A stretch of 42,677 bases of DNA from an uncultured Clostridia bacterium (lineage in GTDB: Bacteria; Bacillota; Clostridia; Christensenellales; Borkfalkiaceae). The first letter of the stretch is position 1, and each line of letters opens with the position of its first letter. A model generated the notes under the pieces. It was given only the letters and a program-made list of their open reading frames with translations. It had not been told where the DNA came from and did no database searches. This document shows, piece after piece, positions 1 to 42,677 of this stretch. Where the stretch lies: assembly GCA_947625865.1 (NCBI GenBank), contig CANQQD010000012.1, positions 1-42,677 on the forward strand. Direction: 5' to 3'. Position numbers and translations under genes: made by a program.

Positions 1-560
1 GTATAACAGAGAACCCCGACTACTACATAGCGTTCAACCACCTCCAGCAAAAGCTTGAAGTAGTTCCAGCCCAACGCCACCATTAATATAATAATCAGCA
101 ATGAGCCGACAACCGAAACTCCGGCTACGACTGATATGAGACCGCTTCGTAGCGTGGATTCTATGCCTGCGAATGTAAAATTTTCCCCATTCATCGCAAT
201 GTCCATTAACGCAGTATAGGGCGCCCGTGCTATTTGCAATACATATAGGAAAACTGGTTTAGCAAAGCCAATCAACAAAGCAAATAATGCCGCCCGCGCC
301 AAAAGAGTTATCGGATTCTCGCCTTCCGTAATTGGTCCGCCGAAAGTCCGAAATAATTTCCAAATCGTAATCAAAAATAATAGCGTCCATGCGGTAAACT
401 GAATTATCGTGAACGCCTTTGATACAAAAGGAAAGTACTCTTCCATTGCGGTCATATCCGTGCCAAGCGCACCAAGGAACAGCCCCGAAACAGCATCCAT
501 CAGTTTCGTCACGACACTGCTTACCCAACCGACAATCCCATCAAATATCCAATCAAGCAA
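1..560 (-). CDS. VirB6/TrbL-like conjugative transfer membrane protein (3' end outside window)
   Basis: Polytopic inner-membrane channel component of a type IV secretion (conjugation) system. I read it from a TTG at 560: an AAAGGAGG Shine-Dalgarno sequence lies 9 nt upstream and the frame stays open to the window edge (186 codons). The protein starts LLDWIFDGIVGWVSS and has hydrophobic segments near residues 50-65, 85-105 and 135-160, with a conserved-looking ALGWNYFKLLLEVVERY stretch after the last. This matches, from memory, the VirB6-like protein of Tn1549-type elements of Firmicutes. It lies 31 nt downstream of the VirB2-like gene, as expected for a transfer operon. The C-terminal part is missing only because the window ends. 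Confidence 0.8.
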   Translation of the reverse strand, partial: MLDWIFDGIVGWVSSVVTKLMDAVSGLFLGALGTDMTAMEEYFPFVSKAFTIIQFTAWTLLFLITIWKLFRTFGGPITEGENPITLLARAALFALLIGFAKPVFLYVLQIARAPYTALMDIAMNGENFTFAGIESTLRSGLISVVAGVSVVGSLLIIILMVALGWNYFKLLLEVVERYVVVGVLCY

Positions 561-591
561 ATGTTATCACCTCCTTTTCTCTGATGTTGAC

Positions 592-957
592 CTACCCTGC
601 GAAATTGCCACCCGCAATCAACGGCTGGATGTATGCGACGATAAATCCGAGCGAATTGAGAATAATCCACGTTATGACGATACGTTTGAGCCAAGCTGTA
701 GCTTCATCCACAGCTTTTTGGTTTCGGGAAACCAAACGAACAATCAACGCAACTGCTGCCATTGTTACTGCCACTATCGTGCTAATCGTGACAATATGAC
801 CGTAGACATCGCGCATGATAGAACTGAATCTATCCCAAATCGTTTCGGTTTCTGCGGCGAATACCGGCTGTATGACAACAATCATTGCCGCGATAATACC
901 GACAATCGTCCAATATATCGCCACCTTACTCTTGCGTCCTCTTTCTTGATTCGACAT
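592..957 (-). CDS. VirB2/TrbC-like candidate pilin subunit of a conjugative element
   Basis: Small membrane protein (121 aa from the ATG at 957). A GTG at 963 is in frame, but GGAGG lies 9 nt before the ATG and only about 3 nt before the GTG, so I prefer the ATG. It has a charged N terminus, a hydrophobic segment ending in a signal-peptidase-like VFAA (about residues 14-34), then two further hydrophobic helices (about 55-75 and 88-108) around a basic loop. This is the topology of VirB2/TrbC pilins, and the downstream neighbour is VirB6-like. Family assignment rests on topology and context, not on a diagnostic motif. Confidence 0.6.
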   Translation of the reverse strand: MSNQERGRKSKVAIYWTIVGIIAAMIVVIQPVFAAETETIWDRFSSIMRDVYGHIVTISTIVAVTMAAVALIVRLVSRNQKAVDEATAWLKRIVITWIILNSLGFIVAYIQPLIAGGNFAG

Positions 958-992
958 AGGCACCTACCTCCTTGAATAAATTTTTTGCAAAG

Positions 993-1029
993 AAAAAAGC
1001 CGTTTGAACTTTTGTCCAAACGGCTTTTT
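993..1029 (-). terminator. Strong hairpin between the nucleotide cassette and the transfer genes
   Basis: Inverted repeat with arms AAAAAAGCCGTTTG and CAAACGGCTTTTT around a short loop. On the minus strand it ends in a T-run, so it can stop transcription arriving from the tmk side. It sits 20 nt upstream of the pilin-like gene's ribosome binding site, so it could also act as an attenuator for the transfer operon. Confidence 0.7.
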
Positions 1030-1030
1030 A

Positions 1031-1246
1031 AACTGCCTTCACTTTTCGACGCTATCATAATAGCACATTGTCATTTGCAAGTCATCCGCTTTTTACTGCC
1101 ATCTTTTTGCCATTTTTGTGACAATTTATTGTCATAATACTAAAGAACCAAAGTTAACTTCGTCCATACATCTCTTTTTTATAATCGTACTAAGCAAAAG
1201 ATCTTAGAAAAGAGACTTGACAGACATAGCGAATGTCCCATTCTTA
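1031..1246 (-). promoter_or_regulatory. Intergenic region with a candidate promoter and a perfect inverted repeat
   Basis: No gene is visible here. On the minus strand an extended -10 (TGCTATTAT, about 1052-1060) follows a weak -35 (ATGACT) at 17 nt, pointing at the transfer genes through the 993-1029 hairpin. At 1119-1134 there is a perfect 7+2+7 palindrome (TGACAAT/ATTGTCA) upstream of that promoter, which looks like a repressor or activator site. The region is AT-rich and may contain the boundary between the conjugative element and the neighbouring cassette; no attachment site could be defined. Confidence 0.4.
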
Positions 1247-1813
1247 TTAACGAGCAGGAAGATAGTTATCAATAACCTTTTCAACTTTTTGTAAAACTTC
1301 ATTTATTGTACATGTCGCATCAATCACATGCCAATCTTTTTCTTCAGACAAAATTTTCTGATATTCTTGATCCACCTTTTGTAACAGGGGGAGATCTCTT
1401 TCAAAGGCATCCATATCCGCAGAACGTTCCTGACTTACTTGCGGTGTTATCTTCAAAAATATTTTTACATCTGCTTTAGGCATATCTTGTTCTAATAACA
1501 TCAGAAGATCTCTCCCGATGCCACGCGCTATTCCGTAAGCTCTAGCAGAATAAGAATATCTTGTCGTTATCACAACGCCCTTTTGAGATAGATCAAGAAC
1601 TTCTTGTGCTTTACTAAGCCTCTCACTGGAAAAAAGCAACTGCATTGAAATGGGCGGCAAAGTGTTTTTAGACAATTGGGTTTTAATAAATTGTCCAAAA
1701 GACGTTTCATAATTCGGAAAATCCACTTTATGAAATTCTGCATATTTCTTGCATAATAGATTTGCGACTGTATTCTTTCCGCAGTTATCTAATCCTTCCA
1801 AAACAATAATCAT
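1247..1813 (-). CDS. tmk: Thymidylate kinase (dTMP kinase), class I/viral-like
   Basis: Phosphorylates dTMP to dTDP with ATP in the cytoplasm. P-loop GLDNCGKNT at residues 7-15, FPNYET at 32-37 (the FPxRET-like substrate loop), TRYSYSARAYG at 84-94 where the family usually has DRYxxSxxAY, and a C-terminal W-x-V-I-D segment typical of eukaryotic/viral-type dTMP kinases. Length (188 aa) is slightly short of the usual 200-215. The usual Asp before Arg-Tyr is Thr here, and the P-loop is atypical (NCGKNT rather than GxGKTT), so substrate range may differ. Its ATG overlaps the stop of the upstream kinase (ATGA), so the two are translationally coupled. Confidence 0.85.
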   Translation of the reverse strand: MIIVLEGLDNCGKNTVANLLCKKYAEFHKVDFPNYETSFGQFIKTQLSKNTLPPISMQLLFSSERLSKAQEVLDLSQKGVVITTRYSYSARAYGIARGIGRDLLMLLEQDMPKADVKIFLKITPQVSQERSADMDAFERDLPLLQKVDQEYQKILSEEKDWHVIDATCTINEVLQKVEKVIDNYLPAR

Positions 1814-2397
1814 ATAACATTCTCCTTTTTCAAAATAGATAAAAAGCTATCTACATCTTCGTCTCGACCTGAGTCTAAATTCGTAATATCAATAAAAGTT
1901 AAATTTTTATTATTCTCCTTATAAATGGTTTGAAGCTTTAAATGAATCTCCTCTAAAAATTCCTTATCGCGCATTTCATTGGCTCGTGAACGAACGTTGG
2001 CCCTTCTATAACACTCATCCAACTCACAGTATAAGTAAACGTTGCGGCAACAGATAACATCAATTACAGAATTGTAAAATGCATCACATATATCAAATTC
2101 TTGTTGCGTTATAATTTGATTTTCCAACATTTTTTTTGTAAAAATATTATGATGCGAAATAATCGAGCTATCCAATATGCCGCCTCCATTTTTATGTGAT
2201 TGAGAATATTGTTTGAGCCAAAGCACATAAAACTCAATTTGTGTATGAAATGGATTTGTTTTGCGAATCCAATAATCTGCGAGAAATTGATGAGCAGACA
2301 AATTCTCTGGAAAAATAGCAAAACCTCTTTTCGCCAAACATCGTGCCCATGTACTTTTGCCACATCCGATATTCCCTAAAAAAGAAATCGTATTCAT
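1810..2397 (-). CDS. Deoxynucleoside kinase family protein (dCK/dGK-type)
   Basis: Predicted to phosphorylate a deoxynucleoside to its 5'-monophosphate. P-loop GNIGCGKST at residues 8-16; FPENLS (29-34) corresponds to the ExV/EN substrate-binding strand; LDSSI at 75-79 replaces the family's D/E-R-S motif; the lid appears as RANVRSRANEM, matching the RxRxxE pattern. Length (195 aa) fits the family. The Arg of the ERS motif is replaced by Ser, a notable change at a residue normally near the phosphates. ATGA overlaps with both neighbours (uracil-DNA glycosylase upstream, thymidylate kinase downstream) indicate one mRNA and successive steps dN to dNMP to dNDP. Confidence 0.8.
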   Translation of the reverse strand: MNTISFLGNIGCGKSTWARCLAKRGFAIFPENLSAHQFLADYWIRKTNPFHTQIEFYVLWLKQYSQSHKNGGGILDSSIISHHNIFTKKMLENQIITQQEFDICDAFYNSVIDVICCRNVYLYCELDECYRRANVRSRANEMRDKEFLEEIHLKLQTIYKENNKNLTFIDITNLDSGRDEDVDSFLSILKKENVI

Positions 2398-2939
2398 TCT
2401 TCGTTACTCAGTCCTTTTGCTATCATTAGCGAATTTATGATATCTTGACTCGCATTTTTATTATATCGAATTGACGAGGGATGATAAGTGCATATAACTT
2501 TTATATTTCCTCTTTGAAAGACTCTGTTTTTCAAATCGGATAATTTTAGAGTAGCATTATCTAAGATTGCTTTTGCGGCAGGTAATCCAAGCGTAATAAT
2601 CACTTTAGGAGAAATGACCTTTATTTGTGCGTCCAAAAAAGTAATGCATTTCTCCACGATGTTCTTGGACGGGGTCGCGTTATGCGGCATTCTACATTTA
2701 ATAATATTTGTCAAATATAGCTCCTCTCGATTTAATCCGACTTGCATCAAAAATCGGTCAAGAATCTGTCCACCACGCCCGACAAATGGTCGCCCTGTCT
2801 TGTCGTTTTCCTCGCCTGGCCCTTCTCCAATAATAATGATTTTAGCATTCAACGGCCCTTCTCCTGGAACCACCTTATTTCTAGTAGCACACAAAGGGCA
2901 GCGCGTACATTGCCGTATTTCTTCAACTATACTTTCCAT
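2394..2939 (-). CDS. Family 4 uracil-DNA glycosylase (Fe-S)
   Basis: Removes uracil from DNA to start base-excision repair. Motif GEGPGEEND (38-46) is the family's active-site loop and TYHPSS (151-156) the second catalytic loop. Cysteines 11, 14, 82 and 98 have the spacing expected of the 4Fe-4S ligands in family 4 enzymes; LYLTNIIKCR is also characteristic. Length 181 aa is normal. It is co-transcribed with deoxynucleoside-salvage enzymes, which is unusual for this repair gene and suggests it counters dUMP incorporation or belongs to a mobile DNA-maintenance module. Confidence 0.9.
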   Translation of the reverse strand: MESIVEEIRQCTRCPLCATRNKVVPGEGPLNAKIIIIGEGPGEENDKTGRPFVGRGGQILDRFLMQVGLNREELYLTNIIKCRMPHNATPSKNIVEKCITFLDAQIKVISPKVIITLGLPAAKAILDNATLKLSDLKNRVFQRGNIKVICTYHPSSIRYNKNASQDIINSLMIAKGLSNEE

Positions 2940-2956
2940 ATTAACATTTCAACTCC

Positions 2957-3442
2957 TTAACTGTTTTCGCATTCAATCTCCTTAAGTTTGGCAATAAGTT
3001 GCTCTTCATTAAAGACTACCCCTAAAGACAACTTAAGACCACCTATGATAAATTGATCCAAATACATAGATTGATTGTCGATTCCTGACTTGCTCACGTC
3101 TGGAGTAGTTTGCAAACGAATATCGGTTGTTAAACCAATACAGCCAAAATACCGAGTGGAATCCACATGTTTCGATAGACAATCCATATACCCGGATTCC
3201 CACATTGTACCACAATCAAGCCCAATGCGACATAAAAAAACATTGCATTGCATTAACTCATTTATATCAAGGTTATAAATCTTCTCTGCACTAATGTCAC
3301 TACGTGTTTTATCGTTAATCTCCACATTATCATTGGGGCAATATACATCAAATCCATTTTGAAGTAATAATGATTTTAAGTGCCTGTTGTATGATATATC
3401 TGGTTCGCAAAACATCGCACCTCCTATATAAATTTTCAACAT
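2957..3442 (-). CDS. Nucleoside 2-deoxyribosyltransferase-like protein
   Basis: Family enzymes exchange the base on a 2'-deoxynucleoside through a deoxyribosyl-enzyme intermediate. The protein starts with an IYIGGAMF strand-loop (residues 4-11, compare IYLAGPLF), has a ...DINELMQCNVFLCRIGLDCGTMWESGY region (about 59-85) with the D-x-G-T-x-x-E-x-G signature whose Glu82 is the likely nucleophile, and a C-terminal DNQSMY segment resembling the LxN motif. Length 161 aa is normal. 17 nt separate it from the downstream glycosylase gene. Specificity (purine versus pyrimidine bases, or modified bases) cannot be read from the sequence. Confidence 0.78.
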   Translation of the reverse strand: MLKIYIGGAMFCEPDISYNRHLKSLLLQNGFDVYCPNDNVEINDKTRSDISAEKIYNLDINELMQCNVFLCRIGLDCGTMWESGYMDCLSKHVDSTRYFGCIGLTTDIRLQTTPDVSKSGIDNQSMYLDQFIIGGLKLSLGVVFNEEQLIAKLKEIECENS

Positions 3443-3461
3443 AAGCCTCCCTGGTTTGAAT

Positions 3462-3920
3462 TTAATATGATTGTTTATCTTTTAATAGCATATATTGTTT
3501 GAATACTTCTAAGCATTGCTCTCTGCATATATTTTCGCTATCAATACTAAGCTCAGTTTTATTAAGGTACTTCGAAAACACATTGTCTCTAAAACCAATT
3601 TTTTCGGCATCTTTCGCTGTGCATCCATAATACACCTTAAATATGTTTGCCCATAATATTGCCCCATAGCACATTATACAAGGCTCACTCGTGGTATATA
3701 ATTCGCATCCTAATAAATTATGAGTTTTTAATGTACGACAAGCAGATTGAATTGCCAAAATCTCCCCATGACATGTCGAATCACTATTTTTTAACACTTC
3801 GTTGTGTCCTTTACCAACTATTTTACCATCTTTTACAATAACACAGCCAAAAGGCCCTCCAGCTCTTGATTCGATTCCCTTAAAGGCCTCTTGTATTGCC
3901 ACTTTCATAAATTCATTCAT
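3462..3920 (-). CDS. Cytidine/guanine deaminase superfamily enzyme, guanine deaminase-like
   Basis: Zinc-dependent base or nucleoside deaminase. AGGPFGCVIVKDG (20-32), C-H-G-E at 50-53 (zinc His51, proton-shuttle Glu53) and EPCIMC (79-84; zinc Cys81/Cys84) are diagnostic. The later YYGCTAKDAEKIGFRD segment resembles Bacillus-type guanine deaminases more than tRNA adenosine deaminases, but HGE replaces the commoner HAE. First gene of the five-gene cassette. No Shine-Dalgarno sequence lies at a usable distance from the ATG at 3920; a consensus promoter ends 6 nt upstream (see 3927-3955), so translation may be leaderless, or may start at the in-frame ATG at 3908. Confidence 0.75.
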   Translation of the reverse strand: MNEFMKVAIQEAFKGIESRAGGPFGCVIVKDGKIVGKGHNEVLKNSDSTCHGEILAIQSACRTLKTHNLLGCELYTTSEPCIMCYGAILWANIFKVYYGCTAKDAEKIGFRDNVFSKYLNKTELSIDSENICREQCLEVFKQYMLLKDKQSY

Positions 3921-3926
3921 ACATTA

Positions 3927-3955
3927 ATTATACTGAGTGTGTCCTCCTTTGTCAA
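3927..3955 (-). promoter_or_regulatory. Perfect consensus sigma-A promoter for the nucleotide cassette
   Basis: On the minus strand TTGACA (3950-3955), a 17-nt spacer and TATAAT (3927-3932). The predicted start site (about 3920) coincides with the A of the deaminase ATG. An AAGGAGG lies inside the spacer, too far upstream of the ATG (about 20 nt) to be its ribosome binding site and not part of a transcript from this promoter. Confidence 0.75.
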
Positions 3956-4159
3956 TGTAAAGATACCGCGAATACTCTTTTGTGGATAAGTAGTAGATTG
4001 TTGGTCGTTTTACAACAAAACTTGCCATCTAACACCACGTTCCTTTCGGGTGTTTTACTACTGTTGAGTACCTCACGTTGTGTCTACATTCGCCATATCC
4101 TACGTCTACAGAACTACATCTTCACAATTTAACCCTATATCTGATTGTATGGAATACAG
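3956..4159. other. Intergenic stretch with no gene recognised
   Basis: AT-rich sequence between the cassette and spoIVB. It contains a weak inverted repeat (AACACC/GGTGTT near 4030-4054) and, on the minus strand at 3924-4028, a 34-codon open frame ending 3 nt before the deaminase ATG. That frame has no ribosome binding site at a good distance and overlaps the promoter, so I do not call it a gene. Confidence 0.4.
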
Positions 4160-4186
4160 AAAAAAATCCAGGTTGCCCTGGATTTT
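4160..4186 (-). terminator. Rho-independent terminator of spoIVB
   Basis: Perfect 10-bp stem (AAAATCCAGG/CCTGGATTTT) with a TTGC/GCAA loop and a T-run on the minus-strand 3' side, 48 nt beyond the spoIVB stop. Confidence 0.85.
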
Positions 4187-4233
4187 ACCGCCGAGTATCA
4201 AATTCTACCTCCTTTTTTCTATGTATTTTTGTG

Positions 4234-5232
4234 TTAAATGTGTCTTATTGCCATCGCCGGTATCCATATTATAGAGTCAACATGAGTCACGGCGCCTACA
4301 AGCCTGCCGTTCTGGACGATGGGGCTTCCGCTCATTCCCTGCACTATTCCACCGGTCGCGGCAATCAGTCTGTCGTCGTCGATCCTTATCACAAAGTTTC
4401 TGTTTTCTTTATTTCCCTTATCGACCTTAATTATTGAAATCTTGTATTTGTCTGCTGATTTGCCATAAATAGTAGTATAAATATATGCCGAACCTATTTG
4501 AACCTCATCTAAATCTCCTTTGGGAATTTTCAAAAGACTTGAATAATCAAAATTTTTTGAGAGGTCGCCGAACACACCGCATGCACAATTGATTTTTGCG
4601 TCGCCTATAACTACTCCGTTTTCAAACGCTCCGCGCAACTCGCCGGGCGTTCCCCTCACACCCTTTTTTACGTCGTATATCAGACTGCCGAAAACCGTTC
4701 CGCCGTTGATTTCGATAACCTTATTGTTAGAGTCGCTCACGGGATGCCCGAGCGAGGCAAATTTTTGATTTGCTCCGTCTATATAAGTAACAGTGCCTAT
4801 GCCGTTGATGCTGTCTTTTACGAGAACGCCAAGCTTTTTACCGCCCGTAGACATATCCTTGGCGGGATCGATTTCAACTTTAAGCTTGTCTTCGCCTCTT
4901 AAAAGATCGATTTCATATTTTTTATAATCCTTGGAAAGTATGTTGTTGATATCGGTCGACGCATTGACCTCTTCACCGTTGATTTTATCTATGACGTCCC
5001 CCGTCTTTATTCCCGCTTCTTTTGCCGGCGAACGTATCCCTTCCTCGGTCACCACGTCGCACATGCCTATTACCTCAACGGTCTTTGTATTAAGCATAAA
5101 GCCCGCAGGGAATCCGCCGAGATACAGGTAATCCTCACCTGCATGGACGGCGGTCGAAGGAATAAACAATGCAATCGACACCAATGCAACAAGTACACAA
5201 ATGATTTTTAAAACTTTCTTGCGGTAAAACAT
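4234..5232 (-). CDS. spoIVB: SpoIVB, stage IV sporulation S55 peptidase
   Basis: Forespore-secreted serine protease that triggers pro-sigma-K processing and hence coat formation. From the ATG at 5232: N-terminal membrane anchor (about 8-26), PDZ domain (about 50-122), then the S55 peptidase domain with ASLGHP (His163) and GMSGSP (Ser301). Starts farther upstream would lie inside the recN terminator, so I reject them. After VGAVTHV (residue 318) the family normally continues with an NDPTxGYG-like motif and 15 or more residues; here a 14-residue unrelated tail (DSIIWIPAMAIRHI) ends the protein, so the C terminus is altered or frameshifted. It is the last core gene before the accessory cassette. 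Confidence 0.9.
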   Translation of the reverse strand: MFYRKKVLKIICVLVALVSIALFIPSTAVHAGEDYLYLGGFPAGFMLNTKTVEVIGMCDVVTEEGIRSPAKEAGIKTGDVIDKINGEEVNASTDINNILSKDYKKYEIDLLRGEDKLKVEIDPAKDMSTGGKKLGVLVKDSINGIGTVTYIDGANQKFASLGHPVSDSNNKVIEINGGTVFGSLIYDVKKGVRGTPGELRGAFENGVVIGDAKINCACGVFGDLSKNFDYSSLLKIPKGDLDEVQIGSAYIYTTIYGKSADKYKISIIKVDKGNKENRNFVIRIDDDRLIAATGGIVQGMSGSPIVQNGRLVGAVTHVDSIIWIPAMAIRHI

Positions 5233-5237
5233 AAAAA

Positions 5238-5267
5238 TATTTTGTACAAATTCGGCGCCGATTATAC
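5238..5267 (-). promoter_or_regulatory. Candidate sigma-G/F type forespore promoter of spoIVB
   Basis: On the minus strand GTATA (5263-5267) and CAAAATA (5238-5244) are separated by 18 nt, close to the known sigma-G pattern GHATR-N17/18-CATWMTA (11 of 12 defined positions). It lies between the recN terminator and spoIVB, where a forespore promoter is expected. The -10 ends only 5 nt before the ATG, so the leader would be almost absent. Confidence 0.35.
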
Positions 5268-5293
5268 AAAAAAATCGGCGGATCACCCGCCGA
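5268..5293 (-). terminator. Rho-independent terminator of the nadK-argR-recN operon
   Basis: Stem TCGGCGG/CCGCCGA, 5-nt loop and a run of seven T on the minus strand, 11 nt after the recN stop codon. Confidence 0.9.
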
Positions 5294-5304
5294 CATGCTT
5301 TGTT

Positions 5305-6984
5305 TTAGCTTTTAAATTGATCTATAAGCTCTTTAGCGTGCATTACAGCCGCTTCGGAATGAACATTGCCCGTAAGCCGCACGATTTCGTCGATTTTTTC
5401 CTCGTCATTTAGCTTCTTGACCTTAGTCAACGTTTTCCCGCCGCTTTCTTCCTTATAAATAAGGAATTGCGCCGTACTTGCCGCACATATCTGCGGGAGA
5501 TGCGAAACGGCGAGAATTTGGGTACTTTTGGAAATATTTACGAACTTTTCCGCTACCATTTTTGCCGTGTAACCGCTTATGCCGGAGTCGATCTCGTCGA
5601 AAATATAGGTGGAAATGCCGTTTACGTTTTTTAAACAGGTTTTAACCGCAAGCATAAACCGGCTCATTTCACCGCCGGAAATAACTTTATTCAGCGGCTT
5701 CAGCGGTTCGCCCTTATTTGCGGAAAACATAAATGAAATATTGTCCGAACCGTCGGGCGACTGCAGATTGGCAGTTTGCCTGTCATAATCGCAAAACCTC
5801 ACTTCAAACACAGCGTCTTTAATGTTCAGGGTACGAAGTTCGGCTGTTACGTCCTTGCAGAAACTCTGCGCAGCGCTTTTTCTCAATTCCGTAAGGCGCA
5901 CGCACAATTCATAAATTTTATCTTCGAATCGGGCGATTTCCTTTTGGTATTTTTCTATTGCGGCTACACTGTCGGCTATTGCGTCATACTGTGCCCGCGC
6001 CTTGTCCAGAAAGGCCAGAATTTGTTTTTCGTCCGCCCCGTACTTTTTTCTGAGGCCCTTGATTAAACTGAGCCTTTCGTCTATGAAACGCGCCTCTTCC
6101 TCGTCGAAAGTAAGATTTTCGGCTAAATCCGCTACCGCTTCCGAAATATCCGACATTTCCGCATATACATTTTCCAAGCGGGCATTTATCTCGTCATATT
6201 CGGCGCTGAAAGCCGAAATAGTATTAATGTAATGCCGTGCAGTAGAAATATCGTCGATACAACCGCCGTCGTCGCTGAAAAGCGAATGTACCACATTCAG
6301 GGCGCCGAAAATTTTCTCGGTGTTGACAATTATATCCTGCTTTGACTTAAGAGCGTCAAATTCACCGTCCTTCAGATCCGCAGCCTCAATTTCGGATATC
6401 TGGTATTTTAAAAGATCAAGTTTTCTTGCCCGTTCTCCCTCGTCGCCGCCAAGCTCAGCTATTTTTGCCCTGCACTGCCTCTTCCCGAGAATCAATGCAG
6501 AAAGCTCCGCCTTTATCTCCCGCACTGCGTCGCCGCATATTCCGTCGATGACCTTCAGCTGGTTGTCCTCATTCAACAAATAGAAGTGTTCGCTTTGGCC
6601 GTGCACGTCAACAAGGCGCAGCGTTACCGCTTTGAGCATTGCGGCGGTTACTGTGTTACCGTTTATTTTAACGGCGCTTTTACCGTCTACCGTAAGTCTG
6701 CGGGAAATTATAATTTCACCGTCTGTGTCGATGTCATATTCACGGAGCTGCCTTATTGCTTCACATTCCCCGTCAACGACAAATTCGGCGCGCACAGTCG
6801 CTTCCTGCTCGCCGAACCTGATCATTGTCCTGTCCGCTTTACTCCCGAGAACAAAATTGATGGATTCCAAAATCACAGATTTTCCCGAACCCGTTTCACC
6901 AGATAAAACGTTCAATTTTTCGTCGAACTCAATATCTGCCTCGGATATAAGCGCAACATTTTTAATGTGAAGTCTATGTAACAT
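5305..6984 (-). CDS. recN: DNA repair protein RecN
   Basis: SMC-like ATPase acting early in double-strand-break repair. Walker A GETGSGKS at residues 29-36, ABC signature SGGEMSR in the C-terminal half (around 450), Walker B with IFDEIDSGISG about 25 residues later, and a long coiled-coil middle (about 150-370). Length 559 aa is the family norm. Its ATG directly abuts the argR stop (TAAATG), so expression is coupled; a terminator follows. argR-recN-spoIVB order is classical for Firmicutes. Confidence 0.97.
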   Translation of the reverse strand: MLHRLHIKNVALISEADIEFDEKLNVLSGETGSGKSVILESINFVLGSKADRTMIRFGEQEATVRAEFVVDGECEAIRQLREYDIDTDGEIIISRRLTVDGKSAVKINGNTVTAAMLKAVTLRLVDVHGQSEHFYLLNEDNQLKVIDGICGDAVREIKAELSALILGKRQCRAKIAELGGDEGERARKLDLLKYQISEIEAADLKDGEFDALKSKQDIIVNTEKIFGALNVVHSLFSDDGGCIDDISTARHYINTISAFSAEYDEINARLENVYAEMSDISEAVADLAENLTFDEEEARFIDERLSLIKGLRKKYGADEKQILAFLDKARAQYDAIADSVAAIEKYQKEIARFEDKIYELCVRLTELRKSAAQSFCKDVTAELRTLNIKDAVFEVRFCDYDRQTANLQSPDGSDNISFMFSANKGEPLKPLNKVISGGEMSRFMLAVKTCLKNVNGISTYIFDEIDSGISGYTAKMVAEKFVNISKSTQILAVSHLPQICAASTAQFLIYKEESGGKTLTKVKKLNDEEKIDEIVRLTGNVHSEAAVMHAKELIDQFKS

Positions 6985-7437
6985 TTATCCAAGATACTCT
7001 TTCAACAATTCAATCACTTTAGGAGTATGTTCGTTGGTATCCACAACAATAAGCAATGTGTCGTCACCGGCAACACTGCCTATAATTTCACTGATTTGCA
7101 GTGAATCTACGAACACACCGACGGTTGCACCGTTGCCGCGCATAGTTTTGACTATTATAAGATTGTTGGCATAATTCAATGTCAGGACGCAGCCCTTAAA
7201 AAGGTTCGTCATTCTGTCTGTCACGCTGTCAACATATGTATCAAGACTTGCATAGCGGTATTTCTTTTGGGTGCCGGCGACTTTATAGAGCTTCAAATCC
7301 TTGACATCGCGAGAAATTGTAGCCTGAGTCACATTGAAGTTGATTTTGTTGAGTTCCTCGCAGAGCTCTTCCTGCGTGTCGATTTCTTTACTTGCAATAA
7401 TTTCAAGTATTTTTTGCTGTCTGATTGTGCGTTGCAT
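6985..7437 (-). CDS. argR: Arginine repressor ArgR/AhrC
   Basis: Arginine-responsive DNA-binding regulator. N-terminal winged helix (residues 1-70) with QATISRDVKDLKL recognition region; C-terminal hexamerisation domain with GDDTLLIVV, the arginine-binding GDDT motif. 150 aa, normal. Start ATG overlaps the nadK stop (TAATG). No arginine biosynthesis genes are present here; the location between nadK and recN is conserved in Firmicutes. Confidence 0.97.
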   Translation of the reverse strand: MQRTIRQQKILEIIASKEIDTQEELCEELNKINFNVTQATISRDVKDLKLYKVAGTQKKYRYASLDTYVDSVTDRMTNLFKGCVLTLNYANNLIIVKTMRGNGATVGVFVDSLQISEIIGSVAGDDTLLIVVDTNEHTPKVIELLKEYLG

Positions 7438-8249
7438 TATTTACTCCAGATATTTAGTTTAATTAGTAGCTTATTAAAAAAGTTTTTATCGGAGGAGGTT
7501 ATAAATTCTGCCGTTCTCTCCGCTTTTGTAACTGTAATCGTATCGCCCGCTTCAACCTTACCAACGATTTTGCCGTCAATTGCAAGGACTAACGGGACCT
7601 TAGTGTTTACCGAATTGAGATTTAAAACAGAATTGTTGCTGAAAACGATGGGGCGTGAATGTAAGGAATGCGCGCATATTGGCGTTAAAATAAAAGCATC
7701 GAGCTCTGGCGAAAGAATGGAACCGCCTGCCGCCAGGGAATATGCGGTAGAACCGGTCGGAGTGCTTACAATTACGCCGTCCGAAGAAAAATTATCCACC
7801 GTCGTACCGTCAATTTCAACATGCAGGTTCACGGTATTTGTAAAATTCTCGCCGTCCGTACTGCGCTGGACCACAATGTCGTTCAGAGCGTAATATGTTT
7901 TACCCGAGCAATTGATTTTGAGCATGCAGCGTTTTTGAACAGTGTATCCGCCACTCACCACAAGCTCCGCCGCCTCTGTCACCCTTTCGGGCTCAAATTC
8001 CGCAAGAAAGCCCAGATGTCCGTAATTTATACCGATGATCTTAACGCCGCGTGCGGCACACTCGGAGGCAACGGTCAAAATAGTGCCGTCGCCGCCTAAA
8101 ACGAATAGCACGTCCAAACCGTCGAGATCGTTAAAGTCGTTGACCGTATGACATTCAACGCCGTTCCCGGCAAGCTTCACACAAATCTTTTCAACGTTTT
8201 CACGGTTATCGGAAAGATAATTTTTGTTAAAATATATCCCCGCTCTCAT
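7437..8249 (-). CDS. nadK: NAD kinase
   Basis: Phosphorylates NAD to NADP. GGDGT at residues 52-56, NYGHLGFL about 20 residues on, and SDGVIVSTPTGSTAYSLAAGG in the second domain are the conserved NAD-kinase motifs. 270 aa, normal length. MRAGIYFNK matches the usual N terminus, which fixes the ATG at 8249. There is no ribosome binding site and the -10 element lies 8 nt upstream, so the mRNA may be leaderless. Confidence 0.95.
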   Translation of the reverse strand: MRAGIYFNKNYLSDNRENVEKICVKLAGNGVECHTVNDFNDLDGLDVLFVLGGDGTILTVASECAARGVKIIGINYGHLGFLAEFEPERVTEAAELVVSGGYTVQKRCMLKINCSGKTYYALNDIVVQRSTDGENFTNTVNLHVEIDGTTVDNFSSDGVIVSTPTGSTAYSLAAGGSILSPELDAFILTPICAHSLHSRPIVFSNNSVLNLNSVNTKVPLVLAIDGKIVGKVEAGDTITVTKAERTAEFITSSDKNFFNKLLIKLNIWSK

Positions 8250-8257
8250 ACCTAATT

Positions 8258-8286
8258 ATTATAATACCTTTTATACAAATATGCAA
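8258..8286 (-). promoter_or_regulatory. Promoter of the nadK-argR-recN operon
   Basis: Minus strand TATAAT (8258-8263) preceded at 17 nt by TTGCAT (8281-8286). It lies just after the tlyA terminator. The expected start site (about 8251) leaves only 1-2 nt before the nadK ATG. Confidence 0.6.
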
Positions 8287-8288
8287 AC

Positions 8289-8325
8289 AAAAAATCTGTA
8301 AAATTTATATTTTTACAGATTTTTT
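8289..8325 (-). terminator. Terminator overlapping the end of tlyA
   Basis: A 15-bp AAAAAATCTGTAAAA/TTTTACAGATTTTTT stem with a 7-nt loop; it includes the last tlyA codons and ends in a T-run on the minus strand. It separates the ispA-oapA-tlyA block from the nadK operon. Confidence 0.8.
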
Positions 8326-9060
8326 AATATCATCAATATTTAAGCAAGGTCCGTTTTTCTCAAATAGAACAAGATATTCAATATTTTTGCCCTTAACTAC
8401 GGGAGCAGTTGTCAATTTCAAAGGAGCCAGACCGCAGCCAACCGCAAAATCAATTATTTTGCCAACTATCCTCTGCCTCATCCCAATGTCCTTTACTATC
8501 CCGTTTTTTCCTACGCTTTTGCTTTCGCACTCAAATTGCGGTTTTATAAGGGCAATAATGTGTTTACCGTCCACGAGTACCGCAGCCGCTTTGTCGAGGA
8601 TATAGGTCAACGATATGAAGCTTACATCTATAACTATTCCGTCCAAAGGCTCCGAAAAAAGCTGCGCCGTGAGATTGCGGGCGTTGAAATTATCTATAAT
8701 AACTATATTTTTATCTCTTAAGCTGCCGTCAAGCTGGCTCTCCCCGACGTCAATGCAATATACCTTTCTTGCCCCGTGCCGCAGCAGGCAATCGGTAAAC
8801 CCGCCTGTACTCGCGCCGATATCGGCAAAGACTTTATCATTTACGTCAAAACCGAAATCATTAAGCGCTTTGCTCAGCTTAAAGCCGCCCTGTGACACAT
8901 AGCTTTCATCCGCCTCAATAAATACAAACTCCTCGCTCCCGTCCACCTCGTAAGACGGATGAACTGCTTTCCCGTTTACAAACACAAGCCCGCGTTCAAT
9001 GGCGCGGGCAGCTTTGGTTCGCGAACCGAACCTTGAAGCAAGATATATGTCTATTCTCAT
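8305..9060 (-). CDS. tlyA: TlyA family rRNA 2'-O-methyltransferase
   Basis: S4 RNA-binding domain at residues 1-60 (RIDIYLASRFGSRTKAARAIERG), then a Rossmann FtsJ-like methyltransferase with FADIGASTGGFTDCLL (about 78-93) binding S-adenosylmethionine, an IDVGESQL motif and DVSFISL later. 251 aa, normal. In other bacteria it 2'-O-methylates rRNA. The start overlaps the oapA stop (ATGA). In many Firmicutes dxs lies between oapA and tlyA; it is absent here. Confidence 0.95.
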   Translation of the reverse strand: MRIDIYLASRFGSRTKAARAIERGLVFVNGKAVHPSYEVDGSEEFVFIEADESYVSQGGFKLSKALNDFGFDVNDKVFADIGASTGGFTDCLLRHGARKVYCIDVGESQLDGSLRDKNIVIIDNFNARNLTAQLFSEPLDGIVIDVSFISLTYILDKAAAVLVDGKHIIALIKPQFECESKSVGKNGIVKDIGMRQRIVGKIIDFAVGCGLAPLKLTTAPVVKGKNIEYLVLFEKNGPCLNIDDIKKSVKI

Positions 9061-9698
9061 TTATGCACCTTCTCTTTTTTGAAAAACGTCGTAAAGCGCG
9101 CAAACGCAAACACTATCTGCTTGTTATATTTTATTGCAAAGTGCTTAAAGATTGCCTTGCCGCCGACCGTAAGAGCGCCTATCACCGCGCTTACAAGTAT
9201 GGAAGCAATGAGCTTGACCCAACTGTCGCCGCCTACCGCTATAATAACGGCAAGCACCGCACCCGCGGCGCCGCTCACAATGCCGCAGATATCGCCGATA
9301 ACGTCTGCAAAGATACTTCCGAGCTTGCTTGAGTTGCGGCAGAAGGTCACCGCACGCTTTGCGCCCTTTATCTTATTCGACGCCATGGCATGAAAAGCCT
9401 CCGGCTTGCAGGATATAATGGCATTCGCAAGCACGTCGCAACAAATGTTCAGCACAAGAAGTACCAAAAGTACTACAACACAGAGCGCGGCATGACTGTT
9501 TTCGTCGATCACAAGCTCGGTCAAAAAACTGAAAACTATTGTTAAGCCGAACGACAAGAATAATACGCCCACACCCCATATTAGCCATTGGGGCGGGCGT
9601 TTTTTCGCTTTTAAGTTCTCCTCCCTGTGTCTATGCTTTTTAGACTTAGATGGGTGTTCTTTACTTCCTTCCGCTAAATTTTGTTGGTGATCTTCCAT
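9057..9698 (-). CDS. oapA: OLE RNA-associated membrane protein OapA
   Basis: Membrane protein of the OLE ribonucleoprotein. 213 aa: a very basic soluble N terminus (1-36), then four hydrophobic segments (about 38-60, 70-95, 128-150 and 158-180), a central PEAFHAMASNKIKGAKRAV region and DVIGDICGIVSGAAGA, ending in a Lys/Arg-rich tail. Identification rests on topology, remembered similarity to the Clostridial family (often mis-annotated as CorB-like) and position directly downstream of the OLE RNA and upstream of tlyA. No ribosome binding site is seen before the ATG at 9698. In studied species OapA binds OLE RNA at the membrane and affects Mg2+, cold and alcohol tolerance. Confidence 0.85.
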   Translation of the reverse strand: MEDHQQNLAEGSKEHPSKSKKHRHREENLKAKKRPPQWLIWGVGVLFLSFGLTIVFSFLTELVIDENSHAALCVVVLLVLLVLNICCDVLANAIISCKPEAFHAMASNKIKGAKRAVTFCRNSSKLGSIFADVIGDICGIVSGAAGAVLAVIIAVGGDSWVKLIASILVSAVIGALTVGGKAIFKHFAIKYNKQIVFAFARFTTFFKKEKVHK

Positions 9699-9744
9699 GT
9701 CAATGATTTTTGATTTTAACGTATCGCACGTATAAAAATAAATG

Positions 9745-10300
9745 AATATAGTGGTTTATATTAAATAAACTTTGCGGCTTAGGTTCGGTAGGATTTCCCT
9801 CGCACTCACTTCCCGTCGCCGAAGAAGCAGTTTCCTTTTATGAGTACGAACGTGTTGCCACATAACCGAATCGCCACTGAGTCCACACCGTAATCTCTAA
9901 TATAAAATCAGTCTAGAAGCTTTCCTTGGCAATTTCCGTTGAGCTTATCCTCTTTTGCAAACTCAATTTCAAATAGCAATAGAAACGCATCGTCTGGCCA
10001 AACGACGCTCTCCTGTTCTATTATCCGCTGAGTTCACTCAAGGCAGGCTACTCTGTACCAAGCTTTCGCCTGACAGCAGGTTTATACCGACAGAAATCAG
10101 TTCTGTCAGCCTCCACGGTGAATGGGGTTGGCTGCGGTATGCCGTTACCTAGCTCCCATACACCTTTACTCCCAGCATTCACCCACTTTTGGCAAAGCAA
10201 GCAAACACCAGAAACTTCATCGCTATGCCCTTTAACGGTATTTTACCCCCGTCTTCGTATCAACAGAAATTGACTAGAATACTGCACCACTATATTCAGT
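9745..10300 (-). ncRNA. ole: OLE RNA (ornate, large, structured RNA)
   Basis: A ~555-nt gene-free region between ispA and oapA, the fixed place of OLE RNA in Firmicutes. The ends pair perfectly: GAATATAGTGGT (10297-10286) with ACCACTATATTC (9756-9745), a 12-bp terminal stem that closes the whole RNA. Internal helices are visible, for example GACAGAA/TTCTGTC at 10089-10107 and CGTC/GACG around 9991-10008. A consensus promoter starts it near 10301 and it reads into oapA 47 nt downstream. OLE RNAs elsewhere are about 600 nt. I have not aligned it to the published consensus; position, size, terminal pairing and the adjacent oapA support the call. Confidence 0.85.
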
Positions 10301-10307
10301 TGATTAT

Positions 10308-10336
10308 ATTATAGCATATTCAAGCAGAATTGTCAA
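10308..10336 (-). promoter_or_regulatory. Consensus promoter of OLE RNA
   Basis: Minus strand TTGACA (10331-10336), 17-nt spacer, TATAAT (10308-10313) preceded by TGC (extended -10). Expected start is about 10301, 4 nt before the terminal stem. It begins 7 nt after the ispA stop, so OLE is produced independently and strongly. Confidence 0.9.
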
Positions 10337-10342
10337 TATACT

Positions 10343-11221
10343 TCAGCTTTTTCTTGACAGCGTGTATAGCACGAGCTGCTCGAAGAAGCTTGTATCCCCA
10401 TCTATCCCGTTAAGGATCTTAAGGCATTTATCCGCAAGAATATCCGCGCGCAGTTTTGCGCCGTCAAGCCCGAACAGCTTTACTGCCGTGCATTTATCCT
10501 CTTCCTCATCCTTGCCCACAGATTTGCCGAGCGAAGAAAAATTGCCCTCTACATCGAGGATATCGTCTGTAAGCTGGAAGAGACACCCGAAATTCATACC
10601 GAACAATTTAAGCTCGGAATAATACTTGCCGTCCGCAAGTATTGCGGGCACGACCAACGCCGCAGTGAGCATTTTCGCCGTCTTATTTTCATAGATATAG
10701 CCGAGGATCTCTTCGCTCAGCTCCTTATTCTGCTCATATAAAAGATCCGCAGACTGCCCCGCGATCATGCCGTAGATTCCGGCGGAATCGCAAATAAATT
10801 CCGCAGCGGTCACATAATTATCGCCCTTTCTGCATTGGGACAGCAAAACGGAATAGGCTGTATTCAAAAGCCCGTCGCCGGCAAGCACCGCGTTGCCGGT
10901 GCCGAACACCTTATGGTTGGACGGCTTTCCGCGGCGAAAGTCGTCATTATCCATTTCAGGAAGATCATCGTGAATGAGCGAATAAGTGTGGATAAGCTCA
11001 AGCGCCAATGCAAATTGCTCGAGTTCGGCGCGCTCTACGTGCAAAAGATCGCCAGCCGCAAACATCATGGAGGGACGTATGCGCTTGCCTCCCGCTTCTA
11101 GGCTGTATTTTAAGCTATCGGCAAGAATTTGGGGCTTGCACTTCAGATTATCCGAAAAATTGCGGAGAACCGCATTGAATTCTTCCGCATATTTTGTAAG
11201 CTTTTCATTTAAATCGTTCAA
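10343..11221 (-). CDS. ispA: Farnesyl/geranyl diphosphate synthase
   Basis: Makes C10-C15 prenyl diphosphates from IPP and DMAPP. First Asp-rich motif DDLPEMDNDDFRRGKPSNH (about residues 85-103), chain binding GGKRIRPS (about 45-52), second motif LTDDILD (about 221-227). I start at the TTG at 11221, which overlaps the folD stop (TTGA) and has GGGAG 9 nt upstream; the longer ATG frame (11251) would overlap folD by 34 nt without a ribosome binding site. xseA and xseB, usually between folD and ispA, are missing. Confidence 0.93.
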   Translation of the reverse strand: MNDLNEKLTKYAEEFNAVLRNFSDNLKCKPQILADSLKYSLEAGGKRIRPSMMFAAGDLLHVERAELEQFALALELIHTYSLIHDDLPEMDNDDFRRGKPSNHKVFGTGNAVLAGDGLLNTAYSVLLSQCRKGDNYVTAAEFICDSAGIYGMIAGQSADLLYEQNKELSEEILGYIYENKTAKMLTAALVVPAILADGKYYSELKLFGMNFGCLFQLTDDILDVEGNFSSLGKSVGKDEEEDKCTAVKLFGLDGAKLRADILADKCLKILNGIDGDTSFFEQLVLYTLSRKS

Positions 11222-12072
11222 ATTTTTTCTCTCCCGAACGCCGCAGCGCATGTATTATACATAAGCATGGTTATTGTCATCGGTCCGACGCCGCCCGGCA
11301 CAGGCGTTATATATGAGCACTTGTCTTTAACATTTTCAAAGTCGACGTCGCCGCAGAGCTTGCCGTTTTCATCCCTGTTCATGCCAACGTCAACGACGAT
11401 TGCCCCCTCCTTTATCATATCCGCAGTTATGAATTTAGCTTTACCTACCGCAGCTACCAAAATATCGGCTTCAAGACATTCTTTTTTAAGGTCGGCTGTT
11501 TTGCTGTGGCAGACAGTGACAGTCGCGTCGGCATTTAAAAGGAGCATTGCCATAGGTTTGCCGACTATATCCGACCTGCCGACCACTACAGCTTTTTTGC
11601 CGCGGATCTGTATATTTTTGCTCTCGAGCATCTTCATCACGCCGTTCGGGGTGCACGCTACGAGACAATCCTCATTCATGGCGAGTTTCCCGATATTTTG
11701 CCCGGAAAAACCGTCCACATCCTTTTCTACGGGGATCAGCTTTAATATTTCATCCGCGTGCAGATGCTTTGGCAAAGGCAATTGGACCAATATCCCATCG
11801 ACCGAACAGTCTTCGGCAAGACCTCTTATCAATTCCTCCACATCGCCTTGTCCGGCATTCTCCGGCAAATAATAGGCGTATGATTTTATACCCACTTCCC
11901 CGCATGCCTTGATTTTGTTGCGCACGTAAACCTGTGACGCGGGATCCTCGCCCACAAGAACAACGGCAAGACCTATTTGCCTGCCGCTCTTTTCTTTAAA
12001 CTTATTTGCTTTTTCGGCAATCTCCGCCCTCAACTTAGCTGAGAGTTTTTTGCCGTCAATTATTTCGTACAT
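11218..12072 (-). CDS. folD: Bifunctional methylenetetrahydrofolate dehydrogenase/cyclohydrolase
   Basis: Interconverts 5,10-methylene-, methenyl- and 10-formyl-tetrahydrofolate using NADP. VGEDPASQVYVRNKIKACG (about 41-59) carries the catalytic Tyr and Lys; GILVQLPLP; VVVGRSDIVGKPMAMLL (about 160-176) is the dinucleotide site; PVPGGVGPMT near 262-271. 284 aa, normal. One nt after the nusB stop, so in the same operon. Confidence 0.97.
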   Translation of the reverse strand: MYEIIDGKKLSAKLRAEIAEKANKFKEKSGRQIGLAVVLVGEDPASQVYVRNKIKACGEVGIKSYAYYLPENAGQGDVEELIRGLAEDCSVDGILVQLPLPKHLHADEILKLIPVEKDVDGFSGQNIGKLAMNEDCLVACTPNGVMKMLESKNIQIRGKKAVVVGRSDIVGKPMAMLLLNADATVTVCHSKTADLKKECLEADILVAAVGKAKFITADMIKEGAIVVDVGMNRDENGKLCGDVDFENVKDKCSYITPVPGGVGPMTITMLMYNTCAAAFGREKI

Positions 12073-12073
12073 T

Positions 12074-12466
12074 TTATTCTTTTATGATTTCCGATAATAT
12101 TCCGCTTATAAACGACGCACTCTTCGGTGATGAATATTTTGACGCGATATTTGCCGCCTCGTTTATGGAAACGACGTCCGGAATATCGTCTAAATATTTT
12201 ATCTCGGCGAGAGCAAGCAATAAAACGCTCTTATCTGCCGGAAAAAGCTGCGACTCGGCAAAATCACAGGAATGTGCGTCTATGAGCTGCAAAAGTTCCT
12301 TTTCATGCACGGATAAAACCGCAAGTATATTTTTTATATACTCGCAGTCGTCCTTATTCAAATGGTCAGCCTTTTCAAGCGTTTTTGCAAGCTCGACGTC
12401 AAAGCTACCCGTAAAACGGGAAGCGAAAACTATTTTAAATGCCGCTTCTCTTGCCGCAGTTCTCAT
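12074..12466 (-). CDS. nusB: Transcription antitermination factor NusB
   Basis: RNA-binding protein of the rRNA antitermination complex with NusE. All-helical 130-aa protein starting RTAAREAAFKIVF and ending with the conserved ...PDVVSINEAANIASKYSSPKSASFISGIL segment. AGGTGATAA before the ATG is a usable ribosome binding site. Downstream of asp23 and upstream of folD as in most Firmicutes. Confidence 0.95.
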   Translation of the reverse strand: MRTAAREAAFKIVFASRFTGSFDVELAKTLEKADHLNKDDCEYIKNILAVLSVHEKELLQLIDAHSCDFAESQLFPADKSVLLLALAEIKYLDDIPDVVSINEAANIASKYSSPKSASFISGILSEIIKE

Positions 12467-12482
12467 TTATCACCTAACGCAA

Positions 12483-12510
12483 ATATTCCCTTAAAAAATT
12501 AAGGGAATAT
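12483..12510 (-). other. Perfect hairpin between asp23 and nusB
   Basis: 12-bp inverted repeat (ATATTCCCTTAA/TTAAGGGAATAT) with a 4-nt loop in the 54-nt gap. There is no real T-run after it on the minus strand, so it is more likely an mRNA processing/stability element or a weak attenuator than a strong terminator. Confidence 0.55.
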
Positions 12511-12520
12511 CACTATCATA

Positions 12521-12856
12521 TTATATTGCAGGAGTTTCGGGGAAATTTACGTCCGCCACATGCACGTCAACCTTTGCTACCTTGTAGTTGGTCATAGATT
12601 CAACGTTGTGCTTAATGGATTGCTGAATTTTGAAAGCAAGCGACGATACGTTTTCGGTACTGTCCACCTTTACGCTTATATCGGCAATAATTCCCTGCTT
12701 ATCGAAAGTCAATTTAATTCCTTTGTTCTTATTATTCAGAAGAGCAACCCCTTCGACCTCTCCTACCGCAAGCGCAACAATGCCGCTTACGATACTTGAA
12801 TTATATGTTATTTTACCCTTCTGCGTGGTTGTAGGGTCGTGTCGTATATGTGCCAT
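12521..12856 (-). CDS. Asp23/Gls24 family envelope stress protein (YqhY-like)
   Basis: 111-aa member of the Asp23/Gls24 family: GKITYNSSIVSGIVALAVGEVEGVALL is the conserved N-terminal core (about 14-40), followed by the DISVKVDSTENVSSLAFKIQQSIKHNVE segment and VDVHVADVNF. In Bacillus the orthologue YqhY is linked to acetyl-CoA carboxylase; accB and accC, often adjacent, are not in this locus. AAGGAG precedes the ATG. It heads the asp23-nusB-folD-ispA operon. Confidence 0.9.
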   Translation of the reverse strand: MAHIRHDPTTTQKGKITYNSSIVSGIVALAVGEVEGVALLNNKNKGIKLTFDKQGIIADISVKVDSTENVSSLAFKIQQSIKHNVESMTNYKVAKVDVHVADVNFPETPAI

Positions 12857-12875
12857 TAATTTTCTCCTTGAAATT

Positions 12876-12904
12876 AGTATAGCACAACGTTATATTTTTT
12901 GCAA
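12876..12904 (-). promoter_or_regulatory. Promoter of the asp23-nusB-folD-ispA operon
   Basis: Minus strand TTGCAA (12899-12904), 17 nt, TATACT (12876-12881) with an extended TGC before it. Start about 12869, giving a 13-nt leader that contains AAGGAG. It separates vegetative asp23 expression from the sporulation operon upstream. Confidence 0.7.
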
Positions 12905-12912
12905 CTAACTAT

Positions 12913-13398
12913 TTAAACTTGTGAGTAAATAGGCAAAATTATTATGCTTCCCGGCGCAATACCTACTTCGTCTTTTAAAATCGTATATATTGAAAGCGCG
13001 GTGTTCATATCGAGTTCGTCGGAATTAATGAATACGTTTACGTTATCGGACTCCATGCCTATCGATACGACCGCGTCGGAAAATCCGCGGGACTTTATAA
13101 GCGTTTCCAAAAGAAGCTCGTTTTCCATCATTTCTACTATTTTAAGCTTCATGTCAACGGCTTCGTTATACTCTTCGCTGCCCTCGTCATAGAGCGCAAT
13201 AACGCTGTCGAGTTGTAAGAGCTCCTCGCTTCTTGTTGAGGTTCTCTCGGTTCTGAACGTGGTGAAGTAATTCGACGTTGTTACCGCGGTTTCGCCTGAA
13301 GCTACGACGTTGCTTGCAAGGAGGACATTCAGAATTGCTGTAAGCGCAAGTAAAAATACGAGTGACGACATAATGATGATCTTTTTTCTTTTTGACAT
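12913..13398 (-). CDS. spoIIIAH: Stage III sporulation protein AH
   Basis: Mother-cell partner of forespore SpoIIQ in the engulfment feeding-tube complex. From the ATG at 13398 (AAGGAG upstream; the longer frame lacks one): cytoplasmic KRKK, one transmembrane segment (about 6-28), then an extracellular YscJ/FliF-like domain (about 75-161) with VIALYDEGSEEYNEAVD and ending ...IIILPIYSQV. 161 aa, shorter than the Bacillus protein (about 218) mainly in the linker. Confidence 0.93.
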   Translation of the reverse strand: MSKRKKIIIMSSLVFLLALTAILNVLLASNVVASGETAVTTSNYFTTFRTERTSTRSEELLQLDSVIALYDEGSEEYNEAVDMKLKIVEMMENELLLETLIKSRGFSDAVVSIGMESDNVNVFINSDELDMNTALSIYTILKDEVGIAPGSIIILPIYSQV

Positions 13399-13408
13399 GA
13401 TGATCTCC

Positions 13409-13771
13409 TTAAATCTCCATTGAATAAATTGCAATTATTTTTTTATCTATATTGAGCGCCGTTGACACAGCGTTAAGAATGTTGCTACGGGTCATTATGT
13501 TGTCCGCACCCCGACAGACTATCACCACGCCCGTAATCGTTCCGTCCGTTTCGTTTATCATTACATCTGTTGTACCTACTCCGTCCATATTTGTCAAAAT
13601 ACCCATGAGCTTTTGCTCGGTGGGACTCTTTTCCTGCGTAGATACGGTTGCCGCGGTCGGGCTTTGCGTGCCCTTATTTATAAAATACAGTATACAGAGA
13701 ATCAATATTATCGCCGTAACTGCAATTATAATTTTTTTGTTTTCTTTCACCCAGTCAAGTGCTTTTCGCAT
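13409..13771 (-). CDS. spoIIIAG: Stage III sporulation protein AG
   Basis: Ring-forming component of the SpoIIIA-SpoIIQ channel. One N-terminal transmembrane helix (about 13-32), a short linker, then a ring-building-motif domain with KLMGILTNMDGVGTTDVMI and TGVVIVCRGADN. At 120 aa it is short for the family (about 200), lacking most of the insert that forms the beta-crown in Bacillus. Overlaps spoIIIAF by 17 nt. Confidence 0.92.
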   Translation of the reverse strand: MRKALDWVKENKKIIIAVTAIILILCILYFINKGTQSPTAATVSTQEKSPTEQKLMGILTNMDGVGTTDVMINETDGTITGVVIVCRGADNIMTRSNILNAVSTALNIDKKIIAIYSMEI

Positions 13772-14189
13772 ATACTGATATATTTATATATCCCAGTTCC
13801 TTCAAATATGCTTGAATTTTTTCAATTAAATCTTCATCGTCGGACAAAATTGCTGCTTCGACGCTTTCCGCCTTAAACCGCGAATCCTCGTACACCACCT
13901 CGACGCCGCACTCGCTTTCAACGCCGAATTTTTCGGCAAGTAAAAGCTCGAGCTGCGTGCTCTGATGGTCGGAGTATTCACCGCACACATAAGCGGAATC
14001 GAAATATTTCCCGTCGCTTACGGAATCGGATATTTTAAAAATACCGGTGACCGGACTGATAAGAACAAAAATACATACCAGCCTCATTACAAATGTAATT
14101 GTTTTATTGAGCTTGCCTTCGGGTATCAGCAGCGAAACAATGACCGATAAAAAAATTACACCCGCGGCGCTTAACAAATATGCCTGCAT
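13755..14189 (-). CDS. spoIIIAF: Stage III sporulation protein AF
   Basis: Membrane protein of the SpoIIIA complex: two hydrophobic helices (about 4-22 and 32-51) followed by a ~90-residue mother-cell-facing domain (GVEVVYEDSRFKAESVEAAI). 144 aa, slightly short for the family. Starts 1 nt after the spoIIIAE stop. Confidence 0.9.
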   Translation of the reverse strand: MQAYLLSAAGVIFLSVIVSLLIPEGKLNKTITFVMRLVCIFVLISPVTGIFKISDSVSDGKYFDSAYVCGEYSDHQSTQLELLLAEKFGVESECGVEVVYEDSRFKAESVEAAILSDDEDLIEKIQAYLKELGYINISVYAKST

Positions 14190-14190
14190 A

Positions 14191-15453
14191 TCAAATAAAG
14201 CTGTTGGCGGAATTTACTATGAGCATTACTACAAGCGCATACATAAACGCAACAGTCAGCAAACCTGCGATAAAATATTCCACATCCTTTGAAAGGTCTG
14301 AAAGCATGCCGTATAGATTATTCTCTCCCACGGGCTGCACGACCGCCCCGACTATTTTCAATATTATAGAAAAGGATGCAAGCAAGACTACGGGTCCTAT
14401 CAGTTCGCCCAAAAGCAAAACTATTCCGCAGAGCCCAACCGAGCTTTTTATCAAGAGTCCCGCCGAAGTCAGCATATCGAATCCGCTTGATAAAAAATTA
14501 CCCACAAGCGGCACGGAATTGCCTACGACATATTTTGTGGCTTTGAAGATTATGCCGTCGAATAAAGACGCAGCCGAACTTTGGGCCGTTATAAATATGC
14601 TGAATACGGTTACGGTGACGCCGATAGTCCACTTCATTGTGCTTTTAATAAGCGCAGATACGCCCGAAAAACTCATTTGCGGGTTCAACCGCGACATGAA
14701 GTTAAGTACAATCACCGTTATAGTTCCCGGGAAAATAAATCCGCCTATAATTTCCACCGCTCCGCCGGTCAAAAATATTGCCGAAGGCTGATATATTGCG
14801 GCAGAGCTTGTTCCCCCCGTAAGGACGGTCAGTGTCGCAAGGATAGGCGTAATTATTTCTATCTGCCTGCGGACGTTGTCAACACAGCTTATACAGGCTG
14901 AAACTATACCTGTAAGCATTGAAGCAACAAGCAAAATTATCAACGCATAACAGGCAAGATGTACGATTTTTGAGGTGGATTTACCGATTATGCTTCCTTC
15001 CGCCGCGCTTACCACAGCGCAAAGCAGCGCAACAGCCGCCACTGTGGCAAATGCCGGAATGAGATTTATAACGTCCTTGAAGATAATATTGAATATCTCG
15101 TTTAAGTAGCTGCCGTAGTCCGTCCCGAGGTTACCGCCGATCAAATAGGCGATTATATCCTTTGCCGTGTTGCCGAAGCCGGACAAAATGCTGTTGCCGT
15201 TACCGTCAAGGTATTCCTGCAATTCGGAAAGATCCAGATCGTTCAAAAGATTCGAAATGTTTTCATTCAGCTCTCTTCTGCCATCATCGTCTGCCAAAAC
15301 AGTGCCGTGTATCAACGGTATCAAAACTATCAAACACAGAAGAACAGCGCAAAACAAGAGCCTTTTTACGCGAGCTTTATCAGTGAAACGATTATTTTGT
15401 ACGTGCTTGACAATACGGGTATTGCAACTACGAAAATTATAATTTTGCCGCAT
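14191..15453 (-). CDS. spoIIIAE: Stage III sporulation protein AE
   Basis: Polytopic membrane protein with a signal-like N terminus (about 30-54), an extracellular ELNENISNLLNDLDLSELQEYL region and about eight later hydrophobic helices; GGTSSAAIYQPSAIFLTGG and NSVPLVGNFLSSGFDMLTSA are typical. The ATG at 15453 overlaps spoIIIAD by 88 nt and has no clear ribosome binding site; a TTG at 15357 just after the spoIIIAD stop is the alternative but would trim the basic n-region of the signal peptide. Confidence 0.92.
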   Translation of the reverse strand: MRQNYNFRSCNTRIVKHVQNNRFTDKARVKRLLFCAVLLCLIVLIPLIHGTVLADDDGRRELNENISNLLNDLDLSELQEYLDGNGNSILSGFGNTAKDIIAYLIGGNLGTDYGSYLNEIFNIIFKDVINLIPAFATVAAVALLCAVVSAAEGSIIGKSTSKIVHLACYALIILLVASMLTGIVSACISCVDNVRRQIEIITPILATLTVLTGGTSSAAIYQPSAIFLTGGAVEIIGGFIFPGTITVIVLNFMSRLNPQMSFSGVSALIKSTMKWTIGVTVTVFSIFITAQSSAASLFDGIIFKATKYVVGNSVPLVGNFLSSGFDMLTSAGLLIKSSVGLCGIVLLLGELIGPVVLLASFSIILKIVGAVVQPVGENNLYGMLSDLSKDVEYFIAGLLTVAFMYALVVMLIVNSANSFI

Positions 15454-15758
15454 AATATCAGCTTGTCCGCCACCCCTTCGAATCCGAGCTCCTTTATTGA
15501 GCTCGCCGTAAGCTCTATAAGAAATCCTATTCCTATGATCTTGAAAATCAGCCTTACGACCTTGTTGTCAATGCCCGTGGTTTCCGAAAACGAGCGGAGA
15601 AACTCAATGCTTTCGGTCAGATAATCAAAGGCAAATAAGAACATTATTATGCCGCCGGCTGTCAGGCAAAGAGGCACAAGCTCCGATTTATGGCTTTTTA
15701 AAATGAATGAGCATATTGCGGTTATAACCGCAATACAGCATAGCTGTAAAATTACCAT
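15366..15758 (-). CDS. spoIIIAD: Stage III sporulation protein AD
   Basis: Small polytopic membrane protein of the SpoIIIA complex, 130 aa, hydrophobic helices near 2-22, 29-48, 68-85 and 100-125. SIEFLRSFSETTGIDNKVVRLIFKIIGIGFLIE and ELTASSIKELG are characteristic. Its start shares one nt with the spoIIIAC stop. Confidence 0.95.
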   Translation of the reverse strand: MVILQLCCIAVITAICSFILKSHKSELVPLCLTAGGIIMFLFAFDYLTESIEFLRSFSETTGIDNKVVRLIFKIIGIGFLIELTASSIKELGFEGVADKLILCGKIIIFVVAIPVLSSTYKIIVSLIKLA

Positions 15759-15955
15759 TAAAACAAATCAAACAACTGCCTTATCTGCGAAAACAGATCG
15801 GCGATCATGGAAATCACCACCGTCAAAACTATGATGAGCCCCACGAGGCTGACTACCGTTGCGATATCGTCCCTGTCGGACTTTTTTAATACCTGACAAA
15901 TTATCGTAACAATAATTCCCACCGCGGCAATTTTAAAAATTATACTTATATCCAT
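15758..15955 (-). CDS. spoIIIAC: Stage III sporulation protein AC
   Basis: 65-aa protein with two transmembrane helices (about 4-22 and 36-55), DISIIFKIAAVGIIVTII start and the KKSDRDDIATVVSLVG loop typical of the family. Starts directly after the spoIIIAB stop. Confidence 0.95.
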   Translation of the reverse strand: MDISIIFKIAAVGIIVTIICQVLKKSDRDDIATVVSLVGLIIVLTVVISMIADLFSQIRQLFDLF

Positions 15956-16381
15956 TTACGCCAGAAGGATTGCCATCAGCACTCCCAAAAGAAAAAATAT
16001 TTTTATATACAGCGAGCTGTATTTTCTATATTCGCCCGAGCTCTCGTCCCTGTATTTTATCAACACCGCTTTTCTTTCGTTAAGATAATCTATCTGCGAC
16101 AGCGCGTCGCTTTTTCCGAGATTTAAAACATAATCGCTTATAACCTCCCCGTCCTTGCCCTCGAGCAAGATCTTTCCGCTCAGGACCTCGGGAATGAATT
16201 TAAAATTCTGCGCAACCTTTTCCAATGTCTGCTGTGAAAATTTCATATTTAAAAGAAGCTGCTCGTTGAATTCATAGAGCTCGGCAAAAATCTCCATCCT
16301 CCGCTTCTTCTTGGTTGACAGGAATATTCCTATTGAGGTCGTCAGTCCCGTCACCGCTATAAGCAATAAAATTTTTATCAT
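15956..16381 (-). CDS. spoIIIAB: Stage III sporulation protein AB
   Basis: 141-aa GspF-like protein: N-terminal membrane helix (3-22), KKKRR cluster, helical domain with ELYEFNEQLLLNMKFSQQTLEKV, and a C-terminal helix (about 125-141). It probably works with the ATPase SpoIIIAA, whose 3' end overlaps it by 110 nt. Confidence 0.92.
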   Translation of the reverse strand: MIKILLLIAVTGLTTSIGIFLSTKKKRRMEIFAELYEFNEQLLLNMKFSQQTLEKVAQNFKFIPEVLSGKILLEGKDGEVISDYVLNLGKSDALSQIDYLNERKAVLIKYRDESSGEYRKYSSLYIKIFFLLGVLMAILLA

Positions 16382-17213
16382 ATATTACGGGTTGTCCCAA
16401 TAAGGTTTCAAGTTCCACAAAATATTCGAACGGCGTGCCCTTCAAGATCTCGTGCTTGGTGATATGCGACGACGCGATTACGCATATGCCGCAATCGGCG
16501 GCGTACCTTACTGCCTGCATGTCGTTTTCGCCGTACAGTTCATCGGTGATTATCAGATCGGGCTTCATCGCTCTTATCGCACTTGCAAAGGCGTTCAATT
16601 TGTTCCCCGCCCTGATAACATCGGCACGGCAGCCCAAATAGAATCCCTGCCCGTTTTCATCCATAGCCGCTATTTCATTCCGTTCGTCGAAAATCAGTGT
16701 GTTAAGGCATAAATTGTCGCTAACGTACCTTGCAATGTCCCTTAGCTTGGTCGTTTTGCCCATTCCGGGCTTTGAAAACAACAAGATGCTTTTCGGCGAT
16801 TCATTTAAAAGCCTTTTGCATATGTATTCGGAGCACCCCTCAATATCGTGCGGCAATCTGATATTCAACGAAGTAAGCGAAGAAATCGTTTTTATTTCGC
16901 CGTTCTGGGTGACGTATTCCCCGGCAAGCCCTATCCTCACTCCGTGACCGCAGGTTATGAACCCCGAGCGCATTTGTTCGGCATATCTGAAAAAATTTCC
17001 GCGGGTCGCGCTGTTAATAATCGGAGATATTTCGCCGCATCTTACAGCGCAATTTTTGTCGTTGCAAATACCGAGTTCGCCCAAAAAGTAATAGCCGCCC
17101 TTATACCCCACAATGACGGGCTGCCCTTGCCTGATCCTTATTTCGGTAACAAAGTTCAGATTGAGATGGCTGAGGGCGGCATTCACCTCTGCGGGCAGAA
17201 AGGACAAACTCAT
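16272..17213 (-). CDS. spoIIIAA: Stage III sporulation protein AA, AAA+/GspE-like ATPase
   Basis: ATPase of the SpoIIIA complex. GHGVRIGLAGEYV (about 90-102), Walker A SKPGMGKTT (about 147-155), FDERNEIA and Walker B-like MKPDLIITDELYGENDMQAV. The last ~35 residues (after FVELETLLGQPV) run through the spoIIIAB start in another frame, giving a 110-nt overlap; homologues end near this point, so the tail is unusual. First gene of spoIIIAA-AH; no clear sigma-E promoter was recognised in the 70 nt upstream. Confidence 0.95.
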   Translation of the reverse strand: MSLSFLPAEVNAALSHLNLNFVTEIRIRQGQPVIVGYKGGYYFLGELGICNDKNCAVRCGEISPIINSATRGNFFRYAEQMRSGFITCGHGVRIGLAGEYVTQNGEIKTISSLTSLNIRLPHDIEGCSEYICKRLLNESPKSILLFSKPGMGKTTKLRDIARYVSDNLCLNTLIFDERNEIAAMDENGQGFYLGCRADVIRAGNKLNAFASAIRAMKPDLIITDELYGENDMQAVRYAADCGICVIASSHITKHEILKGTPFEYFVELETLLGQPVIYDKNFIAYSGDGTDDLNRNIPVNQEEAEDGDFCRAL

Positions 17214-17235
17214 AATTTAATCTATTTCGTAGGGC

Positions 17236-17263
17236 AAAAAAAAAGAACCCCCGAACGGAGTTC
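17236..17263 (-). terminator. Terminator of the aquaporin gene
   Basis: Imperfect stem GAAC-CC/GG-GTTC followed on the minus strand by nine T. It lies 47 nt after the aquaporin stop and shortly before spoIIIAA. Confidence 0.8.
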
Positions 17264-17309
17264 CCTTTTATTTGTTTGGTTTGATTATTTTTCAATGCCC
17301 TGAAGCAGC

Positions 17310-18050
17310 TTATTTTTCTTCTTTTTTACCGCTGAGAAGATTGTAAACTATGGCTGCAAGCGCGCCGCCGACCATAGGTCCGATAATGAATATCCATATC
17401 TGGGCTATGGCGTCCGTATTGCCCTTCTGTACCAAAGCCATCAGCGCGGGACCTATCGAACGGGCGGGATTTACGGAAGTGCCGGTAAGACCTATTCCCA
17501 AAAGGTGAACGAGCGTAAGCGAAAGCCCTATTACAATGCCTGTCACTGCCTTATTGTCAGTTTTGGAGGTAACGCCCAAAATTGAAATTACAAATATAAA
17601 TGTAAGCACAACCTCGACGGCGAGAGCTACCCACAGAGCTCCGTTGGTTCCATACGTATTGACAAGCACGTCCTGAACCACATTTTGACCGAACTGACCG
17701 AAGTTAGCCGAGGTGGCGCTGTTCACAAACGAACCGCAGAAAAGCCCCACGAGAACTGCCCCCACTATTGCTCCGAGGATCTGCGCCGCAACATAGCACA
17801 CGAAATCCTTCACGTTCATTTTTTTGCTGATCAACATAGCCAACGAAACGGCGGGATTGATATGGCAACCGGAAACGTTGCCGATAGAATACGCCATAGC
17901 AACTATAACGAGCCCGAAGGCAAGCGCAGTCATAAGGTAAGCTGCGGGATTAGACACTTTGCAACCCGTTACAACCGCAACGCCGCAGGCAACCGTAACA
18001 AGCACGCAGGTCCCGATAAACTCGGCTATGTACTTTTTGATGTCTGACAT
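17310..18050 (-). CDS. aqpZ: Aquaporin (AqpZ-type MIP channel)
   Basis: Six-helix water channel. Two NPA boxes: CHINPAVS (about 62-69) and TSVNPARSIGPAL (about 190-202). LTLVHLLGIGLTGTSVNPARS puts a His before and an Arg after the second NPA, the water-selective filter pattern of AqpZ rather than GlpF. 246 aa. Monocistronic with its own consensus promoter and AAGGAG site. Confidence 0.95.
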   Translation of the reverse strand: MSDIKKYIAEFIGTCVLVTVACGVAVVTGCKVSNPAAYLMTALAFGLVIVAMAYSIGNVSGCHINPAVSLAMLISKKMNVKDFVCYVAAQILGAIVGAVLVGLFCGSFVNSATSANFGQFGQNVVQDVLVNTYGTNGALWVALAVEVVLTFIFVISILGVTSKTDNKAVTGIVIGLSLTLVHLLGIGLTGTSVNPARSIGPALMALVQKGNTDAIAQIWIFIIGPMVGGALAAIVYNLLSGKKEEK

Positions 18051-18081
18051 TTTAAATTCTCCTTATTTTTTATTCAGCTAA

Positions 18082-18109
18082 ATTATATCACCCGATAACG
18101 CCATGTCAA
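18082..18109 (-). promoter_or_regulatory. Promoter of the aquaporin gene
   Basis: Minus strand TTGACA (18104-18109), 16-nt spacer, TATAAT (18082-18087), then a short leader with AAGGAGA 8 nt before the ATG. Confidence 0.85.
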
Positions 18110-18121
18110 TAAAATTTATTA

Positions 18122-18163
18122 CAAAAAAATATAAACGACGAAAAAAGCTCTCTTCCGTCGTTT
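18122..18163 (-). terminator. Terminator of the nucleotidase/guanylate-kinase-like gene
   Basis: 8-bp stem AAACGACG/CGTCGTTT with a 15-nt loop and a following ATATTTTTTT on the minus strand. Confidence 0.7.
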
Positions 18164-18184
18164 AATGTGCATTATAAACAAATT

Positions 18185-19294
18185 TTATTTCTGATGTACC
18201 AGCTCGACAATTTGCGTAACCGCTGCTTTCACGTCGTTGCCGACGTTTATCTCTACGTCGCAGACCTCGCTGTTGCGGTACTCGAAGTCAAGGGACATAA
18301 TCCGCCTTGTCTTATCCTCAAGGTCGATATCGCGGCTTATAATGCTCTTGATAGCCTCCGCCCTGTCGCGCCGCGTAAACACGAGCATCGCGCGGCGGCG
18401 GTAAAGATTTTTCAAGGTGATCGCGCCGCATATATCTATAGGTATAACAGCAACGTGCCCGCGGTTTACGATAGGATCTATATCCTTTTCCGATGTGCCG
18501 AAATGATATCCGCTATATACGGTAGTTTCAATATAGCTCCCCTCATTCATCTCCTCTATGAACTGCTCTTCTGAAATAAAACGGTAGGAATTATCGTTTT
18601 CCGTCGGGCGGCGGGGACGAGTGGTTGACGTGAGCGGTTTTTCAAAGCCGCTAAGCTCTGTCAAGCCGTTTGCGATCTCGGTCTTTGAAGAGCCCGAAGG
18701 CCCCACAAGGCACAAAACTCCTCCGTTTCCAAGACTGGGAAAATTTTCGGAAAACGAATTTCTGACCATTTCGCAAAAGTGCAGAAAGTCGTCGTAGCTG
18801 TTGACCGAAAGCAGCCCCGACAGATTTGTATTCCAAGGTTTTCTGAAAAGCACGGGATAAGCGGCGCGGGAGCTGGAGATATTGTGCGCACCGTCGTCGA
18901 GCATAATGTCGAGAGAAATCACGTCTTTACGCGTACCCATGATTATATTTTGGGGCGGAATTTCGGGGAAGTCGCGCACAAGCCGCTCGGCACGCGCGCT
19001 CATGCACTGTGCGGGAACGGCGGTAATAAAAAACACGTCGGCGATTTCGGAAAGCTTTTTAACAAACTCCTGCGCACCGGTTGTTATAGGCTGCGTACGC
19101 ACAAATTCGGGGTCGGAATACAGAGCGATACGCTCGTCGGCGTGTCTGCCGCATGCGCTCCAGTTCTTTATCTCTTCAATTTTCATCGGCTCTTCGTCGG
19201 GATAACGCTTGTTGATTATAGACACGGCATATGAATTACACTCATAGAGCGTGTCGTCAACGTCCAAGCCAATACGTATTCTGTACTTCCTCAT
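18185..19294 (-). CDS. Fusion: HAD-type 5'(3')-deoxyribonucleotidase domain plus guanylate kinase-like domain
   Basis: 369 aa from the ATG at 19294 (GAGG 9 nt upstream; the longer frame runs into the promoter). Residues 1-175: HAD phosphatase related to cytosolic 5'-deoxyribonucleotidases, with LDVDDT (10-15, nucleophile Asp11 and acid Asp13), FITA (89-92, Thr91), Lys123 and LDD (132-134). Residues 190-369: guanylate-kinase fold with P-loop GPSGSSKT (198-205), STTRPRRPTEND (223-234) and YSGYHFGTS, like the GMP-binding lobe of Gmk. A phosphatase and a nucleotide kinase in one chain is unusual. Gmk P-loops usually read GAGKG/S, so kinase specificity is uncertain. Confidence 0.8.
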   Translation of the reverse strand: MRKYRIRIGLDVDDTLYECNSYAVSIINKRYPDEEPMKIEEIKNWSACGRHADERIALYSDPEFVRTQPITTGAQEFVKKLSEIADVFFITAVPAQCMSARAERLVRDFPEIPPQNIIMGTRKDVISLDIMLDDGAHNISSSRAAYPVLFRKPWNTNLSGLLSVNSYDDFLHFCEMVRNSFSENFPSLGNGGVLCLVGPSGSSKTEIANGLTELSGFEKPLTSTTRPRRPTENDNSYRFISEEQFIEEMNEGSYIETTVYSGYHFGTSEKDIDPIVNRGHVAVIPIDICGAITLKNLYRRRAMLVFTRRDRAEAIKSIISRDIDLEDKTRRIMSLDFEYRNSEVCDVEINVGNDVKAAVTQIVELVHQK

Positions 19295-19322
19295 ATTTTG
19301 ACCTCGTTCAAAAAGTAAATAT

Positions 19323-19351
19323 ATTATAGCGGCAAGACCTGCCGTTGTCAA
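19323..19351 (-). promoter_or_regulatory. Promoter of the fusion gene with inverted repeat in the spacer
   Basis: Minus strand TTGACA (19346-19351), 17 nt, TATAAT (19323-19328), both perfect. The spacer contains CGGCA-N5-TGCCG, a possible operator. Confidence 0.85.
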
Positions 19352-19369
19352 GCCAGAAAAATAGCGGTA

Positions 19370-19398
19370 TTGACAAATCGTGAAACTTGTGATACACT
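19370..19398 (+). promoter_or_regulatory. Promoter of the nrnA-nrnA-surE operon
   Basis: Plus strand TTGACA (19370-19375), 17 nt, TACACT (19393-19398). The two divergent promoters lie back to back within 76 nt and may share regulation. Confidence 0.75.
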
Positions 19399-19436
19399 AT
19401 TATATCCCGATAAGGAATATGAAAAGGGGAAATGAA

Positions 19437-20378
19437 ATGTTCAAAGAAGCACTCAAATTAATCAAGAAATACGACAGAATAATAATTCACCGCCATTCCC
19501 ATCCGGACGGCGACGCAATGGGCAGCCAGATAGGGCTTGCGCAGCTTTTAAAGGATAACTTCAAGGATAAAGAGATTTATATGGTAGGCGATGTTGCCAC
19601 CCGTCTGCCGTTTATCGACATAAAAATGGACGAGATACCCGACGACTACTATAAAGGCGCGCTGGCAATTGTTCTGGACTGCGGCTCCTCCCGCCTTATC
19701 TGCGACGACAGATATAAAACGGCAGAAAAAACCATCAGATTCGATCACCATATTTTCTGCGAAAAGATAGCCGACGTTGACATTTCGGACAGCTCGTTCG
19801 AGAGCGCAAGCGGTATGGTCGCAATGTTCGCAAAGGAATGTAAACTCAAGCTTTCGCCCCTTTCGGCGACATACATATACATGGGCATGGTAACGGACAG
19901 CGGCAGATTCGTGTTCGACTCCACCACCTCCCGCACGTTTGAATTGGCGGCGTTCCTTTTGTCGCAACCGATAGATCTGAACACCCTCTACTACAATCTT
20001 TACGCTAAAGACTTTTCGGAAATCATTAAAGACGCAGACAACATGCATAAAATCAGATTCACCGAAAACAATGTTGCCTACATATACACCGCACGCGAGG
20101 ATCTGCCGCCAAACAGCGACGCCGCGCCCGTTGTTTCCTCGGGGCTGGTGAGCTTGATGCACGATATCAAGGGCGTGTTTATATGGGTGAATTTTACCGA
20201 GGGCGACGACGGCGTGCATGTTGAGCTGCGCTCCAACCGCTACAATATCAACCCCATTGCAGTAAAATACGGCGGCGGCGGACACAAAAAAGCCAGCGGC
20301 TGCACCGTTCCCGACAAGGAAACAGCAATGAAATTATTAAACGACTTAAATGAACTCAGCAAAACGGAGCCGGTATGA
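19437..20378 (+). CDS. DHH/DHHA1 phosphoesterase (NrnA-like oligoribonuclease/pAp phosphatase), copy 1
   Basis: Mn2+-dependent nuclease expected to degrade nanoRNA or cyclic/linear dinucleotides. HRHSHPDGDAMGS near residue 19 (DHH motif I), VLDCGSSR (about 80), FDHHI (about 104, the DHH box), MVTDSGRF (about 153) and C-terminal GGGGHKKASG (about 283-292, DHHA1 substrate binding). The ATG at 19437 follows AAAAGGGG by 7 nt. 313 aa, normal. ATGA overlap with copy 2. Confidence 0.9.
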   Translation: MFKEALKLIKKYDRIIIHRHSHPDGDAMGSQIGLAQLLKDNFKDKEIYMVGDVATRLPFIDIKMDEIPDDYYKGALAIVLDCGSSRLICDDRYKTAEKTIRFDHHIFCEKIADVDISDSSFESASGMVAMFAKECKLKLSPLSATYIYMGMVTDSGRFVFDSTTSRTFELAAFLLSQPIDLNTLYYNLYAKDFSEIIKDADNMHKIRFTENNVAYIYTAREDLPPNSDAAPVVSSGLVSLMHDIKGVFIWVNFTEGDDGVHVELRSNRYNINPIAVKYGGGGHKKASGCTVPDKETAMKLLNDLNELSKTEPV

Positions 20379-21355
20379 ACGAAGATATTAAAAATTTGAT
20401 TTTACAAAAAATCGAGAGCTACGATAAAATAATAATCTCCCGTCATATACGCCCCGACGGCGACGCCGTGGGCTCCACCATGGGGCTTACCAAAATTCTC
20501 AGGGACACTTACCCCCAAAAGCAAATTTACCTTGTGAACGAGGATTTTTCGGACTACCTCTCCTTTTGCGGCGGCGAAGATACGGTTACAGACGATATCT
20601 ATGCCGACGCGCTTCAAATCGTCATCGATACGGGCACAAAAAAGCGGATCTCCAACAGCAGCTTTAAAAAAGCAAGGGAAATCATAAAAATAGACCACCA
20701 CATTGAAGCCGACCCCTACGGCAGCATAAACTGGGTGGAAGATTTCCGCTCGTCGGCGTGTGAAATGATAGCAGATTTCTATGTAACGCACAAAAACCGC
20801 CTTAAAATCTCGCCCGAGGCGGCTACCTATATTTATCTCGGCATGGTAACGGACAGCGGCAGATTTCAATTTGAGGGCGTTACGGGCGAAACCATGCGCC
20901 TTGCCGGCGCGATGCTCGACTGCGGGGTAGACCTTGAAAAGCTCTATGCAAACCTCTACTCCGAAAAGTTTGAGTCATTCAAATTCAAATCTTATGTTTA
21001 CGAAAATATCCGCATAACCGAAAACGGCGTTGCATATATCTATTTGGATAAAGCCACGCAGGAACGCTTTAATTTGACCTTCGAGGAGGCAAGCAGCGTT
21101 GTCGGCGAGCTTTCGGGAATACGCGGCAGCCTCATTTGGGTGGCGTTTATATATAATTCCAAAAAGGAAAATATCCGCGTGCGGCTCCGCTCCCGCTTTT
21201 TAGGCATAAACGACCTTGCAATAAAATACCACGGCGGCGGGCACAATATGGCGGCGGGCGCAACGGCTTATTCCGAAGCTGAAATGCTAAGGCTGATTGA
21301 CGACGCCGACCGACTGCTTGGCGAATACAAGGCAACACACGAGGGCTGGCTATGA
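20375..21355 (+). CDS. DHH/DHHA1 phosphoesterase (NrnA-like), copy 2
   Basis: Paralogue of the preceding gene with the same motifs: SRHIRPDGDAVGS (about 22-34), VIDTGTKKR, IDHHIEAD, MVTDSGRFQF and HGGGHNMAAG. The first motif has Ile-Arg where copy 1 has Ser-His. 326 aa. Overlaps both neighbours by ATGA, so the three genes are translationally coupled. Diverged enough from copy 1 (sequence differs throughout between motifs) to suggest separate substrates or a hetero-oligomer. Confidence 0.9.
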   Translation: MNEDIKNLILQKIESYDKIIISRHIRPDGDAVGSTMGLTKILRDTYPQKQIYLVNEDFSDYLSFCGGEDTVTDDIYADALQIVIDTGTKKRISNSSFKKAREIIKIDHHIEADPYGSINWVEDFRSSACEMIADFYVTHKNRLKISPEAATYIYLGMVTDSGRFQFEGVTGETMRLAGAMLDCGVDLEKLYANLYSEKFESFKFKSYVYENIRITENGVAYIYLDKATQERFNLTFEEASSVVGELSGIRGSLIWVAFIYNSKKENIRVRLRSRFLGINDLAIKYHGGGHNMAAGATAYSEAEMLRLIDDADRLLGEYKATHEGWL

Positions 21356-22074
21356 AAATTTTACTTACAAACGACGACGGCATAGAAGCCGAAGGTTTAA
21401 AATATTTGGTCGACTGGGCTAAAACAAAGGGCGAGGTCTATATTTTTGCGCCCAAGGTTCAGCAAAGCGCAAAGAGCCACTCAATTAAAATTCACGATCC
21501 TTACGAAGTGAAAAGGGTTTATAGCTTCGGCGATATAGAGGCTTACAGTGTGGACTCCACTCCCGCCGACTGCGTGCGCGTGGCGGTTTTGGGAATGAAA
21601 AAGCATTTTGACCTCGTAATCTCCGGCATAAATAACGGACCCAATCTCGGCGGCGATATTCATTATTCGGGCACGGTTGCGGCATGCTATGAAGCGGCGC
21701 AAAACGGAATTAAAGCGATAGCCTTTTCGGCGGCGTTCAATTCTTTTGAAAACGCAATCAATAATATCGACAGGGCATACAAAAAAATCCGCGAACGGAA
21801 AATGCTTGACTTTGCCGATATTGTAAACGTCAATTTCCCCGAAAGCGGCAACGAGATTTTAATTACGCGTATGGGCCCCGCCATTTACAGCGACGAATTT
21901 GAATTTTTGCCCGACGGAACTATCAAGCCCTGCCTGGTATGCCTTTATAATGGCACAAAAAATTTGGAGCTCGACACCGACGCAACCATGACGGGGCATA
22001 TTTCAATGACTCCTCTCGAAAACGATTTAACGGACTTCCCCGCCTTTGAAATGATATCAAAAAAAGTTGGGTAA
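21352..22074 (+). CDS. surE: 5'/3'-nucleotidase SurE
   Basis: Dephosphorylates nucleoside monophosphates and short polyphosphates. TNDDGI (6-11) gives the metal-binding Asp pair, SAKSHSI the Ser, and SGINNGPNLGGDIHYSGTVAAC (about 90-111) the conserved Asn and substrate loop. 240 aa, normal. Coupled to the two DHH phosphoesterases, so oligonucleotide cleavage and mononucleotide dephosphorylation would be co-expressed. Confidence 0.95.
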   Translation: MKILLTNDDGIEAEGLKYLVDWAKTKGEVYIFAPKVQQSAKSHSIKIHDPYEVKRVYSFGDIEAYSVDSTPADCVRVAVLGMKKHFDLVISGINNGPNLGGDIHYSGTVAACYEAAQNGIKAIAFSAAFNSFENAINNIDRAYKKIRERKMLDFADIVNVNFPESGNEILITRMGPAIYSDEFEFLPDGTIKPCLVCLYNGTKNLELDTDATMTGHISMTPLENDLTDFPAFEMISKKVG

Positions 22075-22103
22075 ACGACGCAGTTTAAATTTTATTGATT
22101 ATC

Positions 22104-22142
22104 AAAAAACAACCCTTCCGCGAGGAAGGGTTGTTTTTTTTG
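22104..22142. terminator. Bidirectional terminator between surE and the long lipoprotein array
   Basis: 12-bp stem AACAACCCTTCC/GGAAGGGTTGTT with a GCGA loop; T-run on the plus side and A-run on the other, so it can end both the plus-strand surE operon and the minus-strand array. A second small palindrome (AAGGTT/AACCTT) follows at 22146-22161. Confidence 0.95.
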
Positions 22143-22208
22143 TTTAAGGTTTTTTAACCTTTGGTTTTGCGATTAGTGTTCGTCGCCGGGCAGAATTGCC
22201 TCTGCGTC

Positions 22209-25200
22209 TTAAACGTTTGCAGCTGCCTCCGCAGGAGCCTTTGAGAACTCAAGCTTTGATATAGCAACATATTTATTGTCTTTGCCAGAAACAGTAACAT
22301 TAAATATAAGTTGATAATAACAATCAGTCCACTCCGAAACTGCATCGGGAGTTATTGTAATCTCTGTGTCTTTCTGGTACTCAATATTCTTTGTAGCAAT
22401 TGCAACTGCGCCGTCAGCCGTAGGGTCTGAGCTGTAAACCTTGAGGGTTACGCTGTTTATGGTAATGCTGCCGCTATCTGTAAGCTGAAGAGTTATCTTT
22501 GCTACGGTGCCGGTTATAGCCGTTTTACCGGTAAGTTTGCGGTCTACCGCTTCCGTCATGCTTTTGCCGCCGAAACGCCAAGGTTGTTGCTGAGAATTTC
22601 CTTCAACATTCCAGGTGACGCCGTTACATTTAACATCACAGTTATTGGCATAAACACTGTTTGTGCCTTTTTCTTGATCTCCGCTGTTCAATGAATAAAT
22701 CACGTTAGGGTCAGCGGCAGGGCGTTCAACTTTATCCCATTGGGTTGCTGTGGGATATACATTGGTACTCGATTTATCAACTTCCTTTGTGCCGTTATGA
22801 TCAATAAGATATCCCTTGATTATAAGCTGGTCGCCAACCAACAGAGGATTCTCCATGGGTTCGGGTTTTACAAGAACGTTCTCGTCCCAATTCAAATTAT
22901 AAACCAGCAAAGATTTATCTTTTGCAGTTTCTGCGGTATCGGCGATGTAAACGCTTGAAAGCCCGTATTTACCATTACTGGTTCCAAGTGCTCCTATATC
23001 AGTTACGTAACCTTTGATATAAAATTCTTTATCGGCTCCGCCGCTTTGATAGGTTTCACCACTTGACAAAATGTTAAGGATCTCGAATGCCTCGGCAACT
23101 GTAAGAGGATGTTCCGCGGTGCCATCGTTTGTAATCAAAGATCTGAGCGCAATTATTTTAATGGTTATATCTTTTGTTTCGACAGTTGCAGATCCCGAAG
23201 AAATTGTAACAGTAAGTTTAGCTTCTGCTTCCTCTGCGGGAGGAGCTGTAATAACCAACTTGCCATCGTTATCTATTGAAGCATAATCGGAAGTTTCCTT
23301 CATTGCCCAAGCAAGATTAACTTCATTGTTCGCTCCCTCGAACCACTTTGCGGGGAGAGTGTATGAGCCTGCTTCCGTATAGGACTTTTTGCTGAGGTCA
23401 ACAACGTCAACAGCTCCCATAATTTTCTCTTCGTCAGTCAAAGTACCGGCTTTGTTAGATTCAACAACGCAACCTGTATCAAATTCATATGTGCCGTTGT
23501 ATAATTTAAGCGTACCGGAAATAACTACTTCGTCGCCTGCGGCAATAGTTTTTATAATGCTATCACTACTATTATCTTTTGCACGGTAAGCCATTAACTT
23601 TTTATCGTTTACTTTAATTGTAAAAGTAATGTTATGATAGTTTGAAGCATAAGCCGTATCGATTCTTAAAACTTTACCTGTAAGTTTGTAGGAGCCTTTC
23701 AAAGAACCGTTTTCAGTTAAAGCAAATAACTTTGTAAGAATATCCTCAGTCGTATATTCATGCCCGCAAACACTGCACACGTTATTGACAATGGTGCAAT
23801 CTCCTGTAACGGTCGGTTCGGTGCAACCCTCGCCTGCACAGGTACCTGTGTGCTTCCAGGTTGTTGTATCCGTGGTATAACTGTAATCATGGGTGTGCGT
23901 ATCTTCACCGCCGCCGGGAGTCGTGCTGCCACCTTCTGCAAAAGTTACCGTGAAATTGAATACAAAGCCCCTCAGAGAAATAAAAATTTTAACAGTCTTG
24001 GAAGGAGCCGCCAAAACAAATTCAACGTCGCCGCCTGCGCCCGTTTCATTGTAAGGCAATGTTTTTGCTGTGGCGTCGTTTACAGAAATAGTGTTGCTAT
24101 TGTCAGGATACTGGCTTGATTTCTTAAACCAATCGTGGCAGTTAATTACTATTTTTGAAACATTTTCGCTAAACGTAAGAGTAAGCGTACCGTCATTACC
24201 CTCACCGCTTTTACCAAACTTTAATAAACCTGCAGTATTTTCATATGCGCCGCCTTGACCGTTACCGTTATATATATTTGTAGCCGAAACAGCAGTGAGC
24301 TTTGATGCACCAGCACTACAAGCACCTTTGATTGTATCCAAAGCGGTAGCTTCGGTTAAACCTGTGCCCTTTCCTGTTAAACCACTGAAGTCATACACCT
24401 CAGAGCCTGCAACAACTTCCGCCGCCTTTTTAATTGTAACGGTTACATCCTTTGTATCATTCTCAGTACCACACGTAGCCTTTACGGTAATGGTAATCGT
24501 TTTATCCGCGTCGGTGGGAAGCGAGGACACATGCAACTTGTTGTCAGAAACGGCATAAGTTGTGTCCGTAGTACTCCATTCAAATGTAACGTCTTTAACG
24601 GTAGATACGGGAAGTTCAACATCGTTGGCAGCAGTTACCGTCATTGTTGCATTAACTTTGGAAAGAGCTAACTCGATTTTTTGAGCGGGCGTTCTCTCTT
24701 CCTTTTCAAGATAATCGCAATAAATATCGCTATATGTATTATCAGATTTTTTGAAGCTTGCAAGTTCGGCATAAGGTGCACTGTCGTTTTTGCCTTGATA
24801 CCATTCAATATGACCGTGAAGCTTAATCTTTTTGCCGAGGGCGAGGTCGTCAAATGAAGTAAGATTTTCTTCGTCATATTCTATTCTGTATACGCAAAGC
24901 GAGTTGGTGTTGTTATATGTTTTATTTGCATCGTATTCATCTGCAATATAAACCCAGCCAACAGCAGTGGAACCAAATTGTGTGCCGTTACCACAATTAA
25001 CAATATAGCCTTCAACCCAAACTACGGTAGGAACTTCCTTACCTTTATCGGCATCACTATAATAATAGGTACCCGCAGTGCCCAAAGTGCTTGCAATTTC
25101 AATAACCTTGCTGGGCGAATAAGGATCGTCCAACGTGCCCGCTGCATCCTTGGGTTTGGCGGGAATGGTCTTGGTTACTTCCATCGACGCACTTGCGGAG

Positions 25201-25601
25201 TTGACCGTGACGGTTGCCTTGAGTTTATACGTGATGGGGTCATCACCCTTAACGATAGTTATGGTGGTCTGCTTGCTGGTTTCGTCCATCGTACCGATCT
25301 GGACATAATCGCTGATGTTGGTCACATCGGAAGAGGTTACCGTCCATACGATATCGTACATCGTGCCGTTAACCTTGGTCTGACCGAGAACCTTGTATGC
25401 GGAAGCGGTTTCGCCATCCTTAACAAGCGTCTTTAAGGAAGCGATCGCTGCGTCTGCAATCTCTTGATCGGTCTGTGTTCCACTGCCTTGTTGTCCGCCC
25501 TGTCCGGCGCCGCCGCCTTCACCGCCGCACGCGGCGAATCCGAAGCAAACGGCAAGCACCATTAAGATGGATAACAAACCAATTAGCCATTTTCTTTTCA
25601 T
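22209..25601 (-). CDS. Large surface lipoprotein with OB-fold-like and Ig-like repeats
   Basis: 1130 aa, probably membrane-anchored outside the cell. Lipobox FAAC (Cys25) and a Gly/Gln linker (26-42). Then alternating modules: degenerate bacterial Ig-like domains (about 45-150, 305-395, 770-850) and OB-fold-like modules starting GT(A/L)xxP(Y/L) with an ...V.GY(I/V)...VYIAD... core (about 155-300, 640-755, 860-975); a beta-rich DFSGLTGKGTGLTEA domain (about 396-555); a Cys/His-rich HTHDY...CSVCGHEY segment (about 565-625); and a C-terminal beta domain (about 985-1120). OB modules of this kind accompany secreted nucleases such as YhcR, so nucleic-acid binding is my inference. No catalytic motif is visible. 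AAAAGGAG precedes the ATG. Confidence 0.8.
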   Translation of the reverse strand: MKRKWLIGLLSILMVLAVCFGFAACGGEGGGAGQGGQQGSGTQTDQEIADAAIASLKTLVKDGETASAYKVLGQTKVNGTMYDIVWTVTSSDVTNISDYVQIGTMDETSKQTTITIVKGDDPITYKLKATVTVNSASASMEVTKTIPAKPKDAAGTLDDPYSPSKVIEIASTLGTAGTYYYSDADKGKEVPTVVWVEGYIVNCGNGTQFGSTAVGWVYIADEYDANKTYNNTNSLCVYRIEYDEENLTSFDDLALGKKIKLHGHIEWYQGKNDSAPYAELASFKKSDNTYSDIYCDYLEKEERTPAQKIELALSKVNATMTVTAANDVELPVSTVKDVTFEWSTTDTTYAVSDNKLHVSSLPTDADKTITITVKATCGTENDTKDVTVTIKKAAEVVAGSEVYDFSGLTGKGTGLTEATALDTIKGACSAGASKLTAVSATNIYNGNGQGGAYENTAGLLKFGKSGEGNDGTLTLTFSENVSKIVINCHDWFKKSSQYPDNSNTISVNDATAKTLPYNETGAGGDVEFVLAAPSKTVKIFISLRGFVFNFTVTFAEGGSTTPGGGEDTHTHDYSYTTDTTTWKHTGTCAGEGCTEPTVTGDCTIVNNVCSVCGHEYTTEDILTKLFALTENGSLKGSYKLTGKVLRIDTAYASNYHNITFTIKVNDKKLMAYRAKDNSSDSIIKTIAAGDEVVISGTLKLYNGTYEFDTGCVVESNKAGTLTDEEKIMGAVDVVDLSKKSYTEAGSYTLPAKWFEGANNEVNLAWAMKETSDYASIDNDGKLVITAPPAEEAEAKLTVTISSGSATVETKDITIKIIALRSLITNDGTAEHPLTVAEAFEILNILSSGETYQSGGADKEFYIKGYVTDIGALGTSNGKYGLSSVYIADTAETAKDKSLLVYNLNWDENVLVKPEPMENPLLVGDQLIIKGYLIDHNGTKEVDKSSTNVYPTATQWDKVERPAADPNVIYSLNSGDQEKGTNSVYANNCDVKCNGVTWNVEGNSQQQPWRFGGKSMTEAVDRKLTGKTAITGTVAKITLQLTDSGSITINSVTLKVYSSDPTADGAVAIATKNIEYQKDTEITITPDAVSEWTDCYYQLIFNVTVSGKDNKYVAISKLEFSKAPAEAAANV

Positions 25602-25656
25602 AACTTTCTCCTTTTAAAATATTTTTTATGTTTTTTACATAAAGCCGAATTTAATT

Positions 25657-25672
25657 GCCCGAACGTTCGGGC
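25657..25672 (-). other. Perfect 16-nt palindrome upstream of the large lipoprotein gene
   Basis: GCCCGAACGTTCGGGC in the 104-nt gap, followed on the minus strand by a second small hairpin (TTTATG/CATAAA). No T-run follows, so attenuation, RNA processing or a protein site are all possible. Confidence 0.5.
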
Positions 25673-25705
25673 GGGTTGGAATTGCCACACACATGGTGAG
25701 GTTTC

Positions 25706-27238
25706 TCAGTCAAGGATCTCAATGTAGTCAAGAAGGTGAACCTTGAGCTGGCATACGCCGTCGTATTGGTCGACAATACCTTTCGCATTGATGGTCTTAT
25801 ACAAGAACCGATCCTGCAAAACGAGCTCGCCATTCTCCTTTAAAACCGTTGTACGGACAACTGTTGTGACCGCATTGCCTTTGGAATCCGCCGCCACCTT
25901 GATCTTTTTGCCGTTTACGGTGACTTCAACACCGTTCTCGTCGAGCTGGTAGCATGTGAGAGAGATTGCGCCGGTATTTTCACCGCCGTTATTGGTGGTG
26001 TATGCCTCTTTGACGTAGAGGTTTTTCATGCTGATCGTCGTGTTCATTACGGCTTTGCCGTAATCAAGCGGGAACTTTTTGATATCGGGCGTTTCAACAC
26101 GGTTGCCGTCGGCGTCCTCGGTGATAACGGTTCTTTCGACGGTAGCCGTGATTTCCTTTGTCATGAAATCGACAACCTTTGTCTCGGCGAAAGCGGGAGA
26201 TTGATTTTTAATCTCGTTGCCGTCTTTATCCTTAATGACGTAGGTATTTTTAGGGTCGTCAGGATTGCGGGGGTCATAGCTGAGACCGCTGATCTGTGCG
26301 CCGAAAGTCCCGTCGTTGCCGGCGGTGCCGCAGAGGCTGACGCGGTTGCCGATCGTGAGGATCTTTCTTAAAAATGTGTCGAGGTTGTATCCGTAGTACA
26401 CAACAATGCCGAAATAGAGACCTGTTTCGGGGTCATACTCTTCAAGATAAATGTTGTTATCCATCTGAGTGGTGATAACGCCCTCGACGCGGACGACCTT
26501 TTGGGCATAATCGCCGATACAGCAACGGAGTTCCTTTAAAGAAATCTCGATAGGAGCGCCCTCATAAAAGTTAGGATCCTTTTCGTTTGAATAAACAATG
26601 AGCTTGTTTTCCTTTGCCTGCATGAGCGCGGGCAGAGCGTATTGTGTACCGTAGCGGTTGGTTTCGGTGTTCTGCGCGAAGCCATAGCCGTTTTGGAGAA
26701 GTTCAACGTTGAGGTTGCGATACTCGTCCCCCTCTTTCTTCTGATACCAAATCCAAAGGGTGTATCTCTCACCCGTGGAGTCTACATTCCAATTTGAATC
26801 GTCCGATTCAACTATTATGGAATGAACGTCGGTGAGCTTTTGGCGGGTGAAGTTGGAAGCGGTCTTGCCCCACTTCTCAACGTCGCCTGTCGATTCGGGC
26901 GTGTTGACGGCAAGATATCTCGCCTTGATATAGCCGTACGTCTTTGCAAAGGTGTCCTTGTTGGCGTTGTAATTGGTAAGTGTGGAATTTGTTACGGGAG
27001 TGAAGTGGGTCGTATCGCCGTCGATGAACTGGCGGACGGTAACTTCCTGCTTTACCGTTTCGCTGTTTAAATCGAGGTGAAGCTGGGAAACATAGTCAAC
27101 AAGGTTTGCCCCACCCTGCTCGCCGCCTTGCCCGGTGCCGCCGCCCTCGTTGGAGCCGCCGGCACACCCTGCCATAACGGGAATTACGAAGAGCGCAGCC
27201 AAAAGGAGTGAAACTAAAAATTTTACGTATTTTTTCAT
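25706..27238 (-). CDS. Surface lipoprotein nuclease, staphylococcal nuclease-like
   Basis: 510 aa from the ATG at 27238 (AGGGG 9 nt upstream). Lipobox MAGC (Cys25), Gly-rich linker to about 44, then an SNase domain (about 64-215): IDGDT (Asp75), ARYLAVNTPE (Arg107, Glu115) and GERYTLWIW (Arg158), equivalent to SNase Asp21, Arg35, Glu43 and Arg87; the Ca-ligand Asp40 is Asn, as in many relatives. LNVELLQNGYG is also typical. Residues about 235-330 form an OB-fold-like module (VVRVEGVITTQ...IYLEEYD); the last ~170 residues are unassigned. Expected to cut DNA or RNA at the cell surface. Directly follows the solute-binding protein gene. Confidence 0.88.
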   Translation of the reverse strand: MKKYVKFLVSLLLAALFVIPVMAGCAGGSNEGGGTGQGGEQGGANLVDYVSQLHLDLNSETVKQEVTVRQFIDGDTTHFTPVTNSTLTNYNANKDTFAKTYGYIKARYLAVNTPESTGDVEKWGKTASNFTRQKLTDVHSIIVESDDSNWNVDSTGERYTLWIWYQKKEGDEYRNLNVELLQNGYGFAQNTETNRYGTQYALPALMQAKENKLIVYSNEKDPNFYEGAPIEISLKELRCCIGDYAQKVVRVEGVITTQMDNNIYLEEYDPETGLYFGIVVYYGYNLDTFLRKILTIGNRVSLCGTAGNDGTFGAQISGLSYDPRNPDDPKNTYVIKDKDGNEIKNQSPAFAETKVVDFMTKEITATVERTVITEDADGNRVETPDIKKFPLDYGKAVMNTTISMKNLYVKEAYTTNNGGENTGAISLTCYQLDENGVEVTVNGKKIKVAADSKGNAVTTVVRTTVLKENGELVLQDRFLYKTINAKGIVDQYDGVCQLKVHLLDYIEILD

Positions 27239-27264
27239 AAAACCGAACCCCTGATTAGTGTTTG

Positions 27265-28794
27265 TCAGTTCTGCCTGCACTCTTCAAGCGTCTGTGCAAA
27301 GATCTTATCCAATTGATCGGGTGTGGAGAACACAGCCTGCAACAGCGTACCTACGTTTGAACGCGCTTCGGCGGAGCCAACGAATGCGGGAGATGTAAAG
27401 TACGCGTTCTCTTGTTCCATGCAGACCTTTGCGGAAAGCGCCGTGATGTTGCCGGGCTGTTCTGCTTCTTCATAATTCTTCGCAAAGATCGGATCCTCTA
27501 ACATCGTTTGGAGGTTGAGAACGGGAACGTAACCGGAAGTTCTGGAAAAGTCTGCCTGGAAACCGACATTCGTGATAAGATATTTGACGAAAAGCCAGCT
27601 TGCAAGGACTTCCTGAGGGTTACTATCTTTGAAGATACAAACGGAAGGTCCCTGCGAGATAACCTTGGGTTTATAGTTGGCATCGTAATCGGCTTCCGCT
27701 GAATCCTCGGGTTTGTAGTGTTTCAACTGGGGAATAGGCGCGATACCGACGGTAAACTCATACTCACCCTGAACCTGATCTGATTGCTGATAGGAAGCGC
27801 CCGCAGTGGATCCAATGCACATATAGGATGTCTGAGCAGTGAAACGGTCGGATGTGTAGGTGTTATTGTTGAGCATCTGCGTCGTAACGTAACCACTTTT
27901 ATACCACTGAGCAAATCGAGCTACGAAACCGCGGTTGGTTTCGTTATCGAATATGTAGTGGTCGCCCGTCGCCGAAGTATAGCCGGATCCATACTGTTCA
28001 CACATGGTGATAAACCAGTTTGCCTCGGAGTCATAGCCGAGCGGAATGCAGTCCGGATCGAGATCTGTTTTGATCTTGCGGCAGACTTCTTCCATCTCGT
28101 CCCATGTTTCGGGAACCTCAAGCCCCTTGGTCTCGAAGAAAGTCTTATTGTAGAAGAGCACTTCGGTAGACTTAGAGAAAGGCATGGTGTACATTTTGCC
28201 ATCGGCAAATTCTCTGCCCTCATTATAGTAACCGGGGATAAACTTGTCGACCTGCTCCTGCGTAAGCCCAAGCTTTTCGGTCGACCCGTCTTGACGAGTT
28301 ACTGTCATATCGGCATACTCGCCGCCGGGAAGGAAGTCGTCAAGCGTGAGCACCGCACCCGAAGTATTGTACCCGGCAACGTGGTCGGAATAGCAATAGG
28401 CTACGTTGGGCTGCGTGTCCGCAATGATCTGGTTGGAGATCATACTGTAGAGTTCGTCGTATTTGCTTGAATCTCTGACGGCGTCCACATTGTCGACGGT
28501 AATGTTGGGGTAGATTGCTTGAAATTGATCCACATACTTTCTGAGGACTCCCCTCAAATTCTGCCCCATGGTGTGGGAGAAACTGATGGTGACGGGTTTT
28601 GACGTATCAAAACCGCCCTCGGGCATCACAAATTCTGACGCACCCGAATTGCCGCCGCCCTGAAGTCCGCCGAGACCGCCGCTTCCGCCGTTACCACCGC
28701 CGCCGTTGCCACCATTGTTGCACGCGGTCAAGGACAATGCCATTGTGCAGGCAAGGACGCCCGCCATAATTAGTGTGCCGATTTTTTTCTTCAT
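27265..28794 (-). CDS. ABC transporter extracellular solute-binding lipoprotein (CUT1-like)
   Basis: 509 aa. Lipobox LTAC (Cys25), long Gly/Asn linker (26-50), then a family-1 solute-binding fold (VTISFSHTMGQNLRGVLRKYVDQFQAIYPNI), with MPFSKSTEVLFYNKTFF and GLEVPETWDEMEEVCRKI typical of sugar binders, and a SYMCIGSTAGASY hinge. Such proteins usually bind oligosaccharides or polyols; its genomic setting suggests the ligand could be a DNA breakdown product. AAGGAG before the ATG. Downstream of its two permease genes. Confidence 0.9.
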   Translation of the reverse strand: MKKKIGTLIMAGVLACTMALSLTACNNGGNGGGGNGGSGGLGGLQGGGNSGASEFVMPEGGFDTSKPVTISFSHTMGQNLRGVLRKYVDQFQAIYPNITVDNVDAVRDSSKYDELYSMISNQIIADTQPNVAYCYSDHVAGYNTSGAVLTLDDFLPGGEYADMTVTRQDGSTEKLGLTQEQVDKFIPGYYNEGREFADGKMYTMPFSKSTEVLFYNKTFFETKGLEVPETWDEMEEVCRKIKTDLDPDCIPLGYDSEANWFITMCEQYGSGYTSATGDHYIFDNETNRGFVARFAQWYKSGYVTTQMLNNNTYTSDRFTAQTSYMCIGSTAGASYQQSDQVQGEYEFTVGIAPIPQLKHYKPEDSAEADYDANYKPKVISQGPSVCIFKDSNPQEVLASWLFVKYLITNVGFQADFSRTSGYVPVLNLQTMLEDPIFAKNYEEAEQPGNITALSAKVCMEQENAYFTSPAFVGSAEARSNVGTLLQAVFSTPDQLDKIFAQTLEECRQN

Positions 28795-28823
28795 GTTTGA
28801 CTCCTTCTATTTGATTTTTTTGA

Positions 28824-29885
28824 TTAACCTTTGATACCGCTTCTCGATACTCCGCGCATTATGTACTTGCGGAAGAATATGAACAGAATGAGAAGCGGGA
28901 TAGTCACGATAACGACTGCAGCCATCTGTGCGGGCATGTTGGTCTTCTGCAAGATTTCGTCGAAGAATGCTTCGCCGCGAAGACCGACCGTGATGAGCCT
29001 GTGTGCTACGTCGTTTGCGACGAGCTTGGGCCACATGTAGGCGTTCCACGCGCCCATCATCTTAAGAAGCGTGATGGAAATGAGCGTGGGCGCGGAAAGC
29101 GGGATCATCACTTTCCACAGATATTTAAGATCGCTTGTCCCATCTACCTTGGCGGCAAGATACAACTCGTTGGGAATCTGCATAAAGTTCTGCCGCAAGA
29201 GATAGATATAGAACACGCTGACAAGAGACGTAATGATTAAGACTGTGTATGTGTTCAGAAGGTTCCAATTGGCGACCGTAACATAGTTCGTGACAGTGAA
29301 CAACTCGCCGGGAATCATCATCGTTGCAAGTAACAGTGCAAACACGATGTTCTTACCCTTGAAATTGAGCCTTGCAAAGGCATATGCCGAGAGAATTGTA
29401 ATGATAAGAGAAAGTATCGTGGAGACGACTCCGACGATGACAGTGTTGAGGAACAGCCTGCCGAGGTTGAGCCCTACGCTCTGGAATAGCTCTCTTCCAA
29501 AATCCGCGCTCGTAAGTCCACATTCGGAACAGACGGTGGGCGCGATTGGATTGTAGAAAATATGCCCACAGTTATTGCATGTAAATGATCTGAACGCATA
29601 GGAATAGTTCGACCACTGAAATTCATTGGGCCAGAATGTGGGAACAGTAGCCTCATACTCTTTCACTGTCTTTAATGACGAGATAAGCATCCAATAGAAA
29701 GGAAAGAGCACAATGACCGCCATAATGGTGAGGAAAGCGTAGAGCGCGATCTGCACAAGAATCTTCCATATCTTCTGTTTCTTGGAGATATTTTGAATCT
29801 TACTCCCTCCGCCCTGAGTTTTGGGAGAACTTACTGCGTCGGCTTCAACAGCAACAAATTCTGATTGATTCAATTCTTCCGCCAT
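28824..29885 (-). CDS. ABC transporter permease, MalG-like, with zinc-ribbon-like insertion
   Basis: 353 aa, six predicted transmembrane helices after a 35-residue charged N terminus; EAA loop ELYLAAKVDGTSDLKYLWKVMIPL at about 235-258 contacts the ATPase. Between helix 1 (about 43-68) and helix 2 (about 143-165), in the loop normally outside the cell, lies CNNC (103-106) and CSEC (119-122), spaced CX2C-X12-CX2C, a zinc-ribbon arrangement not usual in MalG-type permeases. The preceding ...EFQWSNYSYAF is standard for the family. Partner of the adjacent MalF-like permease. Confidence 0.92.
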   Translation of the reverse strand: MAEELNQSEFVAVEADAVSSPKTQGGGSKIQNISKKQKIWKILVQIALYAFLTIMAVIVLFPFYWMLISSLKTVKEYEATVPTFWPNEFQWSNYSYAFRSFTCNNCGHIFYNPIAPTVCSECGLTSADFGRELFQSVGLNLGRLFLNTVIVGVVSTILSLIITILSAYAFARLNFKGKNIVFALLLATMMIPGELFTVTNYVTVANWNLLNTYTVLIITSLVSVFYIYLLRQNFMQIPNELYLAAKVDGTSDLKYLWKVMIPLSAPTLISITLLKMMGAWNAYMWPKLVANDVAHRLITVGLRGEAFFDEILQKTNMPAQMAAVVIVTIPLLILFIFFRKYIMRGVSRSGIKG

Positions 29886-29897
29886 AGTTTCCCTCCA

Positions 29898-31391
29898 TTA
29901 GTAATGTACTTTCTTTTTGCTTACATATAAGTTTATCATAGTGACAATGAATATGATCGCAAAGAGAATAAGCGCTGCGGCGCTTGCGCGCCCTTGATTG
30001 TTGGCAATTCTGTCGTAAATGTATCCAACCATAGTATTGAGCGGTTTTCCGAAGGATCCCGGAGGTCCCATCAAATCGGCCGTACCAAAGATACCCACGA
30101 CGCTGTTATATTCTTTGAACCCGCCGATAAAGCCAGTGATGACAACGTAAGCGATCATCGGGGAAAGGAGCGGCACGGTTATGCGCCAGAATACGCGCCA
30201 GCGTGACGCGCCGTCAACCTTTGCTGCGTCATAATACTGTTTATTTACGCCCTGTAACCCGCCGAGAAGGACAAGGATCTTGAAAGGCAATGCATTCCAA
30301 ATAATATAGACGCATAACACGAACATGTTGGCGAATTTCGACGAGGATTCGTTGACCCAGTTCACCCTCGTCCCGCCAAACGCCTCGATAATGGTATTGA
30401 TAACGCCTACGGAAGTCGGTTCCGTTGTCGGGCTGTAACCGATCATCTGGAACATTGCCATAAAGACCATGCCGATGGCGATGGTATTGGTGACATAAGG
30501 CAAGAAAAATATGGTCTGGAAGATACGTCTGAGCGGCTTGATAGAGTTGAGCGCTACTGCGATGATAAGCGCAAGCATGGTGGAAACGGGCACCGTGATG
30601 ACTGTCAAAAGGACAGTGTTGAGAAGGCAATTCCAGAATCCGCTGTATTGGACGACGTTCTTGAAATTGTTGAAATTCACGGCAAAATGAGCAGTCTCGG
30701 GATTTTTAGCAGCCAGGACGCTGTAATCCTCAAGTATAGAAATCCTGAACGTATTTATGATGGGCCAAACGGTAAAGATTGTGAGAAGGATGATTGCGGG
30801 AAGCAAATAGACCCAACCTTTCCATCTTCCCCACGTCGTTTTCCAGAGTGCCCTTTGGTTGTTGTCTGCAATCCATACGGAGTGAATGACCGCTTCACCA
30901 ACCGCAGCGAGCAGAAAAATGGCGCCGAACACGACGGCAAGAATGGAGAACGCGCCGGGCTGATAGACAACTCCCTGACTCCCACTCATCGAACCAAGCC
31001 ATGCGATTTGCCCTGATCCCGTTGCAACCGCCGAGAAAGAAGTTGCGATTGCGACAATGTCAAAGGCGAGGGAATTACGATACTTCTTCAATGCGACTCC
31101 CAAAACGCCAGCGATGACGGAGACGGAAGCTATGGCGAGCATCACAATGACGGGCATCTTGAGCCCCTCCATCCAATTTCCACCGAGCGCACCATAGCCT
31201 GTGAGCGTGTCGCCGCCGACCTTGACCACGTTCCCAATAGGAGCGAGGAAAAGCACGACGCCTAAAAGGCACAGAATGGCCGTCGGAATCCACGCGATGA
31301 GAGCGGAATGCCTGCGGAAGAAATCCGTCCGCCGAGCCTTCTTCTCCGCGGAATCGTTCTGCTCTACGGCTTCATTCATTTCATCTGTCAT
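29898..31391 (-). CDS. ABC transporter permease, MalF-like, with extra N-terminal membrane domain
   Basis: 497 aa. The C-terminal ~300 residues are a CUT1 permease (GWVYLLPAIILLTIFTVWPIINTFRIS; EAA loop YYDAAKVDGASRWRVFWRITVPLL at about 395-418). The first ~185 residues carry about four additional hydrophobic helices (near 33-52, 80-102, 110-125, 145-168), more than the one or two extra of ordinary MalF relatives. ATG overlaps the ATPase stop by 4 nt. Confidence 0.92.
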   Translation of the reverse strand: MTDEMNEAVEQNDSAEKKARRTDFFRRHSALIAWIPTAILCLLGVVLFLAPIGNVVKVGGDTLTGYGALGGNWMEGLKMPVIVMLAIASVSVIAGVLGVALKKYRNSLAFDIVAIATSFSAVATGSGQIAWLGSMSGSQGVVYQPGAFSILAVVFGAIFLLAAVGEAVIHSVWIADNNQRALWKTTWGRWKGWVYLLPAIILLTIFTVWPIINTFRISILEDYSVLAAKNPETAHFAVNFNNFKNVVQYSGFWNCLLNTVLLTVITVPVSTMLALIIAVALNSIKPLRRIFQTIFFLPYVTNTIAIGMVFMAMFQMIGYSPTTEPTSVGVINTIIEAFGGTRVNWVNESSSKFANMFVLCVYIIWNALPFKILVLLGGLQGVNKQYYDAAKVDGASRWRVFWRITVPLLSPMIAYVVITGFIGGFKEYNSVVGIFGTADLMGPPGSFGKPLNTMVGYIYDRIANNQGRASAAALILFAIIFIVTMINLYVSKKKVHY

Positions 31392-32740
31392 TCGTTCACC
31401 TCGCTATCCGTGTCTTGTCTTTCTTCCGTGTCATATGATGATGAAATAGTCACCTCGGGTCCCTCGGGAGTCTTCTTTTTGAATTTACCTTTTATTTTTG
31501 CAAGGAAGCCCTTCTTTTCTTCTACAATGGTCGTCTGGGCTTTATCGTCGGCTTCTTTGGGAAGAGGTCCCTCGTGGGTGACATATGTCTGACCCTCTGC
31601 CTCCATTTCGGCTATTATTGCCGCATGCAGCGCAATTTGTTCGCCGAAATATACGCGCTTCTCCGATTCCTTGTTGAATATATAAACCTTATGGGGTTTT
31701 AAATTGAATTTAACCGTTTTACTCGGCATGTTCGCTATCTCGTCGGCGGAAATTATAGAGCGCACAACGGGATTCAAAGAATTTGCGTTGGTCGACACGA
31801 CCGAAACGTCCCTGCCCATAACGTCTATTCCCGAAACTGAGCAGGTAAGCCTGCCATCCTTGGCAAGTATAAAGCCCTCGGGACGTATTCCGACATAGAC
31901 CTCCTGATCCTCAACGCCAGCAACGTCGAGCACGCTTTCGTCGCCGATATATAGTTTGCCGTCGCTGACCTTACCCGCAAAGACGTTGATAGGCGGCGTG
32001 CCGAGGAATTTTGCGACAAAAAGATTTTCGGGGTCGTCATATACGCGCTGGGGCTTGCCCGTCTGCATAATCACGCCGAGCTTCATAACAACGATATAAT
32101 CGGAAATGGACATAGCCTCTTCCTGGTCGTGCGTAACGAAAATCGTAGTGATCTTTGTGTCACGCTGTATTCTTCTTATCTCTTCACGGGTCTGTAAACG
32201 CAAACGTGCGTCCAAATTAGAAAGAGGCTCGTCCAAAAGAAGAACGCGCGGCATTTTAACTAATGCACGGGCAATTGCAACACGCTGCTGCTGTCCGCCC
32301 GAAAGCTCGGACGGTTTGCGGTTCATAAAATCCTCGATCTTGACGAGCTTTGCCGCCTCGGTCGCGCGTGTAAGCATTTCTTCCTTGGAAAGCCTGCTTT
32401 CACCTTTCAAATTCTGCAAAGGAAATAAAATATTCTGTTGTACGGTCATGTGAGGATATAGGGCATAGTTCTGGAAAACAAGACCGATACCTCTGTTTTC
32501 GGGAGCAAGCGACGTGACGTCGTCGTCACCGAAGAAAATTTTGCCGCTTGTCGGCGCCTGTAGCCCGCTTATCATAAACAGCGTGGTACTCTTGCCGCAG
32601 CCCGAAGGACCCAATAATCCTATAAGCTTGCCGTCGGGAATTTCAAAATTGAAATCGTTTACGGCTACAACCTCGGCGTTGGGCTCTTTTTTATTTCGGC
32701 TGGGGAAGATTTTTGTGAGATGTTGGAGTACAACTTTCAT
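31388..32740 (-). CDS. ABC transporter ATP-binding protein, UgpC/MsmK-like, with charged C-terminal extension
   Basis: 450 aa from the ATG at 32740 (AAAGG upstream; the 32773 start lacks one). Walker A GPSGCGKST (about 44-52), signature LSGGQQQRVAIARAL (about 145-159), Walker B VLLLDEPLSNLDA and the MalK-type TOBE/OB regulatory domain (about 240-360). The last ~80 residues form an unusual Glu/Lys-rich tail (KKGFLAKIKGKFKKK, then acidic). Energises the two permeases encoded next to it. Confidence 0.95.
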   Translation of the reverse strand: MKVVLQHLTKIFPSRNKKEPNAEVVAVNDFNFEIPDGKLIGLLGPSGCGKSTTLFMISGLQAPTSGKIFFGDDDVTSLAPENRGIGLVFQNYALYPHMTVQQNILFPLQNLKGESRLSKEEMLTRATEAAKLVKIEDFMNRKPSELSGGQQQRVAIARALVKMPRVLLLDEPLSNLDARLRLQTREEIRRIQRDTKITTIFVTHDQEEAMSISDYIVVMKLGVIMQTGKPQRVYDDPENLFVAKFLGTPPINVFAGKVSDGKLYIGDESVLDVAGVEDQEVYVGIRPEGFILAKDGRLTCSVSGIDVMGRDVSVVSTNANSLNPVVRSIISADEIANMPSKTVKFNLKPHKVYIFNKESEKRVYFGEQIALHAAIIAEMEAEGQTYVTHEGPLPKEADDKAQTTIVEEKKGFLAKIKGKFKKKTPEGPEVTISSSYDTEERQDTDSEVNE

Positions 32741-32787
32741 ATTTGGTCCTTTTCTGTCGTATTTTATATACAATATTACTATTGATA

Positions 32788-33642
32788 TTATTGCTCTTTA
32801 GTATTCTCGACCGCTTCTTTTTGAAAAAGCGACTTCTTTTCGATAAGCTCCTCTTGCGAGGCGAAAATCATCTGTAGCTTTATATCGACTGCGACCGTGC
32901 CCGCCACCACATCGTGAATGGGCGTTTTATTCTTTGTCGCAAAAAAGAGAACAATATTTAAAAGTACAAGCGCCGCAAATAAAATGATTGCAAGTACACC
33001 TATCCCTCCGAACAGAAACAGGAATACAAGTAAAACCGGAAACATTGTTTCGATGGCGAATTTGCCGAGGATAGCCCGCGCGAACAGCGCGACGTTTGTT
33101 ATCCTGACGCAATCGGGGCGCACCAAACCGATTCCGAACACCTTTTTACCTATCGTCTGCCCGTTTTTAAAAAAGAGCGGCACGATAAATTCCAAAATCA
33201 GGTAGGCGAGCAAAATCCCCACCGACACCATCATAAACAACAGAATATAAACGTGATGATACTGCGCGTTTACCGTTTCAACGGACGGCAAAGAGCGATA
33301 CTGCCCGTATGCCTCCGACACTGCGGCGTCTTCCCCGTTCGACGCGATGAGGTCTTCTATAATATCGTTGAGTGAGGCGGCTTTGCCGTCCTTTGTAATG
33401 ACATAACCGTCCCCGCTCTCTTCATAGGTGTAGCCGTAGTAATCCGCAAGGCTCTCTATATAATTTTGACGGAAATCTTCCCATTGACCATAATATTGCG
33501 ACGCAAGCTGCTCCTGCCCGCTGTAATTGCATATGAGAGATATGACGAACATCAGTCCGGTCGTTAAAACAGCGATCAATATAGCGTCAAGCAGCCAAGC
33601 GGAAGCTCTTTTAACGAATCCTATTTTTCTGAGTTCGAACAT
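32788..33642 (-). CDS. RDD family membrane protein
   Basis: 284 aa. Starts with RKIGFVKRASAWLLDAILIAVL, containing the R...D pattern of the RDD family, has an extracellular ~75-residue loop (about 43-115), later GKKVFGIGLVRPDCVRITNVALFARAILGK and a final ...NKTPIHDVVAGTVAV, all typical. About four transmembrane helices. Function of the family is mostly unknown (some members are linked to ion exchange). It begins the transporter part of the array and has a candidate promoter of its own. Confidence 0.85.
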   Translation of the reverse strand: MFELRKIGFVKRASAWLLDAILIAVLTTGLMFVISLICNYSGQEQLASQYYGQWEDFRQNYIESLADYYGYTYEESGDGYVITKDGKAASLNDIIEDLIASNGEDAAVSEAYGQYRSLPSVETVNAQYHHVYILLFMMVSVGILLAYLILEFIVPLFFKNGQTIGKKVFGIGLVRPDCVRITNVALFARAILGKFAIETMFPVLLVFLFLFGGIGVLAIILFAALVLLNIVLFFATKNKTPIHDVVAGTVAVDIKLQMIFASQEELIEKKSLFQKEAVENTKEQ

Positions 33643-33692
33643 TCAACATACTCCGGAGCGCAAAACGCAACATTTAGGTCTTGCTTTCTTGC

Positions 33693-33722
33693 ATTATACC
33701 ACAGGTGCTACTCAGAACACAA
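33693..33722 (-). promoter_or_regulatory. Candidate promoter of the RDD/transporter segment
   Basis: Minus strand TATAAT (33693-33698) with TG one nt before it, and a weak TTGTGT (33717-33722) at 18 nt. It lies in the 137-nt gap before the RDD gene, the largest gap inside the array, suggesting the transporter half can be expressed separately. Confidence 0.5.
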
Positions 33723-33779
33723 CCTTTTAAATGAAAATTATTTAAGAAAAGTATAATATTTTTTCCGCGGCTTCGGCGG

Positions 33780-34409
33780 TCAAAGAGTAAAAGCGTACCT
33801 TATCTCGACCTTGCTGCCGCTCTCGGATCTATATGTTATCAGAATATTATAAAACGCGTCGAGGAACGAGGTCTCCACCTTCATATCGCTGCATGTAATT
33901 GCCGTTCCCATAAATGCGTCCGGATCCTTCACGTCGGCTATAAAATACATATCGCCGAGATTTATATTTTCAAAATATGTTTTTTTAAAATCCAGCCCGC
34001 CGCCGATAATTTGGGGCGGGATATAGGCATCGTCGTCGGTCTTCGAAGCCACTGCGCCGTCTACTATAACAGCCTCGCCTTTTATTTTTTCGTGGGTGGC
34101 AAGATTCTCGTCCGCCAAGGTCCCGTCTATTTGCACAAACCGCTCCACGCAGTAGTCGACATGAACGGTATTTTCGTCCGTATAGGTTATCACGTATTCA
34201 CTCGTCAATGAAAGCTCTTCGTTGACGTCGGATAACGGAAGATCTTCAATGAACGTGTCCTTGACGGTCAAAACGATTTTTGAATAATTTATTTCGAGAA
34301 AATTATTCAAACGCTCTATTTTTTCCACCTCGGCGTCGCCCTTGGTGCATGCGGTAAACGCGCACAGAGCAGCGCAACCGGTGAGAAACATTAAAATCAA
34401 CTTCTTCAT
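33780..34409 (-). CDS. Small lipoprotein of unknown function
   Basis: 209 aa. Signal peptide with a variant lipobox FTAC (Cys21). The mature part is mostly beta-strand-like (YSKIVLTVKDTF, LTSEYVITYTDENTVHVDYCVERFVQIDG) with PPQIIGGGLDF in the middle. No family recognised. 22 nt after the secreted endonuclease gene, so likely made with it. Plausible roles are surface chaperone or accessory binding protein, but nothing in the sequence decides this. Confidence 0.75.
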   Translation of the reverse strand: MKKLILMFLTGCAALCAFTACTKGDAEVEKIERLNNFLEINYSKIVLTVKDTFIEDLPLSDVNEELSLTSEYVITYTDENTVHVDYCVERFVQIDGTLADENLATHEKIKGEAVIVDGAVASKTDDDAYIPPQIIGGGLDFKKTYFENINLGDMYFIADVKDPDAFMGTAITCSDMKVETSFLDAFYNILITYRSESGSKVEIRYAFTL

Positions 34410-34431
34410 TCCAGTCTACCGAAAAACAAGC

Positions 34432-35595
34432 TCACCTGTTTAAAAATTCCCCCGCGCTATCTATAGCCGCCTTATTTGCCGACTCCGCGTCGCCGTTCAG
34501 GGAAGCCACATATTTATTATAATTATCGATTGCCTCGTTCAGCGTCGCAACATCCCCCGAAGCCGACTCCTTTTCGGATTCCGTAAGGGCAAGAAGGGCG
34601 TTGGCGGCTTTTTTCAGCGAAGCAAGCCTTAAAGCGAGCGACCCCTCGGTCACAATACCCTCTACCGCGGCATGAAAATCATCTAAATGCTTGTTGCTCT
34701 GGCTGCCGCCCCCCAAAGGCTCGTCGCCCCAAATAGCTTCGGCATATTCGGGATGGTCGACAAACGGGTTGCGGTTGCCCTGTATTTCTTGGGCGGCTTC
34801 GTTCCTTGCAAGTTCCAAACCGTCAACAGGGTCTGAATTATGCCATTCAAGCAAAATTTGTATTGCGGCATTTTCGCTTGTTGCCGCTATAATTTTTGTA
34901 AAATTCAAGGTTCCAAAAAAGTTGGGGCTACCATTTCCGTTGGTAGTTCCATAGATATTTTCGAATGTATTATAATGTGTGTAAACATACATAATAATTC
35001 TAGCCACATCGCCTTTCACAGTGTCAATCGGCTCAAATACCGTACCTTTTTCATATCCGCCGAGTGCGACCTTAACCCCGCTCTTATTTACATACCAAAT
35101 CTCTGTACCGCCAATCACATTACCGTACCTATCATTATCGCGATCAGTGTTAAGCCGACTCTCTGTCGGTCTGATATGCAACAAATCGCTACCACAACCG
35201 CTATTGGCTTTATTCCAAAGATTATTTGAAAGGCTTTTGCACCAAACATGTTCACGATTCCATGTGCCAGGCGCAGCAAACTCCCATGTTGCCGACAATT
35301 CTGCCTGCGCATAAAATTCCATAAGTTGACCGTTAGGACCTGGGTCGGTCCTCTTTACATATTCGGGATTTTTACAGTCGTCATATGAAGTATAATATGT
35401 ATGCGTGGTCGTTATCAGGTCGTGCACCTGACCCAAAAGCTCATTGCCGCCCGTTGAGGTTATGGTTGCATAATAGCTACCCGCTTCTGCTATAGCTGCC
35501 GTTGCGGGTGAAAAGCTGCTCGCCGCAATCACGCCAAACGCCAAAACGACCGCGCCGCAAACAGAGACAATCTTTTTTATGGCTTTCGGCATCAT
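34432..35595 (-). CDS. Secreted endonuclease I family nuclease
   Basis: About 388 aa with a Sec signal peptide (cleavage likely near TAAIA, residue 35). Catalytic core at about 108-160: TWNREHVW (His116, metal/catalytic), SDLLHIRPTESRLN (His140, Asn149) and DNDRYG, the endonuclease I (EndA/Bsn/YhcR-associated) signature. C-terminal ~120 residues form a helical extension (about 290-388) of unknown role. The ATG at 35595 overlaps the tdk stop (ATGA); GGAGG lies 4 nt before it and 7 nt before the next in-frame ATG (35592), which may be the true start. Would cut extracellular DNA or RNA non-specifically. Confidence 0.9.
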   Translation of the reverse strand: MMPKAIKKIVSVCGAVVLAFGVIAASSFSPATAAIAEAGSYYATITSTGGNELLGQVHDLITTTHTYYTSYDDCKNPEYVKRTDPGPNGQLMEFYAQAELSATWEFAAPGTWNREHVWCKSLSNNLWNKANSGCGSDLLHIRPTESRLNTDRDNDRYGNVIGGTEIWYVNKSGVKVALGGYEKGTVFEPIDTVKGDVARIIMYVYTHYNTFENIYGTTNGNGSPNFFGTLNFTKIIAATSENAAIQILLEWHNSDPVDGLELARNEAAQEIQGNRNPFVDHPEYAEAIWGDEPLGGGSQSNKHLDDFHAAVEGIVTEGSLALRLASLKKAANALLALTESEKESASGDVATLNEAIDNYNKYVASLNGDAESANKAAIDSAGEFLNR

Positions 35596-36179
35596 TGCAC
35601 CTCCTGCTGTTCTTTGATTTTTTTGAGCCAGCATTTCCTGCACATGGCGACATATCTGTTATTGCCGCCTATACAGATCTGCGAGCCCTCGGTAACTATT
35701 TTCCCGTTGTCGTCGAGGCGCGCATTGACCGTGGCTTTTGCCCCGCAGGTGCAAATCGACTTTATTTCGCTTATGGATTCGGCAATTTCAAAGAGCCTTT
35801 TGCTGCCGGGGAACAAATGCGTGGTAAAATCGGTGGCAAGCCCGAAGCACAACACGGGGATATTCCGTTCGATTACGATATCCGAAAGGCTGTCGACCTG
35901 TTCGGGCGTGAGGAACTGACATTCATCCACAATTATTACGTTGCAGTCCGAGTAGTTTTCGAGGTATAGCTTATATAGGTCATCGTTTTCACCCACAGCT
36001 ATAGCTTCCTTTTGCAAGCCTATACGCGACTTGATAATATCGTGACCGTCGCGCGTATCTATAGCGGGCTTTAAAAGAAGCACCTTCATATTGCGTTCTT
36101 CGTAATTGAATTTTGTTATGAGCGCCTGCGCTGTTTTGGAGCACCCCATCGCGCCGAACTTAAAATATAATTTTGCCAT
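35592..36179 (-). CDS. tdk: Thymidine kinase (type II, zinc-binding)
   Basis: Phosphorylates deoxythymidine to dTMP. P-loop GAMGCSKT (8-15; the SKT form occurs in some Firmicutes), DECQFL (about 86-91, Walker B), and the C-terminal zinc site CTCGAKAT ... CRKCW. 195 aa, normal. 13 nt after the pdp stop. Allows thymidine from degraded DNA to be reused rather than broken down. Confidence 0.95.
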   Translation of the reverse strand: MAKLYFKFGAMGCSKTAQALITKFNYEERNMKVLLLKPAIDTRDGHDIIKSRIGLQKEAIAVGENDDLYKLYLENYSDCNVIIVDECQFLTPEQVDSLSDIVIERNIPVLCFGLATDFTTHLFPGSKRLFEIAESISEIKSICTCGAKATVNARLDDNGKIVTEGSQICIGGNNRYVAMCRKCWLKKIKEQQEVQ

Positions 36180-36192
36180 TTTCCTTCTGTGA

Positions 36193-37494
36193 TTATTTTA
36201 TTATGTCGTAAATGAGCGGTTCTTTTTCGGGTGCGGCGTCGGAAATTTCCGTTGCGGAAAGCAGTCTTTCTTCTGCGGCTTCAAACGACGATTGGCTATT
36301 GGAATAGAGAACCGCTATATCCTCGCCCTCATGCACGTAATCGCCCGTTTTTTTCTTTAAAACGATCCCCGCGCTGTAATCTATGGCGTCTTCAACCTTA
36401 TTTCGTCCCGCGCCGAGCGCAAGACTTGCAAGCCCGTAGGCTTCGGCGTCCGCTCGGCGGATATAACCGCTCACCCTGCTCTTAAAGGCATGCGAATATT
36501 TAGCCTTGGCAAAACCTTCGGTGTGCTCTATAAGCTTCGGGTCGCCGCCCTGCGCCTTGACTGTTTCTATCAATTTATTGAGCGCGCTGCCGTCCACGAT
36601 CGCTTTACGGGCAAGTGCTTCGCACTCATCGGGCGTGCCCTTCCCTGCAAGCGACAGCATGTGCGCCGCAAGAGTGATGCACACGCCCGTCAGATCGTCG
36701 GGTCCTTTGCCGCGCAGAGTCTCCACCGCCTCTATGACCTCGAGGGAATTACCTATGGCGTAACCCAACGGACGGTCCATATTGGTAATGAGCGCGACCA
36801 TCTTCTTGCCCGCGTTCTTGCCGATGTCGACCATTATGCGGGCAAGTTCCCTGCTCTCGTCAACGGTTTTCATAAAGGAACCGCTGCCCGTCTTTACGTC
36901 TAAAACAATGCAGTCGTCGTCCGCGGCGAGCTTTTTGCCCATAATGCTTGCGGCGATCAAAGGCATGCTATCCACGGTTGCCGTGACGTCGCGCAAAGCA
37001 TAGAGTTTTTTATCTGCGGGGGCAAATTGTTTTGATTGCCCCACAATGGCTAGCCCTATTCTATTGACCTGCTCAATAAATTCCGCGTCGGAAAGGGTTG
37101 TGCGGAACCCGTCTATTGCTTCGAGTTTGTCGACCGTTCCGCCCGTATGTCCGAGACCCCTGCCGCTCATTTTGGCAACCTTAATGCCGTACGAAGCGAC
37201 GATCGGCGCAACTACCAAGCTGGTTTTGTCGCCAACGCCGCCGGTGGAATGTTTGTCCACGCGGATACCGTGAACTGCAGAAAAATCAACCTTTTCGCCC
37301 GAATCGCGCACGGCAAAGGTCAAATCGCATGTTTCGCGGTCTGTCATGCCGCGGAAATAGATTGCCATGCACAGAGCCGAGATCTGATAGTCCGGAATAC
37401 TGCCGTCGGTAACGCCGCCTATAAAATAATTTATTTCCGCGGTGGTAAGTTCGCCGCCGTCACGCTTCTTTTTTATGATGTCATACATTCTCAT
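36193..37494 (-). CDS. pdp: Pyrimidine-nucleoside/thymidine phosphorylase
   Basis: Splits thymidine, deoxyuridine or uridine with phosphate into base and (deoxy)ribose-1-phosphate. KHSTGGVGDKTSLVVAP (about 81-97) is the phosphate-binding signature; SGRGLGHTGGTVDKLE follows; GSGSFMKT and ALITNMDRPLG are also conserved; C-terminal PYNP domain (about 345-433). 433 aa, normal. Cannot be firmly divided between deoA and pdp. The start may be the ATG at 37494 or at 37488. Confidence 0.96.
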   Translation of the reverse strand: MRMYDIIKKKRDGGELTTAEINYFIGGVTDGSIPDYQISALCMAIYFRGMTDRETCDLTFAVRDSGEKVDFSAVHGIRVDKHSTGGVGDKTSLVVAPIVASYGIKVAKMSGRGLGHTGGTVDKLEAIDGFRTTLSDAEFIEQVNRIGLAIVGQSKQFAPADKKLYALRDVTATVDSMPLIAASIMGKKLAADDDCIVLDVKTGSGSFMKTVDESRELARIMVDIGKNAGKKMVALITNMDRPLGYAIGNSLEVIEAVETLRGKGPDDLTGVCITLAAHMLSLAGKGTPDECEALARKAIVDGSALNKLIETVKAQGGDPKLIEHTEGFAKAKYSHAFKSRVSGYIRRADAEAYGLASLALGAGRNKVEDAIDYSAGIVLKKKTGDYVHEGEDIAVLYSNSQSSFEAAEERLLSATEISDAAPEKEPLIYDIIK

Positions 37495-37500
37495 AGTCTA

Positions 37501-39249
37501 TTAAGCCCAGCCTCCGCCTTTTATAAAGTCGGCAAGCAAATCGCGGGCATAGACCCCGCTGTCATACCGCTCAACGACGGTGATATTGTTCCACTTGTAA
37601 AATGCAGTGTACGTATCCACAATGATGTAGTAGGTCTCGTTATTTCTGATACTCGATTGCTCGATCCCCGAAACGTATGTGTAGCCGACCTTGCTATTGA
37701 AGAATTGGCTGATAAGTTTTGCCCCGCTGATTTTACCAAGCACGATCTCGTTGTCAAACGGAAGCACCGAATACAGGTCAGCATAAGTCACGTTGCCGGA
37801 ATAAATATTATAGGGGTTGCGGGCATTCAGATATCCGCCGCCGAGGACGATATTGTATTTCTTTCCCCAGACCTCCAGGCCTTTTTGATAGTACAATTCG
37901 GCGACTTTGCTTACTATCGCCTCCGAATTTTTGGTCGATCTGTTGTAGCCGATAACGTCGTACGGGTTATTGTCGGGGAAGTATTTATCAAACAGCTCGT
38001 CAACAATAGGGTCGTCCCCTATACTGTCCTTTGCGTACGTACCGCTTGCGATAAGCTGCGGCTCAACCGAATATTCCTTTGTTATGATGTTAAACGATAC
38101 GTTTGCACGGCTTATATATCTGTTTTCACTGCTTGCCTGCATGTGGTAAACGCCGTATTCGTCTTTTAAAATATATCGCCGGTGGGTGTGCGCCTCAAAC
38201 ACAAGGTCGACATAACCGTCCGACAATTCGGTATCATAGTAGGCCATATCGCTGTTCTTTACGGAATTGACGCCCGACGAGGAAAAATCCTCGCCGCCGT
38301 CGTGAATGGAATAGACGATAAAATCGCAGTTATCTTCGTTTCTCAATCTATCCGCTTCGTTCTTCACAAGCGCAGTAAGCGCGTCGTCCGTTGCAAAAGA
38401 AAGCCCGTCGCTGAACTCGCCGGAGATAGAACTCAGGCAATCGCCGATAGCGCCGATTATGCCGATTTTTACGCCTCCCTTTTCCACAATCGTGGACGAC
38501 TTGCAATAGTCTACGGCTTTCCCTTGATATGTGACGTTGATTGCAAGAAAGGGAAATTCCGCAAGTTTGCTGTTGGGGGTAAGTATGTCGGATCCCCAAT
38601 CAAATTCATGGTTGCCGAGCGTCATGGACGCAAAACCAACGTCATTCATCCACTCGGTCATAAGTTGCCCCTTGTTTGACGAGGACTCCACGGTGCCCTG
38701 CCACATGTCGCCCGACGACAGGAGTATTTCCTCCCGCTCCGTATCGGCATATAAATCTTTCAGGTATGTGGTAAACTCGTCCAACCCCGACTGTGTAGAG
38801 GTATCCATAAATTTCCCGTGAAGGTCGTTTACCGCATAAAAAGACAGCTCTGAAACAACGCTTTCGCCGCCGTAATCGCAAATTCCGTCCGAATTGAGAT
38901 CCGTATGGGTATGATTGGGATCAACATCATGCTTTACGTATGTTTGCGTCGCCGAAAAATCGCTGTCGAGATAATCGGCGTTGCCGCTTAAGGCCTTAAC
39001 TTTTATGGTCTGTCCCTCACTCAGCGTAACAAAACAATCTAAGGTGGGAATTTCTTCGCCGTCGTCAATAACATAGACATAGTACAGTACGCCGTCGATT
39101 TCATTCCATACGGCTGTACCGTCCTGCCCAACTATCACTTCAGGGGTGGCAAGTTTGGGGGGAGTAGTTTTAATGCAACCTGCAAAAAACACGCATGCGA
39201 ACAGGGCGGCGCATAAAAGATATGCAATTTTACTCAAATTTTTTTTCAT
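37501..39249 (-). CDS. Surface lipoprotein 5'-nucleotidase (UshA/CD73-like)
   Basis: Dephosphorylates nucleotides outside the cell so that nucleosides can be taken up. 582 aa: lipobox FAGC (Cys25); a small beta domain (about 33-105); a Ca-binding-like DLNSDGICDYGG loop (117-128); metallophosphatase domain from about 135 with NDLHG (141-145), GDMWQG (180-185), GNHEFDWG (212-219) and AHTHRR; C-terminal 5'-nucleotidase domain (about 385-575) with GGGYLNARNPY and DLYSVLPFDN. All five metallophosphatase blocks are present. Sits between cdd and pdp. Confidence 0.93.
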   Translation of the reverse strand: MKKNLSKIAYLLCAALFACVFFAGCIKTTPPKLATPEVIVGQDGTAVWNEIDGVLYYVYVIDDGEEIPTLDCFVTLSEGQTIKVKALSGNADYLDSDFSATQTYVKHDVDPNHTHTDLNSDGICDYGGESVVSELSFYAVNDLHGKFMDTSTQSGLDEFTTYLKDLYADTEREEILLSSGDMWQGTVESSSNKGQLMTEWMNDVGFASMTLGNHEFDWGSDILTPNSKLAEFPFLAINVTYQGKAVDYCKSSTIVEKGGVKIGIIGAIGDCLSSISGEFSDGLSFATDDALTALVKNEADRLRNEDNCDFIVYSIHDGGEDFSSSGVNSVKNSDMAYYDTELSDGYVDLVFEAHTHRRYILKDEYGVYHMQASSENRYISRANVSFNIITKEYSVEPQLIASGTYAKDSIGDDPIVDELFDKYFPDNNPYDVIGYNRSTKNSEAIVSKVAELYYQKGLEVWGKKYNIVLGGGYLNARNPYNIYSGNVTYADLYSVLPFDNEIVLGKISGAKLISQFFNSKVGYTYVSGIEQSSIRNNETYYIIVDTYTAFYKWNNITVVERYDSGVYARDLLADFIKGGGWA

Positions 39250-39263
39250 AATGCCTACAAATA

Positions 39264-39668
39264 TTATAGATTTTCAGAAGTAAACGTAAGCGGTAACAGC
39301 ATGTCCAAAGTGTAAACTTCAAATTTGTTGATATTGCCGAGAATTATCTTAAAATCTTTGGGGCAGAACTCTGCCATTACCTGCCGGCAAACCCCGCAAG
39401 GCGGGCATGTTTCCAATGGCTCGCCCTCTTTGCCTCCCACTATCGCAAGAGCCTCAAAGTCGCTTTCGCCCTCGCTTACGGCTTTAAAGATTGCCGTCCG
39501 CTCCGCGCATACGGTTGCAGAATACGCGGCGTTTTCTATATTGCAGCCCGTATAGATCTTGCCGCTTCTTGTCAAAAGCGCCGCACCCACGCGGAAATGC
39601 GAGTATGGCGAATATGATTTTTCGCGCGCCGCCTGGGCTTGCCTCACCAAAAAGCCGAAATCGGTCAT
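39264..39668 (-). CDS. cdd: Cytidine deaminase
   Basis: Deaminates cytidine and deoxycytidine to uridine/deoxyuridine. SPYSHFRVGAALL, GCNIENAAYSATVCAERTAI (zinc Cys plus Glu) and CPPCGVCRQVMAEF are diagnostic. 134 aa tetrameric type. ATG overlaps the deoB stop (ATGA). Confidence 0.97.
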   Translation of the reverse strand: MTDFGFLVRQAQAAREKSYSPYSHFRVGAALLTRSGKIYTGCNIENAAYSATVCAERTAIFKAVSEGESDFEALAIVGGKEGEPLETCPPCGVCRQVMAEFCPKDFKIILGNINKFEVYTLDMLLPLTFTSENL

Positions 39669-40828
39669 TTTATGACCTCCTTCAAAAAGCTTTCGCCCGA
39701 TGTATTTTTCTTATCGACGCCGAAGTAATCGAGTACGGTTGCGCTTATATCCGAAAAGCTCGGGCGCGTGCCCAAATTCACGCCGCTTTTGATTTTGGGA
39801 CCGTAAATGAGCATGGGCGTATATTCGCGGGAGTGGTCTGTCGAAGGCGTCGAAGGATCGCAGCCGTGATCCGCGGTTATCAACAGAACGTCGTCCTCCC
39901 GCATGTCCTTTATAAATCCCGTCAGAAAATTATCGAATTCGGTAGCCGCCGCGGCATATCCCGCAACGTCGTTTCTGTGGCCGTATTTCATGTCGAAATC
40001 GACCAGATTTACAAAGCAAAGCCCCGAAAAGTCTCTTTTTTGTATCTCCTTAGTTACCTGCATACCGTGCGTGTTTGAAACCGTGCGGTTGCTTTCGGAA
40101 ATTCCGCTGCCGGCAAAAATATCGTAAATTTTACCTACGGATATAGTATCGTACCCCGCCTCTTTCAAAAGATTTATCATTGTATCCGACGGCGGTTCAA
40201 GCGAAAAATCGTGTCTGTTCGATGTGCGGGTATAGGGATATTCGCCTGTAAACGGGCGGGCGATCACCCTGCCTACGCCGTGGGGCGGCACAAGCATTTT
40301 ACGGGCTGTTTCGCAGTACTCATACAGCTTTTCAACCGGCACCACGTCCTCATGCGCCGCGATCTGGAAAACGCTGTCCGCCGAGGTGTAGACTATCAAA
40401 TCGCCCGTTTCCACATGCTCGCGCCCGTAATCTTTAATGACCTCAGTCCCGGAATAAGGTTTATTGCATATTACCTTTCTGCCTGTTTCCCGCTCAAACT
40501 CCTCTATTATTTCCGCAGGAAATCCGTTTGGATATGTAGGTAACGGGTCGGGAGAAATAATTCCGGCTATTTCCCAGTGACCGATCGTAGTATCCTTGCC
40601 CATGGACTTCTCGCACATTCTTGCATAGCTTGCTTTGGGTGCGCGCACCCCGCCGCCCACGCCGTCTATATTGAACAGCCCCATCGATTTGAGCCCGGGA
40701 CAGTTGAAAAGCGGGTGGTTGCGTATTGCACCCAATGTGTTGCTGCCCTCGTCGTGCCACAAATATGCGTCGGGAAGTTCACCTACGCCGAAGCTGTCAA
40801 GTACAATCAAAAAAAATCTTTTTGCCAT
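39665..40828 (-). CDS. deoB: Phosphopentomutase
   Basis: Converts (deoxy)ribose-1-phosphate to the 5-phosphate. Alkaline-phosphatase fold with DSFGVGELPDA (11-21), DTTIGHWE (about 79-86, phosphorylated Thr), TSADSVFQIAAHEDVV and ADHGCDPSTPSTDHSRE (metal ligands). 387 aa, normal. Confidence 0.97.
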   Translation of the reverse strand: MAKRFFLIVLDSFGVGELPDAYLWHDEGSNTLGAIRNHPLFNCPGLKSMGLFNIDGVGGGVRAPKASYARMCEKSMGKDTTIGHWEIAGIISPDPLPTYPNGFPAEIIEEFERETGRKVICNKPYSGTEVIKDYGREHVETGDLIVYTSADSVFQIAAHEDVVPVEKLYEYCETARKMLVPPHGVGRVIARPFTGEYPYTRTSNRHDFSLEPPSDTMINLLKEAGYDTISVGKIYDIFAGSGISESNRTVSNTHGMQVTKEIQKRDFSGLCFVNLVDFDMKYGHRNDVAGYAAAATEFDNFLTGFIKDMREDDVLLITADHGCDPSTPSTDHSREYTPMLIYGPKIKSGVNLGTRPSFSDISATVLDYFGVDKKNTSGESFLKEVIK

Positions 40829-40853
40829 TTAAATCACCGTAAAAATATTAAAA

Positions 40854-41573
40854 TCACGCTAACTCGAGCGCGATTTTCATCATTGCCGTGAAGGAAGTTT
40901 CCCTCTCCTCGGCCGTAGTATTCTCTTCAGGATAAATAAAGCTGTCGCTTACGGTGCAGATGCACAGAGCCTTTTTGCCGGCGCGCGCCGCATTGCAATA
41001 GAGCGCGGCGCTCTCCATCTCCACACCGAGAACGCCCATTTTTGCCCACTGCATGCCGCTGCTGCTGTCGTCATAGAACATGTCGGAGGAAAAAATATTT
41101 CCCACCTTGTACTTTACGCCCGCCTTTTCGCACAAATCGGCGGCGCGGCGGAGAAGCCCGAAATCGGCTATGGGACAATATGTGCCCGGAAGGTTATACT
41201 GCTTGGCATAATTGCCGTTCGTACAGGCTCCCTGCGCAATTATAAGATCGCGGACATGAAGTTCCTTGTCAAAAGACCCGCATGAACCGACGCGGATAAT
41301 ATTTTCAACGCCATAAAAATTGAACAGCTCATAGGAATAAATACCTATGGAGGGTTGCCCCATTCCGGAAGCCATAACGGAAACGCGCTTCCCTTTATAA
41401 TAGCCCGTATATCCGTTCACTCCTCGTACATTATTCACGAGCGCCGCATCGTCGAGAAAGCGTTCGGCAATGAATTTTGCACGCAAAGGATCGCCCGGCA
41501 TAAGCACGGTCTGAGCAAAATCGCCGTATTTTGCAGATATGTGCGGAGTGGGGATATTGGCGTGTTCGCTCAT
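40854..41573 (-). CDS. deoD: Purine-nucleoside phosphorylase, DeoD-type
   Basis: Phosphorolysis of purine (deoxy)nucleosides. MPGDPLRAKFIAE (about 25-37), SGMGQPSIGIYSYEL, RVGSCGSF, and GVEMESAALY (about 178-187) with the later SDSF are the hexameric DeoD motifs. 239 aa, normal. ATG overlaps the deoC stop. Confidence 0.97.
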   Translation of the reverse strand: MSEHANIPTPHISAKYGDFAQTVLMPGDPLRAKFIAERFLDDAALVNNVRGVNGYTGYYKGKRVSVMASGMGQPSIGIYSYELFNFYGVENIIRVGSCGSFDKELHVRDLIIAQGACTNGNYAKQYNLPGTYCPIADFGLLRRAADLCEKAGVKYKVGNIFSSDMFYDDSSSGMQWAKMGVLGVEMESAALYCNAARAGKKALCICTVSDSFIYPEENTTAEERETSFTAMMKIALELA

Positions 41574-42229
41574 ACTAAATGCTCCTCTTTGACTATTTTT
41601 ACAATGCGGGAAGTGCCCAATCTGTCTGCCCCGAGAGCAACGAAATCCTCGGCGTCTTTTATCGAAGCTATTCCGCCCGCAGCCTTGATTTTTACGTTTT
41701 TACCCACATGCTTTTTAAACAAGGCAACATCCTCGCGCGTTGCGCCGCCCTTGGAGAAACCGGTCGAGGTTTTGATAAAATCGGCTTTTGCGGCGGTGAC
41801 TATTTCGCACATTTTGATTTTTTCTTCTTCGTTGAGCAGACAGGTCTCTATGATAACCTTTAAGATCTTGCCGCCGCACGCAGCTTTAACAGCCTCAATC
41901 TCCGCCCGGATCTTATCGTAATTCTTAGCTTTCAAGTCGCCGATATTTATGACCATGTCTATCTCGTCGGCGCCGTTTGCAACAGCTTCCTGCGTTTCAA
42001 ATACCTTGACAGCGCTTGTGTTATAGCCGTTGGGAAAGCCGATAACCGTACAGATGGCAATTCTGCCTTCCGCGTATTTTTTTGCCTCGCGCACATAGCA
42101 GGGCGGAATACATACGGACGCCGTCGAATATCTGATACCGTCGTCGATAAGCGCACGGATATCCTCCCAGGTTGACGTCACAGACAGTTGGGTATGATCG
42201 CATTTTCCCAATAGCTCGCGAATTTCCAT
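41570..42229 (-). CDS. deoC: Deoxyribose-phosphate aldolase
   Basis: Cleaves deoxyribose-5-phosphate to acetaldehyde and glyceraldehyde-3-phosphate, feeding glycolysis. CDHTQL start, TVIGFPNGYN, VIIETCLL (about 125-132), DFIKTSTGFSKGGAT (about 149-163; Schiff-base Lys152) and KAAGGI. 219 aa, normal. First gene of the array, with GAGAGGA before the ATG and a promoter about 95 nt upstream. Confidence 0.97.
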   Translation of the reverse strand: MEIRELLGKCDHTQLSVTSTWEDIRALIDDGIRYSTASVCIPPCYVREAKKYAEGRIAICTVIGFPNGYNTSAVKVFETQEAVANGADEIDMVINIGDLKAKNYDKIRAEIEAVKAACGGKILKVIIETCLLNEEEKIKMCEIVTAAKADFIKTSTGFSKGGATREDVALFKKHVGKNVKIKAAGGIASIKDAEDFVALGADRLGTSRIVKIVKEEHLV

Positions 42230-42252
42230 AATTTCCTCTCCGAAATTGCAGC

Positions 42253-42352
42253 CGATAATCTGTTATATAATCATCGGGCTTTTTGATTGCAATATAGAAT
42301 TTAGTATTTTAATTGTATAATACATTGTAAAACAAAAACGGCAAGTTGTCAA
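42253..42352 (-). promoter_or_regulatory. deo promoter, candidate operator and leader hairpin
   Basis: Minus strand TTGACA (42347-42352), 17 nt, TACAAT (42324-42329); start near 42317. At 42314-42324 TGTAT-A-ATACA is a perfect inverted repeat overlapping the start site and touching the -10, the right place for a deoxyribonucleoside-responsive repressor. The ~88-nt leader holds an imperfect hairpin (AGCC-CGAT/ATCGGCT, about 42253-42281). No regulator gene is in the array. Confidence 0.7.
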
Positions 42353-42456
42353 CGATAAAACCAAAATAAACATTTTGTTGAAATATGACATTCTGCCAAG
42401 CCAAAAGCCTTAAGATATGAAAACCCTACAAAATTCAATATAATGTAACACGAAAC

Positions 42457-42483
42457 AGGCGAGGGCTGTTTGTCCTCGCCTGA
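42457..42483. terminator. GC-rich hairpin downstream of the recombinase gene
   Basis: 9-bp perfect stem CAGGCGAGG/CCTCGCCTG with a 9-nt loop. Only a short T-stretch follows on the minus strand. With the next hairpin it insulates the deo promoter from the recombinase. Confidence 0.6.
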
Positions 42484-42492
42484 TGCATAAAA

Positions 42493-42526
42493 ATAACGCA
42501 AGCCGAATTTTGTTCAACTTGCGTTT
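42493..42526. terminator. Hairpin at the recombinase stop codon
   Basis: 8-bp stem AACGCAAG/CTTGCGTT with a 16-nt loop containing the sequence TTTT; it overlaps the recombinase stop codon. Weak terminator or mRNA end structure. Confidence 0.45.
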
Positions 42527-42677
42527 AAGGTGGTGCACCGAGGCAATTATAATCCGAACACGAAAGCTCGTCAAGGCTGACCGTTTGCGTTCCGTTTTTA
42601 TAGTTAAAAATGAAAGTTACTTTGTCATCATAGAGGTAAATCGCATTGATAAAGCAGTCGATGAGCTTCTGCTTGCT
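42525..42677 (-). CDS. Large serine recombinase (TnpX/Tn1549-integrase-like), C-terminal fragment at window edge
   Basis: The last 50 codons of a minus-strand gene that continues past the window: ...KQKLIDCFINAIYLYDDKVTF, then a NYKNGTQTVSLDEL strand and a short tail, TAA at 42525-42527. This KQ-LID-F(V/I)N-IYLYDD pattern is the usual C terminus of large serine site-specific recombinases of Firmicutes conjugative and mobilisable elements. Catalytic N-terminal domain and zinc ribbon are outside, so activity cannot be judged. Confidence 0.75.
   Translation of the reverse strand, partial: SKQKLIDCFINAIYLYDDKVTFIFNYKNGTQTVSLDELSCSDYNCLGAPP

Follow-up and report, generated by a model that had tools for sequence, protein, structure and literature searches.

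A conserved nuclease-importer gene array in gut Clostridia as a candidate system for foraging on nucleic acids

The window, by which we mean the whole stretch of 42,677 nucleotides that was analyzed, contains a candidate nucleic-acid foraging system. Judged from sequence, and with a probability of roughly 60%, its genes would together provide for the cutting of nucleic acids outside the cell, the import of nucleotides or short oligonucleotides, their processing in the cytosol, and the catabolism of deoxyribose. We infer enzyme activities, localization, cargo, flux, and nutritional role from what was observed, namely gene identities, conservation, co-occurrence, and residue conservation. Many related gut bacteria have the core of this gene set as well.

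An ORF check returned 16 open reading frames, all on the minus strand between positions 22209 and 42229 and at the coordinates first listed; together with Pfam and NCBIfam matches, these bore out the gene identities assigned in the first-pass annotation. Neighboring genes are spaced by -52 to +29 bp with two exceptions, 104 bp between the genes for a 1130-aa lipoprotein and the SNase and 137 bp between those for the RDD protein and a 209-aa lipoprotein. Scores above the curated NCBIfam cut-offs were obtained for thymidine kinase (Tdk; 35592..36179; NF003300, 237.6 bits against 195), pyrimidine-nucleoside phosphorylase (PyNP; 36193..37494; TIGR02644, 576.3 bits against 409), cytidine deaminase (Cdd; 39264..39668; TIGR01354), phosphopentomutase (DeoB; 39665..40828; TIGR01696), purine-nucleoside phosphorylase (DeoD; 40854..41573; TIGR00107), and deoxyribose-phosphate aldolase (DeoC; 41570..42229; TIGR00126, 241.8 bits against 117.3). 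A deo operon is made up of deoC, deoA/pdp, deoB, deoD, and cdd; the window has the same enzymes, here encoded together with secreted nucleases and an importer in a single array.

The NCBIfam matches of the SNase, solute-binding protein (SBP), importer, endonuclease I (EndoI), and 5'-nucleotidase genes all lie below the model cut-offs. In Pfam, the SNase-domain surface lipoprotein (25706..27280) scores 28.5 bits against a cut-off of 21, the CUT1-type solute-binding lipoprotein (27265..28794) matches SBP_bac_8, and permeases B (UgpE/MalG type; 28824..29885) and A (UgpA/MalF type; 29898..31391) match BPD_transp_1. The ATPase (UgpC/MalK type; 31388..32773) matches ABC_tran and is 38% identical to Escherichia coli UgpC, the secreted nuclease of the endonuclease I family (34432..35643) scores 123.3 bits with Endonuclease_1 and has an NREH motif, and the 5'-nucleotidase-type lipoprotein (37501..39249) exceeds the cut-offs of Metallophos and 5_nucleotid_C. 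An alignment placed a zinc-ribbon-like insert in permease B of the closest species. The RDD-family membrane protein (32788..33642; Pfam RDD) is a regular partner of the importer, being present in every one of the 47 loci whose sequence extends 6 kb or more 5' of the ATPase gene, and the 209-aa lipoprotein (33780..34409), which had no Pfam match, occurs in 5 of 7 other carriers in the genus. The 1130-aa lipoprotein (22209..25601) contains weak Ig-like and OB-fold-like segments (aBig_2, E = 1.6e-4; tRNA_anti-codon OB-fold, E = 0.0045; both below cut-off) and has an HMM match in 67 of the best 80 of at least 577 loci; as a guess, it is possibly a surface nucleic-acid binder. Lipobox-like N-termini were recognized by eye in this protein, the SNase, the SBP, the 209-aa protein, and the 5'-nucleotidase. 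Active-site patterns matched the SNase, 5'-nucleotidase, EndoI, SurE, Cdd, and both NrnA proteins described below, and one such DeoC pattern found no match in the DeoC of the array.

Four neighboring genes were absent from the list of the first-pass annotation. A terminator-like hairpin of 16 pairs (22104..22139; consensus match only) lies between the large-lipoprotein gene and a convergent surE, the last of three plus-strand genes (19380-22074). These encode NrnA1 (19380..20378), of the DHH/DHHA1 oligonucleotide phosphodiesterase/PAP phosphatase type, whose best PDB match is 5j21, named NrnA (182.9 bits); NrnA2 (20375..21355; Pfam DHH and DHHA1), a second dedicated NrnA-type protein; and the 5'/3'-nucleotidase SurE (21352..22074; TIGR00087, 160.7 bits against a cut-off of 135.1). 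With NF053633, NrnA1 scores 239.8 bits and NrnA2 249.3 bits, below the cut-off of 350. On the minus strand follows a fusion of NT5C (5'(3')-deoxyribonucleotidase family) and guanylate kinase (18185..19351; Pfam NT5C, 63.1 bits, and Guanylate_kin, 59.7 bits, both above cut-off), which is probably cytosolic. Alignments with relatives begin near residue 19 of the fusion, so that its true start is likely Met20; a guanylate-kinase P-loop pattern found no match in it, though GPSGSSKT is visible there.

Within the genus, an identical set of 8 of 61 genomes carries the SNase (E ≤ 1e-3), SBP (1e-20), EndoI (1e-8), PyNP (1e-40), and true DeoC (≥68% identity), and none of the five was found in the other 53 at these thresholds. 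An rpoB tree of 56 of the 61 genomes places the carriers at scattered positions rather than in one clade, with 5 changes, at least 4 of them on supported branches. On a quick tree, a single clade of the 8 carriers plus genome G034 was rejected (AU p = 1.7e-53); the 4 independent contrasts on supported branches are too few for a sign test, and Fisher values for the co-occurrence take no account of common descent. According to the portion of PMC9740415 used here, mycoplasma nucleases help to break neutrophil traps, and the nucleases of the window might likewise help the cell to escape extracellular traps, to disperse biofilms, or to fend off incoming DNA, with salvage secondary. We regard this as very improbable, because co-inheritance of the nucleases with deoxyribose catabolism and the importer in the genus points to nutrition.

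Beyond the array, SurE was found in 9/61 same-genus genomes (E ≤ 1e-20), and the NT5C fusion in 9/61 (the 8 carriers and G034) as well as in G072 and G075, with no match at E ≤ 1e-20 in the remaining 90 of 101 genomes. The dedicated NrnA1/NrnA2 tandem is present in 11 of 101 genomes, which are all 10 SNase- and SBP-bearing genomes plus G034 and no others. In G072 and G078 the NrnA pair and the SNase are on different contigs, and thus their co-occurrence does not result from adjacency alone. G034 possesses NrnA, SurE, and the NT5C fusion on a contig that stops just past surE, and no contig of this draft yielded an SNase, SBP, or EndoI match.

Across 297 genomes of the order, 38 contain the family SNase, 38 a strong SBP match, and 37 both, and 35 of the 38 SNase genes lie within 1 kb of the SBP gene on the same strand. 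In the exceptions, the SBP is on another contig (G296 and G339) or was not found (G198). Relatives of the SBP were confirmed at no fewer than 577 places (tblastn, E ≤ 1e-3), a figure that may include a sister type lacking the SNase; among the best 80 of these loci, the SNase is present in 77, at 0 to 58 bp from the SBP. The neighborhood is therefore not unique to one genome, nor does the importer sit in sugar operons among the relatives seen, and the SNase-importer association is no accident of a single assembly. Such tight linkage also bears on whether the cargo could be an unrelated phospho-compound (glycerol-phosphate, a glycerophosphodiester, or a sugar phosphate) or a sugar, with the nuclease a mere neighbor in a general decay-feeding island. 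The linkage speaks against this account, which we consider distinctly improbable, although family SBPs match the UgpB model (8/8 members) and carbohydrate SBP models (7/8) weakly.

Sequence comparisons of the SBP bear on the choice of cargo. The window SBP scores better with TIGR03850, a carbohydrate SBP model (51 bits), than with the UgpB model (32.6 bits), both far below cut-off, and lipo_P68 (NCBIfam) matches 7/8 family members weakly (best E = 1e-13; window SBP, 24 bits against a cut-off of 200). The best PDB matches are 7c0x and 7c0f, which we take to be the U3G-binding SBP of Thermus thermophilus. A CUT1 SBP of this species binds the dinucleotide U3G through the same phosphate residues as UgpB, as cited in PMC12718374, and the sections of that paper drawn on here supplied the UgpB residues, whose E. 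coli places were deduced by offset from the Phaeobacter numbering. These Tyr and Ser residues align with Y112, S209, S329, and Y422 of the window SBP, which are kept in 82, 82, 82, and 81 of 82 family SBPs; MalE has 0/4 and YcjN 1/4, and both align poorly with the family, making this a soft control. The importer thus has its CUT1 family and phosphate-binding residues in common with the glycerol-3-phosphate importer UgpBAEC but not the two glycerol-clamp Trp residues (the aligned places are mostly A/S/G and F), a further argument against glycerol-phosphate as cargo, and its neighbors are nucleases rather than UgpQ. Glu88 of UgpB is not kept at the aligned column, which is mostly Pro with an invariant Asp adjacent. 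The sister SBP type without SNase occurs in 22/297 genomes, and in two sister loci examined the SBP keeps all four phosphate residues. The importer there adjoins a HAD hydrolase or metallophosphoesterase gene rather than an SNase gene, which speaks for an unrelated cargo. The pocket therefore argues that the ligand is phosphorylated but does not single out nucleotides, and its predicted phosphate-type residues argue against binding of oligosaccharides only.

The scheme of the first-pass annotation implies that nucleotides are dephosphorylated outside the cell and the products imported, and here the neighborhoods point the other way. Among the 47 loci whose sequence extends 8 kb or more past the SNase, 32 contain NrnA or SurE, in each case on the opposite strand; neither was found within reach in the other 15. 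Sequence reaches 6 kb or more on the ATPase side in 47 loci, of which 9 contain EndoI and 8 the 5'-nucleotidase. Because the cytosolic enzymes accompany the core more often than the 5'-nucleotidase does, the cargo is more likely to be nucleotides or short oligonucleotides; co-occurrence with the NrnA pair and the UgpB-type phosphate residues likewise suggests their uptake in preference to sugars or nucleosides. It is somewhat unlikely that the importer instead carries nucleosides or nucleobases, with an external 5'-nucleotidase completing dephosphorylation and NrnA and SurE devoted to internal turnover. The array does encode a 5'-nucleotidase lipoprotein; an HMM match to it appears in only 8/47 5' and 1/47 3' neighborhoods, although other secreted nucleotidases could escape such a search. 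SNase products carry 3'-phosphates, which are not substrates of a 5'-nucleotidase. Nucleoside or nucleobase transport was inferred for Izemoplasma loci by Wasmund et al. (PMC8289736), and nucleoside uptake was impaired in a Mycoplasma bovis mutant of a UgpE-type permease (PMC12838404), yet a described nucleoside SBP, mycoplasma P48, is PnrA-like (PMC12892991), as far as the excerpts of these papers go. In this genus, the 5'-nucleotidase and nucleoside catabolism would suit nucleoside import as well.

The SNase profile matches staphylococcal nuclease structures (E from 3.3e-15). Places corresponding to R35, E43, R87, and D21, which we presume to have their customary roles, are invariant in 77/77 family sequences. 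The D40 place, presumably a metal ligand, is Asn in 67/77 and Asp in 10/77, so SNase activity is not certain.

The first-pass annotation knew of no described Firmicutes locus of this composition, but SNase-importer operons of mycoplasmas and DNA-degradation loci of Izemoplasmatales are already in print. In the parts of PMC3585158 and PMC9740415 used here, MAG_5030-5070 of M. agalactiae, mhp379, and MHO_0730 represent operons in which an SNase surface lipoprotein is co-located with an SBP lipoprotein, an ATPase, and two permeases; uptake of nucleic-acid precursors was proposed, the cargo being inferred, and the SNases cut both DNA and RNA. The mycoplasma order is SBP-SNase-ATPase-permease-permease (PMC3585158), compared with ATPase-permease A-permease B-SBP-SNase in the window, whose RDD, deo, and NrnA/SurE genes go unmentioned in those parts. 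The weak lipo_P68 matches hint at homology with the mycoplasma SBP. "Ca. Izemoplasmatales" loci, of a different class, were likened by their authors to polysaccharide loci and, in the sections drawn on, combine extracellular nucleases, 3'-5' nucleases, phosphohydrolases, and an ABC transporter (PMC8289736); growth of X. coldseepsis was promoted by DNA (PMC8397711, in part). The window equivalent is the SNase, EndoI, 5'-nucleotidase, and importer. Phosphate transporters and a large lamin-tail protein also belong to those loci; neither had a Pfam match among the 16 genes, and a lax scan of the 1130-aa protein gave no lamin-tail match. The same sections do not mention deoxyribose catabolism, which is present in the window. 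A dedicated scavenging array for nucleic acids with polysaccharide-locus-like logic, much as first proposed, is supported. DNA as the only substrate is too narrow for the core because mycoplasma SNases cut RNA as well, although in this genus the deo branch speaks for DNA.

In the foraging system proposed here, the surface SNase and secreted EndoI would cut extracellular DNA down to short oligonucleotides and nucleotides, with RNA a probable further substrate of the SNase; part of these products may be handled outside the cell by the 5'-nucleotidase lipoprotein. The CUT1 importer, through an SBP with UgpB phosphate-binding residues, would bring nucleotides or short oligonucleotides into the cytoplasm, where the oligonucleotides would be cut by the NrnA pair and phosphates removed by SurE and by the NT5C domain. 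PyNP, DeoD, and Cdd would then yield bases and (deoxy)ribose-1-phosphate, DeoB and DeoC would convert deoxyribose-1-phosphate to acetaldehyde and glyceraldehyde-3-phosphate, and Tdk would return thymidine to DNA synthesis. A narrower proposal, for which the odds fall slightly short of even, concerns the CUT1 importers of gut Clostridia: a widespread clade of them would be devoted to the short oligonucleotides (dinucleotides and 3'-nucleotides) that the partner SNase makes, with a private cytosolic set of two NrnA-type phosphodiesterases, SurE, and the NT5C-kinase. If true, this would be a nucleic-acid counterpart of polysaccharide utilization in which digestion is finished intracellularly and nucleosides are not shared with competitors.

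In our view, the DNA and RNA that reach the gut with shed host cells, phages, food, and dying microbes form a little-noticed food source there. An SNase adjoining this SBP offers a marker for species that may feed on nucleic acids, and the locus allows a test of whether short oligonucleotides enter bacteria by ABC transport and, if so, which SBP is responsible. The SNase-linked importer of mycoplasmas would gain a free-living reference.

The window is the entire contig (G000:C12; 42,677 bases) of a genome of 1.76 Mb in 71 contigs. The first-pass annotation listed 16 minus-strand genes at 22209 to 42229, and both their positions and their identities were borne out by open reading frame (ORF) coordinates and family matches. 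From the low-coordinate end, the genes encode a 1130-aa lipoprotein, the SNase lipoprotein, the solute-binding protein (SBP) lipoprotein, two permeases, an ATPase, an RDD membrane protein, a 209-aa lipoprotein, endonuclease I, thymidine kinase (TK), pyrimidine-nucleoside phosphorylase (PyNP), a 5′-nucleotidase lipoprotein, cytidine deaminase, DeoB, DeoD, and DeoC. The intergenic gaps are small, but two exceed 100 bp; two or three transcription units are therefore possible. One permease (permease B; 28824 to 29885) carries a four-cysteine, rubredoxin-like insert after the first membrane helix, with a weak Pfam match below the cutoff. The insert was present in only 3 of 10 aligned permease B proteins, those of the window genome and two same-genus genomes (G013 and G016), and this zinc ribbon and the long N terminus of permease A were rejected as family signatures. 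The host, a small-genome gut Clostridium, also encodes a full-length OLE RNA (RF01071) on the minus strand at 9735 to 10306 (415 bits versus a gathering score of 50).

Two NrnA-type DHH/DHHA1 genes and surE, absent from the earlier gene list, lie convergent with the array and are separated from it by a terminator-like hairpin of 16 pairs (22104 to 22139). The three genes overlap by 4 bp at each junction, and an adjacent minus-strand gene encodes an NT5C deoxyribonucleotidase domain fused to a guanylate-kinase domain. The best PDB match of NrnA1 is 5j21, named “Bifunctional oligoribonuclease and PAP phosphatase NrnA,” and the substrates of the SurE family include 5′- and 3′-nucleotides (PMC8475336). 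Inspection by eye, using the start codons that relatives support, revealed no signal peptide in either NrnA, SurE, or the NT5C fusion.

Genome contigs were searched with a profile of the SBP alignment, yielding at least 590 stretches, at least 577 of them confirmed. Because the best 80 of these at least 577 loci were examined, the proportions lean toward close relatives. Gene content was scored with HMMs built from the eight same-genus genomes that carry SNase, SBP, endonuclease I, PyNP, and a close DeoC (the carriers), with contig ends uncorrected. By record title, which is unreliable for metagenome-assembled genomes, the best 80 comprise 75 Clostridia, 2 unclassed Bacillota, 2 Spirochaetales, and 1 Mollicutes; many titles mention the gut of sheep, goats, cattle, or deer, or the word “Lapin,” read as rabbit. 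SNase was detected in 77 of the best 80 loci, with no HMM match in L133, L148, and L163. The first-pass annotation had raised the alternative that the importer clusters with sugar operons in relatives; no such setting was seen in the 77 SNase-bearing loci. Among the same best 80, the ATPase was found in 73, each permease in 72, the large lipoprotein in 67, and RDD in 64, followed by NrnA2 (33), NrnA1 (29), SurE (29), endonuclease I (12), PyNP (12), TK (11), 5′-nucleotidase (9), and DeoC (7). Among loci of the best 80 with enough flanking sequence on the side concerned, RDD was present in 47 of 47 and NrnA or SurE in 32 of 47, on the opposite strand in every case. Thus, RDD-ATPase-permA-permB-SBP-SNase forms the core; the large lipoprotein accompanies it in most cases and NrnA-NrnA-SurE in many, and endonuclease I, the 5′-nucleotidase, and the deo genes are additions to it.

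The places of the functional residues R35, E43, and R87 of staphylococcal nuclease are invariant in 77/77 SNases; at the place of the metal ligand D40, 67 sequences have Asn and 10 have Asp. Other genes recur near the core in the best 80 loci, each cluster being identified from one representative: an HD-domain phosphohydrolase, presumably dGTPase-like by name (14/80; e.g., L210:16805-18046), a PHP-domain protein (6/80), and a stand-alone 5′-3′ exonuclease (9/80). An SBP search of a phage collection returned eight records, all below 60% identity and at 29 to 32% among the three matches listed.

The association of SNase and SBP was quantified in 297 genomes of the order that were at least 85% complete. 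The SNase profile (1e-15) matched 40 genomes, of which 38 were counted as family after the weak matches in G064 and G105 were dropped; the SBP profile (1e-40) matched 60, of which 38 were counted as the strong type. Both were present in 37 genomes (Fisher p = 6.6e-45, which ignores shared ancestry). G126 and G155 were counted as strong although their SBP matches are partial or split (254 to 275 bits); recounting them as weak gives 36 strong, 35 shared, and p = 7e-41. SNase lies within 1 kb of SBP on the same strand for 35 of the 38 SNase genes; in G296 and G339 the two genes are on different contigs, and for the SNase of G198 no SBP was found. The weaker SBP type occurs alone, without the family SNase, in 22 further genomes.

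Within the genus, eight window proteins were searched against 101 genomes (61 of the same genus, 40 of the same order). SNase (E ≤ 1e-3) was found in 11 genomes, 8 of the same genus and 1 (G064) a weak partial match; SBP (E ≤ 1e-20) in 12, 8 of the same genus and 2 (G070 and G076) with a weaker sister type; endonuclease I (E ≤ 1e-8) in 10, 8 of the same genus; and PyNP (E ≤ 1e-40) in 29, 8 of the same genus. DeoC (E ≤ 1e-15) matched 54 genomes, with a copy at least 68% identical in 8 same-genus genomes; the remaining same-genus matches are paralogs at 23 to 29% identity, a second DeoC-superfamily aldolase that G000 and many other genomes of the genus encode regardless of whether they have the locus. 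SurE (E ≤ 1e-20; 39 genomes) and the NT5C-kinase fusion (E ≤ 1e-20; 11 genomes) each occur in 9 same-genus genomes, and the NrnA1 search (E ≤ 1e-20) found some NrnA in 83 genomes, with the tandem pair (at least 172 bits) in 11 and all others at or below 123 bits. The same eight carriers recur for every protein, and the ninth genome for SurE, NrnA, and NT5C is G034, whose contig stops within a large ORF right after surE. SNase, SBP, and endonuclease I were not found elsewhere in that draft genome, and its locus may have been broken off by the assembly. The array from SNase to DeoC lies on a single contig in G013, G016, G048, and G052 and is split among several contigs in G008, G038, and G051. 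SBP occurs twice in G038 (C12, C13); SBP and SNase each occur twice in G051 (C33, C15). In both genomes, the second copies have diverged.

Two genomes outside the genus, G072 and G078, also combine SNase with SBP, endonuclease I, and the NrnA pair; in both, the NrnA-SurE set and SNase are on different contigs. This co-occurrence in genus and order rejects chance or a single-genome artifact, the possibility, raised at first pass, that the neighborhood is unique to one genome. PyNP and DeoC often occur without SNase in other families, and no PyNP passed the threshold in G072; the catabolic genes therefore form a module, which this genus joined to the core. An rpoB protein tree covered 56 of the 61 same-genus genomes and four outgroups; the rpoB matches of G012, G039, G050, G057, and G059 were partial or split, and these five genomes were therefore excluded. 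The carriers require five changes on this tree, at least four on supported branches, and a single clade of the eight carriers plus G034 was rejected on rpoB (AU p = 1.7e-53; quick tree). The pattern is consistent with a block that was repeatedly lost or transferred; independent contrasts on supported branches number only four, too few for a significance test.

By sequence, the SBP belongs to CUT1. The UgpB model matched weakly in 8/8 SBP members, and the window SBP scored higher with a carbohydrate SBP model (51 bits) than with UgpB (32.6 bits), so family names do not identify the cargo. The UgpB phosphate-binding residues (PMC12718374) were mapped via Escherichia coli UgpB, with E. coli places obtained by offset from Phaeobacter numbering. 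They correspond to Y112, S209, S329, and Y422; of 82 family SBPs, all have the first three and 81 have the fourth. The two UgpB Trp are substituted, and the column aligned with Glu88 does not retain this residue. MalE and YcjN, which both align poorly, have 0/4 and 1/4 of these residues. Two sister SBPs (loci L070 and L071) have all four, with no SNase beside them, and represent a second importer family, for a compound that is perhaps phosphorylated; a HAD hydrolase neighbors the former and a metallophosphoesterase the latter. The best PDB matches of the SBP profile are the 7c0x/7c0f series (E = 2.5e-24), named only “sugar-binding protein” and which we take to be a Thermus dinucleotide-binding protein, followed by UgpB 4aq4 (1e-19). 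Oligonucleotides as the main cargo fall somewhat short of an even chance.

The first-pass annotation knew of no described Firmicutes locus of this composition. The SNase-ABC operons of mycoplasmas (PMC3585158, PMC9740415) and the DNA degradation loci of Izemoplasmatales (PMC8289736, PMC8397711) are the same kind of system. No Clostridia version seems to be described among the papers listed by a literature search mostly outside subscription papers. As far as that search shows, what is new is the Clostridia version and how widespread it is, the co-inheritance of the NrnA pair and SurE, the partnership with RDD, and the joining to deoxyribose catabolism in one array.

SNase would release 3′-phosphorylated mono- and dinucleotides, which, because of the 3′-phosphate, the 5′-nucleotidase could not finish outside the cell. 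The economical reading is a phosphate-seeking importer that would take up these products for cytosolic processing, where NrnA would cut oligonucleotides and SurE and NT5C would strip 3′- or 5′-phosphates. Endonuclease I and the 5′-nucleotidase would provide this genus with a second route, outside the cell, and its deo enzymes would convert deoxyribose to central metabolites. We consider this mechanism in full reasonably probable, and that the locus serves nucleic acid foraging in general highly probable (about 0.9).
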